Assembly: GCF_001424345.1 (NCBI RefSeq) | Contig: NZ_LMPF01000012.1 | Span: 125,662 to 189,661, forward strand | Source: Burkholderia sp. Leaf177 | GTDB taxonomy: Bacteria > Pseudomonadota > Gammaproteobacteria > Burkholderiales > Burkholderiaceae | Direction of reading: 5' to 3' | DNA: 64,000 nucleotides | Part shown: positions 1 to 64,000 of the stretch, one piece after another | How the letters are laid out: each line of letters starts with the position of its first letter | Position numbering within the stretch: position 1 is the first letter of the stretch | Position numbers and translations under genes: made by a program | Notes under the pieces: generated by a model | What the model was told of the DNA's origin: nothing | The model's input: the letters and a program-made list of their open reading frames with translations, nothing else | Database searches by the model: none

Positions 1-404
1 TCGATGGCGATCGATGCCTGCTCGGACGCCAGCGCCAGTTCGCGCCGGGAATGTACTCGGCGCTTGCCGGCTTTGTCGAACCGGGCGAGACCTGGGAAGA
101 CGCCGTGGGTCGCGAAGTCATGGAAGAAGCACATGTGACGTGCGCGAAGGTTGTTTTCTTTGCATCGCAACCATGGCCCTTTCCTTCATCGCTGATGATT
201 GGCTGCTTCGCGCAGGCGAGCGATACCCACATTGTGGTCGATACGAACGAACTCGAAGACGCCCGGTGGTTCTCACGCCAGGAGGCTGCGGCAATGCTCG
301 CTGGAACACATGAAAGCGGCCTGTCAGCGCCCAAGCCATTCGCTATCGCTCATCATCTGCTGAAGGCCTACGTTGATAAAGGGGCGTCGGTCCTCGGCAG
401 TTGA
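1..404 (+). CDS. nudC: NADH pyrophosphatase NudC, C-terminal part (cut by window edge)
   Basis: The frame is open from base 3 and ends at a TGA at 402-404. It encodes the catalytic end of a NudC-type Nudix hydrolase, which cleaves NAD(H) and, in bacteria, removes NAD caps from RNA 5' ends. The Nudix box is visible from about base 69 (GFVEPGE, then REVMEEA). The motif SQPWPFPSSLM, the signature of the NADH-diphosphatase subgroup, follows at about 160-195. One oddity: the box ends EEAHV where the family usually has EEAGV, a His in place of the last conserved Gly. The N-terminal zinc ribbon lies outside the window. It is convergent with the FadR-type regulator and probably unrelated to it. Confidence 0.93.
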   Translation, partial: DGDRCLLGRQRQFAPGMYSALAGFVEPGETWEDAVGREVMEEAHVTCAKVVFFASQPWPFPSSLMIGCFAQASDTHIVVDTNELEDARWFSRQEAAAMLAGTHESGLSAPKPFAIAHHLLKAYVDKGASVLGS

Positions 405-483
405 GCACATCGCCTCAACCTTGGCGTTGATCGTCACGGCACCAGCGCGCGGCGCGTTACGGCATGGGCCTGCTATTCACTAT

Positions 484-1164
484 TCACGCGTCGCGCTTGT
501 TCGGTGTCTCGCCCCGATGTGCCGGCATTCGCCATTGCACGTGCAGCAGATGGTCCCGCATACGTGCAGCAGCGGTTTCGCCATCGCGCTCGATCATTGC
601 ATCGACCACAACCAGATGCTGCTGGGCGAAGTGCCGCCGCGTTTCCTGATCGGCAGTTTTTTCACGCAGGTTCGGTTTTGCACGCATGCCGTTGACGGCT
701 TCCATGAGCGCGATGATCGCCGCATTTCGCGTTGCCTGCGCAATAAGCAGATGAAAACGATGATCCCATTGCTGCCACTCGAGATCGTCGTTCGCAATGG
801 CATTGCGCTTCGCGCACTTCTCCAGTTCGGCCAAATCCTCAGGGCTCGCCTTGCGCGTGGCGAGTTCAACGAGCGCCGGCTCGATCATGAGCCGCATTTC
901 GGCAATATCGGCAGGACTCGAGCCTGTGCGCAAGCTGCGCATGGAGGTAGCGAACTTCAGCGGCCGTGAACCGAGATAAGTGCCGCGTCCGACACCGCGC
1001 CATACCCTTCCCGACGCCTCCAACGACGCCAGCGCACCGCGCAATTCGCGCCGGCTAATACCGAGCGCTTCGGCGAGTTCTCTTTCGGGCGGCAACGCGT
1101 CGCCGTCCCGCAAATTGCGTTTGACGATATAGCCAAGCACCGCGTCGAGTGTCTGATTTTCCAT
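484..1164 (-). CDS. FadR-subfamily GntR transcriptional regulator
   Basis: This 226-residue protein has an N-terminal winged helix (about residues 5-70, with LPPERELAEALGISRRELR as the recognition region) and a C-terminal FCD ligand domain (about 85-210). FCD metal or ligand residues are visible in EMRLMIEPALVELA, WDHRFHLLIAQATRN and QQHLVVVDAM. The ATG at 1164 lies only 10 bases from a perfect inverted repeat (1174-1193), so it almost certainly represses itself. A second, less perfect copy sits before the divergent hydrolase gene, suggesting it controls the 1356-6495 cluster and senses its substrate, probably a small carboxylate or amino-acid derivative. The ligand is not readable from sequence. 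Confidence 0.88.
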   Translation of the reverse strand: MENQTLDAVLGYIVKRNLRDGDALPPERELAEALGISRRELRGALASLEASGRVWRGVGRGTYLGSRPLKFATSMRSLRTGSSPADIAEMRLMIEPALVELATRKASPEDLAELEKCAKRNAIANDDLEWQQWDHRFHLLIAQATRNAAIIALMEAVNGMRAKPNLREKTADQETRRHFAQQHLVVVDAMIERDGETAAARMRDHLLHVQWRMPAHRGETPNKRDA

Positions 1165-1173
1165 AGGCTTTTT

Positions 1174-1193
1174 GAACCAATTTTCATTGGTTC
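1174..1193. promoter_or_regulatory. Operator 1: perfect inverted repeat upstream of the FadR-type gene
   Basis: GAACCAAT (1174-1181) and ATTGGTTC (1186-1193) are perfect 8-base arms around a 4-base centre. It lies 10-29 bases upstream of the regulator's ATG, overlapping where its ribosome site or promoter must be. GntR-family regulators bind such short palindromes. The match with the second site makes it the best operator candidate. Confidence 0.75.
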
Positions 1194-1299
1194 ATTACAT
1201 TAACACGCGCAAGAGCATTGCGTCTAAATTAACGGTGCAGTAATCTCGCAAAAAATCGCGCTTAAATGTTCTTCATTACATTGGATCCGCGGTTTTACT

Positions 1300-1319
1300 G
1301 AACCATCGTGCATTGGTTC
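1300..1319. promoter_or_regulatory. Operator 2: GAACCA/TGGTTC inverted repeat before the Ntn-hydrolase gene
   Basis: GAACCA (1300-1305) and TGGTTC (1314-1319) repeat the outer six bases of the arms of the site at 1174-1193, with the same 20-base total length and a less conserved centre. It sits 37-56 bases before the ATG at 1356. An 11-base direct repeat, TTCATTACATT, also occurs next to each site (1191-1201 and 1272-1282). Confidence 0.65.
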
Positions 1320-1355
1320 GCACCGCTGGATCTTGATCCCGGAAACAGAAGTCTT

Positions 1356-3140
1356 ATGGCTTTCACGACACGACCCGAGCTTATTGGCACCTTCGGCATG
1401 GTGGCATCGACACACTGGCTCGCCAGTGCATCTGCAATGGCTGTCCTCGAAAAAGGCGGCAATGCCTTCGATGCGGCGGCCGCCGCAGGCTTCGTGCTGC
1501 AGATCGTCGAACCGCATCTGAATGGCCCTGGCGGCGAGTTGCCGGCCGTGTTCTACAGCGCCAAAGAAGACCGCGTGCGCGTGCTCTGCGGTCAAGGCGT
1601 GACGCCCGCCACCATGACAATTGCGCGAATGCGCGAACTCGGACTCACGGTAATGCCGGGCACCGGACTGTTGCCCGCTGTCGTTCCCGGCGCGTTCGGC
1701 GGATGGATGACGATGCTTCGCGACTACGGACAATTGCCGCTCGAAGATGTCATGAGCTATGCAATCGGCTATGCGGAGAACGGTTATCCGGTGCTGCCGC
1801 GCATGGCGTCCTCGATTCTCGCGATCCAGGACTTCTTCAACACCGAATGGCACACATCCGCTGCGCAGTGGCTTCGCAACGGCGAGGCGCCCCGCCCCAA
1901 TCATCTGTTCGCCAATCCCGCGATCGCCGAGACCTATCGGCGCATTTTGCGCGAGGCCGGCACGAGCGGCGATCGGGCGGAACAATGCGAGCGCGCGCGT
2001 GAAGTGTTTTATCGCGGATTTGTTGCCGAGGCGATCGATCAGTACTTCCGTACGACAGACGTGCTCGACACGTCGGGCCAGCGCAACCGCGGCTTGCTCG
2101 AAGGCTCGGACCTGGCGCGGTGGGAGCCGACGTATGAAGACGCGCTCTCGTACGAATATGAAGGATTCCAGGTGCACAAGACCGGGCCATGGGGACAAGG
2201 ACCCATGTTCTTGCAGCAGCTTGCGTTGCTCAAGGGTTTTGATCTCGCGAGCATGGATCCTCTGGGTCCGGATTTCGTCCATACGGTGATTGAATGCGCC
2301 AAGCTCGCGTTCGCCGACCGGGACGTGTTCTACGGCGACCCCCGCTTCTCCGACGTTCCAATGGACATACTTTTGAGCGACACCTACAACGAAGCAAGGC
2401 GTCGCCAGATCGATCCGCGCCGTGCATCGTTCGAATTCCGGCCAGGGGAGTTGAACGACAGCGCCAGACGCAAAGCGCTTATTCTCGCCAATGCCGGACG
2501 CCAGCAGCCCGGTGGTTTTGGACAGGGCGAACCGACCTTCGCGCCGCTGCCCGAATTGCGCGGCGACACGGTGCATCTCGATGTCGTGGACCGGTGGGGC
2601 AACATGGTGTCGGCGACACCTTCGGGCGGCTGGCTGCAGGCATCGCCCGCAGTGCCTGGCCTTGGTTTCAACATCACCACGCGCGGGCAGATGTTCTGGA
2701 TGGAGGAAGGCCTGCCTTCGTCGCTCGGTCCGGGACGCCGTCCCCGGACAACGCTTTCACCCACGCTCGTGACGCGCGACGGCAAACCCTATGCGGCATT
2801 CGGCACGCCGGGCGGCGACCAGCAGGATCAGTGGTCGGTCCAGCTCTTCCTGCGGCATGTGCACGGCGGCATGAACCTGCAGGCCGCGGTTGACTCGCCT
2901 TCGTTCCAGACCGCGCATTTTCCCGGTTCGTTCTACCCACGTGAAATGTCGCTCGGCAAGATGTCCGCCGAGGGCAGCTTTCCGCAATCCACACTCGATG
3001 AACTGCGGGCCCGCGGCCACGAGCTCACGATTGCGGAGCCCTGGACACTCGGGCGTGTGTGCGCCGTGGGTATTCGCCATGGCCTGATGCGCGGTGCGGC
3101 TACACCGCGCCAAATGCAGGCGTATGCAATCGGGCGCTGA
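1356..3140 (+). CDS. Gamma-glutamyltransferase family Ntn hydrolase
   Basis: This 594-residue protein belongs to the GGT/cephalosporin acylase Ntn-hydrolase family, made as a precursor that cuts itself before a catalytic Thr. That residue is probably Thr405, in GDTVHLDVVDRWGNMVSAT. Other family marks are GGNAFDAAAAAGFVLQIVEP near the start, the NGPGGE loop, PRTTLSPTLV and GTPGGDQQDQW. There is no signal peptide, so it should be cytoplasmic, unlike classical periplasmic GGT. The ATG at 1356 has GGAAA at 1341-1345; an in-frame ATG at 1308 lies inside operator 2 and is unlikely. Given the two adjacent MFS carriers it probably opens an imported amide or gamma-glutamyl compound. Some relatives are oxamate amidohydrolases. 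Confidence 0.85.
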   Translation: MAFTTRPELIGTFGMVASTHWLASASAMAVLEKGGNAFDAAAAAGFVLQIVEPHLNGPGGELPAVFYSAKEDRVRVLCGQGVTPATMTIARMRELGLTVMPGTGLLPAVVPGAFGGWMTMLRDYGQLPLEDVMSYAIGYAENGYPVLPRMASSILAIQDFFNTEWHTSAAQWLRNGEAPRPNHLFANPAIAETYRRILREAGTSGDRAEQCERAREVFYRGFVAEAIDQYFRTTDVLDTSGQRNRGLLEGSDLARWEPTYEDALSYEYEGFQVHKTGPWGQGPMFLQQLALLKGFDLASMDPLGPDFVHTVIECAKLAFADRDVFYGDPRFSDVPMDILLSDTYNEARRRQIDPRRASFEFRPGELNDSARRKALILANAGRQQPGGFGQGEPTFAPLPELRGDTVHLDVVDRWGNMVSATPSGGWLQASPAVPGLGFNITTRGQMFWMEEGLPSSLGPGRRPRTTLSPTLVTRDGKPYAAFGTPGGDQQDQWSVQLFLRHVHGGMNLQAAVDSPSFQTAHFPGSFYPREMSLGKMSAEGSFPQSTLDELRARGHELTIAEPWTLGRVCAVGIRHGLMRGAATPRQMQAYAIGR

Positions 3141-3179
3141 AGCGAATTCCCGCTTTCCCTTTTCTGGAACCTCTCGACC

Positions 3180-4589
3180 ATGTCTGCTATTGCCGCGCGA
3201 CTCGAACGGCTGCCTCTTTCCGGTTTTCATCGAAAATTGCTGTTGATCGGCGGGCTGGGCTACATGTTCGATGGCCTCGACTCGTCGTCGCTCGCGTTCC
3301 TGCTGCCCGTTGTCAGCAAGCTGTGGCAGCTCAGCAGCGCGCAGACGGGACTGGTCGCGAGCAGTACCTACATCGGTTATTTCTTCGGCGCTTTTCTCTC
3401 AGGCGTGCTCGCCGATGTGATCGGCCGCCGCCGCATCATGATGAGCGCGCTTGCAATCTATTGCGTCGCTTCGCTCGGCAGCGCAACGGCACATGACTGG
3501 CACGTGTTTTTTGCATGGCGGGTTGCCGCGGGATTTGGTTCAGGCGCCGAGACGGTGGTGATCGCGCCGTTTCTCGCCGAGTTCGTGCCTCGCCGGTATC
3601 GCGGCATGTTCTGCGGCGCGCTTGTTGGCTTCATGTCGTTTGGCTATCTGAGCTCGTCGATACTCGGCTACACGGTGGTACGCACATTTCCGGATGGATG
3701 GCGCTACCTTGCCGTGATCACCGCACTTCCGGTGGTGATGCTGCTCTGGTGGCGGCGGACGCTCCCCGAATCGCCGCGATGGATGGAAAGCCAGGGGCAG
3801 ACCGTGCAAGCCGGTCGCGTTCTGGACGAGATCGAGACGTGGTATTCACGTCGTGGCATCGCGCTCGCCCCGCTTGCGGCAGTTGAAAACGTCCCTACAG
3901 TCGCGCCGCGAAACGGCGGCGCGCTCGAAAACGTGATGATGCTCTGGTCGCGACCGCTCGCCAAGACAACGGCGGTAAGTTGGCTGATGTGGTTCTCGGT
4001 GGCGTTCGCCTACTACTCGTTCTTCTCATGGATCCCGAGCCTGCTACTCAAGGAAGGCTTGACGATGACCAAGAGCTTCGGCTTTTCCATCGCTATCTAT
4101 GGTGCGCAGATTCCGGGCTATTTCTCGGCCGCGTGGCTCAACGAAAAGATCGGCCGCAAGGGCGTGGTCGCTTCGTACATGACACTGGGCGGCATTGCGG
4201 CCATCGTCCTTTCAATGGCGCATACGGGTCCCGAGATCATTGCGGCCGGCATCTTCCTGTCGTTCTTCATGAACGGCGCGTTTGCCGGCGTCTATGCCTA
4301 TACGCCCGAGATTTTCCCGACCTCCGTGCGCACGACGGGCACCGGCTCGTCGTCGTCTTTCGGTCGAATAGGATCAGTCAGCGCTCCGATTCTGGTCGGC
4401 CTCGTGTACCCGGCATTCGGCTTTTTCGGCGTGTTCGCCATGACCACCGCCGTGCTGCTCGCGGGCGCTTGCGTGGTGTTTTTCCTCGGCATCGAAACAC
4501 GCAACCGTTCGCTCGAAGACATCGAAGTCAATGGCGCAATTGAAGGCGAGGGACGCGGGGCACTTGCTTCTATCGACTTGCGCCGCTGA
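3180..4589 (+). CDS. MFS transporter, sugar/aromatic-acid type
   Basis: This 469-residue integral membrane protein has about 12 hydrophobic segments. It shows MFS motif A (GVLADVIGRRR, about residues 79-89) and the start RKLLLIGGLGYMFDGLDSSS, common in the metabolite:H+ symporter and sugar-porter branches. LPESPRWM after segment 6 and a long middle loop (about 200-250) fit the same branch. It starts 39 bases after the hydrolase stop and should be co-transcribed with it, so it probably imports that enzyme's substrate. The substrate cannot be read from sequence. Confidence 0.85.
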   Translation: MSAIAARLERLPLSGFHRKLLLIGGLGYMFDGLDSSSLAFLLPVVSKLWQLSSAQTGLVASSTYIGYFFGAFLSGVLADVIGRRRIMMSALAIYCVASLGSATAHDWHVFFAWRVAAGFGSGAETVVIAPFLAEFVPRRYRGMFCGALVGFMSFGYLSSSILGYTVVRTFPDGWRYLAVITALPVVMLLWWRRTLPESPRWMESQGQTVQAGRVLDEIETWYSRRGIALAPLAAVENVPTVAPRNGGALENVMMLWSRPLAKTTAVSWLMWFSVAFAYYSFFSWIPSLLLKEGLTMTKSFGFSIAIYGAQIPGYFSAAWLNEKIGRKGVVASYMTLGGIAAIVLSMAHTGPEIIAAGIFLSFFMNGAFAGVYAYTPEIFPTSVRTTGTGSSSSFGRIGSVSAPILVGLVYPAFGFFGVFAMTTAVLLAGACVVFFLGIETRNRSLEDIEVNGAIEGEGRGALASIDLRR

Positions 4590-4678
4590 CGCGTTGGTTG
4601 TCTCGTTAGTTACCCGAACAATTAGCCAAGCTTGATGACTCGTGCTTGCGAAACATCTCACATTGGAACGAACCGCAC

Positions 4679-5197
4679 GTGACACGTCCGCTACAGATTC
4701 ATGATCTCGAGCAGCTTTCAAGCGCCATGCGGCAACCCGGCCAGCCGATGACGCTATTTCGCGCGGTTGCGGCCGTCGCTGCGGAAACGATCGGCTATCG
4801 CCTTTTCACCATCATGGCTTACGACGCGCGTGAACACGAAGTGGAGCGTGTCTTTACCAACATGCCCGACGTATATCCGAACGGCGGCCGCAAGAAAAAG
4901 CACGGCACGCCGTGGTCGATGCAAATCCTGCAAGAGCTTCAACCGTTTCGCGGAGAGACGGTGCACGATATTCGCGCTGCCTTCGACGATCACACGGTGA
5001 TGACGGAGCTGGGCCTCGGATCGATTCTCAACATACCCATCGCGTTCGATGGTCGATGTGTCGGCACCATGAACCTGACTCACGTCGAACACTGGTACAA
5101 GCGCGAGCACGAAGATGCGGGCTTGTTGCTCGGCTCGTTCCTGGCTTCTGCGCTGATCAACCTGGCCCATGGCATTTCATCGGGAAATCGACCATGA
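4679..5197 (+). CDS. GAF-domain protein
   Basis: This small soluble protein of about 172 residues is essentially one GAF domain: MTLFRAVAAVAAETIGYRLFTIMAYD near the start, then LGLGSILNIPIAFDGRCVGTMNLTH and a final amphipathic helix. GAF domains bind small ligands and usually regulate an attached output domain; here none is attached. The start is taken as GTG at 4679, with GGAACG at 4665-4670; a TTG at 4646 is possible. Its stop overlaps the ATG of the next transporter (ATGA), so the two are translationally coupled. It may sense the transported compound or act as a small enzyme; neither is proven. Confidence 0.75.
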   Translation: MTRPLQIHDLEQLSSAMRQPGQPMTLFRAVAAVAAETIGYRLFTIMAYDAREHEVERVFTNMPDVYPNGGRKKKHGTPWSMQILQELQPFRGETVHDIRAAFDDHTVMTELGLGSILNIPIAFDGRCVGTMNLTHVEHWYKREHEDAGLLLGSFLASALINLAHGISSGNRP

Positions 5198-6495
5198 AAC
5201 CGGTGTCGCGGGAAGCCCGGCGATGGCTCGTTGTCTTCGCGCTCGGTTATCTCGCGTTGCTGGTCGACGGAGCCGACGTGATGATGTACGGCCTCACGCT
5301 CACGCGCATCAAGAACGAGTTCGGGCTGAGCAACGTTGAGGCCGGCGCGCTTGGCAGTCTGACGCTCGTTGGAATGGCGGTGGGCGGAATTTTCGGCGGA
5401 TGGGCCAGCGACGCGCTGGGGCGCGTGCGGGTCGTCGTATGGGCGCTCGCGCTGTTTTCGTTGGGCGCGGGCTTGCTGGGGTTCACGCACAGTTTCCTGC
5501 AGTTCGCCGTGGTGCGCTTCATCAGTTCGCTTGGTATTGGCTGCATGGTGCTTGTCACTACCCTGGTCGCCGAGTACGTGCCGACCGCGCGACGATCGCT
5601 GATACTCGGCATGCTGCAGACGGGCGTGTCGGCGGGTTATATCGTTGTCATTGCGCTAAGTAACTGGATACTCCCGGTCTACGGATGGCGAATGATGTTT
5701 TACATCGCGACGGTGCCGGTTCTGCTCGCATTCGTCATCTACCGGTTTGTACCCGAACCGCCGGGATGGCGTGCAAGCAAGATCGCGCGGCAACGCGGCC
5801 CGCGTCGTTGGCGCGATAACCGCTATTACCTCATTTTTTCGGATCGTCGTGCCCGCACCATGTTCGTGCTGTGGTCGCTCGCGTCGGTGTTTGCGTTATC
5901 GGGTTTCTACGGCTTGAACAACTGGCTGCCGACCTATCTGGAGAAGGAGCTGCATGTTCGCTTCGGCTCGATGGCAAGCTACATGATCGGCACTTACGTA
6001 GTTGCGTTCGTGGGCAAGATCGTCGCGGGATGGCTAGGCGATGTATGGAGCCGGCGCGCAGTGTACGTGCTCGGTTGTACGGGCGCGGCACTTTTCCTGC
6101 CGGTGATTGTCCTGTTCCACACGCGAGAAAACATAGTCTGGCTGATGCTTTTCTTCGGCTTCCTGTACGGATTTCCACTCGGCGCGATGGGCGCGTTCAT
6201 GTCGGAAAGTTTCGCGACGCACGTGCGCGGCACCGCCGTGGGCGGTTCGTACAACATAGGCCGCTTCTGCTCGGGCGCTGCGCCCGTTGTGATCGGCTAC
6301 ATTGCCACGCAGTCATCGTTTGGCGTGGGTTTTCTCTTTGTCGGCGCGGTGTTTTTCATGAGCGGTATCTGCACGTTATTCATTCCAGATCGCCTATACG
6401 ATGCAAGCGCGAAAGAGCCGGTTCCCGTCAATGTGCTGCCTGAACGCGATCTGACGGACACGGCCAAACCAGCGAACGCGCTGGATGCACGTTGA
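5194..6495 (+). CDS. MFS transporter (AAHS-like)
   Basis: This 433-residue membrane protein has about 12 predicted segments. MFS motif A is GGWASDALGRVR after segment 2, and the first segment carries the acidic patch LLVDGADVMMYGLTL, resembling the aromatic acid:H+ symporter group (AAHS). The reading frame stays open upstream to 4912, but that part overlaps the GAF gene. The ATG at 5194, four bases inside the GAF stop region, is the natural start. It is the last gene of the cluster beginning at 1356. Two carriers of different MFS branches in one operon suggest uptake plus efflux, or two related substrates. Confidence 0.85.
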   Translation: MKPVSREARRWLVVFALGYLALLVDGADVMMYGLTLTRIKNEFGLSNVEAGALGSLTLVGMAVGGIFGGWASDALGRVRVVVWALALFSLGAGLLGFTHSFLQFAVVRFISSLGIGCMVLVTTLVAEYVPTARRSLILGMLQTGVSAGYIVVIALSNWILPVYGWRMMFYIATVPVLLAFVIYRFVPEPPGWRASKIARQRGPRRWRDNRYYLIFSDRRARTMFVLWSLASVFALSGFYGLNNWLPTYLEKELHVRFGSMASYMIGTYVVAFVGKIVAGWLGDVWSRRAVYVLGCTGAALFLPVIVLFHTRENIVWLMLFFGFLYGFPLGAMGAFMSESFATHVRGTAVGGSYNIGRFCSGAAPVVIGYIATQSSFGVGFLFVGAVFFMSGICTLFIPDRLYDASAKEPVPVNVLPERDLTDTAKPANALDAR

Positions 6496-6642
6496 TCGAA
6501 AGTCGAAGTCGCCGCGCAAGGCGAATGCCATGACGTCTGAACCTGGCGTAAGGCGCGAGCTTCGATACCTCGGTCATATTGCAATCGCTCGCGTGCGGCG
6601 CTCGTTCAATGGCGCAACTTGCTTCATTGATGCACGCGCCCG

Positions 6643-7488
6643 CTATTTCGTCTGCCTGCGCTGCGGCGTGCCGCGCTTCTCCGGCAGATCTTCGGTCGTG
6701 TTTGCGCGTGACGGTTTTGCGGTTGTTCGCGGCGGGATATTTACGAAAGCGACGATCTCGTTGTGATTCTGCCGGCCTCTGAACGGATAAATAACCTCCG
6801 CCTTCGAAAGTCGCAGAAACCGCTCGACCTTCACCTCTTTGCGCTCCCCGATAGCAACGGACTGATAGATAGTCCATTGCAAAGGCGCTGTTTTCTTGCA
6901 GATAAAAAAGATGCCCGATGCTGGGGCGATCAACTCGGGCTTCCAGTAATCGTTGATATTCTGCGAAGCATCCCCGCGCATTTTGTGCGCAGCGTTGTCG
7001 GCGTTAATACTTTGCAGATGCTGAAATCCCTGGGCCGCGTATGCAGCGTCGTTGGCATAGAGTCCGTTATTGTCGTGACAGAACTTGATCAGCCCTTGAC
7101 CTGGATTGACGTAGATTCGCAGCGAACAACCATTCATGCCGGCGGTCAGCGCCGTAGCGCCTATACGCACGTCGTAGCCAATATCGCATTCACCGACACC
7201 GCTCTCAATGTACGGATACCAGTAGGTCGCGCCGTCACCACCCGGTGTAGTCGTCAAGGCCGAAACAGCAGTACCTATGCCATATTCAACTGATACATCA
7301 ACATTCTTATTGCCGTTGCGGCCTATGGCGTCGATATGCCGGTCACCTTTGACAATACATGGGCCACCGACATTCGATGCGCCTAACTGCCGGAACACGA
7401 GGGATCTTTGCTTGAGCGTGCCGAGCGGCATGGCTTCGAACGTCCGCCAGTAAATCAAATTCTCCTCTTCTTCGCTCGGAGCGGGCAT
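6643..7488 (-). CDS. Hypothetical protein downstream of tyrosinase
   Basis: I do not recognise a family for this 281-residue soluble protein. The start is the ATG at 7488, which has AAGGAAA upstream; the frame is open further but without a ribosome site. It has five scattered Cys (GGPCIV, GECDIG, NGCSLR, KFCHDN, FFICKK), a Gly/Asn-rich middle and a basic, Pro-rich tail (about residues 250-281). There is no signal peptide or membrane segment. It follows the tyrosinase gene on the same strand, separated by 275 bases that include a hairpin, so co-expression is possible but not shown. It might be a partner of the tyrosinase (a copper or export helper) or unrelated. Confidence 0.6.
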   Translation of the reverse strand: MPAPSEEEENLIYWRTFEAMPLGTLKQRSLVFRQLGASNVGGPCIVKGDRHIDAIGRNGNKNVDVSVEYGIGTAVSALTTTPGGDGATYWYPYIESGVGECDIGYDVRIGATALTAGMNGCSLRIYVNPGQGLIKFCHDNNGLYANDAAYAAQGFQHLQSINADNAAHKMRGDASQNINDYWKPELIAPASGIFFICKKTAPLQWTIYQSVAIGERKEVKVERFLRLSKAEVIYPFRGRQNHNEIVAFVNIPPRTTAKPSRANTTEDLPEKRGTPQRRQTK

Positions 7489-7715
7489 GGCGATTTCCTT
7501 ACTAAGGTTTGGTTTGGATTTTCGCGTATCGCTTCGATAGTGCTCGCGCTCGCCTTCATCGCGTGAACGATGGGCGAGACGCAGCATGCAAGCATTTCAG
7601 GCGCGACTACGGAACAACAGCCGAAGCGTGCGTTCTATTCCATTCGCACGCAAAATTGATGAGCATGGAGCCAAGAGAGGCAAGTCAAGCGCAGCGGGAT
7701 GCGCCCGATAAACCA

Positions 7716-7746
7716 GGCGGAGCCCAAAAACAAAACGAGCTCCGCC
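7716..7746 (-). terminator. Hairpin after the tyrosinase gene
   Basis: GGCGGAGC (7716-7723) pairs perfectly with GCTCCGCC (7739-7746) across a 15-base loop, 18 bases past the tyrosinase stop. On the minus strand no clear U-run follows, so it may be a partial terminator or an RNA-stabilising hairpin. It would limit read-through into the gene at 6643-7488. Confidence 0.45.
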
Positions 7747-7763
7747 TATGTACCGCCAAGTTT

Positions 7764-9206
7764 TTAAGGCGCATCGGTCGAAAGTTCCAGGCGCATTTCA
7801 CCGACGCTCAACACCTGCCCCGACGGTGAATTCGGCCCGTTCACACGCACGATCGAAATTACGACCTCACTAAGATTGGTCACACCGAGATTCTGCAGAA
7901 CATCGGACGCAGGCAAGATCAGTACACCACCGTGATGATGGACCGCACTCGACACCTCGAACGGCCCGAACGTGCCCAGGAAATGCCCGGGGCTGTCAGC
8001 GTCCGCATCGCCTGCTGCTGGAAGATTCACGTAGATATTGTAGTAATACCCGCCGCCTTTCCCCGCGTTGGTCACAGCGACATTATCAAGAACAATGCTT
8101 GGATACTTGAACGCCTTCGTAGCGCCCTTGGCGTTCGGTGCGAGCGCATTGTTCTCGGATGCCGCGTTCGGCGACATTGCATCTTGCAACGAAGACATAG
8201 CCGATGCCTGCAACGGAATTCGCGCGCTGACCGACTTTTCGTTGAGCATCAGATTCGTGACGCCGCCAAGCGAACGCCGGTTCGTCGCGATGGAGCGCGC
8301 GGCGGTCGTTCCAAAGGTGCCGAGCGCAGGCCGCGCGAGGATCCGACCGGTTTGCGCCTGGACTCGGATGATGCGCCCTTCTTGTGCATTCATGGGCAAC
8401 GAGGTCGGAACTTTATCGTTCGAATAATCATAGCCGAGCAACGACGGCATATACGTTTTCGATCTCGCCATGGTGAGGCCTGGCGCATAGTTGAACGTCC
8501 CCGCCCAATACGAACTGTTTTGCGCGGGCAGAATGGTAGGAGGCTGAAGCGCCCAGGCGTGCCAGAGCCGGTCGACATTGGCATGGTGAAGATAAAAGAT
8601 CGGATCGGTTGGCGACTGCATATCAGCCATCCATCCGCCGATAATATTATGGACAGGGTTATGAGGCGCCGATTCGAAGAGGGCTTCGTACGAGTTCGAC
8701 GTTCCTCGTTGGAAGTTGATGATGTTCTTCGCCCACGGCGCAATGGTCAGCGCCGAATAAACGTTCGAGTTGACCCGCCCCGCGACGTACAGCGGATTGC
8801 TGGTGGCGGGATCCGTGAATTCAGAGGGAATTGTCGGATATGTGAAGTAATCCCAATACGGCAAGGTGAGCGTGCTGTCACCGGAAACAGCGCGTAGTTG
8901 CTGTTCGAAGTAGTAGATGTATCCCCTGTGCCAAGCGAGAAAATACGGAGCCGTGTGCGGACAATAATTGACGTGCACATTCACCCAATAAGCCCAGGAG
9001 GTCGGCTTGGTTGCGTCTGTTACGGCTTTCATCAGTTTCACTGCGTTCAGAAACGCCGCATAGTGTGGCGTCGTCTTAAAAGCTTGCCACTCCAGACGAA
9101 TAGACGTGGTGGTTGCGCTTATGGATGGTAGAGGAAGTGACATCAATGCAGCGGCAGACGCGGAACCTCTCAAGAAGGCGCGCCGATCAAACGGATTGGT
9201 TGTCAT
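7764..9206 (-). CDS. Tat-exported tyrosinase (polyphenol oxidase)
   Basis: This 480-residue type-3 copper enzyme oxidises phenols to quinones and probably makes melanin outside the cytoplasm. The start is the ATG at 9206 behind GAGGAGA. A twin-arginine signal (DRRAFLRG at 7-14, then a hydrophobic stretch) covers about residues 1-31. The CuA ligands should be His78, His84 and His93 (WHRGY). Cys82-Pro-His84 has the Cys-X-His spacing that forms the thioether bridge of fungal and plant enzymes. CuB is HNPVH plus LHHANVDRLW. The last ~150 residues form a C-terminal beta domain (GTFGPFEVSS, HHHGG) like the shielding domain of plant polyphenol oxidases. It is divergent from the polysaccharide locus. 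Confidence 0.9.
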   Translation of the reverse strand: MTTNPFDRRAFLRGSASAAALMSLPLPSISATTTSIRLEWQAFKTTPHYAAFLNAVKLMKAVTDATKPTSWAYWVNVHVNYCPHTAPYFLAWHRGYIYYFEQQLRAVSGDSTLTLPYWDYFTYPTIPSEFTDPATSNPLYVAGRVNSNVYSALTIAPWAKNIINFQRGTSNSYEALFESAPHNPVHNIIGGWMADMQSPTDPIFYLHHANVDRLWHAWALQPPTILPAQNSSYWAGTFNYAPGLTMARSKTYMPSLLGYDYSNDKVPTSLPMNAQEGRIIRVQAQTGRILARPALGTFGTTAARSIATNRRSLGGVTNLMLNEKSVSARIPLQASAMSSLQDAMSPNAASENNALAPNAKGATKAFKYPSIVLDNVAVTNAGKGGGYYYNIYVNLPAAGDADADSPGHFLGTFGPFEVSSAVHHHGGVLILPASDVLQNLGVTNLSEVVISIVRVNGPNSPSGQVLSVGEMRLELSTDAP

Positions 9207-9783
9207 GCAAATTCTCCTCGGGTCGGAGAGGCGTTTGGGGAAGTTCCGGGATGGTGACCAAGGGATCGCTTTAGCCGGATCCCTTCTGCGTCGCTTCATA
9301 GCCCCCACGTACACGATAGGCGAGCACCTACTGAAGGCACTGAGCAATGTCTTGCGTTACGTGCGCAAGCTCACATAACGCCGCATCCAAACCACCATCG
9401 GCTGAATATACTTTTGCGACGTACCACCGTGACGCAATCGGCTAATACGGTTCCACTGGATGATCGATTAGTGCTTCTACTTATATTTGCTTTCTCACTA
9501 GGAAATGGTTGTCGCTAAGACGCACGTTCGAAGTTTGCGCGCCTTGCTTTTCTTCAGTTCAAAAACGGATTAACACCTGCTTTAACCGGGTTACCACTAA
9601 TCAAAAAATATCCGTCTCGAATGCATAAGTGTTTTCGTTTGCGTGCGTTCGAGGCCAGTTATATTCTTGAGGAAAGAATCAAATTACATGGGGCCACGTC
9701 GATCTTCACTAGCGCCTCGAGCGTGAGATCGAAGAGGGCCAGCCACATCGTGCTGCTGCGAATACCAACAAGTGGAGAGGGAG
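9207..9783. promoter_or_regulatory. Divergent intergenic region, tyrosinase / acetyltransferase
   Basis: These 577 bases hold no gene I can support. They are AT-richer than the flanks and must carry the promoters of the tyrosinase (leftward) and of the first locus gene (rightward). Within them, AAGGGATC (9260-9267) and GATCCCTT (9278-9285) form a perfect 8-base inverted repeat 54-79 bases before the tyrosinase start, either an operator or a leader hairpin. No clear sigma-70 hexamer pair stands out. Confidence 0.45.
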
Positions 9784-11004
9784 ATGCGCAACGCAAATCT
9801 GCGTGTGGAGGTTATCCGCGATGCGGAGCGCTTTCTCGCGTTGCGAACTGACTGGGAAGATTTGTGGACGAGATCGAACGGTCAGTACCACGAGTCGTTT
9901 CTGGTGTGCTGGCAGAGCTGGCTGAATATTGCGAAGCCGCGTGGCAGCCAGTTGCGGTGCATTGTTGCGTACGCAGACTTCCGGCTTGTCATGATCTGGC
10001 CGCTTGCGGTCTCAGCTCGCGGATTGTGGCGCGTGCTGCGTCCGTTGGGTCCCGAGGCTGCCGAATACACGAGCATTCTGATTGAACCGGACGCTGACAA
10101 CCAGGCGCTGACGAGGCTCGCCTGGCGCACTGCAACGAAGCAGTGCGGGGCCGATGTCGTCAGGCTTCCCTATTTCGGCATCCAAACCGAAATGTATGAT
10201 CTGGTATCGAAAGAGCGATATCACATATTCGGGGATGCGCATCCCGCTTCCGTTGCCAGGTTATCCAAAGAATCGGACTGGGCTGCATACGCCGGGTCTC
10301 TAGGCACCCTGTCGGGTAAAAAGCCTGGAGCGCTCGAACGGCGGCTTGCCAAGCAAGGTACGGTGAACGTCCGCGTTCTCACGCCGCTCGACGCAGAAGA
10401 AAACGCCAGGCTTGTTGAATGGACGCTCCTGCGTAAACGCGAATGGGCTTCACGCGTGGACAAGAAAGGCGCATGGCTATATTCGTCGAGCTATTTCGAT
10501 TTTCTCGTTGCACTTTTGAACACCCACGAATCGCGGCCAATCGCGCGGCTTTGCTTGATCACGCTGAACGGCGAGCCGTTGGTGACGACAATCATCGGTA
10601 TTGGTCAATCATCCATCAAGGGCATCATCACCGGCTTCGATGAGCGTTTCGCGAAATTCAGCCCGGGACAACTGGTTGTCGAATACATGGTGAAGTGGGC
10701 ATTCGACAATCACTTCGACTTCGACTTCGGCGTGGGCGCGGAAAGCTTCAAGGCGTATTGGAGTCGTGGCAACACCGTAACCGTTGCTAGCGCGCAGATT
10801 GCAGCGACTACATGGGGACGTGTTGCGCTCAACGTCAAGGAACTTGTCGAGAAAGATGGCAAGCGACCGATGCGTATGCGACGAACGACGTTGGAAAGAT
10901 TTGGAGCGTTACAAACCGCCGTGCTCGATAAGCTTAGTCGGCAGACCGTTGATGCAACGGAGGATGCGAGTTCCACGCGCACTAGGGATCGCGAACGTTG
11001 TTGA
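9784..11004 (+). CDS. CelD/BcsL-like GNAT acetyltransferase
   Basis: This soluble 406-residue protein is of the CelD (cellulose-associated) acetyltransferase type: a divergent N-terminal half (WEDLWTRSNGQYHESFLVCWQSW) and a GNAT fold near residues 180-350. Family marks are LRKREWASRV, LTLNGEPLVTTIIG and the FDFDFGVGAESFKAYWS block. The ATG at 9784 is preceded by GGAGAGG at the proper distance; a GTG four codons earlier is less likely. It opens the rightward arm of the polysaccharide locus. It is a paralogue of the gene at 25994-27133, sharing the DFDFG-G-SYK-W block. It probably acylates a sugar or lipid-linked unit; donor and acceptor are unknown. Confidence 0.75.
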   Translation: MRNANLRVEVIRDAERFLALRTDWEDLWTRSNGQYHESFLVCWQSWLNIAKPRGSQLRCIVAYADFRLVMIWPLAVSARGLWRVLRPLGPEAAEYTSILIEPDADNQALTRLAWRTATKQCGADVVRLPYFGIQTEMYDLVSKERYHIFGDAHPASVARLSKESDWAAYAGSLGTLSGKKPGALERRLAKQGTVNVRVLTPLDAEENARLVEWTLLRKREWASRVDKKGAWLYSSSYFDFLVALLNTHESRPIARLCLITLNGEPLVTTIIGIGQSSIKGIITGFDERFAKFSPGQLVVEYMVKWAFDNHFDFDFGVGAESFKAYWSRGNTVTVASAQIAATTWGRVALNVKELVEKDGKRPMRMRRTTLERFGALQTAVLDKLSRQTVDATEDASSTRTRDRERC

Positions 11005-11145
11005 TGTTCATAACGCTCTTAGCGTTGGCAACTCTTGGTTCGTTCGATACGCGCACTTGAGGCAGTGGCCGCGCAGTGGAATCTTGAAGCCCACAGGCCG
11101 CCTGTCGCGTCGTGTCCAGCACGCTTGATAGTCGAGGACTTTGGT

Positions 11146-11949
11146 ATGAGCAAACCTCTGTCGTATTCGGCCTGGAAGTCGAGCGCAACGTGTCGCCGCT
11201 GCGGAAACCGCATTCAAAGTCATGACCAATGTTGCGATCTGTGCGGCGCATTTAACTTCGCGGAAATCAGCTATCAACGCGGCGCGGAATATACCGAGGA
11301 CCGGCTGCCGCGTGGCAACGTGAATGTGCAGCTTCCACTGGATTTGAAACCGGGAGCGCTTCCGCCGGAGTTTCATAAATACAAAGCGAGTTCCTACTCC
11401 TCGCCGCAACCCTTCAGGCAGCGTACGCTAAGCCTGAAAGCCGCGTTACTGTTAGCGTGTGCGGTCGGCTTGATTGCGGGCGGCCTGACTTATCTACGCT
11501 TTGGAACATCGAGCTTGGAAAATGAACCTGCATATGACACACGACCAACTGTCGCTACAGCGGTGCAGACAGAACAAGTCGATGCGCGGCCAGACGAGCC
11601 CGCCAATGTTGCCTACATGAGCCCTAAAGCGCTGCACGAGATCCAGAACATGCTCGACGATAAACATGTTTCGGGATCTCAGGCGGCATCGACAATGCAA
11701 GAAGAAAACCCGTTGGAGGCCACGTTTGTGCCCAGCCCCAACCGTACCGTGTCGCCACCCACGTCCGGTTCCCACGCGCCAAACGTCCCAGCCGCGCGGC
11801 GCTCTTCGCCGATGATATCTGGGGCAGATGCGGAGCAGCAAGCCACCAAAACGCCAGCCTTCTCAGATTCACGCGATCCTGACGCGCTGGAACTAGCCAT
11901 AAAACAATATGGGTGGAAGGCTGATTCGCATACCAAGACATCGCGTTAA
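11146..11949 (+). CDS. Zinc-ribbon, single-membrane-span protein of unknown function
   Basis: This 267-residue protein starts at the ATG at 11146 (CGAGGA upstream). Near the start it has two CxxC pairs (TCRRCGNR and CDLCGAF), a zinc-ribbon pattern, about residues 14-34. One hydrophobic helix follows at about residues 100-120 (AALLLACAVGLIAGGLTYL). The remaining ~145 residues are Ser/Pro/Thr-rich and look disordered, ending near a short helix (DPDALELAIKQYGWK). This suggests an inner-membrane protein with a cytoplasmic metal-binding head and a periplasmic tail. It sits inside the polysaccharide locus, 141 bases after the acetyltransferase. I know no function for it. Confidence 0.65.
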   Translation: MSKPLSYSAWKSSATCRRCGNRIQSHDQCCDLCGAFNFAEISYQRGAEYTEDRLPRGNVNVQLPLDLKPGALPPEFHKYKASSYSSPQPFRQRTLSLKAALLLACAVGLIAGGLTYLRFGTSSLENEPAYDTRPTVATAVQTEQVDARPDEPANVAYMSPKALHEIQNMLDDKHVSGSQAASTMQEENPLEATFVPSPNRTVSPPTSGSHAPNVPAARRSSPMISGADAEQQATKTPAFSDSRDPDALELAIKQYGWKADSHTKTSR

Positions 11950-12526
11950 TTTAATAAGCGCTTAAGCATTTAGTATTGCGATTCACATCGGTTTCACTGC
12001 GCGCCGTGCGATCTGATCTCCCTACAGCGGGAATGGAATGCAGCAAAAAATCGCAAAAGATATAATTTTTCGCGCCGCAAATTTGCGACTTATTCCGTTG
12101 TGAACATAAGGCCTCCGTGAATAATCACGGACCTCTCAGCCGGTTCCTGTCTTCGTGATCCCGCGCTTACACTATTTCGATGCGTTACGCTTGGTTACGA
12201 ATTACCACCTCTTGGCGCTTGAGTCAGGCATTCAGTCCGATATTATTCGCGGACATTACCTCTGCAAATCTACTTAAGTTGCCTTTGTCCTGATTACGCG
12301 CCTCCCGTTTTTCATCGAGTTCCGGAATTAATCTGAAGCGCAAGGCTTTCGCCTTGTACCTCGTCAAAGTCCCGTGATTCAAGAAACGTCTGCGTATCAC
12401 ACGCAAGGGATGCGCGCGCTTGCAAGAACGGCAAATCACGTTTCGGACTCCGTATCAGGTGTTCGGTTTTTCAATCCGCGATCGTTATTGTTCGCGCATA
12501 TTCGCCTGCTCGACAGGCCCAGGCTA
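11950..12526. promoter_or_regulatory. Intergenic region before the beta-helix lipoprotein gene
   Basis: There is no gene in these 577 bases. A consensus TATAAT lies at 12061-12066, without a good -35, followed by the 12-base palindrome CGCAAATTTGCG (12076-12087). A hairpin TCCGTGA / TCACGGA (12114-12120 and 12125-12131, 4-base loop) follows. This looks like a promoter with a nearby operator for the gene at 12527. The frame of that gene is open upstream to 12374, but the Tat signal fixes the start further in. Confidence 0.4.
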
Positions 12527-13645
12527 ATGTCCAATATCGTTAAATCGAAATCTTATGCAAACATTCCATTTAATCAAATCACCACGCGGCGCAAGTTTTT
12601 AACCGGTCTTGCTTTGACCGGTGGCTCCGTTCTGCTCGCCGGCTGCGGCGGCGGAAGTGATGGCGCCAGCGGCTCGAGCGCCGTCGTCAACGATCAGGCC
12701 ACCGCGGCCGCCGCTGTCACCCCTACCGTTGTTGTCAACGCATCGACGTTTGGCGTCAAAGCGGACGGCAATACCAACGACCGCGTGGCGCTGCAAAATG
12801 CCATCAACGGATCGGTCGGAAAGATTCTGCTGATTAGCGGGCAAGTTCGTATCGACGTTGCCGGTCTTGATTTGAAAACCAACAGCTATGTCCGCTTTGC
12901 GCAGGGCGCCACGATCAAGCTGCTGCCCCATAATTCAACGTTCTATCAAGTCATGCGGATCTGGGACGTGCAAAACGTGACGGTTGAAAACGCGACCCTC
13001 GATGGCAGCAAGGAACTGAACTCGGCCACGCCGAACGCGAACAGCGGCGGCGGGGGAATGGGCTTCTCGATTGCAGGAGCGACTAACGTCACGCTTACCG
13101 CACCCACCACGATCAACACCTGGGGCGATGGCATCTACATTGCGAACTCGTACAGTTCGAAGAAAACGGTACCGAGCAACATCAACGTTGCGCAGCACGT
13201 GGCTAACGGGTGCCGTCGGCAAGGTGTGTCGATCATTAGCGGCAACGGCATTACGTTCACCAGTCCGCTGTGGGAGAACATAGCGGGCACGAACCCTTCT
13301 GCAGGGCTCGACATTGAACCAAATTCGAATGCCGATGTGCTTCAGAACATCAAGATCATTAGTCCGACGACTCGCAACTGCCAGTTCGGTATCGACATCT
13401 ATCTGGCAGCCCTTCCTGGTCCGATCGCGAAAACAGTCACCATCGATATTTCGAACCATACCGATTACGCCGCAAGCCATGTGGGCTTCAATGTCAGCGG
13501 TTTGCATTTGAACGGCAACACGGTCACCGGTCACATTGCAAGCAACTCTCCGACCTTCGTTGGCTCGAAGGTGGGTTACGCGTTGGGTGGATACGACATG
13601 GCAGGTCCGTCGGTGGAAGTGACCAATATCACCAAGACCAAGTAA
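12527..13645 (+). CDS. Tat-exported lipoprotein with pectate-lyase-like beta helix
   Basis: This 372-residue protein has a combined Tat and lipoprotein signal: TTRRKFLTG at 19-27 and LLAG-Cys40. After a Gly/Ser/Ala linker the mature part begins with FGVKADGNTND, typical of pectate-lyase-3 / GH28-like right-handed beta helices, and continues with repeated Asn/Asp/Gly turns to the end. It should be anchored on the periplasmic or outer-membrane face and act on a polysaccharide, as lyase, hydrolase or epimerase. Catalytic residues cannot be assigned with certainty. Its close paralogue lies at 28384-29403 (shared blocks ENATLDGSKELNSA, CRRQGVSIISG, PSAGLDIEPNSN), so the two bracket most of the polysaccharide genes. 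Confidence 0.8.
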   Translation: MSNIVKSKSYANIPFNQITTRRKFLTGLALTGGSVLLAGCGGGSDGASGSSAVVNDQATAAAAVTPTVVVNASTFGVKADGNTNDRVALQNAINGSVGKILLISGQVRIDVAGLDLKTNSYVRFAQGATIKLLPHNSTFYQVMRIWDVQNVTVENATLDGSKELNSATPNANSGGGGMGFSIAGATNVTLTAPTTINTWGDGIYIANSYSSKKTVPSNINVAQHVANGCRRQGVSIISGNGITFTSPLWENIAGTNPSAGLDIEPNSNADVLQNIKIISPTTRNCQFGIDIYLAALPGPIAKTVTIDISNHTDYAASHVGFNVSGLHLNGNTVTGHIASNSPTFVGSKVGYALGGYDMAGPSVEVTNITKTK

Positions 13646-13661
13646 CGGCGTGCATCAACCT

Positions 13662-13685
13662 GCCGGGCTATGCAAAACGCCCGGC
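13662..13685 (+). terminator. Probable terminator hairpin after the beta-helix gene
   Basis: GCCGGGC (13662-13668) pairs with GCCCGGC (13679-13685) across a 10-base loop, 17 bases after the stop. There is no immediate T-run, so rho-independent action is uncertain. Confidence 0.5.
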
Positions 13686-13856
13686 GGGAATGCGACTACC
13701 TTGCGGTTTTTCAGCCGTCTGCTAAACCACCGACCTTAGGCCGCGAAATGTCTAACTGTTGCTTGGGCGATGTACGCCTACAACACAAAAACGGTTGCTT
13801 TGCTATGCACGGCAACGCACATATCGGCGTGCTAACATGGTTTAGGAAAGATGCCG

Positions 13857-13880
13857 CGCGCGAGTCATCCGGCTCGCGCG
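13857..13880 (+). repeat. GC-rich hairpin upstream of a small membrane-protein gene
   Basis: CGCGCGAG (13857-13864) and CTCGCGCG (13873-13880) form a perfect 8-base stem with an 8-base loop, 63 bases before the ATG at 13943. It could be a leader hairpin or a terminator of transcription from the left. No T-run follows. Confidence 0.4.
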
Positions 13881-13942
13881 TTGCCCTAAGCCTTTAATGC
13901 AAAGAAGGGAGCGACGGCAACTTTGCAACTGTCGGAGGAGGT

Positions 13943-14137
13943 ATGTCACTACTTAGCATAGCCGGCACGGTTGTTTTTATCGGCGTCCTAGTGCTCTCGC
14001 TAGTCGCCGTGCTGGATATCGCGCTCTTCAAACCCAGTTCGAGGCGAGGTCGCAAGTCTCAACCAGAGCCAGGCGTCAATGCGCGAACGGCTAGCAAGCA
14101 GCCCCTCGCCTCCCACAAGTCCGATCGCAGTTCCTGA
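13943..14137 (+). CDS. Small single-span membrane protein
   Basis: This 64-residue protein sits behind a strong ribosome site (GGAGGAGGT, ending directly before the ATG). One transmembrane helix spans about residues 5-28 (IAGTVVFIGVLVLSLVAVLDIALF). A short basic, Ser/Arg/Lys-rich tail follows and is probably cytoplasmic. I recognise no family. It lies between the beta-helix lipoprotein and the convergent glycosyltransferase operon. The strong translation signal and clean topology argue for a real gene. It may assist the membrane assembly machinery, but that is only position-based. Confidence 0.65.
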   Translation: MSLLSIAGTVVFIGVLVLSLVAVLDIALFKPSSRRGRKSQPEPGVNARTASKQPLASHKSDRSS

Positions 14138-14224
14138 AGACTCCTCTGTTGCACCGCAACTAGCAAGCTCTCCACATTCTTTCTTCGCGTCTCACCTTCA
14201 TATTTCTCTTTGTTAGCTGCCACT

Positions 14225-15406
14225 TCAAGTCGCGGGTAGCTGGCGTTTTGCCATCGTTTCGACGTAGGTTTTCTCGTAACGTTGCCAGCTCGCTTCCATC
14301 GAAAAAAAGCTAACAACGCGGTTTCTCGCAGCGCGCCCGAGTGCTATGCGTTCGGTACGTGGCTCGTTCAACATCGCGCTTAACGCGCGGCCGAGCGCTT
14401 GCGGATTTTCAGCGGGCACCACACGTCCAGTCGCTCCGATAAGAAATGCGGTGTCGCCCACGTCAGTCGCGACACAGGGCACTTCGCACGCCATCGCCTC
14501 GCCAATCACGGTAGGTAGCCCTTCACTTTTAGACGAGAGACAGAAGACATCGAGCGCTGCCAGCAATGTTTGCGGCTCCGGCAGAGGGCCGAGTAAATAG
14601 CATGCGTGTCTCAGACCCGCGGTATCGAGCAATGCGATCAACTCGGCGTTGCTCTGGTCTAGACCGTGGCCTGCCATCACAAAGCGGCAGTGCGGCATGG
14701 AATGGAGCACCTCGCGCATCGCGGAAATGAAAGTACCGTAATCCTTGACCAGGTGATATCGGCCGATCACTCCAACCAGCGGCACGTCGTCGCCAATACC
14801 GAGCGAGCGGCGCAAGGACGCACGGGCGGCCGGATTTGCGCGGAAGCGCTCCAGGTCGATGCCGTTGTGAATCACCGTCATGCGTCGAGGGCAGTAGCCG
14901 CCCTTGTGGTGAGACAACCTCGCCGCTTCGGCGCAACATACGATTGCGTCTGGAACGACAGACGACACCAGCGCACAACTTCGCGCGACCCAGCGCGTTG
15001 CCCGGCTGCTACCGGTGAGCCGCAAATCGGTATGGTGGATGCCCCAGACGAGCGCCGGCCGCCTGATGCGCGAGCCGCGATACCACCGGGCCAATTGTGC
15101 CGCGTAGGTCGCTGCGCCGCCCATGAAGTCCGCGTGATACATCCACGTCTGAACGACATCCGGTTCAAGTTCGTCCAGCCATTGCGCAAGCTTACGGAAC
15201 AGCCGCGCGCTCGGCAAACCATTGTTCATGCCCAGAATGCGCACCTCGACACCAAGCATTGAAATGCGATTGGCGAGCGGCGCTTGCGGCGACAGTGAAA
15301 TGACCACATGTTTGAGGCCGTCGCGTCTCGACGTGCGGATCAGTCGCACCAACATTGTCTCTGCGCCGCCAATAGACAAATCCGTGATGACGTGGACGAT
15401 TTTCAC
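14225..15406 (-). CDS. GT4 glycosyltransferase
   Basis: This 393-residue GT-B fold enzyme adds a sugar from a nucleotide donor to the lipid-linked repeat on the cytoplasmic face. The N-terminal half begins VKIVHVITDLSIGGAETMLVRL; the GGAE motif is typical of GT4. The donor side has GVIGRYHLVKDYGTFI and the EX7E motif in SKSEGLPTVIGEAMA. The GTG start at 15406 overlaps the stop of the preceding glycosyltransferase (GTGA), so translation is coupled; longer reading of the frame is not needed. It is the last gene of the operon running leftward from 21589. Confidence 0.88.
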   Translation of the reverse strand: MKIVHVITDLSIGGAETMLVRLIRTSRRDGLKHVVISLSPQAPLANRISMLGVEVRILGMNNGLPSARLFRKLAQWLDELEPDVVQTWMYHADFMGGAATYAAQLARWYRGSRIRRPALVWGIHHTDLRLTGSSRATRWVARSCALVSSVVPDAIVCCAEAARLSHHKGGYCPRRMTVIHNGIDLERFRANPAARASLRRSLGIGDDVPLVGVIGRYHLVKDYGTFISAMREVLHSMPHCRFVMAGHGLDQSNAELIALLDTAGLRHACYLLGPLPEPQTLLAALDVFCLSSKSEGLPTVIGEAMACEVPCVATDVGDTAFLIGATGRVVPAENPQALGRALSAMLNEPRTERIALGRAARNRVVSFFSMEASWQRYEKTYVETMAKRQLPAT

Positions 15407-16584
15407 GGAGCGATGCTCCCGCTCTGCGGCACGGTTCGCGGCGCAGGCTCGAGCAGTTCGCGATATACCGCAAGCGTACGTTCGATCACAATACGCTCGT
15501 CGAATTCGCGCAGCGCTTTTTGCCGTGCGGCCCGGCCGAGCTTGCGGCAAAGCACGCGGTCATCGTCGAGCAGCCGGATCGCGTCGGCAAGCGTTTTGCT
15601 GTCACCGACTGGAACAATGAGACCGTCCTCACCGTTGATGGAAACCACCTCGCGGCATCCAGGCGCGTCCGTAATGATGAGCGGCAATGCGCACGCTGCC
15701 GCTTCGATCATCGCCTTCGGCAAGCCTTCGCGGTAACTCGGAAGTACTGCAACGTCCGTGTGCGCGAAGAGTTCCGGCATGTCGCTGACGTGGCCAAGCC
15801 ACTCGACCGAACCTTCCTTGATCCATTCTTGAAGCGACGCGTTGTCGACACTCGCCGGGTTTCCAGGGTCCGGTGCGCCAGCGAGAATGCAACGCACGCT
15901 GCGGCCCTCGCCTTTAAGGGTTCGCGCGGCATGGACGTATTCAGCAATACCCTTATCCCAAAGCAGCCGTCCTGCAAGCACCACGCGTAGCGGAGCGCTT
16001 CTGTCCGGCTCGGCTTCTTCCGGCCGTGGCTTGAAACGGGTCATGTTGACGCCCGATCCTTTGATAACTCGAATGGAATTTTCATCGATAATATTTGCCT
16101 CGCGGAACAACCGGAGATCGTCGGGATTTTGCAGGATCACGATGCTGCCCTTGCATCCCATCGCCATGCTCATGACGCTGCGCACAACTGGCCGCAGCAC
16201 TCGCGCCCGCATGTCGCGGCTGCTGAATACGTAGCCCATGCCGGCGACCGCATTGACACGTGCGGCCACCCCGGCAAGCCGCGCGGAGAGTGACCCGTAC
16301 ACCGCGCATTTGATCGTGAAGCCGTGCACGAGATCCGGCCGCTCGCGCCGCAAGAAACGCACGAGCCACGCAATCAGCATCATCTCGCGCAACGGATTGA
16401 GACTTCGCCGGATCATTGGCACGGGCTGCCATTGAAACCCGAGAGTGCGCAGTCGAGGACCATATTCGCCGGGTGGCGAGAGAAGAACGACTTCGTGTCC
16501 TGCGTCGCGCAATGCACAGGCGAGCGAGAGCCGGAAGTTGTAGAGATACCAGTCGGTATTCGCGAAGAGAACGATCTTATTCAT
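15403..16584 (-). CDS. GT4 glycosyltransferase
   Basis: This 393-residue glycosyltransferase begins MNKIVLFANTDWYLYNFRLSLACAL, like the PglA/WbpU-type enzymes that add HexNAc to lipid-linked oligosaccharides. The donor half shows VVLAGRLLWDKGIAEYV and EX7E in YREGLPKAMIEAAA. The start at 16584 overlaps the upstream gene by 8 bases, and its stop overlaps the downstream GTG. With the TviB/TviC pair upstream, a GalNAc- or GalNAcA-transferring role is reasonable, but specificity cannot be read. Confidence 0.88.
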   Translation of the reverse strand: MNKIVLFANTDWYLYNFRLSLACALRDAGHEVVLLSPPGEYGPRLRTLGFQWQPVPMIRRSLNPLREMMLIAWLVRFLRRERPDLVHGFTIKCAVYGSLSARLAGVAARVNAVAGMGYVFSSRDMRARVLRPVVRSVMSMAMGCKGSIVILQNPDDLRLFREANIIDENSIRVIKGSGVNMTRFKPRPEEAEPDRSAPLRVVLAGRLLWDKGIAEYVHAARTLKGEGRSVRCILAGAPDPGNPASVDNASLQEWIKEGSVEWLGHVSDMPELFAHTDVAVLPSYREGLPKAMIEAAACALPLIITDAPGCREVVSINGEDGLIVPVGDSKTLADAIRLLDDDRVLCRKLGRAARQKALREFDERIVIERTLAVYRELLEPAPRTVPQSGSIAP

Positions 16585-17803
16585 GTCGACTCCTTATTGA
16601 AATGCCGGCTGGTTCGGTTGCCAGCACGCGCGTCTCCGCATTCATCTGGTCACTGGATGCGCGTGGCGTCGTGCGGACGCCAACTTGCTGAAAGAGCGCG
16701 TCCCATTTTTGCAGCACCGTATCTACCGAATATCGGTTACGAATCGATTGCGCCGCCCTCGACCCGAGTTCCGTGCGCAAGGAGTCGTCGACGAAAAGCC
16801 GGCGAAGGCCTTGTTCCAGCGCGTCCTTGTTGCCCGTGGGAATCAGCAGCCCGTCGCTGCCGTCGCGCATCAATTCGCGCGGGCCGCTACGGCAATCGAA
16901 CGAGATGGCTGCCACGCCGAGTGCCATGGCTTCCATGAGAGCCATTGGCAACCCTTCGAACCGCGATGTCAGAGCGAAGACGTCCGAACGCAGCATTTCG
17001 TTCCATGGCGAGTTTGTCTTGCCCGGGAGAAACACGCGCCCTGCAAGTCCTGCCGCCACGATCTGCGCCTCGAGCTCCGCACGCTTCACTCCTTCGCCCC
17101 ATATCCACAGTTCCCAAAGCGGGAACTCGCGGGCGAGCGAAGCGAAAGCGGCAATCAACACGTCATACTGTTTTTGCTCGTGCAGCCGTCCGACCGAAAC
17201 AAGCCGCCGTGCACGGTCTACTGGCGTGTTCATGTCAGTTTCGTCAAGCGCACTGGATGACTCCGACAGCGCAAACAATTCGCGCGGTAACGGATTGGGC
17301 ATGACGGTCAACCGCCGCACTGCCGGATTCGTTTTCTCGAACCTCGCTGCGGCGCTTTCCGTGAGCAACGTCACCATGCTTGCTCGAGGATAAGCATTGC
17401 GACACGCAATGCGCCAGAATCGCGAGCGTCCATCCGCCGATGGGTCGTTGTGCTCGCAAACAACCACCGGAACATGCAGTCCCGCTGACGCCACGATTGC
17501 AGCAACGTTCACGTTCGTCAGAAATGAAATGACCACGTCGTAGTCGCCGTCGCGAATCAGATTACGCAACGCGAGCAGACGCGTGACGTAACCTCGGAAT
17601 CCACGCCGGCGAACACCCGCCAGATCGGCGAGATAGACCAGACGCACACCATTTGCAAGGCGATAAAAACATTCGCCTCTTCCACTGAAGGTCAGGACCA
17701 GCGTCACGCTGTCGCCTCTTTGCGCCCACGCGTTGACAAGCGTCGAGGCGACCCGTTCCGCTCCGCCGCTACCCATCGAACTCACGAGCAACAGGATTTT
17801 CAT
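16577..17803 (-). CDS. GT4 glycosyltransferase
   Basis: This is a 408-residue GT-B glycosyltransferase. It begins KILLLVSSMGSGGAERVASTLVNAW and carries RRLVSVGRLHEQKQYDVLI and EX7E in SRFEGLPMALMEAMALG, close to WbbL/WcaL-like and GalNAc-transferring members. The ATG at 17803 overlaps the flippase stop (ATGA). The open frame runs further upstream, but that part is inside the flippase gene. The C-terminal ~25 residues are polar and probably flexible. Together with the two genes after it, it supplies three sugar additions after the initiating one, suggesting a repeat unit of about four sugars. Confidence 0.88.
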   Translation of the reverse strand: MKILLLVSSMGSGGAERVASTLVNAWAQRGDSVTLVLTFSGRGECFYRLANGVRLVYLADLAGVRRRGFRGYVTRLLALRNLIRDGDYDVVISFLTNVNVAAIVASAGLHVPVVVCEHNDPSADGRSRFWRIACRNAYPRASMVTLLTESAAARFEKTNPAVRRLTVMPNPLPRELFALSESSSALDETDMNTPVDRARRLVSVGRLHEQKQYDVLIAAFASLAREFPLWELWIWGEGVKRAELEAQIVAAGLAGRVFLPGKTNSPWNEMLRSDVFALTSRFEGLPMALMEAMALGVAAISFDCRSGPRELMRDGSDGLLIPTGNKDALEQGLRRLFVDDSLRTELGSRAAQSIRNRYSVDTVLQKWDALFQQVGVRTTPRASSDQMNAETRVLATEPAGISIRSRHE

Positions 17804-19161
17804 GACCGGTTCGCCGGCGCTGGGGCCCAGCGGTTCGTGTAACAAATATAGCAAAGCAACGTGGTCGCATGCATCAGCGCAGTGCCGGCAAGAATGCCGG
17901 GCACGCCTAGCCAATGACTCATCGCCACGTTGCCGATTACCTTCACGACAAAGCTCACCAGCGCGATCAAAGCCATTTCCCGGTAACGGCTGGCGCTGGC
18001 GAAGAGCGTCAGCAATACGAGCCCGGAAAAATAAAATGGCACCTGCGCCAAGCCCCACCGGAATAACTCGGCCACCGCGGCTGTATCTTGCGCATTGAAC
18101 GCGCCACGCTGGAACAGCAGCGCCACGAGATGCGGCGCCAGCAGCCATGCCACCAGCGCGACGGCCCCGCCAAGTAGAACCATCAGCAAGGTCCATTTAA
18201 GCGCGGTGCGTCGCGCGCGCAGTGAATCGCCGCTACCAATGATGTCCGACAGTATGGGCAACGTAGCCTGACTGATCGCCAGCGCTCCCATGCTCAGCAA
18301 AAGCGACAGCACACGGTTGGCATATCCGAGCGTGGCAATCGCGCCGTCGCCGAAACCGGCTACGAAATATTGGTCAAGTACGGGCGTGCAGCACATCACC
18401 ATCTGTCCCAGCGCGAGCACGCGCACGGCCCTGAAAATCCGCGTCCATTGTGGTGCTTTGAACGTGAGCCGCGGTCTGGAGCGGACTGGATCGATCCGCA
18501 CCGAGAGCGCGCGCACGACGAGCGTCTGAATGATGTATCCGCCCACTGTGCCGCAGATAAGTGGCAGCACTGCAGTGTGATCGCTTGCAAAGAGGACGAA
18601 GATCAGGACGAGACCGGCCGGCAGTCCGTCGAGCAGCGTATTGATATGCCGCTCTCGTGATTGCAGGCGCGACGCGTAAGCGCACGACAGAAGCATCAGC
18701 ACGCCGATAGGTGCCATCGTCAGCATCATCTGGCGGCAGATGGCCCGTGTCTCAAGAGAGAGGTTCGTTGCAATGAGATGCAACGCAAGTGGCCAGAATA
18801 CGTACAGGAGAATGGTGAACAGCACGCCGGCTGCGATTGCCCATGCTTCGAGCTCGCCGAGAAAACGCGCCTGATCATCGACTGATTGCTGATGCAGATT
18901 GACAAACACCGGCACCAGCACAATGCCGAACACGGTAGCCACTGCCACGGGCAGCCAGCTCACCAGCGCCATGGTCAGCTGGTAGGCATCGACTACGCCA
19001 CCTGTTCCGTACCGGTAGGCGATCGCCATTTCCTTGAAGGCGCCCGCGCATCGGCCGGCGAGCACGAAGACCGATATGCGCATCGCTCCACGGGCGATCC
19101 GCAAGTGGTCAGGATGAATCTGCAGGAGCTTGACTCGCCACGCGCCGAATTGGGGAATCAC
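17800..19161 (-). CDS. MurJ/MviN-like polysaccharide flippase
   Basis: This 453-residue membrane protein has about 12-14 helices and belongs to the MOP superfamily. The stretch GFGDGAIATLGYANRVLSLLLSMGALAISQATLPILSD (read in pieces) and LLFQRGAFNAQDT are typical of MurJ/MviN rather than of classical Wzx. It probably flips the undecaprenyl-linked repeat unit. The start is a GTG at 19161 behind a strong GGGGAGGTGA that overlaps the end of the epimerase gene. A housekeeping MurJ would not be expected inside a polysaccharide operon, so this is taken as the locus's own flippase. Confidence 0.82.
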   Translation of the reverse strand: MIPQFGAWRVKLLQIHPDHLRIARGAMRISVFVLAGRCAGAFKEMAIAYRYGTGGVVDAYQLTMALVSWLPVAVATVFGIVLVPVFVNLHQQSVDDQARFLGELEAWAIAAGVLFTILLYVFWPLALHLIATNLSLETRAICRQMMLTMAPIGVLMLLSCAYASRLQSRERHINTLLDGLPAGLVLIFVLFASDHTAVLPLICGTVGGYIIQTLVVRALSVRIDPVRSRPRLTFKAPQWTRIFRAVRVLALGQMVMCCTPVLDQYFVAGFGDGAIATLGYANRVLSLLLSMGALAISQATLPILSDIIGSGDSLRARRTALKWTLLMVLLGGAVALVAWLLAPHLVALLFQRGAFNAQDTAAVAELFRWGLAQVPFYFSGLVLLTLFASASRYREMALIALVSFVVKVIGNVAMSHWLGVPGILAGTALMHATTLLCYICYTNRWAPAPANRS

Positions 19162-19165
19162 ACGC

Positions 19166-20257
19166 TCACCTCCCCGCCCTGCGCATGCCCGTACTTAAAC
19201 CAATGTCTTCTTCCTCGAAACAAGCACGCTCCGCGACAAACCGCACGTACCATGGCATCGCCAACCGGATTCCTTCGAGAAGCGGTATCTTGCGTTCGTA
19301 GCCCAACAGCTGTTCAGCCTTATCCACATTCGCTTGCGAATGACGGATATCACCGGCGCGAGCAGGACCATACACGGGGCCATGCTCGCGCAATGCAACA
19401 CCGTGACCGGCGAGCGTTTCTTTTAAGTAGTCATACAACTGGTTGAGCGTGGTGCGATCGCCGACCGCGACGTTATAGACCTGGTCGCGGCTCGAGTCGT
19501 CTGCCAAGGCTGCGAGCAAATTGGCCTGAACCGCATTGTCGATGAAACAGAAATCGCGGCTGGTCTCGCCATCGCCGTGGATCAGGACTTCGTCGCCGTT
19601 GATGAGCGCCGCCGTCCAGCGCGGAATCACGGCAGCGTACGCCCCTTCGGGGTCCTGGCGCTGTCCGAATACATTGAAGTAGCGAAGACCGATAGTACGG
19701 AGACCATAATTTCTAGCAAACACCGACGCATACAGTTCGTTTGCATACTTGGTGACTGCGTAGGGAGAAAGCGGCTGGCCAATGTGATCTTCCACTTTCG
19801 GCAAACCCGGATGGTCCCCGTAAGTGGAACTCGACGCCGCGTAGGTAAAACTTTTCACCTGCGCGTCGCGCGCTGCAACCAGCATGTTCAGATGGCCGCT
19901 GACATTGACTTCGTGCGTGGTGATCGGATCCTGTACCGAGCGCGGAACCGAGCCGAGCGCGGCCTGATGCAGCACGTGGTCCACATCGCGTACCGCAGCT
20001 TCGCAATCCCTAAGCCGTCTGATGTCGCCTTCCAAAAATGAAAAGCGCTGCCACTGGGCAGTGCTGACGAGCGAGCACACTTCATCGAGATTTCGACGAT
20101 GCCCGGTTGCGAAGTTGTCCAAGCCTACGACGCGCTGATTCAACTTGAGCAGCGTTTCCAGCAGATTCGAGCCGATGAAACCCGCAACACCCGTCACCAG
20201 CCACGTTTGTGGGTATCGGGCAAGATCGCGCCGTATGCGTTCGTAGCGGTTTAACAT
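19166..20257 (-). CDS. tviC: UDP-N-acetylglucosamine 4-epimerase, TviC/WbpP type
   Basis: This 363-residue extended short-chain dehydrogenase has the NAD site [11 protein letters not shown] (about residues 22-32), the catalytic Ser in ASSSTYGD and YAVTK in [14 protein letters not shown]. Length and blocks such as [14 protein letters not shown] and [14 protein letters not shown] match TviC/WbpP. These enzymes convert UDP-GlcNAc and UDP-GalNAc, or their uronic acids. The ATG at 20257 has TAGGAGCC upstream. Next to the TviB-like dehydrogenase it completes a route from UDP-GlcNAc to UDP-GalNAcA. The symbol is by family resemblance, not proven orthology. Confidence 0.85.
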
Positions 20258-20311
20258 CGACGGCTCCTACGGGTCACGTTGCTTTAATCTCGATCGTGGA
20301 CATTCCGGACG

Positions 20312-21589
20312 TCACAGGCGCAGGTCGCTCGCCTCGGCAGGCAGCACATATTTCAGGTCGTACAGCACGTGCCGCGATTTGCCGAACGAGCGCAACTTCT
20401 CGGCGCCCCACTCCACGAACTGACGATGCGCAACGGCAACAACGGTTGCGTCATATATGCCTTGTGCGGGTTCATCGATAGGATCGAGCCCGTATTCGTG
20501 TCGAGCTTCCTCCTTCGATACCCATGGATCGAACACATCGACGAGCACTCCGTAGCGCTTCAGGCCGTTCACCACATCGACCACCCGCGTGTTGCGAAGA
20601 TCAGGACAGTTTTCCTTGAACGAGAGGCCAAGCAGCAGCACCCGCGCGCCGGTGATGTGAATGTCGTGGCGCGTCAACGCCTGAATCAACTGCGCGACGA
20701 CGTAGTCTCCCATGCTGTCGTTCAATCGCCGCCCCGCGAGGATGATCTCCGGGTGATAACCGATCGACTGGGCCATGTGCGTCAGATAATAAGGATCGAC
20801 GCCAATGCAATGACCGCCTACAAGGCCGGGCCGGAAAGGCAGGAAATTCCACTTGGTGCCCGCTGCAAGCAACACCGCCTCCGTGTCCAGACCGAGCTTG
20901 TTGAAGATGATGGAGAGTTCATTGACAAGTGCAATGTTGAGATCGCGTTGCGTATTCTCGATCACCTTCGCGGCCTCGGCGACGCGAATGCTGCTCGCCT
21001 TGTGCGTGCCTGCCGTGATGATTTCCTGATAAAGCGCATCAACTACATCGGCAATTTCAGGCGTTGAGCCAGAGGTGATCTTGCGAATGTCGCTGACGCG
21101 ATGCGCCTTGTCGCCCGGATTGATCCGCTCCGGGCTGTAGCCCGCGAAAAAATCCACGTTGTACTTCAGGCCGGACACGCGCTCGAGCAGCGGTACGCAT
21201 TCATCTTCGGTCGCGCCGGGATAGACCGTCGATTCGTAGATCACGATATCGCCCGGCTTCAATACAGACCCTATGGTTTCAGTTGCCCTGATCAGCGGAC
21301 CGAGGTCTGGCCGCTTGAAGCGATCTATTGGCGTAGGCACCGTCGCAATGAACACGTTGCACGCCCGGAGCTTTTCCATGTCGTACGTGAAAGTCAGGCC
21401 GCGTGAGGCAGCCAGTTCTTCCGGGCTGATCTCGAGCGTAGCGTCGCGTCCCTCGAGCAGACTCGAAATGCGCGCGCGGTTGATATCGAATCCAAGTACG
21501 GAACGGCGTTTTCCAAACTCCACCGCCAAAGGCAAGCCCACGTACCCCAAGCCGACCACCGCGACGCTCAGATCATGTGACGCACGCAT
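20312..21589 (-). CDS. tviB: UDP-N-acetylhexosamine 6-dehydrogenase, TviB/WbpO type
   Basis: This 425-residue enzyme belongs to the UDP-glucose/GDP-mannose dehydrogenase family. [19 protein letters not shown] is the NAD site and [14 protein letters not shown] carries the catalytic Cys. IATVPTPID and the C-terminal [16 protein letters not shown] are typical of the WbpO/TviB/WbpA branch that oxidises N-acetylated sugars. The expected product is UDP-GlcNAcA or UDP-GalNAcA. The ATG at 21589 sits behind AAAGGAGA. It is the first gene of the leftward operon through the three glycosyltransferases. It is the main reason to predict an acidic amino-sugar polymer. Confidence 0.88.
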
Positions 21590-21670
21590 AACCGATCTCC
21601 TTTAAAGCAAGCATGCCGTTCGAGCGGCCGTTGCGGCCGTCGCAATGAGGTGATTGCTGCCGTGAGGTAT

Positions 21671-23917
21671 TTAGTGCGACGGACCGCCGTAGTCATATGC
21701 AGCGTATGAGCGGCTGCCATAGCGTCGCGCAAGTGCGTAGTCGGTCGTGTTCATGTTGGTCCCGTTCAACAGCACGCCATTCACTTTTGCACCGGTCTGC
21801 GCGAGCCGCTTGATCGACTCCTCGAGCTCGCCTGAACGCGTGTCGGCAAAACGCGCGACCAGGAACAGCAATCCGGCGGCGGGCACCATGATCCCCGCGT
21901 CGGAGACCACGAGCACAGGCGGCACGTCGATGATCACGACGTCGTAGCGCGCAGAGACGGTCGAAACGATCTCGCGGAATCTCGGCAACATCACCAGTTC
22001 AGATGGATCGGCCGGATACGGGCCCGTTTGCAGCACATCCAGACGCGGAAGCACGTCTTGCGCAATTGCGGCGTCGAGCGCGCACGTGTCCGCCAGAACG
22101 TCAGAGAGCCCAACGCCCGGCGTGAGTCCCACGTATCGATGTACGCGTCCCTTGCGCAGGTCCGCGTCGATAAGCAGAACGCGCTTGCCGCCCGATGCAA
22201 ACAGCGCAGCCAGATTGACCGAGAGGAACGACTTGCCAATGCCGGGCAATGGACCCGTCAGCATCACCACGTTGTTCCGCGCGCCGATCAGCGCGAACTG
22301 GAGCGCCGAGCGCAGGATGCGCAGCGCTTCTATCGACGGATCTTTCGGGTCGATAGAGGCAAGCAGCAGATTCTCATAACTCTTCTCCTTCATCTTTCTA
22401 TCCAGCATCTCTTGCTTGGCGCTTTGCGGAATGGTCGCGACCACGTTGAGTCCCGTCGCCACTTCGATTTCCCGCGAATCCGTCACGCCACGGAAGATAT
22501 AGTCGCGCGCGAGCGCAAGTCCGATACCGGCGAACATGCCAAACACCGTCGAGACAAGTATGACCAGCCACTTCACCGGTTTGACCGGCCGCTCCGGGAC
22601 ATCGGCAATATCGATCAGTTGTGCGGACCCCGCTTTGCCTGCCTGAATGACGCGCAGCTGTTCAATGTTATTGCGAAGCGCCGTGTACAAGTCGGTATTG
22701 ACACGCACGTCCCGCATTAGGCGCATGGCGCCCTGCTGCTCCGTTGGCATTGCCTTGACTTGCAGGCTCAGGTCATCGATATACCGCTGCGCTGCAGCGA
22801 TCTGCTTGTCGAGCGAGATCACCGTTGGATAGGTGCGGGAAAACGTCGCCATCAAGGTGTCGCGCCGGCGCTGAAGGTCGATCATTTGCGTGGTTGCATC
22901 TGCACTGCGCTGCAAGAGCAGCCGCGCCTCTTCGTTCATGTCGAGCAGCGCGTGACCATTACGATAGTTGTTATAAGCGTCTTCGGCTTCCCTGACCTGA
23001 CGCGCCATGGTCGGCAACTGGCTCTGCAAATAATCGAGGGAATTTTTCGCAATAACTGCCTTGCGTGCTGCATTCCATTGCTCGTACTGACGGCCGATCT
23101 CGTTGATTGTGTCCGACGCGCGAACCGCGTCGGGACTTTCTAGCGAGACTTTCAGCACACTTGATTTAGCCCCTTGCTCCTTGATCTTCACGCTTTTCTG
23201 CAGATGGTCGATCGTTAGTTGACGCGACTCACGCTTTAAGTCGAACGTGGCCCCGGAACGTCCATTCAGTGCGTCTACGCGCAGTGCAATCGGTCCCCGG
23301 CCAGTTTCAAAGTTGGCGAGCTCGCCTACCCGGCCCGTCGCGCCTTGCTCTGGAAGGCCTGGACCGCTGAGGGAATAACTTCCGTCAGAAAGCGCCTTGA
23401 GCGTGTAGTTTTCGCCCAGCATCTTTTGGGGAACTTCGAACGCGCTGACCTTGACGGACTCATTGCCCCATACATAGCCGCCCGTGCCCATCAGCCCAGG
23501 CTCGGAGAGCGAATCAGCGCGGCGTGCCAGCCACTCTCCGATCACCGGGAAGTAATGCGGCTTCACATAGACGCTGAGGTTGCGTGCTTCAACGGCGCGC
23601 GCCACTATGAAACGCGAGCCGATTACTTGCATTTCGCTTTCCGCGGACGACTTCTCGTCGAAACCCGGGGAGATGTTGTTGATGATCTCGTTGCCATCCT
23701 GCCGTGACGCTCCGCCGGCAGAGTCGTCCACCTTGATCAGCACACTGGCTTCATAGATAGACGGAGAGAGAAACGCATAAGCCACACCGAGCACCACGAA
23801 AATTACAGTAGTGACGATGATCATCACGCGATATTGAATGAGTGCGTCGAGGATCGAAGCAATGCGCGCTTGCTCCGTGTGATCGAAGCCCGGTTCTCCT
23901 GCGGAAGCTTGTCTCAT
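21671..23917 (-). CDS. Wzc-like polysaccharide co-polymerase / tyrosine autokinase
   Basis: This 748-residue inner-membrane protein controls polymer length and export. The N-terminal Wzz domain begins with a helix at about residues 28-50 (VMIIVTTVIFVVLGVAYAFL) and a second helix lies near 480 (WLVILVSTVFGMFAGIGLAL). Coiled-coil segments lie between, including the PTVISLDKQIAAAQ region. The BY-kinase domain has Walker A GPLPGIGKS, Walker A' LLIDADLRKG and VIIDVPPV. The C-terminal tail is Tyr-rich (Tyr in TDYALARRYGSRSYAAYDYG), the usual autophosphorylation cluster. The ATG at 23917 has a GGGGAAAG site. Its normal partners, Wza and the Wzb phosphatase, are not in this window. Confidence 0.9.
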   Translation of the reverse strand: MRQASAGEPGFDHTEQARIASILDALIQYRVMIIVTTVIFVVLGVAYAFLSPSIYEASVLIKVDDSAGGASRQDGNEIINNISPGFDEKSSAESEMQVIGSRFIVARAVEARNLSVYVKPHYFPVIGEWLARRADSLSEPGLMGTGGYVWGNESVKVSAFEVPQKMLGENYTLKALSDGSYSLSGPGLPEQGATGRVGELANFETGRGPIALRVDALNGRSGATFDLKRESRQLTIDHLQKSVKIKEQGAKSSVLKVSLESPDAVRASDTINEIGRQYEQWNAARKAVIAKNSLDYLQSQLPTMARQVREAEDAYNNYRNGHALLDMNEEARLLLQRSADATTQMIDLQRRRDTLMATFSRTYPTVISLDKQIAAAQRYIDDLSLQVKAMPTEQQGAMRLMRDVRVNTDLYTALRNNIEQLRVIQAGKAGSAQLIDIADVPERPVKPVKWLVILVSTVFGMFAGIGLALARDYIFRGVTDSREIEVATGLNVVATIPQSAKQEMLDRKMKEKSYENLLLASIDPKDPSIEALRILRSALQFALIGARNNVVMLTGPLPGIGKSFLSVNLAALFASGGKRVLLIDADLRKGRVHRYVGLTPGVGLSDVLADTCALDAAIAQDVLPRLDVLQTGPYPADPSELVMLPRFREIVSTVSARYDVVIIDVPPVLVVSDAGIMVPAAGLLFLVARFADTRSGELEESIKRLAQTGAKVNGVLLNGTNMNTTDYALARRYGSRSYAAYDYGGPSH

Positions 23918-24836
23918 ACTTTCCCCGCCTTGTTTGTTACGGACTGCTAACCCGTACAAGCGTATCTCACCCTATCAGCAGCATTCGGCGTCATATGTGC
24001 GGGAGTGCACACTAGCGATCTGGAAGAACCGGACCTTAAAACTTCATGAATGCAGCGACTTTCGATTAACACTTTTAGATGTCATCTATTCAGATAACAC
24101 GTCATCCAAAAGGCTCCCCTTCACGACATCCGCCGATGGTCCTGCCAATCCATATCGCGAAGCAACTTCGATTTACGCCCTGAGTAACAGGCGTTCAATC
24201 TTAGGAATTGTGTTCATCAAGACGAATACCACTCGAAACCTTCCAACTTCGACGGATTCCACCCGGCTTTAACCAAGCGCATCGGCATAGATCAACGATT
24301 CTTAAAACCGCGCCTAAGGAGAGAAAGCATATTCACGAAAATACCGCCCGAAAAACATCAGGCCATACCCTGTAATCGAGTTGGATAACTAGATTCGTCG
24401 AGCAATCCTAACTTCATATTTTTCATAACATTGCGATTACCAAACACCGTAGTTTTAGCGTCGTCTCCATGACTATCGACGCTATGTTCGATAGCCCACA
24501 TTAAGCCGATCAGGTGTAAAAAAAATATGCTAAGGAGGCGGATTGAAAACGTTTTAGATAACCCAATGAATGGAGTTAGCGCTGCTAAGCGCTGCGAACA
24601 ATGAAGGTAAACCGCAATATAGATCGGCGTTGAAACGGACAGTTTTTTGCCTATGATAAAAGACGCCTACAGGCACAACGTATCGCACGACGTCAATGAC
24701 GGTTGTCAGTACCAACTAATACGATCTCCGTTGAACGCTGGAGCTCTCAATGCGATTTCAGGGACGTTAAACTCGCCAGGAGTTAAACGCCGAACGTCGA
24801 AAATCGACTCACCGCTGTGTCGCCGGGCTGGAAACC
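23918..24836. promoter_or_regulatory. 919-base divergent region between wzc-like and wecA-like genes
   Basis: I find no supportable gene here. The sequence is clearly AT-richer than its flanks. It must contain promoters for the kinase gene (leftward) and the initiating transferase (rightward). A 10-base palindrome AAAACGTTTT (24546-24555) and the nested repeat TTAGCGCTGCTAA at about 24576 are visible. TAAGGAGG at about 24531 resembles a ribosome site but leads only to very short frames. An untranslated leader or small RNA would be possible. Confidence 0.35.
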
Positions 24837-25973
24837 ATGTTTAACCTTGCGCTAAGCTTTGTCAGTTCATTTCTCGTCACCATGCTGATAGTCCGATACG
24901 CCGGGCGATTCGGCAGCACGTTGATAGATTACGATCTCGACGCAGTGCAAAAGAATCACAAGTATCCCGTTCCTCGCGTTGGAGGGTTGGGGATAGTGTG
25001 TGCAACTTGCGTGACCTGTACGATAGGCGCGTTATTCGGATCAAATCCTCGCGGCGAAACCATGATGCTGATCTGCGCCGCAGCACCGCCGTTCTGTAGT
25101 GGTTTTCTGGAAGACACGACCAAGCGTGTGACCCCGCGCGCCCGCTTGTTCAGCGCATTGGGCGGCGCGGTGATTGGCGCTTATTTGCTTCAGGCAGTGA
25201 TCGCGCGCGTGGATCTGCCAATGATCGACAACTGGCTCGCCATGTCGCCGCTGGCTATCGGCCTGACCATGGTGGCCGTTGCCGGTTTGACGAACGCCAT
25301 GAATATTGTCGATGGAATGAACGGCCTTGCATCCGTGACGGCGATTCTTATCTTCGGGTCGATCGGTTATGTTGCACACGAGGTCGGTGACTGGTTTGCA
25401 ATGAGCGTGGCGCTTACTATGGTTGGCGCGATCCTCGGCTTCGCGATCTGGAACTATCCAACGGCCTACATTTTCCTGGGGGATGGCGGCGCATACTTTG
25501 TGGGATTCGTGATGGCCGAACTTTTGGTCGTATTAATAGTAAGACATCCTAACGTCTGCTCCTGGTATGCCGCGGTGGTCGCAATCTATCCGCTCTTCGA
25601 AACGATCTTCTCGATTTATCGGCGGCGCATGCTCAAAGGACGCTCGGTCAGCCAACCAGACGGATTGCATCTGCATACAATCGTGTACAAACGCATTGCA
25701 CGCCGAGGCGCGCGTTCAGAAGATACCGGCGTGCGTGATCGCGGAAACCCTAATACATCGCCTTACCTCTGGACGCTCGCGCTTGTTGGCATTGTTCCGG
25801 CTACGCTTTTTTATCAGAGTCCAACGGTCCTTGCCTGCGCGGCGCTCGCGTTCGTGATCACTTACCTTTGGTTATATCGCTGCGTTGTTCGTTTCAAAAC
25901 ACCGCACTGGATGATCCCGGGTCATGGCGGGGTAATCGAAGCGGCCGCTGCGGAGAAAACGCGGCATAGATAA
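24837..25973 (+). CDS. WecA/MraY-family undecaprenyl-phosphate sugar-1-phosphate transferase
   Basis: This 378-residue membrane protein has about 10-11 helices and belongs to the polyprenyl-phosphate N-acetylhexosamine-1-phosphate transferase family. Motifs in order: HKYPVPRVGGLG after helix 1, TNAMNIVDGMNGLA, the metal-site loop FLGDGGAYFVG, and IYRRRMLKGRSVSQPDGLHLHTIV. It loads the first HexNAc-1-phosphate onto undecaprenyl phosphate and so starts the repeat unit. The ATG at 24837 has GGAAAC just upstream. The last ~30 residues are a charged tail. It is transcribed away from the kinase gene and is convergent with the next acetyltransferase. Confidence 0.88.
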   Translation: MFNLALSFVSSFLVTMLIVRYAGRFGSTLIDYDLDAVQKNHKYPVPRVGGLGIVCATCVTCTIGALFGSNPRGETMMLICAAAPPFCSGFLEDTTKRVTPRARLFSALGGAVIGAYLLQAVIARVDLPMIDNWLAMSPLAIGLTMVAVAGLTNAMNIVDGMNGLASVTAILIFGSIGYVAHEVGDWFAMSVALTMVGAILGFAIWNYPTAYIFLGDGGAYFVGFVMAELLVVLIVRHPNVCSWYAAVVAIYPLFETIFSIYRRRMLKGRSVSQPDGLHLHTIVYKRIARRGARSEDTGVRDRGNPNTSPYLWTLALVGIVPATLFYQSPTVLACAALAFVITYLWLYRCVVRFKTPHWMIPGHGGVIEAAAAEKTRHR

Positions 25974-25993
25974 CCGTTACTTGTCCTTTGGCT

Positions 25994-27133
25994 TCACGAC
26001 GCGTCGGCTTCGAGGACTTCCGGCGTCTGCCTGCCTGCAACACGTCCCGCCATAAGGCGCAGGCTCTTTACGCCTTGCTTCGCGGCATGGCCCGAACGCC
26101 CCCATACGGTTGGCAGCACGAGGAACGAGGCAGTCGTGTACGAAAGCCCGCCGGTCCACGAAAATTTGTAGCTCTGATCGCCCGGACCGAAATCGAAATC
26201 AAGCCCGCGATCGTAAGCCCACTTTACGCAGTCGTCGATCAGTACCGTGCCTGGCGAAAGCCGCGCAACCTCTCGGTCGTAAGTGTTGGCGAGAAGGTAA
26301 GCGCACGCGGCGTTCACTGCAATGATGTTCATGGCGCACGGCTCGCCGTTTAATGTCAGCACGAACAAGCGGAATTCGCCTGCATCGGGTGAGGCCTGGG
26401 ACAACAAGGCATTCCAGAATGCGCGGCTGGATTCCGAAAACACCCACTGACTATTCAGACCGTTGTGGCGAGCCCATTCGCGCTTGTGCAGGACGAACCA
26501 GTCTATAAGCGGCTGGAGTCGTGCATCGTTTGCTTCGACCATATCGATACTGATCGCACCATGTGAAGCAAGCCGCTTTTTCAAGTACAGCGGGCGGGTT
26601 CTAGACCGGCCTGGCCGAGAGCGACAAAAGGCTTCCCAATCTTGCTCGCTTCGCAACATTGCATAAGGCGTCGGTTCTTCTTGCAAGCGGCGCGCAATAT
26701 TCTCGCGAGTTGCATAGCGGTGCAATAAAGACGTCGCGCGAATACGCCATAGCTGGAAAACATCGGCGCCGGTTGATTTCAGCGCCGCGCGCCAGGTGGC
26801 CCTGACGAGTTCGTCTCTATCGTCGTCAGGTGCGGCAAGGATATCGCTGGGAGCGCGGTTTTCGGGGCCTAGCGGCGTCGCGTATTTCCAGCAGATATTC
26901 CTGAACGTAACGAGCGGCCAAATAGCGACGAGCCTTCCATCGCGTCGACCTGTCACACAATGAAGCTTTCGTCGAGCGACGGTGTCATCCGTCTCGAGCG
27001 CGCTGTTGCAAAAGGCAAACGACTGAAAGTATTCACCTTTCGCGCAGCGCCAGAGATCGTCCCATTCAGGCTGAAGTGCGCGGAAGCCATCGACCGTTCG
27101 CACGGTTTCAAACGCAAGGGCTTCGGTTGACAT
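25994..27133 (-). CDS. CelD-like GNAT acetyltransferase
   Basis: This 379-residue soluble protein is a paralogue of the gene at 9784-11004. Shared features are WDDLWRCAKGEYFQSFAFC near the start, LHKREWAR, LTLNGEPCAMNIIAV and LDFDFGPGDQSYKFSWT near the end, the GNAT acyl-CoA region. The start is the ATG at 27133 behind CAGGAG; the open frame before it lacks a ribosome site. It lies 90 bases after the polymerase gene on the same strand and is probably co-transcribed with it. It is a likely sugar N- or O-acyltransferase of the same pathway; donor and target are unknown. Confidence 0.75.
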   Translation of the reverse strand: MSTEALAFETVRTVDGFRALQPEWDDLWRCAKGEYFQSFAFCNSALETDDTVARRKLHCVTGRRDGRLVAIWPLVTFRNICWKYATPLGPENRAPSDILAAPDDDRDELVRATWRAALKSTGADVFQLWRIRATSLLHRYATRENIARRLQEEPTPYAMLRSEQDWEAFCRSRPGRSRTRPLYLKKRLASHGAISIDMVEANDARLQPLIDWFVLHKREWARHNGLNSQWVFSESSRAFWNALLSQASPDAGEFRLFVLTLNGEPCAMNIIAVNAACAYLLANTYDREVARLSPGTVLIDDCVKWAYDRGLDFDFGPGDQSYKFSWTGGLSYTTASFLVLPTVWGRSGHAAKQGVKSLRLMAGRVAGRQTPEVLEADAS

Positions 27134-27223
27134 CGGTGTGCTCCTGAAAGAGCGAAACGATTGTTCCATAGCAAGCGTAGCGCTGCTTTCGATACATGGC
27201 CTTGTAAACATCGGCGCCACGAA

Positions 27224-28303
27224 CTAGCCGATGAAGTAGGTGTACACCTCTTCGTAATAACTTTTCACGGCGTCGGCGGTCACCACGGACAGCAAGATTA
27301 CGGTCAGCCAGACAACGATGGCGTTTCTAAACTTGATCTCAGGAACAAAGAATGGAACAAGCAAGGGAACGCAATACCAGACTCGTCCTTTCCCAAACGG
27401 AAAAACCAGAAACGCTGCGACCAGATAGACGACAAGTCCAATATGCATGATGCACATCTGGCGAATCGATTCGTCCCGCTGCGTACGCGCCTCGCGCCCG
27501 GAAGCGTAGAGGACGGCAACCGACGCAAACATGTATCCCACTAAAAGTGCGATCAAGCGGATGGTGAAATCGTCCTGGTAACCCGCATATTCTTCAAGCC
27601 TGCGGCCGCCGAAGTTCTGGAACAAAAAGCTTGCGGACGATGCCAATACGAGCGCCATTGCGCTAACGCCCGCCAGCGCGACCCACAGGCTGCGGTTGCA
27701 TACGCGCACGGCGATAAGCAAAAGAGCCGGCACCGCGAACGTAGTGTGAACGGCGCTGGCAATGAGCGCGCCGAGAATGGGACGGTTGAGCCTGACGGCG
27801 AACAGCATGGTGATTGCAAACGCAAACCCTTGCCGGATCTGGAACAAGCCGACTGTAGCAAGCGCGGTCGGCATCACTATCCAAAGGATCAGACCAATCA
27901 ATGGCCGGCGAAGATTGGCAAGCGAATACATGACAAGCAGGTTCAGGACAACGACCGTCAGACGAACGCCGGCTTCCGGTGTCATTCCTAACGAGTTGAC
28001 GAGAACCACCCACACTCGCCAGCCTAATTCTTCCGTCACCAGGCTGATGGCAAAGCTGGAATGCGACGCGCTGTCCTGATAGAACTGCACGACCCAATCC
28101 CACGTTGTCACCTTGAAATAAGCGACGTAATTATCCTGATCCAGAACACCAATCGATCTGTCGCCAAAGCCTAGCGTGGCGAGCACGACAGCAGCGAGAA
28201 GCAGGAACACCCACCCCTGCGGCGTGCGGAAGTAAGCGCTCGCACGAGGCCTTCCGAGCGACGTCCGCAACGTGGATGTGCCGATCGCCGATGTCGATTT
28301 CAT
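27224..28303 (-). CDS. EpsG-like (Wzy-type) polysaccharide polymerase
   Basis: This 359-residue membrane protein has about 10 helices and few charged residues. The pattern NYVAYFKV, then FAISLVTEELGWRVW and IRQGFAFAITMLFAV, resembles EpsG/Wzy polymerases, in which an IRQG/A-type segment and a following HTTFAVPALLL recur. It should join flipped repeat units on the periplasmic side. The ATG at 28303 has AGGAAAG upstream. Sequence identity in this group is low, so assignment rests on topology, these motifs and its place among flippase, initiating transferase and co-polymerase. It is the only polymerase candidate in the locus. Confidence 0.75.
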   Translation of the reverse strand: MKSTSAIGTSTLRTSLGRPRASAYFRTPQGWVFLLLAAVVLATLGFGDRSIGVLDQDNYVAYFKVTTWDWVVQFYQDSASHSSFAISLVTEELGWRVWVVLVNSLGMTPEAGVRLTVVVLNLLVMYSLANLRRPLIGLILWIVMPTALATVGLFQIRQGFAFAITMLFAVRLNRPILGALIASAVHTTFAVPALLLIAVRVCNRSLWVALAGVSAMALVLASSASFLFQNFGGRRLEEYAGYQDDFTIRLIALLVGYMFASVAVLYASGREARTQRDESIRQMCIMHIGLVVYLVAAFLVFPFGKGRVWYCVPLLVPFFVPEIKFRNAIVVWLTVILLSVVTADAVKSYYEEVYTYFIG

Positions 28304-28383
28304 CGTTCTTTCCTGAAGATGACCGAATGCACTTCGTCAAGTACGCCGGATGCCTACGGCTCCCGATTTAACCTTGCACGATT

Positions 28384-29403
28384 TCACGGAACAAGTCTTC
28401 GGCCGGTTACAACGATCTCGGGCCCTGCGTTGTCGTATCCAACACTTTTGACCTCAGCTAGCCGAGGGTTGACCCAGGTCGGAGAAATACTGGCGATCCG
28501 GCCCGTGACCACATGACCTTCGGTCTTCAGTCCGGACACGCTGAACGCGGCGTCCGTTGACGACTCGTCCCGATGATTCATTATTTCAATCTGCACGTTC
28601 TTCGCAATCGGCCCGGGAATTTCTTTCAGGTAAACCAGGATTCCCGTACGGCAATTGCGGGTCGTCGGATTAAGGATGCGAATCTGTTCCAGCACGTCCT
28701 GATTGCTGTTCGGTTCTATGTCCAGACCCGCAGATGGATCCGTTCCGCCGATGTTTTCCCATACTGGATTTTCGAAGAGCACATCCCGGCCGCTAATAAT
28801 CGATACCCCTTGCCGCCGGCAACGGCTTGCCCGATGATCGATCACACGAATTGCGGTACTGCATCTGTCCTTGTGACCATAACTGTTGGCGATATAAATT
28901 CCGTCGCCCCAGCAGTTCACTGTCGCAGTCGACAAGATAGCGACGTCTGAACTTCCGGCAATCGAAATCCCCATGCCGTACCCGCCTTGCACCGGATCCT
29001 TTTTTGCCGAATTCAATTCCTTGCTTCCGTCGAGCGTCGCGTTTTCCAGCACTACCTTTCGAACATCCCAGATGCGCAGAATCTGATAAAAAACCTCATT
29101 GTGCGGAAGCAATTTGATCGACGCATTGGGTGCGAATCGCAAATGACTTCCCGTTCGCATATCGAGGCCGCTTGCATCAATCCTGCTCCGGCCGGTGATC
29201 AGCAACGTCTTGCCGACTGACCTGTCGATGGCGTTCTGGAGGTTCGCTTTGTCGTTTGCCTTGCCGTCTCCCTTTACTCCGAACCACGTGTCGACCACAA
29301 CGTCGGCAGAAGCGGATGTTGCCGCTTGTGCAGTGAGCACGCCTCGGGTTTCAAGCAGTGCGCCAAGCAGCAGCGTTTCAATAACGTGTCGCCGACACAC
29401 CAT
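28384..29403 (-). CDS. Exported pectate-lyase-like beta-helix protein
   Basis: This 339-residue paralogue of the lipoprotein at 12527-13645 shares RIWDV, ENATLDGSKELNSA, WGDGIYIANSY, CRRQGVSIISG and PSAGLDIEPNSN. The start is the ATG at 29403 behind GGGAGG. Its signal (CRRHVIETLLLGALL ... TAQA-A) contains twin Arg and ends near residue 29, with no lipobox Cys. So this copy should be released into periplasm or medium, while the other is lipid-anchored. The FGVKGDGKANDK block opens the beta helix. It probably cuts or modifies the acidic polymer made by the locus. It is 80 bases from the polymerase gene on the same strand. Confidence 0.8.
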   Translation of the reverse strand: MVCRRHVIETLLLGALLETRGVLTAQAATSASADVVVDTWFGVKGDGKANDKANLQNAIDRSVGKTLLITGRSRIDASGLDMRTGSHLRFAPNASIKLLPHNEVFYQILRIWDVRKVVLENATLDGSKELNSAKKDPVQGGYGMGISIAGSSDVAILSTATVNCWGDGIYIANSYGHKDRCSTAIRVIDHRASRCRRQGVSIISGRDVLFENPVWENIGGTDPSAGLDIEPNSNQDVLEQIRILNPTTRNCRTGILVYLKEIPGPIAKNVQIEIMNHRDESSTDAAFSVSGLKTEGHVVTGRIASISPTWVNPRLAEVKSVGYDNAGPEIVVTGRRLVP

Positions 29404-29782
29404 ATCGCCTCCCGGAAGACGCAGCGTCGCTGGCTGATTCGCTGGTTTCAAATAGATGAATGTCACGACGATCGCAGACAAATCTGCCATGAAATCCAGC
29501 GTCGAACTATTCGGCGATTCCCTTAAATCCTCATGCGGCGAATGCTGTTCGTTCCATCCACAAACATCCTGCGGACCATAAGGGATGCTATGCGAACAAC
29601 GCAGCGTGCACTTGTCACAATCATGCATTGAATACAGTGCATTGATGCAAATGCAACTTGATTGGAAACGTGGGATAACACACATCCAGTGGCGTCATTA
29701 CGGTGCAACGTAATTTATTGAGAATGCTCAGGAAGCTTTAGGAAGCTTTTCGAATTTCCACTCGACCCGGGGGACATCAGCA
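29404..29782. promoter_or_regulatory. Divergent promoter region with clustered short repeats
   Basis: These 379 bases lie between the exported beta-helix gene and the AlkP-like gene and hold no gene. TGCATTGA occurs twice 14 bases apart (29624-29631 and 29638-29645), followed by TGCAAATGCAA. ATTACG / CGTAAT (29697-29702 and 29709-29714) is a perfect inverted repeat with a 6-base centre. AGGAAGCTTT is exactly repeated in tandem (29730-29739, 29740-29749). This density of short repeats looks like regulator binding sites. Confidence 0.45.
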
Positions 29783-31201
29783 ATGTCCAGAGACTTCGAT
29801 CTTTCCGAAATTGCAAGCGTCCGTGGCCGCCTCCCGCTGATAGTTTACGAATTGAACGAAGTCCCCTGGCGCGTCGTAGATTGGTATGTTGCACTGCGAC
29901 CCGATTCTTACCTCTCAAGACTGCTTCCGCAGTGTCTTTCGTACACGACGATGACTCACGATCAAGGCGAGTTGCACCCATGGTCGACGTGGCCGACCGT
30001 GCATCGCGGCGTGTACAACGAGGTCCACAAGATTCGTTTCATCAACCAGGACTTGTCCGCCGCCGAGCTTTTCCCGCCGGTTTGGGAAATTCTCTCCAGG
30101 CAAGGTTATTCGGTTGGAGTATTCGGCAGTCTTCAATCCTATCCAGTTCCGCATTCCGGAAGCTACAGTTTCTATATCCCCGACACGTTCGCTCGCTCGC
30201 CTGAAACTTACCCTTCCAAATATTCAGCATTCCAAAGGATCAACCTGCGGCAGACGGCATCTGACTCCGCGGTGGCCAGCGATGTTCATGTGGACACGAA
30301 TCTTATTGTCGAGGCTGCGAAGCTGCCGTTTATCGGCGTTCGTCCCAGGACGCTTGCCAAGCTTGCGATCCAGCTTGGCAATGAACGCAGGGATCGGCGC
30401 TACCGGGCCAGACGTCCGCTGTTGCAGGCGCCGCTCGCGTTCGACGTGTTCCTCGACGCGTATCGTCATTCTAAGCCTGAGTTTTCGACCTTCTTCACGA
30501 ATCATGTTGCAGGCGCCATGCACCGCTATTGGCGATACGCCTTCCCCGAAGACTTCGGGCAGGAGAACACGTCGGCCAGCGACAAATTCAAGGGCGAGAC
30601 GGTCCTCGCTGCAATGGATATTGCGGATGCACAGATTGGCAAGCTCGCAACACTTGCGCGCCGCCGCGGCGGTACGTTGCTGATCTTGTCGTCGATGGGA
30701 CAGGAAGCCATCAAACGCCCGCCGTATCACGGGGAGCTTCGTTTGCACGATCCAGCCAAACTTGCCGCTGCGATCGGCTTCAGTCAACCGTTCAAATCAA
30801 ACCTCGCGATGCAGCCCGATTTCAATTTCGAATTCGAGTCACCCGCGTATGCAGCGGAATTCATCGAACGAGCGCAGCGACTGCGCGATGCCGATGGTCA
30901 ATCTCTCTGGTTCCGGGTTCATCAGGAAGGATGTTCGGTGAATCTGGCGCTGGGCGAGCCGCAGTCCGTCATAGACGCGAATCTGGTCAATTTGCGAACC
31001 GACGATGGACTCGACGTTGAAATTCCACTATCGGATCTCGGAATGACGAAGATACACCGCGATCCCGGGACCGGCTATCACCAGCCCAAGGGCATCATGA
31101 TCTGGCATGGCGTGACGGCACGCGCAGGCAATTCATCCCGGCCAATGGTTGAATCGGCCGCCGTAAAGGACATGATCCTCTATGCCATGGCGCGTCAGTA
31201 G
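29783..31201 (+). CDS. Alkaline-phosphatase-superfamily-like protein, possibly degenerate
   Basis: This 472-residue protein has no signal peptide or membrane span. The start LPLIVYELNEVPWRVVDWY followed by STWPTVHRGVYNE is arranged like the metal- and nucleophile-bearing strand of AlkP-superfamily phosphodiesterases and sulfatases (acidic residue, then Thr). Further on, FFTNHVAGAMHRYWRY fits a metal-ligand helix. But where the family has an Asp-His pair after a beta strand, this protein reads LLILSSMGQEAIK. A classical two-metal site is therefore not visible. The ATG at 29783 follows CCGGGGGA. It might transfer or remove a phospho-substituent on the polymer, or be a non-catalytic member. Confidence 0.5.
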   Translation: MSRDFDLSEIASVRGRLPLIVYELNEVPWRVVDWYVALRPDSYLSRLLPQCLSYTTMTHDQGELHPWSTWPTVHRGVYNEVHKIRFINQDLSAAELFPPVWEILSRQGYSVGVFGSLQSYPVPHSGSYSFYIPDTFARSPETYPSKYSAFQRINLRQTASDSAVASDVHVDTNLIVEAAKLPFIGVRPRTLAKLAIQLGNERRDRRYRARRPLLQAPLAFDVFLDAYRHSKPEFSTFFTNHVAGAMHRYWRYAFPEDFGQENTSASDKFKGETVLAAMDIADAQIGKLATLARRRGGTLLILSSMGQEAIKRPPYHGELRLHDPAKLAAAIGFSQPFKSNLAMQPDFNFEFESPAYAAEFIERAQRLRDADGQSLWFRVHQEGCSVNLALGEPQSVIDANLVNLRTDDGLDVEIPLSDLGMTKIHRDPGTGYHQPKGIMIWHGVTARAGNSSRPMVESAAVKDMILYAMARQ

Positions 31202-31345
31202 TAATCGGCTACGAAGGGCCGTGCCGCCGCGTCAGAGCAAAACGGCTGCAATAGAAGTTTTAATGTCCGCTGCCGGACGGTTGCATGCCCGCGTGTACTT
31301 GTACGCTCGGGCGTCGGTATCGGCAATACGAGGGATCCGAGCGTC

Positions 31346-32434
31346 ATGAACAGAGAAAACATTCCCGTGGTGACAGTGCCTGCACCGCTTAAACCGCAAA
31401 CCGGCAAAGCGAAGGTGGCACCCGGCCAGTCTGCGGCGCCAAAGCACGTTCCCGTGATGTCGCCAGGGCTGACAGAGCGCTCGATCTTTCATGAACCATG
31501 GTGGCTCAACGCAACCGTCGGCGAACACTGGCATATGGCGGTGGTGAAGAATGGCGCCGATATCATCGGCGAGATGCCCTACACGCTGACAAAAAAGGGC
31601 TTGTGGCGGGTATCGACGCTGCCGCCGCTTACGCGAACGCTCGGTCCCGTCATCAAGCGCCAGGCAGCCGATGCAGGGGATCCGGAATGGTGTCACAGAC
31701 TGGATGTAACGCGCGAGCTGATTGCGCAACTACCGGATTGCGCTCACTTTCATCAGATCGCGCATCCACTTGTTTCGGATGCCGAAGCAGCTGCTTTCTC
31801 TCTGCATGGCTTCAAGGTCGCGGTTGGATTCACACTTAAACTTCCGGCTGGCGCAGACGAAGCAAGTGTCTGGCGCGGCCTGCGGTGGAATACGCGCAAC
31901 CGGGTGCGGCGATCGGCCGAGCGATTCGAAGTGCGCGAACTTCCAGGTGTCGAGTCGTTCGTCGACTTCTACGATTCGAATCTCGCCACCCGCAGGCTCG
32001 ACAACGTCTACGGCTCCACCATCATGCGGCGGCTGCTGACGGAAGTCCTTCGGCACAACGCCGGCATGCTGCTCGGTACGTTTGACACCGACGGCACGCT
32101 CAACGCAGCGACCGCGCTCATTTGGGACAAATCGAACGTCTATTATTTCCTGACTACGCGCAAAGCCACTGCGCACAGCGGTGCCGTGGCCCTGCTCGTC
32201 TGGCAGGCAATGAAGGTCGCCCGGGAACGCGGGCTCGAGATCGACTTCGACGGTGTTTCGACAGCAGGCATTCTCAAGTTCCTCGCGGGCTTCGGCGGTC
32301 ACCTCGTGCGGCGATATACGTTTGAACAGATGCGTGGAGATTTCGCATTCATGCACACCATGCGCGGGCATTCGCGCGTGCTTGTCAAGCGTGCCCGCAA
32401 CCTCGGCGCGAAAAAAAGCGAGGCGGCGGACTAG
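31346..32434 (+). CDS. FemAB/CelD-like GNAT acetyltransferase
   Basis: This 362-residue soluble protein is the third acyltransferase-like product in the locus. A low-complexity, Pro/Lys-rich N-terminus (about 1-40) precedes a FemAB-type double-GNAT fold: WRGLRWNTRNRVRRSAERFEV, NVYGSTIMRRLLTEVL, and the end block LEIDFDGVSTAGILKFLAGFGG. The last block matches FemAB-like members that work on lipid-linked glycans. The ATG at 31346 has GAGGGAT upstream. It follows the AlkP-like gene by 144 bases and closes the polysaccharide locus on the right. It could acylate, or add an amino acid to, the sugar chain. Confidence 0.7.
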   Translation: MNRENIPVVTVPAPLKPQTGKAKVAPGQSAAPKHVPVMSPGLTERSIFHEPWWLNATVGEHWHMAVVKNGADIIGEMPYTLTKKGLWRVSTLPPLTRTLGPVIKRQAADAGDPEWCHRLDVTRELIAQLPDCAHFHQIAHPLVSDAEAAAFSLHGFKVAVGFTLKLPAGADEASVWRGLRWNTRNRVRRSAERFEVRELPGVESFVDFYDSNLATRRLDNVYGSTIMRRLLTEVLRHNAGMLLGTFDTDGTLNAATALIWDKSNVYYFLTTRKATAHSGAVALLVWQAMKVARERGLEIDFDGVSTAGILKFLAGFGGHLVRRYTFEQMRGDFAFMHTMRGHSRVLVKRARNLGAKKSEAAD

Positions 32435-32464
32435 CGGAATGTCGTCGCCAAATGCGAGAGCGCA

Positions 32465-33394
32465 TCAAGTGGCGAGTATGTCGTTGATCGACTGCTGTTC
32501 GCGTCCTTGCATCAAGATCCATCGATGAAACGCGCGGCAGTGCGGATGATCGAATGCGCTCGGCTGCCATGTGACGAAGTACGGCGACAGCAGCGCCACG
32601 CCGGCGGGAAACGGAATGACAAGCCGCCCGGCGGCAACGTCCGCCGCGATCATGGACGTTTGCGCGAGCACAAACCCTTCGCCATCGATGGCCGCTTGTA
32701 TTGCCAGGCTCGACAGCGAAAAGACAAGTTGAGCGTTGCGCATGCCACCGTCTTCAACGTCGTTCACCGCGCACCAGTCGCGCCAGGAAGGTGGCGACGA
32801 AAATTTTGGCAGCCAGTCGATCGATAACAACGGGTAGTCGAGTATGTCGCGCGGATGAGCGAGAGTTCTGCCGCTGATCAATGCGGGACTGCACGCGGGC
32901 ACGACTTTGTCGTGGAACAATTCGGCACGGGTTCTGGACGGATCGATGCGCTCGCCATAGGTAATGCGAAAGTCGATGCGATTGCCATCGTGTGACGGTT
33001 CCGAATGCGTGCCGTCGAGAAAGATGTCGATCTCCGGATGCTCCCGCCGCCAGGTGTAAATTCGTGGCGCAAGCCACTTCGACAGAACGGACGGCAGCGC
33101 GCTGATGCACAGGCTGCGCGTCAGCTTGCCCCGCTCCAGTTCCGCACGCGCGAGCCGAAGACTCTCGAAAGCCTCTGCGCAACTGGCGTGATAAATCCGC
33201 CCGGCTTCAGTCAATCTCAAGCGTTTGCCTTCTTTGGCAAGCAGCCGCAGGCCGACCGCGTCCTCCAGTTGCTTGATCTGCTGACTGACGGCGCCCGGCG
33301 ATACCCCGAGCCGCCGCGCGGTTTCGACCACGCCCTGACAACGCCCGAGCGTATCGAACACTTGCAGAGCGCGCAGAGGCGGCAGCGTATCCAT
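32465..33394 (-). CDS. LysR-type regulator (GcvA-like)
   Basis: This 309-residue protein has an N-terminal winged HTH (ALQVFDTLGRCQGVVETARRLGVSPGAVSQQIKQLE, about residues 9-44, read in pieces) and a LysR effector domain from about residue 92 (LCISALPSVLSKWLAPRI, typical of the GcvA group). It is divergent from the Rieske operon. The 136-base gap contains a perfect 15-base palindrome (33416-33430) only 22 bases from its own ATG. It probably activates the operon at 33531-37389 in response to a substrate and represses itself. Confidence 0.88.
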   Translation of the reverse strand: MDTLPPLRALQVFDTLGRCQGVVETARRLGVSPGAVSQQIKQLEDAVGLRLLAKEGKRLRLTEAGRIYHASCAEAFESLRLARAELERGKLTRSLCISALPSVLSKWLAPRIYTWRREHPEIDIFLDGTHSEPSHDGNRIDFRITYGERIDPSRTRAELFHDKVVPACSPALISGRTLAHPRDILDYPLLSIDWLPKFSSPPSWRDWCAVNDVEDGGMRNAQLVFSLSSLAIQAAIDGEGFVLAQTSMIAADVAAGRLVIPFPAGVALLSPYFVTWQPSAFDHPHCRAFHRWILMQGREQQSINDILAT

Positions 33395-33415
33395 GGGCGA
33401 CTCCTATCGACTCGT

Positions 33416-33430
33416 TTTAGAAATTCTAAA
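33416..33430. promoter_or_regulatory. LysR box: perfect 15-base palindrome
   Basis: TTTAGAA-A-TTCTAAA is a perfect palindrome with a single central base and contains the LysR-type T-N11-A spacing (33417 to 33429). It lies between the divergent regulator and the Rieske oxygenase gene and is the obvious regulator binding site. Confidence 0.75.
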
Positions 33431-33530
33431 CAAACCAATAAAAACACTCCCCTATTCTTTTGAATATTGACTTCCTAAGCTTTCGACATAAACCGGGCTG
33501 ACGGTCCGGTAAGAGGCTGGGGATGCATTC

Positions 33531-34580
33531 ATGTTCGTCAGAAACGCTTGGTATGTCGCTGCGCGCAGCGAGGAAGTCGGTTCCGGGCTCCATGCAACGC
33601 GGTTGCTGGATGAACCGATCGTCGTGTATCGGAAGCCCGATGGGTCCTTAGCTGCACTCGAAGATGCGTGTCCGCATCGCAAGCTGCCTTTATCGATGGG
33701 ACGCTTGAAAGGCGAGCACGTGGAATGCGGCTATCACGGACTGACATTCGATGGTGCCGGAACCTGCGTGCGCGCGCCCGGCAACGCGCGGATTCCGCCT
33801 GGCGCCCGGGTGCGCAGTTATCCGGCTCATGAGCGTTACGGGTTGGTATGGCTATGGATGGGTTCGCCGGAGGACGCCGATCCCGCTACGATCATCGACG
33901 TGCCGGAATGGGGCGACCCGGCGTGGGGCATCAATCAGGGCGATGCCATGACTGTCGATTGTCATTACCTGTATGTCACCGACAACCTTCTCGATCCGTC
34001 GCACGTCGCGTGGGTGCACCCGTCCTCGTTCGGCAACGCGGCGTGCGAGGGCGAACCGCTTGGCACCGTGGAAAGCGCGAACGGTGTCACGGTTTCGCGA
34101 TGGATGCGCGACGTGGAGGTCGCGCCTTTCTACGCGCGCTACGTCAAGTTCAGCGGGCAATGCGATCGAAAACAGCAATACGAAGTGCGCTTTCCATCGC
34201 ACGCCGTGATCAAGGCTATCTTCACGCCGGCGGGTACGGGTAGCGAGTCCGAACCCATGCATCCCGACGTGTTCCTCATGAATTCCTACAACTTCCTGAC
34301 GCCGGTGGACGAATCGACCACGCGATATTACTGGTTTCAGGCGCGCAATTTCGATCAGACTGATGAGCGTGTATCGGAGCAATTCAATGAAGACGTGCGC
34401 CACGCCTTCGACGAAGACCGCGTGATCCTCGCCGCCGTGCACGCCGGGATGGCGAACCGGCGCACGCCCAACATCAACCTCGCGCTCGACGCCGGCCCGA
34501 CGCGATTTCGCCGCGGCGTGCAGCGCCTGATCGATGCCGAGCAACGCGACAAAGCGGAACAACCCTCTCTTCACATATAG
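33531..34580 (+). CDS. Rieske ring-hydroxylating/demethylating oxygenase (VanA-like)
   Basis: This 349-residue oxygenase component is of the vanillate O-demethylase type. The Rieske [2Fe-2S] ligands are Cys47-X-His49 and Cys66-X2-His69. The mononuclear iron site is in DNLLDPSHVAWVH, with the His-X4-His pair, followed by a C-terminal catalytic domain. Length and the N-terminal FVRNAWYVAA are VanA-like. Such enzymes oxidatively remove methyl groups or hydroxylate small substrates. No reductase gene (VanB type) is next to it, so electrons must come from elsewhere. The ATG at 33531 has GGGGA upstream. It is the first gene of a tight four-gene operon (gaps 7, 24 and 12 bases). Confidence 0.88.
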   Translation: MFVRNAWYVAARSEEVGSGLHATRLLDEPIVVYRKPDGSLAALEDACPHRKLPLSMGRLKGEHVECGYHGLTFDGAGTCVRAPGNARIPPGARVRSYPAHERYGLVWLWMGSPEDADPATIIDVPEWGDPAWGINQGDAMTVDCHYLYVTDNLLDPSHVAWVHPSSFGNAACEGEPLGTVESANGVTVSRWMRDVEVAPFYARYVKFSGQCDRKQQYEVRFPSHAVIKAIFTPAGTGSESEPMHPDVFLMNSYNFLTPVDESTTRYYWFQARNFDQTDERVSEQFNEDVRHAFDEDRVILAAVHAGMANRRTPNINLALDAGPTRFRRGVQRLIDAEQRDKAEQPSLHI

Positions 34581-34587
34581 ATCGCCG

Positions 34588-35715
34588 ATGAATCCGCACT
34601 TTCTCGAAGCGCCCTCATTCGATCGCCAGCGCGAACGGTTTTTAAGCGCCGCCCGCCTCGCAAACGCATCGCTGACGGAGTGGTTGCATCCATTGAAAGG
34701 ACCACGCCAGGAGACGCTTGCAACCGATGTCGCTGTTGTCGGCGATCCGCATGCACGCAACCGGCTGGTCGTGTTGTCGGGTACTCACGGCATTGAAGGC
34801 TTCTATGGTTCGGACTGCCAGATCGCGCTGCTCGACTCGCTACGGACGCACGGCGTCCCCGAAGGAGTGTGCGTTGTCGCTATTCATCTGGTGAATCCGT
34901 GGGGAACGGCGTGGCTGCGACGCGTGACGGAAGACAACGTCGACCTGAATCGAAACTATCTTGCGTTCGACAAACCCCTTCCGGCAAACGCTGGTTACGA
35001 GTCGCTGCACGAGATCTATCTTTGTCCCGAACTCGAAGGCCCGGCTCGCACTCTCGCCGACGCAAGCTTGGCGGCACGCATTGCGCGTGATGGACATGCC
35101 GCGGTAATGAGCGTGGTGGAAGCGGGACAGTACGTGCACCCCGACGGCCTGTTTTACGGCGGCCGCGAGCCGGCCTGGAGCAATCGCACTCTGCGCGCGA
35201 TCATGGAGAAGCACGTTGCGACGGCGCGGACCGCGATGTGTTTCGACTTGCACACCGGCGCCGGCGCGTTTGGCCATCCCATGCTGATGGCTATCACAGA
35301 GGCCGCTTACCCGATGCTATCGCACATGCAGACGCTTTACGGGCCGTGGCTGCATACCATCGTCACGGGTCCAGCGTCCACCACCAACACGGGCATTGCC
35401 GCCACGGCCACGGGCTATACCTCGCAAGCCATGCTCGACCAGTTGAGCAGCGTGGACCTGATGCAGTTCGTCATTGAATGCGGCACGTACGACTCCGCGC
35501 GCTCGCATCGCTTGTTACGCGACGACCACTGGCTGCATATGTTTGGCGATCCATTCGACGCAACCGGCCGCCGCATAAAGGCCGAATTGCTGGAACAATT
35601 TTTCCCCGCCGATCCCCACTGGCGCGAAATGACGGCGTTGCGCGCACAGCAGGTCTTCTCTCGCGCGATGGCCTTTCTGAGTTCAACGCTCCCGGGCGAT
35701 GACACATCGAACTAA
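34588..35715 (+). CDS. DUF2817 (M14-like) zinc hydrolase
   Basis: This 375-residue protein resembles the DUF2817 group of zinc carboxypeptidase-like deacylases. LVVLSGTHGIEGFYGSDCQ carries the His-X2-Glu zinc pair, EDNVDLNRNYLAF is a conserved Asn-Arg block, and CFDLHTGAGAFGHPML carries the third zinc ligand in DLHTG. An acidic stretch near the end (FVIECGTYD) gives the general base. The start is the ATG at 34588, 7 bases after the oxygenase stop. It probably cleaves an amide of a small molecule, possibly an N-acyl amino acid, before or after the oxidation steps of the same operon. Confidence 0.8.
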   Translation: MNPHFLEAPSFDRQRERFLSAARLANASLTEWLHPLKGPRQETLATDVAVVGDPHARNRLVVLSGTHGIEGFYGSDCQIALLDSLRTHGVPEGVCVVAIHLVNPWGTAWLRRVTEDNVDLNRNYLAFDKPLPANAGYESLHEIYLCPELEGPARTLADASLAARIARDGHAAVMSVVEAGQYVHPDGLFYGGREPAWSNRTLRAIMEKHVATARTAMCFDLHTGAGAFGHPMLMAITEAAYPMLSHMQTLYGPWLHTIVTGPASTTNTGIAATATGYTSQAMLDQLSSVDLMQFVIECGTYDSARSHRLLRDDHWLHMFGDPFDATGRRIKAELLEQFFPADPHWREMTALRAQQVFSRAMAFLSSTLPGDDTSN

Positions 35716-35739
35716 AACCACCTACCCAGGAATCGCACC

Positions 35740-36519
35740 ATGAAACGCCGTAGCCTTTTGAATTTCCTGCTTCTCGCAATGCTCCCGCTGGCCGCTCACG
35801 CGCAGGACCCGAAGGTGATTCGGTTTGGCGTTGATCCAACTTATGCGCCTTTTGAATCGAAGGCGCCGGACGGGACGCTGGTTGGTTTCGACATCGATCT
35901 GGGCAACGCGATTTGCGCAAATCTGCACGCGAAATGCGTCTGGGTCGAACAGAGTTTCGACGCCATCATCCCGGCTTTGAAAGCGCGAAAGTTCGATGCC
36001 ATCTTGTCGGCAATGTCGGCCACGGCGGTGCGAAAACAGCAGATCGACTTCACCGACAAGATCTATAACGGCCCATCTCGTCTGGTGGCGGCAACAGGCT
36101 CGACGCTCGTGCCCGACGCCGCTTCGCTGAAGGGCAAGCGCATTGGCGTGGATCAGGGCTCGATGCAGGAAACCTTCGCCAAGGCCGTGTGGGCGCCGGA
36201 AGGTGTGACGGTCGTTTCATATCCGACGCAGGACGCGATCTATCAGGACCTGACCACGGGGCGCCTGGATGGAGCCTTCCAGTCTGCGGTGCAGGCGGAC
36301 ATCGGTTTTCTCAAGACACCGCGTGGCAAGGGTTATTCTTTCGCCGGCGATGAAGTCAAGGACAAGCGCGTGGCCGGCGATGGCGTGGCCATCGGCGTGC
36401 GCAAGGACGACTCCGCGTTGGCCGCACAGTTGAACGGCGCCATCAAAGCCATACGGCACGATGGAACCTACGACCGGCTGGCTCACAAGTACTTCGATTT
36501 CAACATCTATGGCGACTGA
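35740..36519 (+). CDS. ABC transporter substrate-binding protein, amino-acid type (orphan)
   Basis: This 259-residue periplasmic binding protein is of the lysine/arginine/ornithine/octopine family (SBP_bac_3). A Sec signal peptide covers about residues 1-22 (LLLAMLPLAAHA). The mature start KVIRFGVDPTYAPFESKAPDGTLVGFDIDLGNAI is the family signature, and SAMSATAVRKQQIDFTDKIYN and GTYDRLAHKYF follow. The ATG at 35740 has AGGAA upstream. No permease or ATPase gene is adjacent, so it must borrow a transporter. Its presence implies that the operon's substrate is cationic or amino-acid-like and imported from outside. Confidence 0.88.
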   Translation: MKRRSLLNFLLLAMLPLAAHAQDPKVIRFGVDPTYAPFESKAPDGTLVGFDIDLGNAICANLHAKCVWVEQSFDAIIPALKARKFDAILSAMSATAVRKQQIDFTDKIYNGPSRLVAATGSTLVPDAASLKGKRIGVDQGSMQETFAKAVWAPEGVTVVSYPTQDAIYQDLTTGRLDGAFQSAVQADIGFLKTPRGKGYSFAGDEVKDKRVAGDGVAIGVRKDDSALAAQLNGAIKAIRHDGTYDRLAHKYFDFNIYGD

Positions 36520-36531
36520 GGGGACCCGGCG

Positions 36532-37389
36532 ATGGAATCAGACATAACAACGCGCGTGGCCAGGGCGATAACGCCGGACATGGCGCGGGAGTTTCGCCGC
36601 AACGGCGCGATATGCATCCGGGGTCTTTTCAATGCCGATGAAATCGCGCTGTTGCGCTCCGGCATCGATCACAACATCGCGGAACCGAGCACCCGCGCGA
36701 AAACTGCGAGCCGTCCCGATGACCCCGGATGGTTCTTCGAAGACTTTTGCAATTGGCAGGATAACGAAGCGTATCGGCGGTTCATATTCGAGTCGCCCGC
36801 GCCTTCCGCTGCTGCGGCGTTGATCGGCGGTCAGACGGTGCGGCTTTATCACGATCACGTGCTGGTGAAGGAACCGAACACGCGGCAGCGCACGCCGTGG
36901 CATCAGGACCAGCCCTACTACAACATTGCAGGTTCCAATAACGTCAGCATGTGGATTCCCGTCGATCCCGTTTCACGCGAGTCCACGCTGGAATTTGTCA
37001 TCGGTTCACATCGCGGACCGTGGCTCATGCCGCGAACATTCATGGAAAACGAGGCGAAGTGGTTTCCCGAGGGAAGTCTCGCCGATCTGCCTGACATTGA
37101 AGGCGATCGTGATGCCTTCGACGTACGCGGCTGGACGCTCGAGCCCGGCGACATGGTGTGCTTCAACATGCTGACGTTGCATGCGTCGGGCGGCGTATCG
37201 GGCACGCATCGTCGCAGGGCGTTTTCGGTTCGCTTCATTGGCGACGATGTCCGGCATGCACCGAGGCAGTGGCGAACCTCGCCGGAGTTTCCAGGACTCG
37301 CGGGCGAATTGCCGGAAGGCGCCCCTATGGAACATCCGCTGTTTCCAGTTGTCTGGAACGTTCAGGAGGGACAAAGGGACGCCCCTTGA
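36532..37389 (+). CDS. Phytanoyl-CoA dioxygenase (PhyH) family 2-oxoglutarate/Fe(II) oxygenase
   Basis: This 285-residue non-heme iron oxygenase has the HXD facial-triad pair in TPWHQDQPYYNI and the distal His in LTLHASGGVSG. The 2-oxoglutarate-binding Arg is likely in HRRRAFSVRFIGDD. PhyH-type enzymes in bacteria hydroxylate small molecules such as ectoine, phosphonates and modified amino acids. The ATG at 36532 is behind GAGGGGA, 12 bases after the binding-protein gene. A second oxygenase of a different class in one short operon suggests two sequential oxidations of one substrate. It is convergent with the molybdoenzyme operon. Confidence 0.85.
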   Translation: MESDITTRVARAITPDMAREFRRNGAICIRGLFNADEIALLRSGIDHNIAEPSTRAKTASRPDDPGWFFEDFCNWQDNEAYRRFIFESPAPSAAAALIGGQTVRLYHDHVLVKEPNTRQRTPWHQDQPYYNIAGSNNVSMWIPVDPVSRESTLEFVIGSHRGPWLMPRTFMENEAKWFPEGSLADLPDIEGDRDAFDVRGWTLEPGDMVCFNMLTLHASGGVSGTHRRRAFSVRFIGDDVRHAPRQWRTSPEFPGLAGELPEGAPMEHPLFPVVWNVQEGQRDAP

Positions 37390-37411
37390 GGCGCCCCGTG
37401 CCCCCGGCAAA

Positions 37412-39727
37412 CTATAAAAGCACCTTGTCCAGCGTAATAGGCAGGTCGCGAATCCGCTTGCCCGTCGCGTTGAAGACCGCGTTCGCGACGGCGGCTCCTA
37501 CCCCGGTGATCCCGATTTCGCCAACGCCGCGCGCGCCCATCGGCGTGTGAGGATCGGCTTCTTCGCTCCAGATGATGTCGATCTTCGGCACGTCGAGATG
37601 AACAGGCACGTGATAGTCCGCGAGCGATGGGTTCATCACCCGGCCCGTTCTTTCGTCGAACTCGGTTTCCTCCATCAACGCAAGACCAAGACCCATGATG
37701 ATGCCGCCGCGAAACTGGCTGGCAGCCGTCTTGGCATTGATGATCCGGCCGCAGTCGAAAGAACCGAGAAACCGGCTCACACGGACCTCGCCCGTGACTG
37801 CGTTGACGCGCACCTCGCAAAATAGCGCGCTGTGGCTGTGCATGGACCAGTGCTGCAGTTCGAACGGCATCGGAGCCTCTGCCTCGACAGTGACTTCTTC
37901 GCGCTTCGCCCGGGCGAGGATGGCACCGTAGGTTTCGAACTTGCTTTCGTCGTCCAGCGCGCACAGACCGCCATCCCGGCCGCCGACGTCTTCCGGCAAC
38001 AAGCCAGAAAGTGGCGATGTGTTGCCCGCGAACCGCAGCAGTTCCCTGACGAGCTTGTGATGAGCGGCAATCACGGCTGCGCCAATCGCGGCCGTCTGTT
38101 GCGACCCGCCCGCGAGCACAACGCCCGGCAATTTCGAGTCGGCGTATTCGAAGTCGATGTCGTCCATCGACAGCCCGAGACGCTCCGCGGCAATCTGTGT
38201 TTGAGCGGTCGATGTGCCCATGCCCATTTCATGCGCGGCGATGCTGACCGTAGCGCGCCCTTTGTCGGTCAGCGTGATACGCGCCGCGCCGCCTGGCATC
38301 CGGTAGTACGGATACGTGCCCGTTGCACAGCCAATGCCTACCAGCCAGTCGCCGTCGCGCCGCGTGCCCGGCTCCCCACGCGCGTCCCAGCCGAATTGCT
38401 CGCGGCCGGTTTTCCAGGCATCGACAATGCCGCGCTGAGAGAACGGCAGCCCTGTCGTAGGATCCTTTTCGGGCTCATTCTTGATCCGCAACTCGATGGG
38501 GTCCATTCCCATTGCGTGCGCAAGCTCGTCGATGCCGGATTCCAGCCCGAACGTACCAACGGCCTCGCCAGGCGCGCGCATGAACGTGTTGGCCGTCATA
38601 TTCATCTTGACGGTCTCGACATCGAGCAGGAAGCTTCGCGACGCATACGCGCTCTTGGCCGGCAAGATAAACGGTTCAGGCATGTTGTTATGCGGCGTCA
38701 TTGCAACCGTGCCGGTGTGAATGAGGGCGTCGAGCGTACCGTCGGCCTGAGCGCCGAGCGCCACGCGCTGCTCGGTAAGCGTTCGGCCGCCGACAATGCG
38801 AAACACCCCTTCCCGCGACAACGTGATTCTCACAGGACGTTGCGCGAGCTTCGCCGCCGCCGCTGCCAGCACCTGGTGTTGCCACACCGTCTTCGAACCA
38901 AAACCCCCGCCAACGAACGGCGAAGTGACATGCACCTTTTTCTCGTCGATACCGAATACTTCCGCAATCGTCCACGCCTCGTGAGCGACGGCTTGCACCG
39001 TGTCGTGAATCCGAAGTTCATCGCCCGTCCATGCAAGCGTTGCTGCATGAAGTTCAATGGGGTTGTGGTTATGGCGAGGCGTCGTGTAGCGCACGTCGAT
39101 CTTGTGGGGCGCAGCAGCCAGCATGGCCTCGGCGTCCTTGATCTCGAGCTTTAACGGCTCGCCCTGGAAGACGCCAGGTTCCGAACCATTCGCCTTGGCT
39201 GCGTCGAGAGAAGTCACACCGTCGTCGCCCGCCTCGTACGTCACGCGGATCAGGGACTGTGCATGATCGGCCTGCTCCTGCGTCTCGGCCAGCACCAGCG
39301 CGACCGGCTGGCCGTTCCAGTGAATCTGGTCGTCCTGCATGACCGGCAGGTTATCGCCGCCAGCCGCCTTTTGCTTGGTCATGAAGGCCGGCATGGGCTT
39401 GAGGCGCGGCGCGTTCTTGTAAGTCATCACCAGCGCCACTCCAGGCGCGGCTTCGGCGGCGGTCGTATCGATAGTGACAATACGTCCACGCGCAATCGAT
39501 GAATACTTGAGCGCCGCGTACGTCATCCCTTCCATTGGGAACTCGGCCGCGAAAGTCGCTCGACCGGACACCTTCAACGGCCCGTCGATCCGGCTCACCG
39601 AAGCGCCGATGAGGCCATGCTTGTGACGAATCAGCGGGTCCGGCTTGCCGCCGGGAATGAAGCTATCGGGCGCAAGTGCGATGGCCTTTTTCATTACTGC
39701 CTGCATGGCGTCTTTGAGGATAGGCAT
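37412..39727 (-). CDS. paoC: Molybdopterin-binding subunit of PaoABC-like aldehyde dehydrogenase
   Basis: This 771-residue large subunit belongs to the xanthine oxidase family and binds the molybdenum cofactor. SRIDGPLKVSGRATFAAEF starts the first domain, and SPFVGGGFGSKTVWQHQVLAA and FMRAPGEAVGTFGLE are cofactor-binding blocks. The catalytic base is the Glu in GARGVGEIGITG near the C-terminus. Its length and the order of three genes match E. coli PaoABC (YagTSR), which oxidises aromatic and other aldehydes to acids. It follows the FAD subunit with a one-base overlap. The maturation chaperone PaoD, normally the fourth gene, is not here. Confidence 0.88.
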   Translation of the reverse strand: MPILKDAMQAVMKKAIALAPDSFIPGGKPDPLIRHKHGLIGASVSRIDGPLKVSGRATFAAEFPMEGMTYAALKYSSIARGRIVTIDTTAAEAAPGVALVMTYKNAPRLKPMPAFMTKQKAAGGDNLPVMQDDQIHWNGQPVALVLAETQEQADHAQSLIRVTYEAGDDGVTSLDAAKANGSEPGVFQGEPLKLEIKDAEAMLAAAPHKIDVRYTTPRHNHNPIELHAATLAWTGDELRIHDTVQAVAHEAWTIAEVFGIDEKKVHVTSPFVGGGFGSKTVWQHQVLAAAAAKLAQRPVRITLSREGVFRIVGGRTLTEQRVALGAQADGTLDALIHTGTVAMTPHNNMPEPFILPAKSAYASRSFLLDVETVKMNMTANTFMRAPGEAVGTFGLESGIDELAHAMGMDPIELRIKNEPEKDPTTGLPFSQRGIVDAWKTGREQFGWDARGEPGTRRDGDWLVGIGCATGTYPYYRMPGGAARITLTDKGRATVSIAAHEMGMGTSTAQTQIAAERLGLSMDDIDFEYADSKLPGVVLAGGSQQTAAIGAAVIAAHHKLVRELLRFAGNTSPLSGLLPEDVGGRDGGLCALDDESKFETYGAILARAKREEVTVEAEAPMPFELQHWSMHSHSALFCEVRVNAVTGEVRVSRFLGSFDCGRIINAKTAASQFRGGIIMGLGLALMEETEFDERTGRVMNPSLADYHVPVHLDVPKIDIIWSEEADPHTPMGARGVGEIGITGVGAAVANAVFNATGKRIRDLPITLDKVLL

Positions 39728-40713
39728 CAGCGGATCTCCTGGAGAGCGGTCAGCTTGAGCAGCGTGTCGACAATCACGCGCTGAGCCAGTTCAATCTTGA
39801 AAGCGTTGTCGCTCAGACCGCGAGCGGAAGCGAGTTCCGTCTGCGCTGCTACGCGGAATGCCGCCTCGGTTGCCGGACCGCCTCTCAGGGCGGCCTCTGC
39901 CGCGTTCGCTCGCCACGGCTTGTGGGCAACGCCACCCAACGCAATCCGAACCTCCTTCACGGTGCCGTCCTGCACTTCAAGAATTGCGGCCACCGAAATC
40001 AGCGCGAAAGCATACGAAGCACGGTCCCGCACCTTGCGATAAATAGAGCGTCCTGACACAGGAGGCGGCAAGGTTACGGCAGTGATCAGCTCGCCCGGCT
40101 GCAGTACCGTTTCGACCTGGGGTGTAGCGCCGGGGAGGACGTGAAAGTCGACCAGAGGGATATCGCGTGCGCCGTTGGGACCTTCTACCGAGACGAGCGC
40201 ATCCAGCGCGGCCAGCGCCACGGCCATATCGGAAGGATGGGTCGCCACGCATTCACTCGATGCACCCAGGATTGCGTGCATACGATTAAAGCCGTCGATA
40301 GCATCGCAACCGGTTCCGGGCGCGCGCTTGTTGCAGTGCGCGGCGTCATCGTAGAAATAGCCGCAACGGGTGCGTTGCAAAAGATTGCCGCCCACCGTCG
40401 CCATGTTGCGGATCTGGGCGGACGCGCCTGCAAGGATGGCTTGCGACAGGATCGGGAAGCGCTCGCGCACGCGCCGGTCAGCCGCCGCAGCGGTGTTCTT
40501 GACGCCGGCGCCGAGCCGCAGACCACCATCGTGCGTATCGTCTATCTCGCGGGAAATACCCGTCACGTCGATAAGCACCGCCGGATGCTCGATGGTCTCG
40601 CGCATCAGGTCAACAAGGTTGGTGCCTCCGCCGAGGTACTTGGCTCCCGACTGAGCGCCGAGCGTGAGCGCTGATTTCGGATCCGACGCGCGTTCATAGG
40701 TAAAGGGATTCAT
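39727..40713 (-). CDS. paoB: FAD-binding subunit of PaoABC-like aldehyde dehydrogenase
   Basis: This 328-residue FAD subunit has [15 protein letters not shown] as the FAD pyrophosphate site and [19 protein letters not shown] as the second FAD block. The insertion [21 protein letters not shown] carries three Cys that, with a later one (SECVATH), fit the extra [4Fe-4S] cluster known in PaoB. It passes electrons between the molybdenum and iron-sulfur parts and its acceptor. Both junctions overlap by one base (TGATG), so the three subunits are translationally coupled. Confidence 0.88.
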
Positions 40714-41249
40714 CAGGCAGCCTCCCTCGTACTGGGTTCGATTTCTGCCCCGGTCGTGCCGAAGGTGTCCTGGATTGCATCCACGATGCCGTTGTAGGCG
40801 CCGCAGCGGCAGAGATTGCCGCTCATCCGTTCGCGCAATTCCGTATCCGACAATGCAAAGCTTTCTGCAGCTACGTCAGCGCTGACGTAACTTGGCACGC
40901 CGCATTTGAGCTCCGCGACCATGCCAACGGCCGAGCAGATTTGCCCGGGCGTACAGTACCCGCACTGAAATCCGTCATGTTCGACGAAGGCCGCCTGCAG
41001 GGGATGAAGTTCGCCCGGCGCACCCAGCCCTTCAATTGTCGTGATCGCGCAGTCCTGGTACTGCACGGCAAGAGCAAGGCAACTGTTGATGCGTGTCCCA
41101 TCTATCAGGACGGTGCAAGCGCCGCACGCGCCTTGATTGCACCCTTTTTTGACGCCGAACAGGTGCTGCTGCTCGCGCAACATATCGAGGAGCGATGTCC
41201 TGGGGTCGAACTCCAATTCAAATTCGTTTCCGTTGATAACGAAATGCAT
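40713..41249 (-). CDS. paoA: [2Fe-2S] subunit of PaoABC-like aldehyde dehydrogenase
   Basis: This 178-residue small subunit has the plant-ferredoxin cluster [16 protein letters not shown]...SC and the second cluster CGYCTPGQ...[13 protein letters not shown]. coli PaoA carries a Tat signal and works in the periplasm. This protein starts directly with the ferredoxin fold ([18 protein letters not shown]), so the complex should stay in the cytoplasm. The ATG at 41249 is behind AAGAGGAG. It is the first gene of the operon; the promoter must lie in the 500-base gap to its right. Confidence 0.9.
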
Positions 41250-41749
41250 GTTCGCTCCTCTTAAGTCGGATGAGTGGACAATCCAACGCCGATTTTGCTG
41301 GCGACGTCTTGCTGGTTTGCGGTTGGAGCAATTACCGGGCCGCGCGGGCGGGTTTTACAACTGCAGGGCGTGTCCTCGCTGTCCTTTACGTACACATGTG
41401 CCTCGGTGGCTTCGCAGTGTCCAGGCTTGCTTGCTTGCGGAAGGCGCGTGTCAAATAGGTGAAGCCTTGCGTTCACCAAGGGGTCACACCACATTACCGA
41501 TGTCGCAAGCACTTCCTACTGCAGATCACCCACGATTATTGTTATCTGGATCACTAAGGAAATTTCGATGGCGTAGTGTCATCTGCAGAAACGGAGATTT
41601 TTTGCATGGCGCGATAGCACCCCTGGCAAAGCCACAGCGCGGCCGAATAAAGAAATCCACGTTGGGGCGGAATAAGGCCGTCGCGCAGTACGTTATTTCC
41701 TTTCGTAGCAAGCAAGGAAGATCGCTTGAAAACCATAGGTGCGTATTGA
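41250..41749. other. 500-base intergenic region without a recognisable gene
   Basis: This gap lies between the start of the aldehyde dehydrogenase operon and the ATP-grasp gene. Several short frames occur on both strands, but none has a ribosome site plus a plausible protein. It must hold the promoters of both flanking genes. I see no strong hairpin or palindrome in it. Confidence 0.35.
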
Positions 41750-42619
41750 ATGTCACTCATCAGACGAATGAAGAAGTTGACCAAGTCGGCGTTGCCCGAT
41801 TTGATATTCCTTAGTCTCCTACATAGGAAGTACGTCGGCCGTTTTCCTAACCTGCTGCGGCCAGCAACGTTCAACGAAAAAATCCTGCAGCGAAGCCTGA
41901 AACCCGATCCGCGTTATGTATCGCTCACTGACAAGCTGGCCGTTCGAAACTACGTCAGCGGCAAACTGCCATCAAAACATTTAGTCCCGTTGATCTGCGC
42001 ACCCGTCGCGTTCACGCAGGCGATTTTCGACTCGTTACCCGGTTCGTTCGTGATGAAGGCGAATCATGGCAGCAGCTTCGTTGAAGTCGTCAGGGACAAG
42101 TCGCAAACCTCCTTCGAGAAACTACGGCAGCTCGCCGGGCAGTGGTTGCAAACTGACTTCTACCAGGTTTCAAGGGAGCGGCATTACAGCGGCATAAAAC
42201 CGCAAATCTTCTTCGAGCAACTCCTTCTCGACACGCGCGGCAAGGTTCCAGCCGACTACAAAGTGCACTGTTTCAGAAGGAATGGTGAGCGCCCCGTCAT
42301 GTACATCTCGGTCATCTCGGATCGATTCGGACTTTCCACGCGGGGCGATATCTTCGATGCGCAGTGGAACCGGCTTGATTTCGTGATCGGCTACTATCCC
42401 CGCAGCGAGCAACCGCCGCCTGCGCCGCCGAATCTCGCGGCAATACTCGACACCGCATCGACGTTGTCCGAAGGCTTCGATTACGTTCGCGTCGACCTGT
42501 ATGCACCGAGCGACGAAATTTATTTCGGCGAGCTAACCTTCACGCCCGGAGCCGGTGTGTTGCCTTTCGTTCCAGACCAGATCGATTACGAGTGGGGGCG
42601 GCTCTTGCAGGGTTATTAG
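41750..42619 (+). CDS. TupA-like ATP-grasp protein
   Basis: This 289-residue soluble protein resembles TupA-like ATP-grasp enzymes, which ligate amino acids or peptides to polysaccharides such as teichuronopeptide. Family blocks are RPATFNEKILQRSL near the start, SLTDKLAVRNYV, SFVMKANHGSSF (ATP-grasp lysine region), IFFEQLLLDTRGKVPADYKVHCF and YVRVDLYAPSDEIYFGELTFTPGAG at the metal site. The start is taken at 41750 (AGGTG upstream); an ATG at 41768 is possible. It stands alone, 9 kb from the polysaccharide locus. It could supply an amide-linked substituent to that polymer, which is only inference. Confidence 0.75.
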   Translation: MSLIRRMKKLTKSALPDLIFLSLLHRKYVGRFPNLLRPATFNEKILQRSLKPDPRYVSLTDKLAVRNYVSGKLPSKHLVPLICAPVAFTQAIFDSLPGSFVMKANHGSSFVEVVRDKSQTSFEKLRQLAGQWLQTDFYQVSRERHYSGIKPQIFFEQLLLDTRGKVPADYKVHCFRRNGERPVMYISVISDRFGLSTRGDIFDAQWNRLDFVIGYYPRSEQPPPAPPNLAAILDTASTLSEGFDYVRVDLYAPSDEIYFGELTFTPGAGVLPFVPDQIDYEWGRLLQGY

Positions 42620-42676
42620 ATGGCGCGCCCCGGTACATGCGTATGACATCCGCTCTCGAACGCCGCACGTCCTGCT

Positions 42677-44311
42677 TCAGCGAATTTCCCTCGCCACGTT
42701 CTGCAACTGCGTGAACGCCCGGAATCTGGCCTCATGCAAGGACGCGAGCTCTCCCGCCGCTGGCTCGTAGGTCGTGCTGATCTGCGACATGCTTCTCATC
42801 GCTGAACGCACATCCGCAAACTGGCCTCCCGCCACGCCTCCGAGAATAGCCGCGCCCAGCAGTACGGGTTCGTCCGCCTCCGTGGCGAGCACAGGCTTGC
42901 CGGTTGTATCGGCGAGGAGTTGCCGGACCAGGTCGAGCCGCCCCGCGCCGCCGCTGATCATGATCCGCTCGATCGGCGCACCGGCCGCGGCCTGCACTTC
43001 GATGATCTGGCGAAGGCCATATCCAATGCTGCAAATCCCCGCTATGTACAACGCGATCAGGCTGTCCAGATCGTTGTCCATGCCGAGTCCCGCGATCACG
43101 GCTCTCGCGTGCGGATCGGCAAAGGGAGCACGATTTCCCAGGAACTCGGGAACGATATGCAACCCCTTCGCCAGCTTCGCCGCCGCCGACAAACTTTCCG
43201 ATGCCGTCACCGCCAGCCCCGCCAACATGACCGGCAGCGATTGCCCGGCCTGCTCCGCGCGATGCCGTGCATCGGGCGTTGCGGGGTGCATCGACACTAA
43301 TTGTTCTATGGCCGCTCCAGCCACCGACTGGCCGCCTTCGTTGAGCCAAGTATCGGGCACCATCGCTGAAAAATACGGGCCCCACACGCCGGGCACGAAG
43401 ACCGGCTCGCGGGTCGTGGTCATGGTGCAGGACGACGTACCAAACACGTAGGCGAGGCAAGACTCGGGTTCACCTTCGGCGCCGACGGTGCCAATGCCAC
43501 CCGCGTGCGCATCGATCACACCGGTCGCGACCGGCGTTCCCGTGCGCAGTCCGAGTTCCGCTGCGGCTGCCGCCGTCAGCCCGCTTCCCAGCGGCGTTCC
43601 CGGATCGACCACCGTTTTGCCAATCCGCACGAACGCTTCGTCGGCCAGCGCGCCGAGACCTACGGCCTGGAAATACTTTTCATCCCAGCGCCGCTCGTGC
43701 GCGAGGTAAGTCCATTTGCACGTGACCGTGCAAGTGGATCTCGACAGATCGCCGGTCGCACGCCAGGTCAGGAAATCGGTCAGATCGAAGAACTGCCACG
43801 CCGCCGCGAAGATGTGCGGCCGGTTCTCGAGCAGCCACAACAGCTTCGGCGTCTCCATTTCCGGCGAGATCTTTCCGCCAACGTACTTCAGCACGTCGTG
43901 ACCGCCGGCGTTGATGCGCTGCGCCTGATCCACGGCACGGTGATCCATCCACACGATAATGTCGCGCTCTGCCTGCTCCGATGGTCCCACGGGCAGCGGC
44001 CGGCCGCCTTCTCCCAGCACGACGAGCGAACAGGTGGCGTCGAAGCCGATGCCGGCGATCTCATCGGCCGATATTGCCGACTGCGATAACGCCGCTTTCA
44101 CGGAGCTGCAGACAGCCTGCCAGATCTCGCTGCTCGACTGCTCGACGATAGAACCACTCGCATGGAACAAGGTGATGTCGTGCTTCGCCGCAGCGACCAT
44201 GCGCCCGGCAAGATCGAAGATACCGGCGCGGGCGCTGCCCGTACCTACATCCACGCCAATGACATAGCGCGCGTTGCCTGCTGCGCCGGAATTCGCGTTT
44301 TCTGAAGTCAT
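42677..44311 (-). CDS. rbtK: FGGY-family D-ribulokinase
   Basis: This 544-residue sugar kinase has the N-terminal ATPase strand YVIGVDVGTGSARAGIFD, a substrate region IVWMDHRAVDQAQRIN, and the C-terminal ATP motif MISGGAGRLDLVRQLLAD. The ribulokinase-like TGVIDAHAGGIGTVG block and length fit the ribulokinase branch of FGGY kinases. With the ribitol 2-dehydrogenase gene next to it, the expected reaction is D-ribulose plus ATP to D-ribulose 5-phosphate, feeding the pentose phosphate pathway. It is the last gene of the leftward operon, 87 bases after the dehydrogenase. The symbol is assigned by context. Confidence 0.8.
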   Translation of the reverse strand: MTSENANSGAAGNARYVIGVDVGTGSARAGIFDLAGRMVAAAKHDITLFHASGSIVEQSSSEIWQAVCSSVKAALSQSAISADEIAGIGFDATCSLVVLGEGGRPLPVGPSEQAERDIIVWMDHRAVDQAQRINAGGHDVLKYVGGKISPEMETPKLLWLLENRPHIFAAAWQFFDLTDFLTWRATGDLSRSTCTVTCKWTYLAHERRWDEKYFQAVGLGALADEAFVRIGKTVVDPGTPLGSGLTAAAAAELGLRTGTPVATGVIDAHAGGIGTVGAEGEPESCLAYVFGTSSCTMTTTREPVFVPGVWGPYFSAMVPDTWLNEGGQSVAGAAIEQLVSMHPATPDARHRAEQAGQSLPVMLAGLAVTASESLSAAAKLAKGLHIVPEFLGNRAPFADPHARAVIAGLGMDNDLDSLIALYIAGICSIGYGLRQIIEVQAAAGAPIERIMISGGAGRLDLVRQLLADTTGKPVLATEADEPVLLGAAILGGVAGGQFADVRSAMRSMSQISTTYEPAAGELASLHEARFRAFTQLQNVAREIR

Positions 44312-44398
44312 AGCTCACGGCCTGTTCTGGGAAGCGTTGCAGATGTTCAGGCGGACGCGAGTCAGCAACGCCCGCGTCCATCACAACTTAGTCGCGCG

Positions 44399-45127
44399 TC
44401 AAAGATCGACGCTGTTCGGAAGGATAACAAGATCGCGGATGGTCACGTTGCGCGGCCGGGTCAGCATGAACAGCACGGCATCGGCGACTTCCCTGGGCTG
44501 CATCAGGCTGCCTGAGGCGAGTGCGTCGTCCATCTTGGCTTTTGGCCAGTCATCGAGCAGCGCCGTGACGACCGGTCCCGGCGCCACCGCGCCCACGCGT
44601 ATGCCATGTTTGGAGAGCTGCCGGCGGATGGTGTGCACGAACGCCTGCACCGCGAACTTGGAGGCCGTGTAAATGGGCTCCCACACGACCGGAACGATGC
44701 CCGCAATCGAACTCGTAAAGATGATGTCGCCGGATTTCTGCGCAATCATATGCGGCAGCACCGCGTGAACCGACCGGAACGCGGCGTTGATATTCAGGTT
44801 GAGCATGCGATCCCACTCGTCGGGGTCTCCATCCACAACCTCGCCGCCAACGTACGCACCCGCGTTGGCATGGAATACATCGAGGCCGCCCGCACGCTCG
44901 AGGATTTGCGGCAACAGCGTGGAGACTTCCGCCGGACGCAGCAGGTCCATCTGCAAAGGCAGCGCGTTCGGCCCGAGTTCTGCGCAAAGTTGCGCAAGCC
45001 GGTCGCCCGCGCGATCGACCAGCACGACCTTCGCGCCTTCAGCGAGCAGCACGCGCGCGCATTCCAGACCAATACCCGATGCCGCGCCCGTGATGGCGGC
45101 AACTTTTCCCTTCATCATGTCAGCCAT
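44399..45127 (-). CDS. rbtD: Ribitol 2-dehydrogenase (SDR)
   Basis: This 242-residue short-chain dehydrogenase has the NAD site [26 protein letters not shown] (NAG motif), the catalytic Ser in [10 protein letters not shown] and [11 protein letters not shown] (Tyr-X3-Lys). Several blocks match what I recall of Klebsiella ribitol dehydrogenase: [31 protein letters not shown], and the end [12 protein letters not shown]. It oxidises ribitol to D-ribulose with NAD. CAGGAGA precedes the ATG at 45127. It lies between the uptake genes and the kinase and makes the pathway assignment fairly firm. Confidence 0.9.
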
Positions 45128-45162
45128 TTACTGTCTCCTGGATTGCGTGATTTATTCGAGCC

Positions 45163-46422
45163 TTAGGCGCGTCCATGCGAAACGCGCGACTGACGTGCGA
45201 GCGAATCGACGACGACTGCAATAGCCAGCACCGCGCCGGTGATCATGAAGCGCAGCGAGGACGACAGGTTCAGCAAGGTCAGGCCGCTCGCGATCGACTG
45301 GATCACGATAATGCCCAGCACCGCCGAATAAGCGCTGCCGCGGCCGCCGAACAGACTGGTGCCGCCAATCACCGCTGCTGCGATGGCGTTCAGGTTGACG
45401 TCGCCGGTGCCGGCCTGCTGGCTGGCCGATGCAAGCCGCGCGGCAGTCAGCACGCCGCCGAGCGCTGCAAGCCCGGCGCACAGTACGAAGGCGCTGGTGT
45501 AGATCCGCCCGACGTTGATCCCGGCACGCCGCGCCGCCTCGTGATTGCCGCCGACGGCGTTCATCGAACGGCCCCATTGCGTGCGCTTGAGCGCGTAGTC
45601 CATGGCGACCGCGAGGCCGAGGAAGACGCCGAACATCAGCGGCACGCCGCGTCCCTGGTTGAGATAAGCGACCACGATCTCGAGCAGCACGGTGACCACG
45701 AGGCTGCGCACGAGCAGACCGCTCATCGACGAAGCCGAGAGATTCGATGCACGCCGGCGCTCGCGCGTGCGCATCCCTATGAACAGGATCACCGCACCCG
45801 GCACCAGCGCAAGAAGGTAGGAGATGACAGCGGGAATGATGATCAGTTGCCCCAGGTTCACCATTGCGGAGCCGTAAGGCAGGTTGATCGAGCCGGTGGC
45901 GCCGAGCACATACAGTTGCATGCCGAGAATGGCGAGCAGCCCGGCCAGCGTCGCAACGAAGCTCGGCATGCCGAGGCGGTTCAGCAGCAGCGCATAAAGC
46001 GCACCGACCAACGCACCCACGACAATCGCCGCCACGATCGCCAGCAGCACCGGCCAGCCGTGATTGACCCAGAGCGTGCCGACGAGCGCAGAAGCGAAGC
46101 CGCTCATCGAGCCCACCGATAAATCGATCTGCCCGACCATCAGCACACAGACAATACCGAGCGAGATCACGCCGACCGTCGAGCAATCGAAGAGCAGGTT
46201 CACGAGGTTGTCGGCGGAGAGAAAGACCGGGTTCAGGCTCGTGAATACCGTCCAGATGATGATCAGGCCTGCAACAACGGGCAGCGATCCCAGGTCGCCC
46301 GAGCGCACCCGGTCGACAAAAGCGCTGAGCGTGCCGCCAACGCCGGTAGCGTGCTTGACGCGGACATCGCTGCGATCGAGCAGCGTGGGCGGCGTCGAGC
46401 CGCCTTGCGTTTCGTTAATCAT
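45163..46422 (-). CDS. CUT2 sugar ABC transporter permease (XylH/RbsC type)
   Basis: This 419-residue membrane permease has about 10-12 helices. LVNLLFDCSTVGVISLGIVCVLMVGQIDLSVGS (in pieces) is the classic RbsC/XylH start, and KRTQWGRSMNAVGGNHEAARRAGINV is the cytoplasmic loop that contacts the ATPase. IAAAVIGGTSLFGGRGSAYSA closes it. It is longer than RbsC (321) and near XylH (393). The ATG at 46422 has AAGGAA. It moves a pentitol, probably ribitol, across the inner membrane with the proteins of the next two genes. Confidence 0.9.
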   Translation of the reverse strand: MINETQGGSTPPTLLDRSDVRVKHATGVGGTLSAFVDRVRSGDLGSLPVVAGLIIIWTVFTSLNPVFLSADNLVNLLFDCSTVGVISLGIVCVLMVGQIDLSVGSMSGFASALVGTLWVNHGWPVLLAIVAAIVVGALVGALYALLLNRLGMPSFVATLAGLLAILGMQLYVLGATGSINLPYGSAMVNLGQLIIIPAVISYLLALVPGAVILFIGMRTRERRRASNLSASSMSGLLVRSLVVTVLLEIVVAYLNQGRGVPLMFGVFLGLAVAMDYALKRTQWGRSMNAVGGNHEAARRAGINVGRIYTSAFVLCAGLAALGGVLTAARLASASQQAGTGDVNLNAIAAAVIGGTSLFGGRGSAYSAVLGIIVIQSIASGLTLLNLSSSLRFMITGAVLAIAVVVDSLARQSRVSHGRA

Positions 46423-46437
46423 GATCGTTCCTTGGGT

Positions 46438-47241
46438 TTAAGCGCTTTGCCCGGCCTGCTGCCGGCCGGCGCGCCGTGATACGGCATTTTCGGTCGCGCC
46501 CGTGATCGCGGCCACGAGTTCCTGATTCGACGAATCGGGGTAGAACACGCCGTTGTTGCGCCCGAGGCGCAGCACGACGATCCGGTCCGCCACGGCGCGG
46601 ACATCCTCCATGTTGTGGCTGATCATGATTACGGCATGGCCGCGGTCGCGCACCCGCTCGATCAGGTTCAGCACTTCGGCGGTCTGGGCGACGCCGAGCG
46701 CGGCCGTGGGTTCATCGAGCATGATCAGTTTTGGGTCCAGCAGCAGCGACCGCGCAATCGCCACGGTCTGCCGCTGTCCGCCGGAGAGCGACGCAACCAC
46801 GTCGCGCACGCTGGGGATGCGCGCCGACAGCTCGTTGAGCAGCGTCCAGGCGCGGACTTCCATGGCTACCTCGTCGAGACGCAGCGGGCTCAGTTCGCGT
46901 CCGAGATAAATGTTCGCGACGACATCGAGGTTTTCGCACAGCGCGAGATCCTGGAACACCGTCGCGATGCCAAGATCGAGCGCCGCCCCCGGATCTGGCA
47001 GCGTGACCGGCTGGCCATCGAAGGTAATGGTGCCGGAGCTTGGTTGATGCACGCCCGCCAGCACTTTCACCAGCGTCGATTTACCGGCGCCGTTGTCGCC
47101 GACCAGCGCAACCACTTCGCCTGCGTGTACATCGAGTTCAATGTCGGTCAGCGCGGAAACCGCCCCGAAGTTTTTCGAAACGCCGCGCAGGCTGAGCACC
47201 AGCTTGCCGGGTTTGGATCGTGTGGTGAAATTGTCAGTCAT
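46438..47241 (-). CDS. Sugar ABC transporter ATPase, single-domain (FrcA-like)
   Basis: This 267-residue ATPase has Walker A GDNGAGKSTLVKVL, Q-loop VFQDLALCENLDV, signature SLSGGQRQTVAIARSL, Walker B LIMLDEPTAALGV and a switch His in MISHNMEDV. Most CUT2 transporters (RbsA, XylG) carry two such domains in one ~500-residue chain. This one has a single domain and must act as a homodimer, like FrcA. The start is the ATG at 47241 (GAGGT upstream); the frame is open further but unsupported. It lies 15 bases before the permease gene. Confidence 0.9.
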   Translation of the reverse strand: MTDNFTTRSKPGKLVLSLRGVSKNFGAVSALTDIELDVHAGEVVALVGDNGAGKSTLVKVLAGVHQPSSGTITFDGQPVTLPDPGAALDLGIATVFQDLALCENLDVVANIYLGRELSPLRLDEVAMEVRAWTLLNELSARIPSVRDVVASLSGGQRQTVAIARSLLLDPKLIMLDEPTAALGVAQTAEVLNLIERVRDRGHAVIMISHNMEDVRAVADRIVVLRLGRNNGVFYPDSSNQELVAAITGATENAVSRRAGRQQAGQSA

Positions 47242-47308
47242 GGAACGGGTACCTCGATGTAGGTGGAGGAATCCGGTTCGAGCCGGATCCGTCCTGATAC
47301 GCGCCGGG

Positions 47309-48379
47309 TCAGTTCGAGATGCCCAGGGCCTTGCAGCCTTCGGCATAGCGGTCCGTGCACAGATCCTTTGCGCTGACGATGCCTTTGTCGACCACATCGG
47401 TTTTGATGTTTTTCGCGGTGACCACGGTCGGCGTGAAGAGCTGCGACGGCGTGTTGAAGAGCGTCGTCTGGGCTTTCGGGGCCTGGCCCGAGAGGAAGCC
47501 GACAGCCACTTTCGCCGCCGCCGCCGCGACGATCTCGCTCGGCTTCAGGATCGTGTTGTACTCGTCGCCCGCGACGATCAGTTGCAGGCCCGCAAGCGTC
47601 GCGTCGTTGCCGGTTACCGGCGGCACCGGGTTCACGCCGGCCGCCTTGAATGCCGCGACCGCGCCGCCGCCCGTGCCGTCATTGGCGGCGACCACGCCCA
47701 CGATCTGCGAGCCGAAACGCGTGACCTGGCCGCTGACCCATTGCTGCGCCTTCGGCGGCGCCCAGTCGGGCGTGTCGTACTCGGCCAGCGTCTTGTAGCC
47801 GCTGCCCTGCAAGCCGGAATGAATGCCGTTCTTGATCAGTCCGGCAGCTGCGTCAGTGGGCGAGCCGTTGACCTGGAGCACACCGCCTTTGGTGGTCGGC
47901 ACGCCCTTCTCTTTCAGGTGCGCGACGAGCGACTGGGCGATGGCCCGGCCGATGCCTTCGTTATCGAACGAAACATAGTAGTCGGCCGGCGTCGATGGCA
48001 CCGGCCGGTCATACGCAATCACCTTGATGCCCTGGCTTTGTGCCAGATGAACCAGTGACGCCGCGGCCGTCGAATCGACCGGATCCAGGACGATGACCTT
48101 CGCGCCCTGCGAGATCACCGAATTAAATTGCTGCTGCTGGGTCGCGACGTCGGCATTGGCGTTCTGGTAAAGCACCTTGCAGTTGGGACAAAGCTTGGCC
48201 ATTTCCGCCTTGAAGCCCGGGAAGTCGTGCTGTTCATAGCGTGTCGATGCCTGGTCCGGCATCAGGAAAGCCACCGTCCCGCTGGGCGCGGCCTGTGCCG
48301 CCGTGCTGCACATCAGGCTCAGGCCGAGGCTCAGGGTCAGCGCGCTCGCGCCGATCGTTTTTGTCGAAAGTCGGGTCAT
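47309..48379 (-). CDS. Periplasmic pentitol/sugar-binding protein (XylF-like)
   Basis: This 356-residue periplasmic binding protein belongs to the ribose/xylose group (peripla_BP_4). The signal peptide is about residues 1-30 (LTLSLGLSLMCSTAAQA-A). The mature part begins TVAFLMPDQASTRYEQHDFPG, and VIVLDPVDSTAAASLV, IKVIAYDRPVP and GVVAANDGTGGGAVAAF are typical ligand-cleft strands. Two Cys pairs (LCPNC and LCTDRYAEGC) may form disulfides. The start is the ATG at 48379 behind GGAG. It is the first structural gene of the ribitol operon and directly follows a leader hairpin. Confidence 0.9.
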   Translation of the reverse strand: MTRLSTKTIGASALTLSLGLSLMCSTAAQAAPSGTVAFLMPDQASTRYEQHDFPGFKAEMAKLCPNCKVLYQNANADVATQQQQFNSVISQGAKVIVLDPVDSTAAASLVHLAQSQGIKVIAYDRPVPSTPADYYVSFDNEGIGRAIAQSLVAHLKEKGVPTTKGGVLQVNGSPTDAAAGLIKNGIHSGLQGSGYKTLAEYDTPDWAPPKAQQWVSGQVTRFGSQIVGVVAANDGTGGGAVAAFKAAGVNPVPPVTGNDATLAGLQLIVAGDEYNTILKPSEIVAAAAAKVAVGFLSGQAPKAQTTLFNTPSQLFTPTVVTAKNIKTDVVDKGIVSAKDLCTDRYAEGCKALGISN

Positions 48380-48396
48380 CGATTGTCTCCGTTTAT

Positions 48397-48424
48397 TAGA
48401 AAAATACCGGCGCGATTGGCGCCG
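48397..48424 (-). terminator. Leader hairpin with U-tract before the binding-protein gene
   Basis: On the minus strand CGGCGC (48424-48419) and GCGCCG (48413-48408) form a 6-base GC stem with a 5-base loop, followed by GTATTTTTCT. It has the form of an intrinsic terminator, yet ends about 20-30 bases before the binding-protein ATG. It either ends the AraC-gene transcript or attenuates the ribitol operon. Confidence 0.6.
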
Positions 48425-48437
48425 TGAATGCGCTGCG

Positions 48438-48466
48438 GATAAAACTGATTCCTGCGTGGTTTTCAA
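48438..48466 (-). promoter_or_regulatory. Candidate sigma-70 promoter for the ribitol operon
   Basis: On the minus strand TTGAAA (48466-48461) is followed after 17 bases by TTTATC (48443-48438). Transcription would start near 48431, placing the hairpin at 48424-48408 at the very 5' end of the message. The hexamers are moderate matches, as expected for an AraC-activated promoter. Confidence 0.45.
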
Positions 48467-48569
48467 TCGCCGGATCGAGCTCGTGAAAAATGCCAAAGCG
48501 TGAAGACGAGCGGGTCCCTCCCGATGCCTTGTTCAGCATCCGGTTCTTGTCCTGACGAGAATAAAGTTG

Positions 48570-49574
48570 CTAGCCGACCGCTTCCAGCGCGTGCGTGACC
48601 TCAGGCTCTTCGGTCGCGCTGGCCGCATTGAGTTGTTGATACGCGCGCCATCGAGACGGTGACATCTCTTTGAGCATCAGAAATTGCCGGTTGAAGTTCG
48701 ACATGTTGTTGAAGCCGACCTGATAGCAGATATCGGTAATGCTCAGTTCGCCCGACATCAGCAACTGGCACGCGAGGTTGATGCGCAGCCGGTTCACATA
48801 CTGGACGAACGGCACGCCTGTATGCCGCCGGAAATAGCGCGAAAAGGCGCTGGCGCTTTGCCCGGCGAGTTCCGCCAGTTCCGTCTCGCGCAGCTCTTGC
48901 GACAGGTTCTTGCCAATATACGAAAGCACATGATTGATGCGCGTCTCTGCGTAGTGCGCCGGGTCCGAGCAATATGCGGCGCTCGCCAGTTTCATCGGCT
49001 CGGGGCTTTGCACGAGCAAGTCGAGTAAGCCGATGAACAGGTTGACGCGCCGCATGCCCTGGGCACCCAGCATCTCGCGCATGATCGGCTCGGCTGCCGC
49101 GCCGGTTTTCGGCGTGAAAAGCACGCCCCAGTTCGCTGCATTGAGCAAGGGCTGCACGCGCCTGAGTTCCGGGAATATCTCGATGCCCCGTTCGACCAGG
49201 CCTGCATCGAATTGCAGGATCAGGCAGCGCTCATCCACACGATCCCCGGCGGGCACGTTGCTCACCCAGTTGTGCGGGAGATTGGGCCCGGTCATCACGA
49301 GGTTTCCCGGCTCGAACGTGCCGATGTAATCGCCGACAAAGTATTTTCCTGTCGTCGATGTAATCACCTGGATTTCGTATTCGGGATGAAAGTGCCAGCG
49401 CACCGTGCGATACGGGTAGCCATGCGACCAGACCTTGAAAGACTCGTCGCGCGGAACGGCCACCAGTTCGAGATCAGGCTGGACGATGTTGCCACGGCGA
49501 GCGCCCGTGCGCGCCGCACGGCAATAGCCGCACGTTCCGCATTGGCACGCCGTCGTACTCGGAGTGGTGGGCAT
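48570..49574 (-). CDS. AraC-family regulator with N-terminal Cys cluster
   Basis: This 334-residue protein has a cupin-type sensor (about residues 50-150, HFHPEYEIQVITSTTGKYFVGD) and a C-terminal double HTH (about 225-320, LAELAGQSASAFSRYFRRHTGVPF and ITDICYQVGFNNMSNFNRQF). Ahead of the cupin, residues ~10-18 read CQCGTCGYC, a tight four-Cys cluster unusual for this family that could bind a metal. The start is the ATG at 49574 behind AGGAGGA; earlier starts are weaker. It is upstream of, and co-directional with, the ribitol transport and catabolism genes, so it probably activates them with the polyol as inducer. Confidence 0.87.
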   Translation of the reverse strand: MPTTPSTTACQCGTCGYCRAARTGARRGNIVQPDLELVAVPRDESFKVWSHGYPYRTVRWHFHPEYEIQVITSTTGKYFVGDYIGTFEPGNLVMTGPNLPHNWVSNVPAGDRVDERCLILQFDAGLVERGIEIFPELRRVQPLLNAANWGVLFTPKTGAAAEPIMREMLGAQGMRRVNLFIGLLDLLVQSPEPMKLASAAYCSDPAHYAETRINHVLSYIGKNLSQELRETELAELAGQSASAFSRYFRRHTGVPFVQYVNRLRINLACQLLMSGELSITDICYQVGFNNMSNFNRQFLMLKEMSPSRWRAYQQLNAASATEEPEVTHALEAVG

Positions 49575-49786
49575 CGTCTTCCTCCTGGACCGCTTTTGTT
49601 TTTGGACGCTTTTTAGGCGTTTGCACGAAATGCAATTGATCTGCATCGAGCGTCGCCATGCACGAACAATAGTCTTCTGGCGTTGTCAGCACTACCGAAA
49701 TTGAGACCATCGACTGATACTATTTTGCATTCGGGTAAGCCCGAATGCCCCATGAGGTCAACTTTTGTGCAACGCAATAGCGGGTA

Positions 49787-50731
49787 TCAGGCTGCGTTGT
49801 CGAATGTCGTGGACTGGCCAACAGGCGCGAGAGGGGACATTTCGCCGATATCCGCATCCGCCGTTTCCGCCTGAAGAAAATCGATCAGGGTATCGAGCAT
49901 TCGATGTCGCCGCGTAGGCGCACGGCGCACGACAAAACGCCAGGATGCCGGCCGTGAAACCGCGGGAAAAAGACGCACCAGACGGCCGCTGCGCAATTCC
50001 GGGTCGATCAGCGGCGAGCGCCCGAGCGCCAGCCCCGCGCCTCCCACGGCCGCGCCGATCACCTGGCTGAAGCTGCTATACCGGACGATCTTCGTTTCGA
50101 AATCGCCGGGCAAGCCGAACTCGGCCGACCAGTTGCGCCAATCGATTTCGGGAGAATTCTCGTGTGCTTCCTGTAGCAGCCGGCAACGGCAAACAGCCGT
50201 GGATGCAAACGGATGCAGCTCGGGGCTGCATACAGGAAACACTTCTTCCTGCAGAAGGATGACGTCGTCGGGACGCAAGGCATGTTCGGCCACATGCACG
50301 ATGGCGAGATCGATCTCATACCGCGAAAAGTCCGGCTCGCCTTCCTGAATGATGGCGTTAAGCGGCGTGTCCAGATAACGCGCGGAAAACTCGGCGAGGC
50401 GGCGTGCTAGCCACATCGACGAAAACGGCGCATTCGCGGAAACCGTCAGCATTCGCGCAACGCCCTTGATCTGTGAGCACGCCTCTTCGAGCAGCGATAG
50501 CGAACTGCTCACCGCGGGCAACAGACTGGACCCCGCCGCCGTCAGCTGAATCCCGCCAATGCCCGTGCTGCGCTCGAGCAGCCGGGCGCCCAGCGACTCT
50601 TCCAGGCTGCGAATCTGATGGCTCACCGCACTGGTCGATACGTTCAGCTCCGCAGCCGCGCGGGCAAAGCCGCCAAGCCGCACCGCTGCCTCGAAGGCGC
50701 GCAACGCCGAGATGGGAGGAATATTGGACAT
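49787..50731 (-). CDS. LysR-type regulator (GcvA-like)
   Basis: This 314-residue protein has an N-terminal HTH (ALRAFEAAVRLGGFARAAAELNVSTSAVSHQI, about 9-40, read in pieces) and an effector domain starting near residue 90 (LTVSANAPFSSMWLARRLAEF), the GcvA-like pattern. It is divergent from the large ABC exporter. The 111-base gap holds an inverted repeat with T-N11-A spacing at 50733-50759. It probably controls the exporter in response to the exported compound. The last ~20 residues are a polar tail. Confidence 0.87.
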   Translation of the reverse strand: MSNIPPISALRAFEAAVRLGGFARAAAELNVSTSAVSHQIRSLEESLGARLLERSTGIGGIQLTAAGSSLLPAVSSSLSLLEEACSQIKGVARMLTVSANAPFSSMWLARRLAEFSARYLDTPLNAIIQEGEPDFSRYEIDLAIVHVAEHALRPDDVILLQEEVFPVCSPELHPFASTAVCRCRLLQEAHENSPEIDWRNWSAEFGLPGDFETKIVRYSSFSQVIGAAVGGAGLALGRSPLIDPELRSGRLVRLFPAVSRPASWRFVVRRAPTRRHRMLDTLIDFLQAETADADIGEMSPLAPVGQSTTFDNAA

Positions 50732-50732
50732 C

Positions 50733-50759
50733 GGGGTATTGTAGGAGATTCAACACCCC
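50733..50759. promoter_or_regulatory. LysR-type inverted repeat
   Basis: GGGGTATTG (50733-50741) and CAACACCCC (50751-50759) are 9-base arms with one mismatch around a 9-base centre, starting one base after the regulator's ATG region. They contain a T-N11-A unit (50740 to 50752). Position between the divergent regulator and exporter genes makes it the likely binding site. Confidence 0.6.
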
Positions 50760-50842
50760 TTGAAAAAGCATCTTTTGCATCGCTCTCCGGGCACAGGTAA
50801 CGTCCTGTACGCATAGCGAAAATGAACTCACCGGAGGCAGGA

Positions 50843-53800
50843 ATGTATTTCGATCGAAAGTTGTGGATGATGATGGCAGGGCTTCGGCTTCGTGTTGCGG
50901 GAGCGGTCGCCCTCGGCCTGATCGCCATGGCTTTCGGCGTCCTGCGTTTTGTGTTCCTCGGCCGCGTTCTGGCGCTTGCCTACGCCGGGGCGCCATCGCA
51001 GGACATTGCCATGGCCGCGGCCGGCACCGTTGCCTGCATGATCTTGCGGGCGTGGCTCGATCATCGGCGGGTCGTGCTGGCGCAAGGCACGGCCGGAAAG
51101 GTTCAGTCGGTGCTGCGCGCGCGGCTGTTCGATCGCATCACCGCGCTTGGACCCGCGTGGTTCGGCGCCGAGCGAACTGGCGGCGTGATGCTCTCGGTCG
51201 TGGATGGTGTCGAACAGTTGCAGACCTTCTTCGGCACCTACGTGCCGCAACTCGTCATTGCTGCCTGCGCGCCGTTGGTGATCTTCGTGGTGCTTGCCTG
51301 GTGGGACGTGCCGACTGCGGCTGTGCTGCTGATCGCCGCGCTCGCCACGCTCGCGTTGCCCATGCTCGTTCACAACGCCGATAAACACGCGGCCATCGCC
51401 CGCGCTGCGGCGTTCAAATCCTTTGGCGAAGAGTTTCTCGATGCGGTGCAAGGCCTGCCGACGCTCAAGGCGTTCGGCCAGAGCGAAGCCTTTGCGCACA
51501 AGCTCGCCGGACGTGCACGGGCTCTTTCCGACAGCACTTTCTGGGTACTCGCACTCGGCCTGCTCACTCGCTTCTTCACCGACCTGGGCACTGGCCTGGG
51601 AGCCGCCGCCGCTATCGCGCTCGGCGCCTGGCGCGTGAGCCACGGCGAAATGAGCCTGGAAGCGCTGCTGATCATCCTCATGGCGGGAACCGAGATCTTC
51701 CGTCCCTTGCGCGATCTGCGTTCCGTGCTGCATCAAGGCATGGTCGGGCAGTCGGCGGCGAACGCCATCCATGCGCTGCTGGAAGCACGCAGCGACGCAC
51801 CGGCCGCCGGCGCGGCACCGGTTCCGAAGCTTGCTGCCAGCATCGCGTTCGAGAATGTCGGCTTTGCTTATCCGGGCCGTCGCGCCGGTGCGCATGCCGC
51901 GCTGAGCTTCGAGATTGCCGCGGGCGAAACGGTCGGGATCGTCGGGCCGAGCGGCGCGGGCAAGTCGACTATCCTGCGTTTGCTGCTGCGCCAGCACGAC
52001 GCTCAGGCGGGCGCAATCCGCATTGGCGGCCACGACATTCGCGCGCTCGATCCCGAGCAGGTACGCGGCATGATCGCGATCGTCGCCCAGGACACCACGC
52101 TTTTCGACGGCACGATCGCCGATAACCTGCGGCTCGGCCGGCACGATGCCAGTGACGCCGACATGATCGCCGCTGCCACCGCCGCCAACATTCACGACTT
52201 CATCTCCGCCTTGCCCGACGGCTACGCAACGCGCATAGGAGAACGCGGCGCGACGCTTTCCGGCGGCCAGCGGCAGCGTATCGCCATTGGTCGCGCACTG
52301 TTGCGCGATGCGCCCATCCTGGTGCTGGACGAGGCGCTTTCCTCAGTCGATGCCGAGAACGAAGCGGTCATCCAGGAGGCACTCAACCGCCTGATGCGCG
52401 GGCGTACCACGTTGATTCTGGCGCACCGCTTGTCGAGTGTGATCGGTGCGGACCGGATTCTCGTGCTGGACCACGGGCGGGTAGTCGAGAGCGGCACGCA
52501 TGCCGAGCTGATGGCGCGTCCCGGGGCGTATCGCCGGTTGATGGGTCCCCAGGTTTCCGCAACCGCCGAACGCCCGGCCGCGATGCCACGGCCGAGCGCG
52601 GTCACCGCCTCGTCGGGACCGCAGACGCGTGCGCTCGCCGAGGACGCCGCCGAGATCGCGTGGAGCGACACGCTGCGCACCCTGTTGCGCTTCGTACGGC
52701 CTTGGCGATGGAAGCTCGCGCTGACCGTGCTGTGCGGGATTGGCCGCGTGCTGAGTTTCATCGGCGTTGGTGCGCTCGGCGCGCTCGTGGTTGCGGGCGT
52801 TGCTTCGGGACGGCCGGTTCTGGCGCTGACAGTCGGGCTGCTGATCGCGGCTCCGGTTGCAGCGACGCTGCACTGGCTGGAATCCTGGCTCTCGCATGAC
52901 ATGGCTTATCGGCTGCTGGCGGAAATGCGCATTGCGCTGTTCGCAAAGCTCGAGCGCCTCGCGCCCGCATATCTGCTGCGCCGGCGCTCGGGCGACCTCG
53001 TCGCGCTCGCAACCCAGGACGTGGAAACGGTCGAGTATTTTTATGCGCACACCGTGGCTCCGGCCTTCGTCGCGGTGCTGATTCCGGCCAGCGTGCTCAC
53101 GCTGTTGGCGTTCGTGGCGTGGCCGCTCGCGCTGGTGCTGCTGCCCTTTCTGGCGTGCGCAGGCCTGACTCCCGTCTTCGCGCGCAGCAAGATCGACAAG
53201 CTTGGCAGCCAGGCCCGCGCCGCGTTGGGACAGCTTGGCGCGCATCTCACGGAGACAATCCAGGGCCTGGCCGAACTCACCGCGTTCCAGGCGACGGACC
53301 GGCGCCGCGCTGTCTTTCTCGCCGATGTCGCGGTTTATCAGAAGCAGCGATCAGCCCTGCTGGACGATCTGTCGCATCAAAGCGCGACCCTCGAAATTGC
53401 GACCGGTCTTGGCGGTCTTGCCGTGGCCTTGCTGGGCGCTGTGCTGGCTTCGCGGGGATGGTTTGCGCACGAATGGCTGCCGTTGCTCGTGCTGATTGCG
53501 GTCGCCGCCTTCATGCCGGTCACCGAAATAGGCCAGGTGGCACGCCAGCTGGCGGATACGATCGCGTCCACGCGTCGCCTGCACGTCGTTGAATCCGAGC
53601 CCGAGCCGGTAACCGATGGAAACCTGCCCGTTCCTCCGAACCCGCAAGTGCAGCTCCATGCAGTGAGGTTTGCGTATCCGGGCCGCACAGCGCCCGCGCT
53701 GGATCGGGTCAGCATTGCCGTGCGCCCGGGCAGCACCGTGGCGCTGGTCGGATCGTCCGGCGCGGGCAAGTCGACGGTGGCGAACCTGCTGCTCCGCTTT

Positions 53801-54379
53801 TGGGACCCGCAGCAAGGCACAATTACGCTGGGTGGCATCGACCTGCGGCAATTGCGTCTCGATGATCTGCGCAGTCATATTGCGCTGGTCGCGCAGGACA
53901 CGTATTTGTTCAACGACACGCTGGAAGCAAACATCCGTCTAGCCGGCCGCGATGTTTCCAATGCCGACGTGCGCCGCGCACTGGATCGGGCAGCGTTGAG
54001 CGAATTCGTCGACCGCCTGCCCGATGGTCTTGCAACCCGGGTCGGCGAGCGCGGCGTGCAACTCTCGGGCGGGCAGCGCCAGCGGGTAGCGATCGCTCGC
54101 GCGTTCCTGAAGGACTCGCCGATCCTGATCATGGACGAAGCGACCTCGCACCTGGACACCATCAGCGAGCAGCAGATTCGTGCTGCCCTCGATGATCTGA
54201 TGGCGCATCGCACGTCGATCATCATCGCGCATCGTTTGTCGACTATTCAGAACGCCGACACGATTGTGGTCATGGACGGCGGGAAGGTTGTCGAGGCAGG
54301 CAGTCATGCCGAACTTCTGGCCGCGCGCGGCGCGTACGCAAGGCTCGTGGCGCATCAATCCGGCGTGCTGGCTGCGTAG
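50843..54379 (+). CDS. Fused tandem ABC exporter (two TMD-NBD halves in one chain, CydDC-like)
   Basis: This 1178-residue protein has the order TMD1 (about 10-310), NBD1 (about 335-570), linker rich in Ala/Pro/Ser, TMD2 (about 625-905), NBD2 (about 940-1170). Walker A motifs GPSGAGKST (near 368) and GSSGAGKST (near 970), signatures LSGGQRQRIAIGRAL and LSGGQRQRVAIARAF, and Walker B with Glu (VLDEALSSVD, IMDEATSHLD) are all intact, so both ATP sites look active. The start is the ATG at 50843 behind GGAGG; one seven codons earlier has none. The half-exporter layout recalls CydDC, which exports thiols, but no cydAB is near. The substrate is unknown. Confidence 0.85.
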   Translation: MYFDRKLWMMMAGLRLRVAGAVALGLIAMAFGVLRFVFLGRVLALAYAGAPSQDIAMAAAGTVACMILRAWLDHRRVVLAQGTAGKVQSVLRARLFDRITALGPAWFGAERTGGVMLSVVDGVEQLQTFFGTYVPQLVIAACAPLVIFVVLAWWDVPTAAVLLIAALATLALPMLVHNADKHAAIARAAAFKSFGEEFLDAVQGLPTLKAFGQSEAFAHKLAGRARALSDSTFWVLALGLLTRFFTDLGTGLGAAAAIALGAWRVSHGEMSLEALLIILMAGTEIFRPLRDLRSVLHQGMVGQSAANAIHALLEARSDAPAAGAAPVPKLAASIAFENVGFAYPGRRAGAHAALSFEIAAGETVGIVGPSGAGKSTILRLLLRQHDAQAGAIRIGGHDIRALDPEQVRGMIAIVAQDTTLFDGTIADNLRLGRHDASDADMIAAATAANIHDFISALPDGYATRIGERGATLSGGQRQRIAIGRALLRDAPILVLDEALSSVDAENEAVIQEALNRLMRGRTTLILAHRLSSVIGADRILVLDHGRVVESGTHAELMARPGAYRRLMGPQVSATAERPAAMPRPSAVTASSGPQTRALAEDAAEIAWSDTLRTLLRFVRPWRWKLALTVLCGIGRVLSFIGVGALGALVVAGVASGRPVLALTVGLLIAAPVAATLHWLESWLSHDMAYRLLAEMRIALFAKLERLAPAYLLRRRSGDLVALATQDVETVEYFYAHTVAPAFVAVLIPASVLTLLAFVAWPLALVLLPFLACAGLTPVFARSKIDKLGSQARAALGQLGAHLTETIQGLAELTAFQATDRRRAVFLADVAVYQKQRSALLDDLSHQSATLEIATGLGGLAVALLGAVLASRGWFAHEWLPLLVLIAVAAFMPVTEIGQVARQLADTIASTRRLHVVESEPEPVTDGNLPVPPNPQVQLHAVRFAYPGRTAPALDRVSIAVRPGSTVALVGSSGAGKSTVANLLLRFWDPQQGTITLGGIDLRQLRLDDLRSHIALVAQDTYLFNDTLEANIRLAGRDVSNADVRRALDRAALSEFVDRLPDGLATRVGERGVQLSGGQRQRVAIARAFLKDSPILIMDEATSHLDTISEQQIRAALDDLMAHRTSIIIAHRLSTIQNADTIVVMDGGKVVEAGSHAELLAARGAYARLVAHQSGVLAA

Positions 54380-54387
54380 TCACGCAT

Positions 54388-55350
54388 TCACTCCTTGACC
54401 CGGCGCCGCGCTTTCCTCGGCGGCGCCGTTGTTTCCGGCGGCGCTTGAAACACTGTCATCCGCTCCAGGATCCATTTGAGCAATTCATTGGCAGCCGCGG
54501 CGAGCGGCCTGCCCGATTTCACCAGAACCCGCGCCTTGGCCGCCTCGAAGATCGGATGCCGGATCGGCAATGCCACCAGTTCGCCCGCTGCAATCTCCCG
54601 ATACACCGAGAACGCGCCAATCAGCGTGGCGCCATCGCCGCGTGTCACGAAGTGACGCAGCACCGCCAGCGAATTGGTCGTCAACGTCGGGCGAATCCGC
54701 AGATTCTCCGCATACGCGAGCAGTTCCACGACCTGACCGAGGCCGAATGCCGGCGGCATTAGCGCAAGTGGACATCGCAGCATTTCCTCGACGGTCACCG
54801 GGCCACCGCGCTGCGCCAGCGGATGCTGCGCGTGGACCAGCAGCACGACGGGCTGCGACGCGGTCGCCCGATAGTCGATATCCGCATGCGCGGGCGGGTT
54901 GTATGCCAGCCCGATGTGCGCGCGGCTTTCGGCGACCTCCACCTGCACGTTGTTGACCGGCAGGATATCGACGGTCACATCCAGGTTCGGGTACTGGATG
55001 CAGAAGTCCGTGAGCACCTGCTCCATCAAGCCATCTATGTATCCCTCGCTGATCGCGAGCCTGATCTGCCCGCGCTGCAGGCCACGCAGCTCCTGAAGAT
55101 GGTCTTCGAGTTGTTCCTGTTGCGACTGACACCCGCGCCAGTACTCAAGCAAATGAGACGCCGCTTCGGTCGGCTGAACGCCACGTGCCTGGCGCTCGAA
55201 GAGCACCGCGCCGATCTCTTCCTCCAGCAGCCGGATCTGCCGCGTGATGACCGAAGGCGCTGTATTGAGGCTATCGGCGGCCGCGCGGATCGAGCCACAG
55301 GTGAGCACTTCGTAGAAATAGCGCATTCGGCGTTGATTCAGTTCGCGCAT
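54388..55350 (-). CDS. LysR-type regulator
   Basis: This 320-residue protein has an N-terminal HTH ([35 protein letters not shown], about 9-43, read in pieces) and a co-inducer domain from about residue 95 ([21 protein letters not shown]). The end is strongly basic ([11 protein letters not shown]). The ATG at 55350 has GAGGAG upstream. It is divergent from the MFS/MlrC pair and probably regulates it; a T-N11-A repeat lies at 55400-55416. Its 3' end holds a stem-loop that may serve as terminator for the convergent ABC exporter gene. Confidence 0.87.
54401..54433 (+). terminator. Terminator of the ABC exporter, inside the 3' end of the LysR gene
   Basis: CGGCGCCGC (54401-54409) and GCGGCGCCG (54420-54428) form a perfect 9-base stem with a 10-base loop, 22 bases after the exporter stop, followed on the plus strand by TTGTTT. 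On the other strand the same bases encode the basic C-terminal tail of the LysR protein. Confidence 0.6.
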
Positions 55351-55399
55351 CGGCTCCTCGTGCCTGAAATGGTTTGCAGTGAAATTAGTGTTGCCTACT

Positions 55400-55416
55400 G
55401 TTGCCCTGTGAGCAAC
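55400..55416. promoter_or_regulatory. LysR-type inverted repeat
   Basis: GTTGC (55400-55404) and GCAAC (55412-55416) flank a 7-base centre and include T-N11-A spacing (55402 to 55414). It lies between the divergent LysR and MFS genes. A further GTTGC copy at about 55390 lies 10 bases to the left. Confidence 0.5.
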
Positions 55417-55517
55417 GATAGCCGACTTCAGTTGCTCTTGCTCGCCTAATTTTGGATGCCGACGATAAGTCCCGTCACGTTTTCGCGCTGTGCGCGCCAC
55501 GTCCTCTGGAGACCGCC

Positions 55518-56810
55518 TTGTCCGCCATCCCTTCCATGCTGACCGCCGAAAGGCACGCGGCCTTGTATCGCAAGCTGAACTGGCGGCTGCTGCCATTCCT
55601 GCTGCTCTGCTATACCTTCGCGTATCTGGATCGCGTGAACATCGGCTTCGCCAAATTGCAGATGCAAAGCGATCTCGGTTTCTCCGATGCCGTCTACGGA
55701 CTCGGCGCGGGCATCTTCTTCCTCGGCTACGTATTGTTCGAAGTGCCAAGCAATTTGCTGCTGCCGAAAATCGGCGCGCGCAAGACGATCAGCCGGATCA
55801 TGGTGCTATGGGGTTTGACATCGGCGGCGATGCTGTTCGTGCACAGCGAACCAATGTTCTATGCAATGCGCTTTTTGCTCGGCGTGTTCGAAGCGGGTTT
55901 TGCGCCCGGCATGATCTTCTACCTGACGTACTGGTACAGCCGCGCGCGCATGGCGCAAGTGATGGCGATCGTGATGCTCGCCGGACCCATAGGCGGCATG
56001 TTCGGCGGCCCGCTTTCAACCTGGATCATGACGTCGTTTTCCGGTGCGCACGGCCTGGACGGCTGGCAGTGGATGTTCCTGGTCGAAGGCTTGCCGTGCG
56101 TGATCTTCGGCATCCTCGCGCTGTTCGTTCTCGATGATCGGCCCGCCGACGCGCGCTGGCTTAGCAGCGACGAGAAGCGCCTGCTTGCATCGGAAGTCGA
56201 TTCGTCGAGCACCCATCATTCGTTCGCGCAAGTTGCGAAGGACCCGCGTGTTTATCTGATGGCCGTACCGTATTTTTGCTTCATCTGCGGGATCTATGCG
56301 GTGAGCTTCTGGCTTCCGACCATACTGAAAGCGGACGGCGTCACCGACACCATGCAGATCGGCCTGTATTCCGCGATTCCGTACATTGCATCGGCCATTG
56401 CGATGACTGTTGTCGGACGCAGTTCCGATCGTCACGGCGAGCGCCGTTATCACAGCGCCATTCCCGCGTTGATCGGGTCGGCGACGCTCGCGATCGCCAC
56501 GTTCTACGGCGGCCAGCTTGCGATCTCGCTCACTTGCATCACCATTGCCACCGCGATGATGTGGGTTGCCTACACAGTGTTCTGGGCGATGCCGCCCGAG
56601 TACCTGAAGGGCGATGCGGCGTCGGGCGGGATCGCGCTCATCAACACGATCGGCCTGATTGGCGGCTTTCTTAGCCCGACGATCATAGGCTGGGCGCGCA
56701 CCGCGACGGGCAACCTCCAGGCCGGTCTCTACGTGATGGTCGTGCTGCTAGCCATTGGCGCAATCGTGCTGATCATGATGCGCCCGGCGGCCACGCCGCA
56801 ATCGCGCTGA
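55518..56810 (+). CDS. MFS transporter, anion:cation symporter type
   Basis: This 430-residue membrane protein has 12 predicted helices and resembles the phthalate/tartrate/glucarate permease group (ACS). [29 protein letters not shown] in helix 1 is the hallmark, and [26 protein letters not shown] is the motif-A region. The start is taken as a TTG at 55518 because GGAGA stands five bases before it; an ATG at 55536 lacks a site. It lies 36 bases before the MlrC gene and probably imports the peptide-like or amino-acid-like compound that the latter cleaves. Confidence 0.85.
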
Positions 56811-56846
56811 CAACAACGCGCCGCTTATTTTTCCACGAGGCTTACC

Positions 56847-58364
56847 GTGTCCCAGCAAAAACGCAGCATCCTGATTGCAGGTTTCCAGCACGAAACCAAC
56901 ACCTTCGCGCCATCGAAAGCGGCCTACGAAAACTTCGAGCGCGGCGAGGGTTTCCCGCAGATGTCGCGCGGCATGGATGTACTCGCGCTTCGCAACGTCA
57001 ACATTCCGGCAGGCGGTTTCATCCGCGCGGCTGAAGCGGCGGGACATACGCTCGTGCCGGTGATCTGGACGGGTGCAAGTCCGTCCGCGCACGTCACACG
57101 CGATGCGTTCGAACGGATCTCCGGCGAGATCGTCGAGGCGGTCCGTAGACAGAAGTTCGATGCGGTCTATCTCGACCTGCATGGCGCAATGGTCGCCGAG
57201 CATGTCGATGACGGCGAAGGCGAACTGCTCGAGCGGGTGCGTAATGTGGTCGGCAAGGACGTGCCGCTTGTCGCGTCGCTCGACCTGCATGCAAACGTGA
57301 CCGAACGCATGCTGCGCCACGCCGATGCGCTCGTCGCGTACCGGACTTATCCGCATGTGGACATGGCCGAAACCGGCGCGCGCGCGGCTGCGCTGCTCGA
57401 ACGGTTGATGGCAGGCGAGACGCTTCACTGCGCATCGCGGCGTCTGCCGTTCCTGATTCCGATCAACGGCATGTGTACGTTGCTCGAACCATCGCGTGGC
57501 ATGTATGAAAACGTCGGCGCGCTGGAAACCTTGGATGTTGTTTCTGTCTCGTTCGCGCCGGGCTTTCCGGCCGCCAATTTCCCCGAATGCGGCCCCGTCA
57601 TCTGGGCGTACGCTCATTCGGCGGATGCCGCGCAGGCGGCCGTCGATACCCTTCATCAGCGCATGATCGACGAGGAAGCAGCGTGGCGTGTGCCGTTCCT
57701 CTCGCCCGATGAAGCCGTGCAGGAAGCCATGCGCGCAGCTACTGGCGCGAGACGTCCGGTCGTGATCGCCGATACGCAGGACAACCCCGGCGCCGGCGGT
57801 GACGCCAACACCATGGAGATGCTGCGCGCGCTCGTGCGCAACGGCGCGCGCGACGCCGCGTTCGGCCTTATCTGCGATCCCGATGCGGCAGCGGCCGCGC
57901 ATCGCGCAGGCGTGGGCGCGCGGCTCGATTTATCGCTCGGTGGTCAGTCAGGCGTGCCGGGCGATGCGCCGTTCGCGGGCAATTTCGAAGTGATGTTTCT
58001 CTCCGATGGACGCTGCCGCTACGACGGTCCGATGATGAACGGCATGCAGGCCGAACTTGGTCCCGTTGCGTGCCTGCGCGTGGATGGCGTGCTGGTCGCG
58101 GTGAGTTCGAGCAAGGCGCAGATGCTCGATCGTAATCTGTACAGGGTCGCTGGCATTCAGCCGGAATCCATGAAGGTGCTCGTCAACAAGAGCTCGGTGC
58201 ATTTTCGTGCGGATTTCGAACCGATCGCACATGCGGTGCTCGTTGCAAAGGCGCCCGGACCCATGACGGCCGATCCCGCCGACCTGCCGTGGACCCGTCT
58301 GGCGGACGGCATGCGTACGAGTCCATGCGGGCCGGTGTTCGCGCACGAGACGCTTCGCAAATAG
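56847..58364 (+). CDS. M81-family metallopeptidase (MlrC-like)
   Basis: This 505-residue protein is of the MlrC/microcystinase C family (peptidase M81). The start RSILIAGFQHETNTFAPSK carries the first zinc His; LVASLDLHANVTERM gives the Asp-X-His pair, and YPHVDMAETGARAA another His. DNPGAGGDANTMEML is a C-terminal family block. MlrC completes breakdown of linear microcystin fragments in Sphingopyxis, but many soil bacteria have homologues with other substrates, usually small non-standard peptides. It is the last gene of the pair under LysR control. The stop is one base from the convergent SnoaL-like gene. Confidence 0.85.
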   Translation: MSQQKRSILIAGFQHETNTFAPSKAAYENFERGEGFPQMSRGMDVLALRNVNIPAGGFIRAAEAAGHTLVPVIWTGASPSAHVTRDAFERISGEIVEAVRRQKFDAVYLDLHGAMVAEHVDDGEGELLERVRNVVGKDVPLVASLDLHANVTERMLRHADALVAYRTYPHVDMAETGARAAALLERLMAGETLHCASRRLPFLIPINGMCTLLEPSRGMYENVGALETLDVVSVSFAPGFPAANFPECGPVIWAYAHSADAAQAAVDTLHQRMIDEEAAWRVPFLSPDEAVQEAMRAATGARRPVVIADTQDNPGAGGDANTMEMLRALVRNGARDAAFGLICDPDAAAAAHRAGVGARLDLSLGGQSGVPGDAPFAGNFEVMFLSDGRCRYDGPMMNGMQAELGPVACLRVDGVLVAVSSSKAQMLDRNLYRVAGIQPESMKVLVNKSSVHFRADFEPIAHAVLVAKAPGPMTADPADLPWTRLADGMRTSPCGPVFAHETLRK

Positions 58365-58365
58365 G

Positions 58366-58809
58366 TCAGTGCGATAAGTCGGCAGGCAACTCGCCAATCT
58401 GCCGGAACATGCTGAGCCAGTCCTCAAGATGCCACGTCCGCGTGACCTTCCCGTTCTTCACTTCGTGGAACGCGTGGATGGCGAATTTGACTGGTTTCGA
58501 CGTTGCCGCCACGCCCATTATCGGACCAGTTTGCGTTCCCGAGACGCTTGCACGAACTGCTACACGATCGTCGCTGACGAGAACATCGAGGAGATCGATT
58601 TTCATATCAGGCAATCCGATCGAAAGATTCCTGAACGCGGGAATCAACTGATCGGGACCAGACTGGCCTTCTGACAACGGGGGAATGTACTGCCAGTCGG
58701 CGGCTACAACCGCGCGTAATGAATCGATATCGTGCGCGGCGACTGCTTTATAGAAGTCGACAATCAGCTGTCGTTGCGCCGTGTGCGGCGTTTCATGCAG
58801 TTGTTCCAT
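58366..58809 (-). CDS. SnoaL-like ester-cyclase family protein
   Basis: This 147-residue protein has the NTF2/SnoaL fold: RQLIVDFYKAVAAHDIDSL as first helices, VVAADWQYIPPLSEGQSGPDQLIPAFRNL, FPDMKIDLLDVLV-like strands and VRTWHLEDWLSMF at the end. Such proteins are small polyketide-type cyclases or, in most bacteria, hydrolases of unknown role. The start is the ATG at 58809 behind AAGGAG; a longer frame is unsupported. It is convergent with MlrC and has no clear operon partner. Confidence 0.8.
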   Translation of the reverse strand: MEQLHETPHTAQRQLIVDFYKAVAAHDIDSLRAVVAADWQYIPPLSEGQSGPDQLIPAFRNLSIGLPDMKIDLLDVLVSDDRVAVRASVSGTQTGPIMGVAATSKPVKFAIHAFHEVKNGKVTRTWHLEDWLSMFRQIGELPADLSH

Positions 58810-59048
58810 GTCGGCTCCTTTATCCGCGACGAACGAACGGTTGAACGTGCTTAATCGCGCTATCTTAGCGCCGGCATGGATTTCTCTGCTTGCGGCAATG
58901 CAGGTAAGACAACGACAAACGGCACACCGGTTATCAATACCGGTGCGCAACGCTCATGCATTTTGGAGAATTATCGATGCGCTAGACCGCGCTGACATTT
59001 GCAGTCGCGTCGGTCTGGACATGCAAGATTCTTGAAGTCGAACGCTCG

Positions 59049-59219
59049 TCAGGAGCCGGCTTCATCATCCGCTGGCGTGGCCTTGCTTTCATCTTCCTTG
59101 AGGTGAGGTTTCTTTCCGGGTTGCGGAGCGTGAACCGCTTCCGGCGCGATTTCCTCGCCGTGATGCTTCTTCTCTTGCTGCACTTTCTTGTCGTGCGCGA
59201 CGTTGCGTGGATCGGTCAT
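59049..59219 (-). CDS. Small hydrophilic Lys/Glu/His-rich protein
   Basis: This is a 56-residue protein. The ATG at 59217-59219 has AAAGG just upstream and the TGA is at 59049-59051. The product starts MTDPRNVAHDKKVQQEKKHHG and continues with Glu, Pro and Lys to the end; it has no hydrophobic segment and should be disordered. It resembles small conserved hypothetical proteins I recall from Burkholderiales that begin MTDPRNVAHDKKV, but no function is known to me. It has no operon partner in either direction. Confidence 0.6.
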   Translation of the reverse strand: MTDPRNVAHDKKVQQEKKHHGEEIAPEAVHAPQPGKKPHLKEDESKATPADDEAGS

Positions 59220-59446
59220 GAAAGCCTTTACGTATCGATGTTGGACAACCGGGCCTGCAAGAACACCGGACTATTGGGTGGCGTCGTGAACTACGACTCT
59301 TCCACCGCGTGCCTGGTGGAGCGCAAGGCGCATGCCTCCAAGACCAAGCGTCGCTCTCCCCAATCATCGAACCGACGATGCAATGAATCCGAAAGCTATG
59401 TCAGCCACAGTTCCAAGCGAACGTCTTGCGCAAAAATAAATTCCGT

Positions 59447-59474
59447 GTGCTAAGGTTAGTAAAAACCCTAGCAC
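59447..59474. promoter_or_regulatory. Inverted repeat upstream of a small orphan gene
   Basis: GTGCTAAGG (59447-59455) and CCCTAGCAC (59466-59474) are 9-base arms with one mismatch around a 10-base AT-rich centre. It lies 24 bases before the ATG at 59498. It could be an operator or a 5' leader hairpin. Confidence 0.45.
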
Positions 59475-59497
59475 TGAATTTTCAGACAGGACGCGCC

Positions 59498-59734
59498 ATG
59501 CAAACACGTTCCACTCTGCTCGAACCGCCATCGACAACCTTCCGCACTGCACACTCCCGCATTGAAGCCATGCTCGAGCAATTGCGGCCAACCAATGAAG
59601 CGGAGCGCGAAGCTTTCCAGATGGCTCGAGCGCTGGCCGAAGCCGGAGATGCCGAAGCCGCTGAACTGGAATTAAGTGAAGTGCTTGCAAGTCGTCGTTA
59701 TCGCGTTGGCGGACCGCTCAACACATCGCGATAA
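59498..59734 (+). CDS. Small hypothetical protein, helical
   Basis: This 78-residue soluble protein starts at the ATG at 59498 (ACAGGA upstream). It is rich in Ala, Glu and Leu from residue 18 on (RIEAMLEQLR, EREAFQMARALAEAGDAEAAELELSEVL), so mostly alpha-helical, like a TPR-type helix pair. I recognise no family. It is convergent with the Crp/Fnr gene, with 43 bases between them. The inverted repeat before it suggests specific regulation. Confidence 0.55.
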   Translation: MQTRSTLLEPPSTTFRTAHSRIEAMLEQLRPTNEAEREAFQMARALAEAGDAEAAELELSEVLASRRYRVGGPLNTSR

Positions 59735-59777
59735 TTGAACGTCAGACGTTTAGCTTTCCTTCTTCAAATCACGCTCA

Positions 59778-60509
59778 TTAAACTTCTTCGGTCTGGCGCA
59801 TGCGCGGCAGCATGCGGTCGAACTCGCGCTTGACAATGCCGTAGCATTCGCATGCACGCGCTTCGAGGCCTGCCCGGTCGAGCACCTTGATGCAACCGCG
59901 GCTGTGGTGAATCAGGCCCGCGTCATGGAGCTTTCCCGCTGCTTCCGTCACACCTTCGCGACGCACGCCAAGCATGTCGGCAATCATCTGCTGCGTGATC
60001 TGCAGATTGTTCGTCGGCGCGCGGTCAATCTCGATCAACAACCAGCGGCAAAGCTGCTTGCTGAGCGAATGATGACGATTGCACGCGGCGGTTTGCGCCA
60101 CTTGCGTCAACAGCGCTTGCATGTACAGCAGCATCAGGCGGCGCAGGAAATCTGAACGATTGAATTGTTCGCGCAAGGCGCTGGCGCTCATCCGGTAAGC
60201 GAACCCGGAGCACTGAACCTGAACACGCGTAGGCATTGTGTCGCCGCCCGTCAGAACCGGCACGCCCGTCATGCCTTCGCGTCCGATCGCGGCAATTTCG
60301 GCTGAGCCGCCGTCTTCCATCGTGTGGAGCAGCGAGATGATGGCGGTCGTCGGGAAATACACGAAGTGAATTTTTTGTCCCGAATCGCACAGCAGCTGGT
60401 CCGTACGCAATTGCACGAGTTCCAGGTGCGGCGTGAGCGCTTGCCATTCATGCGCCGGAAGGGCGCCCAACAAATGATTGCCGTGCAGGTCTGATTGAAG
60501 CGTCAACAT
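59778..60509 (-). CDS. Crp/Fnr-family transcriptional regulator
   Basis: This 243-residue protein has a cyclic-nucleotide-like sensor domain (about 15-135) with FVYFPTTAIISLLHTMEDGGSAEIAAIGREGMTGVPVL; the Arg-Glu-Gly-Met block is typical of the group often annotated as a Crp/Fnr regulator without Cys ligands. The C-terminal winged HTH (about 160-230) carries ITQQMIADMLGVRREGVTEAAGKL. There is no N-terminal Cys cluster, so it is not a classical FNR oxygen sensor. The ATG at 60509 is followed upstream by a long T-rich leader. Its target is unknown; the nearest candidate is the small gene at 59498. Confidence 0.85.
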   Translation of the reverse strand: MLTLQSDLHGNHLLGALPAHEWQALTPHLELVQLRTDQLLCDSGQKIHFVYFPTTAIISLLHTMEDGGSAEIAAIGREGMTGVPVLTGGDTMPTRVQVQCSGFAYRMSASALREQFNRSDFLRRLMLLYMQALLTQVAQTAACNRHHSLSKQLCRWLLIEIDRAPTNNLQITQQMIADMLGVRREGVTEAAGKLHDAGLIHHSRGCIKVLDRAGLEARACECYGIVKREFDRMLPRMRQTEEV

Positions 60510-61284
60510 GATGGTCTTCTCTTTTATTTTTTGCGCTGTGCGCCGTACTTTTTATTCCAGCCAGCTTTACGTTCCGTGGATGCATCTGTTGGCATCCATC
60601 TGGAACATAAAGCGGCCAGCCCCGAAAGCAGTTCCAATCACCGTCGTTTTACTTGCTTTGCCTTTCCGGCTTTTTCGACAGTAGCGAGTGCTGCACCACA
60701 CATTTAGCGAGGACCGTGCCAGGAGGGTCCAAAGCCAATGCCAGCATGGCGCCGGCATGCATATGCCGCAGCGCACACAGGACCGGAAAAGATTTATGTT
60801 TCACTTCTGAACATTGGCGCGAAGTGAGAGCGCGAACCGTACGATGAATATCGTCAGCGGGTTTTGTCTGCCGAATGCCTTGCCAGAAGCGCGTCACGGA
60901 ATTAAATGCCCGTTGAAACACGCGCAAATCGAGGGGGATAAACCCCTACAGACAGGGCATTCGTCGGGCGTTTTAAAAATGATGCAAATCTGTTTCATCG
61001 AACTTGAATGAGAAGCTCGAAGGTCGTTCTGCAGCTCGCCAGCGCCTGCTGACAGGCCTCCGGCCTAGGCGTAGGTTGACTGTGCAATGAATTTCGCACG
61101 CGCATTGCGGTGAACTGAAAATGTTGCGTTCTTGTCGCGAGGGGTGGGTATTGAACGTGTCGTGGCGAACACGATGGCGGTTCGGGCAGAAATGCCGGGA
61201 TTAAGACAAAGCGGACGCGGCCTCGTGCCAAACGTTTGCGAAAAAAACTCGGATGTTGTCTGAGTGAAAAGTCAGGCGATCCAC
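60510..61284. other. 775-base region without a recognisable gene
   Basis: This lies between the Crp/Fnr gene start and the DUF2889 gene end. Short frames occur (e.g. 92 codons leftward at 60649-60927), but none has a convincing ribosome site or protein character. The first 30 bases are T-rich and must hold the Crp/Fnr promoter. A short stem AGGCC/GGCCT at 61054-61066 is visible. An RNA gene is possible but not supported. Confidence 0.35.
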
Positions 61285-61821
61285 TCAGGAATGATCCGCA
61301 GCTTTCGCAACCGGGCGATACCACTTCGGATAAAACTCTCTGACCGCTTCACCGTCAGTCCGTAGCGCATGGCACCCGTCGAGCTGGAACGGTTGGTTGG
61401 CGTTCGATGCGTTGATCTCTTCGCTCATCGTCTGGAACGCGGCGGTCGCCACACCACCGATCAATTCAGTCAGATGCGTGCAGCCGTTCGTGCCGCCGAA
61501 CAATTTCCGCGTCTCGCGCGTGAAGCCGGCTTTCAAAGTCAAGCCGATCAGCTTTTTGTATTCCGGCCCGATGACGTCGCAAAAGCCGGGATACGGAACG
61601 ACTTCGGACTCGGCGTGGGCATCGACGATCAGGAAAGCCGTGTTGACCGTGATACGCAGACGCATCTGGTGAATGGCATCGCCCGCCAGACGCACCACGC
61701 CGCTCGAATGGCGATCGTAGGTCTTCGTGTCCTTGAGCACGCCCTCAATGTCGTAGAGGCCATCGTCGCGCCGGAATCCGCTCAGTTCAATTCGCCGTAC
61801 GTGGAGAAGTTGACGTTCCAT
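61285..61821 (-). CDS. DUF2889 family protein
   Basis: This 178-residue protein starts MERQLLHVRRIELSGFRRDDGLYDIEG, the signature start of DUF2889, followed by DAIHQMRLRITVN and GFCDVIGPEYKKLIGLTLKAGFT, with GGTNGCTHLTELIGG near residue 110. DUF2889 proteins sit beside genes of CoA-ester and aromatic catabolism in Burkholderiales. Their biochemical role is not known to me. It begins 3 bases after the CitE-like gene stop, so it is the last gene of that operon. Confidence 0.82.
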   Translation of the reverse strand: MERQLLHVRRIELSGFRRDDGLYDIEGVLKDTKTYDRHSSGVVRLAGDAIHQMRLRITVNTAFLIVDAHAESEVVPYPGFCDVIGPEYKKLIGLTLKAGFTRETRKLFGGTNGCTHLTELIGGVATAAFQTMSEEINASNANQPFQLDGCHALRTDGEAVREFYPKWYRPVAKAADHS

Positions 61822-61824
61822 GGC

Positions 61825-62643
61825 TCAATGCGTGAAGCTCGCGACGATTCTTTTCGCGCGATCGACAATGGGTTTGTCGACGAGTTTTCCATCGACGGCA
61901 ATCGCGCCTTGCGGATTTTCAGCGAGCTTCGCCAGAACGCGTTCGGCCCACGCGAGATCCACGTCGCTCGGCGCAAATCCCCGGTTTACAGGCTCCACCT
62001 GCTTCGGATGAATGCAAAGCTTGGCGCCAAAACCGAAGCGCCTTCCTGCGGCGACATCGGCGGCAATCACGGGCGCGTCGTCAATCGACAACGTCACGCC
62101 GTCAACGGGCGCCGCAAGCCCGGCAAAACGCGACTCGATGACAAACTGCGAGCGCACGTAATCAAGCTCGCGGCCCGTGTCTTCCACGTTGGCATCGACG
62201 CAATAATCGAACGAACCGAACGCCAGCCGCGTCACGGATTTTTCATGCGCGATGGCGCGCATTTGCACCACGCCGGCCACGCTTTCGATCAGCGCAATCA
62301 GCGACACATCCGCGCCGCAACGCGCGGCGATATCGGCCAGTTCATTCGGCGCTTCCGCCTTCGGCACCATCACGCGCGTAACGGATGACGCGCGCACCAT
62401 CTGGACATCGTCCTCGTGCCATGGCGTGCCATATGCATTGATTCGGATCAGGATGCGCGGCTTGTCGATGTCCGGGAGACCGGCTTGCAGCCATTTCGCA
62501 AGCCCTTCGCGCGCCTGGATTTTTGCCTCGGGTGCAACCGCGTCTTCGAGGTCGATCACGACTTGATGCGCGGCGGTCGCAAGGGCTTTTGAAAAGCGTT
62601 CGGGACGATCGCCCGGAACGAACAGATAGCTGTTGAGCGACAT
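61825..62643 (-). CDS. HpcH/HpaI aldolase / citrate-lyase beta-like (CitE) protein
   Basis: This 272-residue TIM-barrel CoA-ester lyase starts NSYLFVPGDRPERFSKAL, with VIDLEDAVAP (acidic metal-site strand), RINAYGTPWH (substrate Arg), LIALIESVAGVVQ (metal Glu), RLAFGSFDYCVD, and KLCIHPKQVEPVN near the end. This group cleaves or forms citramalyl-CoA, malyl-CoA and similar thioesters, or hydrolyses them. The start is the ATG at 62643 behind AGGAGT. With the CaiB-type CoA-transferase upstream it should act on the CoA ester that enzyme makes. Confidence 0.87.
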   Translation of the reverse strand: MSLNSYLFVPGDRPERFSKALATAAHQVVIDLEDAVAPEAKIQAREGLAKWLQAGLPDIDKPRILIRINAYGTPWHEDDVQMVRASSVTRVMVPKAEAPNELADIAARCGADVSLIALIESVAGVVQMRAIAHEKSVTRLAFGSFDYCVDANVEDTGRELDYVRSQFVIESRFAGLAAPVDGVTLSIDDAPVIAADVAAGRRFGFGAKLCIHPKQVEPVNRGFAPSDVDLAWAERVLAKLAENPQGAIAVDGKLVDKPIVDRAKRIVASFTH

Positions 62644-62665
62644 GCGGAACTCCTGAAGTAAGGCG

Positions 62666-63499
62666 TTAGCCGGCGTTCCATTCGCGCTGGAACGTCTCCG
62701 AGTAACTGAATCTGTCGGCGGGATGGATGCTGAACGCGGCCTCGACAACCTCGCTGCGCCGGTTCAGATACCGGCGGCACAACCAGAGCGCCGGGGATCG
62801 CGCACGAGCGTTGACAAGCGTAGCGATAGCGGCCGGCATGGCGATAGCCCGTATCTCCTGCTGGACTTCGACAATGCGTTCGCCAAACTGCTTTTCGATC
62901 AACGTATAAATGGGCACATGCGTTTCGTTTTCGCTCACCACGAGCGACCGGAAGGCGGGCTGTATGAGAACCTCGGTATGACAGATCGGCTCGGGACTTT
63001 CGCCCGAGCGCCGCAAGCCCGTGATCCGCAGCCATGTTTCGCCAGGGCCGGCTTTCAGCAATTCGCAGACGGCGGGGTCACGAACCTCGGCTGTCTCCTT
63101 CGATAAAATCTGTAGCACCGTATCGGCGGTATAACGATGCAGATCGCTCAACTGCTGCATGACCTGCCGATACCCGCCTTCCGAGCGCAGAGCCTTCACT
63201 GTCGTACCCACGCCCGCCTGGCGCACGACCATTCCCAGTTGCACGAGTTGCTTGACCGCTTCGCGAACGGTAGATCGGCTCGCGCCGAACTGCTCGCACA
63301 ACTCGAACTCGGTGGGGATGGTGGAGCCGACCGGAAACCGGCCGCTCTGAATTTCGTTGACGAGCGTCTGCGCCAATTGCATGTAACGCGGTTGCTGACC
63401 CAGGACTGTGACCATCGGCTCTTGCGTGAAGATAAGTGAACGGGACGAACGTGGCGGATGCGCCCGTCCAGATCCGTCACGCAAGGCTTCGGAGCTCAT
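62666..63499 (-). CDS. GntR-family regulator with UTRA domain
   Basis: This 277-residue regulator has a basic, Ser/Arg-rich N-terminus (1-28), a winged HTH (about 36-105, GSTIPTEFELCEQFGASRSTVREAVKQL) and a UTRA ligand domain (about 120-265, with ETWLRITGLRR and HTEVLIQ). The ATG at 63499 overlaps the CoA-transferase stop (ATGA), so translation is coupled; an inner ATG 28 codons on is a possible alternative. It lies inside the operon it probably controls. Its ligand should be the substrate or a CoA-derived intermediate. Confidence 0.85.
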   Translation of the reverse strand: MSSEALRDGSGRAHPPRSSRSLIFTQEPMVTVLGQQPRYMQLAQTLVNEIQSGRFPVGSTIPTEFELCEQFGASRSTVREAVKQLVQLGMVVRQAGVGTTVKALRSEGGYRQVMQQLSDLHRYTADTVLQILSKETAEVRDPAVCELLKAGPGETWLRITGLRRSGESPEPICHTEVLIQPAFRSLVVSENETHVPIYTLIEKQFGERIVEVQQEIRAIAMPAAIATLVNARARSPALWLCRRYLNRRSEVVEAAFSIHPADRFSYSETFQREWNAG

Positions 63500-64000
63500 T
63501 GCACGACGGCCTTCTCGCGGAGCGAGGCGATCCGTTCAGCATCGTAACCGAGTTCAGCAAGCAGCCTGTCCGTGTCCTGGCCGAGATCCGGCGCCGCGCG
63601 CAATGGCAAGGCCTCGTCCACGCGAACGGGCGCGGCCACGCCGCGAATCTTGCCAAAGCGCGGATGCTCGGCATTGACCACGCCCTCGCGCTCTGCCAGA
63701 AATGGATTTTCGAGGGCCTGCTTGACGTCGTAGACCGGTGCAGCCGGGACTCGTCCGCCGAAACGCTTCAACCATTCATCGGTCGTGGCGGTGGAAAGTG
63801 CTGCGTCGAGTTCCTTTTCCAGCAGGTCGCGATTGGCGAGCCGCGCCTTGAAGTTGTTGAAACGCTCGTCCGTGACCCACGACGGTCTGTCGAGCACTTC
63901 CGCCAGCACGCCCCAGAATTTTTCCTTGTTGCACATCAGGAAGATCCAGCCGTCCTGCGTCTTGTACAACTGGCTCGGCGTAAGCGAAGGATGCGCCGAC
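63496..64000 (-). CDS. CaiB/BaiF CoA-transferase, C-terminal part (cut by window edge)
   Basis: The frame is open to the right edge. It is the C-terminal domain of a family III CoA-transferase: HPSLTPSQLYKTQDGWIF at the edge, then LMCNKEKFWGVLAEVL, WVTDERFNNFKARLANRDLLE, VPAAPVYDVKQALENPFLAEREGVV, and the closing GQDTDRLLAELGYDAERIASLRE. These enzymes move CoA between carboxylic acids. The catalytic Asp is in the missing N-terminal part. It heads a leftward operon with a GntR regulator, a CitE-like lyase and DUF2889. Confidence 0.9.
   Translation of the reverse strand, partial: SAHPSLTPSQLYKTQDGWIFLMCNKEKFWGVLAEVLDRPSWVTDERFNNFKARLANRDLLEKELDAALSTATTDEWLKRFGGRVPAAPVYDVKQALENPFLAEREGVVNAEHPRFGKIRGVAAPVRVDEALPLRAAPDLGQDTDRLLAELGYDAERIASLREKAVVQ

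Follow-up and report, generated by a model that had tools for sequence, protein, structure and literature searches.

A paralogous pair of putative Tat-exported beta-helix proteins, related to a phage tailspike depolymerase, flanks a TviB/TviC-type exopolysaccharide locus

In the Caballeronia-type genome of Burkholderia sp. Leaf177 (contig NZ_LMPF01000012.1; the window, that is, the whole stretch of DNA analysed, is 64,000 nucleotides long), an exopolysaccharide locus of the TviB/TviC type is flanked by two paralogous genes, here called A and B. The features are as follows, in window coordinates.

12527..13645, plus strand: A, 372 aa, predicted Tat-exported, lipid-anchored beta-helix glycan-active enzyme
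12587..12646, plus strand: putative export signal of A, from twin-arginine R21R22 through lipobox LAGC (Cys40), read from the sequence
13121..13132, plus strand: WGDG motif of A, D201 (core D136), in 87/87 family rows
13214..13225, plus strand: RRQG motif of A, R230/R231 (core R165/R166), in 87/87 family rows
13304..13321, plus strand: GLDIEP motif of A, D262 and E264 (core D197/E199), in 87/87 family rows
14225..15550, minus strand: glycosyltransferase of GT4 type, start codon uncertain
15403..16584, minus strand: PglA-like GT4 (8dqd, E 1.6e-51)
16577..17812, minus strand: PglH/PglJ-like GT4 (NF050056, 163 bits, below the cut-off of 600)
17800..19161, minus strand: MurJ/MATE-type flippase, Wzx-like (PF03023, 109 bits)
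19166..20257, minus strand: TviC-like UDP-GlcNAcA C4-epimerase (NF011728, 459 bits; best family, below the cut-off of 760)
20312..21589, minus strand: TviB UDP-GlcNAc C6-dehydrogenase (NF011729, 665.5 bits; cut-off 592)
21671..23959, minus strand: Wzc-type chain-length regulator/tyrosine kinase
24837..25973, plus strand: WecA-like initiating sugar-phosphate transferase (PF00953, 100.8 bits)
25994..27220, minus strand: FemAB/GNAT-like acyltransferase (PF13480, 90.3 bits)
27224..28303, minus strand: EpsG-family protein, likely Wzy polymerase (PF14897, 48.8 bits; cut-off 30.1)
28384..29403, minus strand: B, 339 aa, predicted Tat-exported soluble paralogue of A
29389..29394, minus strand: twin-arginine R4R5 of B, read from the sequence

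The product of the locus is predicted to be a GalNAcA-containing polymer, and its assembly looks Wzx/Wzy-type. A and B were 59% identical in BLASTP (175/299, E 3e-129), and the polysaccharide genes lie between them, as a reading of the sequence alone (the sequence-only reading) had proposed. The long identical blocks and the FGVK(A/G)DG starts noticed there were also recovered: the longest identical block has 14 residues, and the mature part begins with FGVKADG in A and with FGVKGDG in B. A search of the home genome gave 7 matches, with long alignments for A and B only; the remaining five were short, with E 4e-6 or weaker. The start sites are backed by relatives (MTSLIKRYANADLLSLDQLTT... for A and MVDRRRVIHSLLMG for B). 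Synonymous differences between the two genes are near saturation (pS 0.75), and Caballeronia and Paraburkholderia rows occur in both the A and the B clade of the tree described below; chance likeness and recent duplication were thus ruled out. In Pfam, only PF12708 and PF13229 were found for A and B, each below its own cut-off, and no GH28 family (the polygalacturonases) was found up to E 0.1. The PF12708 label was dropped, as it was below the cut-off in both proteins and absent at E 0.001 genome-wide. A literature search, thin on subscription journals, apparently returned no paper on the pair.

The N-terminus of A reads TTRRKFLTGLALTGGSVLLAGC-GGG, with a twin-arginine followed by a lipobox, of which the codon for Cys40 is 12644-12646, and that of B reads MVCRRHVIETLLLG, with a twin-arginine and without a lipobox. 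By motif reading, A thus has the form of a Tat-exported lipoprotein (a twin-arginine signal ending in a lipobox cysteine) and B has a twin-arginine without the cysteine, in agreement with the earlier description. We infer from these motifs that Tat exports both proteins. Lipoproteins with Cys-Gly are as a rule sorted to the outer membrane, facing the periplasm by default; A, probably lipidated at Cys40 and with glycine at +2, would accordingly be sited in the outer membrane. The signal of B predicts export and nothing beyond export. The cell-surface site of A and the release of B proposed in the sequence-only reading go further than these motifs.

AlphaFold2 models (core pLDDT, 96.6 for A and 95.1 for B) have the strand patterns of right-handed beta-helices, so that the fold prediction suggested as a check agreed with the expected fold for both proteins. 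The models were closest in fold to an alginate epimerase/lyase, and their predicted right-handed beta-helix corresponds to that of the AlgE A-module. The residues D136, R165, R166, D197 and E199 (core numbering) were invariant in 87/87 family rows; altogether, 11 of the 16 positions tested were invariant across these rows. Among 13 distant homologues aligned, which were picked by hand from larger match lists (52, 243 and 9 records), D136 was conserved as D in 13/13, R166 in 13/13, R165 in 11/13, E199 in 13/13 and D197 in 12/13. Such invariance, mostly kept in phage homologues, is typical of an active site.

For the phylogenetic tree, a single row was kept where the last 220 residues were identical (170 rows reduced to 86), and loci L001-L007, L112-L130 and L170 onward as well as matches covering fewer than 200 profile positions were left out; the B of the window is itself among the B rows, as L155. 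The A-type and B-type copies formed separate clades (support, 0.976 for A and 0.79 for B), and the lipobox tracked the clade: the pattern of RR followed by lipobox-CG was present in 49/51 clade-A rows and 0/34 clade-B rows. The twin-arginine was present in many N-termini of the B clade.

Among 58 genomes of the genus, the family was present in 32/32 TviB-positive and 3/26 TviB-negative genomes. In each of the 32 TviB-positive genomes, a family copy lay 25 kb or less from tviB (two copies in 27 of them), where G049 was scored as near tviB only on the assumption of a circular contig; the family is thus encoded with biosynthesis genes in 32/32 genomes, as for depolymerases of exopolysaccharide loci. 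TviB as a universal partner fails in the carriers G016, G017 and G045 and in the distant carrier G608, in which a gene of UDP-glucose-dehydrogenase type lies near the family copies in place of TviB. The most constant neighbour found here was the PglA-like GT4. At 57% identity or more, a line chosen after the results were seen, this glycosyltransferase was found in 34/35 family carriers vs 1/23 non-carriers; the search covered 80 of the 95 intended genomes, the 15 dropped being TviB-positive non-carriers of other genera. The stop in the glycosyltransferase of G051 is its natural end (codon 382 of 383), so that G051 is a real exception. In G608 and G676, which are distant carriers, the PglA-like gene again stands next to family copies. 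The PglA-like glycosyltransferase is therefore a better partner of the family than TviB, imperfectly, since G045 has just a partial match of 48%.

A profile of 31 family cores was compared with 14 sequences. APK48 gp43, a tailspike of an Acinetobacter phage, matched at E 3e-28 and keeps D136, R166, D197 and E199; three other hydrolytic tailspikes were unmatched, and AP22 gp54 (a tailspike lyase) and the VexL candidate described below were at background. The A/B family thus has the homology and the D/R/D/E signature of the APK48 gp43 group, and the relatives C62, 4316 and crAss001 gp22 likewise have the catalytic-coil homology and this signature. There are differences: APK48 gp43 has Y and R where the family has R165 and W134, and it is a virion protein, whereas A and B have export signals in place of the virion part and one of the pair (A) has a lipobox. 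No particle-binding N-terminus of the virion tailspike architecture was seen in A or B, both of which open with the export-signal motifs followed by the beta-helix. APK48 gp43 reportedly hydrolyses beta-GlcNAc-(1->3)-alpha-Glc (PMC8092837), and the APK48 capsule is termed neutral in a cited title.

On balance, we favour the view that A and B are conserved exported beta-helix depolymerases, endo-hydrolases of the tailspike type that act on the exopolysaccharide of their own locus. The sequence-only reading had proposed that the pair trims or epimerises an acidic polymer. It was borne out as to two putatively exported beta-helix proteins, conserved as enzymes are and linked to a locus with a predicted GalNAcA-containing product, one of them lipid-anchored by its motifs and the other not; the chemistry proposed, beta-elimination or epimerisation, was weakened. 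Beta-elimination of the GalNAcA-containing polymer by A and B would make them uronate polysaccharide lyases, as RbmB of Vibrio cholerae is a lyase of VPS. The best fold match leaves room for lyases and epimerases, but we regard the lyase reading as unlikely: the same D136/R166/D197/E199 occur in APK48 gp43, reported as a hydrolase of a neutral capsule, which has no uronate to eliminate and so counts against this reading. RbmB was absent among the sequence matches of the family, and no lipidated and soluble pair like A and B is described for it in the sources consulted; any likeness to RbmB would be one of fold. VexL of Achromobacter denitrificans is already named a Vi antigen depolymerase (PMC9597891), and a depolymerase of a GalNAcA polymer would thus not be new as an activity, against the expectation of the sequence-only reading. 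By the same source, VexL comes from a producer of a GalNAcA polymer, as A and B probably do, and the Vi antigen is exported by an ABC transporter, in contrast to the Wzx/Wzy-type appearance of the A/B locus. The VexL candidate (L129:13768-14883), a stand-in for VexL chosen by its position in a Vi-like locus, matched PF00544 and gave no match to the family profile. With this candidate and AP22 gp54, no sequence relation to uronate lyases of the VexL-like or AP22 type was found, which is weak evidence against a lyase since three hydrolases were also missed; the equivalence of the pair with VexL was dropped, A and B being unrelated to the candidate.

A conversion of uronic residues without cutting, by C5-epimerases of the AlgE/AlgG kind, seems hardly credible: DPHE, which we take to be the AlgE catalytic motif, was sought as DPH[ED] and occurred in 0/86 family rows, the sequence match of A and B to AlgE chains was essentially the N-terminal GDG segment although the fold is common to both, and one characterised relative, APK48 gp43, is described as cutting its substrate. 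Non-catalytic adhesins, by which the polymer would be bound and anchored to the cell, are very improbable given the invariant acids and arginines. Depolymerases of glycans made by other organisms (plants, fungi or competitors), placed beside the locus by accident, would accord with the 21 of 80 family copies that sit away from the locus, with the surroundings of the stand-alone copies L051, L055 and L056, which yielded no homologue of the polysaccharide genes in the window, and with the ten frames neighbouring L055/L056, in which no polysaccharide family was found. Nevertheless, the family closely accompanies tviB and the PglA-like glycosyltransferase, both in occurrence and in position, and this glycosyltransferase is also beside the copies of the two distant carriers; this makes the reading improbable and favours the locus's own polymer as the substrate.

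For own-polymer hydrolysis, the following course may be envisaged. A and B would cross out of the cytoplasm by Tat; A, lipidated at Cys40, would sit in the outer membrane, and soluble B would stay in the periplasm or be released. Both keep the invariant acids and arginine common to phage tailspike depolymerases (core D136, R166, D197 and E199), and their chemistry would most likely be endo-hydrolysis of a glycosidic bond within the repeat unit; the bond could be the N-acetylhexosamine linkage that the Wzy polymerase forms. Chain length would be set in this way, stray periplasmic polymer cleared or cells freed from the matrix. More tentatively, we suggest trimming in two compartments, in which a bacterial branch of the tailspike hydrolases, duplicated into one form tethered to the outer membrane and one soluble form, would cut the repeat-unit linkage of a PglA/PglH-type polymer during synthesis, and the PglA-like glycosyltransferase, not uronic acid, would mark the substrate.

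To our knowledge, no conserved pair of lipid-anchored and soluble paralogues is known for AlgL/AlgG/AlgE or PelA/PslG. These enzymes process polymers, and their genes lie together with those for exopolysaccharide (PMC9894940; PMC9075953; PMC8829089); A and B resemble them in this placement within an exopolysaccharide cluster. Why polysaccharide gene clusters encode depolymerases is described as an open question (PMC9894940; PMC9075953). If the two-compartment proposal is true, exopolysaccharide self-processing would gain a new hydrolase family, and bacterial self-trimming enzymes would be linked to phage capsule depolymerases. Since one kind of polymer cluster keeps one enzyme in two anchoring forms, the tethered and the soluble jobs would be separable by removal of single genes, and the relation to a homologous tailspike whose target linkage is known allows chemistry and bond to be predicted concretely. 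This homology could also aid the finding of depolymerases by sequence where no Pfam cut-off is passed.

The two paralogous exported beta-helix proteins that the sequence-only reading had placed on either side of the polysaccharide genes are both real, and 175 of 299 aligned residues are identical between them:

12527-13645, + strand: A, beta-helix protein, paralogue of B
28384-29403, - strand: B, beta-helix protein, paralogue of A

The N-terminus of A (TTRRKFL...LLAGC-GGG) carries a twin-Arg motif and a lipobox; B has the twin-Arg motif and lacks the lipobox. From these motifs, both proteins are predicted to be exported, A as a lipid-anchored and B as a soluble form. The genome search gave no further long match to the family, neither protein reached any Pfam family cut-off, and no NCBIfam family was matched at E 0.01. 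In the family tree (87 ingroup tips), clade A comprised 52 tips (support 0.976) and clade B 35 tips (support 0.79). The RR...lipobox-CG pattern was found in 49 of 51 clade-A rows and in 0 of 34 clade-B rows tested; the two clade-A exceptions were L109 and L133, loci of genomes G045 and G015, of which the genome search recovered the copies only as pieces. Given this clade-wide split, the predicted tethered/soluble contrast is an old, kept trait and not an accident of a single genome. The L133 locus (G015:C292) looks to be decaying: tviC, the PglA-like glycosyltransferase (GT) gene and the gene for the beta-helix protein were all recovered as fragments, which would fit a joint loss, still under way, of pathway and depolymerase. 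In the stand-alone clade-A copies L051 and L055, about 100 extra residues, perhaps a carbohydrate-binding domain, lie between the lipobox and the beta-helix.

The locus between A and B encodes TviB (NF011729, 665 bits against a cut-off of 592), a TviC-like epimerase scoring under its family cut-off, a Wzc-type kinase, a WecA-like transferase, a MurJ/MATE-type flippase, an EpsG-family protein, three GT4 glycosyltransferases and one PF13480 acyltransferase. One of the glycosyltransferases (15403-16584, - strand) is PglA-like (8dqd, E 1.6e-51), and another is PglH/PglJ-like with scores under the cut-offs. From this gene content, the predicted repeat unit would start with an N-acetylhexosamine and contain GalNAc or GalNAcA in alpha-1,3 and alpha-1,4 linkage, similar to the kind printed for Acinetobacter baumannii K17 (PMC10715181). 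Three PF13480 (FemAB/GNAT-like) genes lie in or flank the locus (9772-11004, 25994-27220 and 31346-32434), which hints that the polymer carries acyl or aminoacyl groups. A tyrosinase (PF00264; 7767-9347, - strand) that bears a twin-Arg motif adjoins the locus and may oxidise phenols in association with the matrix; in L163 (79%) and L165 (74%) homologues lie by this locus too, and in the distant L202 (37% identity) between family copies, and a match anywhere in the genome was found in 19 of 58 genus genomes. Directly beside B, a 472-aa protein (29783-31201, + strand) matched nothing in Pfam at E 0.1 or better; we take it to resemble an alkaline-phosphatase-superfamily enzyme.

The distribution was surveyed in 58 genus genomes, with the family called at E 1e-20 and TviB at E 1e-150. 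The family was found in 35 genomes and TviB in 32; all 32 TviB genomes carried the family, which was absent from 23 of the 26 others (Fisher 3e-13, shared ancestry not corrected for). Each of the 32 had a family copy within 25 kb of tviB, and 27 had two (one genome counted assuming a circular contig); 21 of 80 family copies in the genus sit elsewhere. When named genomes were scanned, 58 family loci came up; apart from three short, weak hits in Prevotella and Cetobacterium, these belonged to Caballeronia, Paraburkholderia and a number of records under the name Burkholderia. Matches between named contigs and other genomes of the genus put the genome studied here in or near Caballeronia. In the taxonomic family, 39 of 398 genomes carried A/B homologues; 4 of these carriers lay outside the genus, each with TviB, but TviB was also present in 31 non-carriers from outside the genus. 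Among the neighbours found, the PglA-like GT was the most constant: at a line of at least 57% identity, drawn after the data were seen, 34 of the 35 carriers in the genus had it (G015 in two pieces), among them G016 and G017, which lack TviB, as did 1 of 23 non-carriers (G051). Phylum-wide, the family occurred in 2 of 397 other genomes, and in both this GT (57-59% identity) adjoins two or three family copies; in all five copies read, the GD, RRQ and DxEP core is conserved, with RRQA replacing RRQG in one. Against the GT as the family's marker, however, G076 and G376 have both the GT and TviB yet no family copy. The G051 locus has homologues of the GT, wzc, wecA and the flippase, and near its GTs encodes a different lipobox protein (L208:6594-7688, - strand) with an N-terminal GxKxDGxTxD segment of the fold type (PF12708, 15 bits, under the cut-off), in which the D136/R166/D197/E199 signature (core numbering of A) was absent; it may be a non-orthologous stand-in for A.

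Relatives found outside the Caballeronia/Paraburkholderia group were mainly phage tailspikes, besides the two distant genomes and a Priestia plasmid protein. The latter (L159:7890-8789, Priestia filamentosa; 36% identical, annotated 'glycosyl hydrolase family 28-related') has rfbC about 4.6 kb away and a flippase gene at about 6.1 kb. In 13 distant homologues of our choosing, D136, R166 and E199 were kept in all and D197 in 12. The top fold match, an alginate epimerase/lyase, points away from hydrolysis. Against this stands the one relative with published biochemistry, APK48 gp43, which matched the family profile (E 3e-28, search among 14 sequences) and keeps the four signature residues, though not W134 and R165. 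It is reported to act as a glycosidase on the K48 capsule, hydrolysing its beta-D-GlcNAc-(1->3)-alpha-D-Glc linkage (PMC8092837); by a cited title this capsule is neutral, and since beta-elimination requires a uronate, a protein with the signature acts there as a hydrolase. Among the same 14 sequences, the profile matched neither the tailspike of AP22, for which ManNAcA lyase activity is reported, nor the VexL candidate, which weighs little because the hydrolytic tailspikes APK37, APK44 and APK87 were likewise unmatched; APK89, also hydrolytic, matched weakly. We favour hydrolysis over elimination for A and B, and that they would be endo-hydrolases acting on the locus's own polymer is our somewhat better than even expectation; that they are lyases we regard as rather unlikely. 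Two points slightly lower the former expectation and slightly raise the latter: the locus of G051 is intact and still an exception, and hydrolases are among the controls that the profile missed.

Self-acting depolymerases linked to polysaccharide loci are an already known kind, as reported for RbmB (PMC11637428) and PelA (PMC9894940). A GalNAcA-polymer depolymerase had been expected to be a new activity, which is contradicted by VexL: this protein comes from an organism that makes Vi and is reported to depolymerise it (PMC9597891). In the taxonomic family, TviE was matched at E 1e-80 in 13 of 398 genomes, one above the cut-off. Four Vi-like loci (L127-L130) all have tviB and tviC homologues beside a TviE-type gene, their other genes being assigned by position only; a pectate-lyase-type protein (L129:13768-14883) is a VexL candidate by position. 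Judged by a limited literature search, the apparently new elements are the sequence family itself, its relationship to tailspikes, and the retention of a tethered and a soluble form as a pair.
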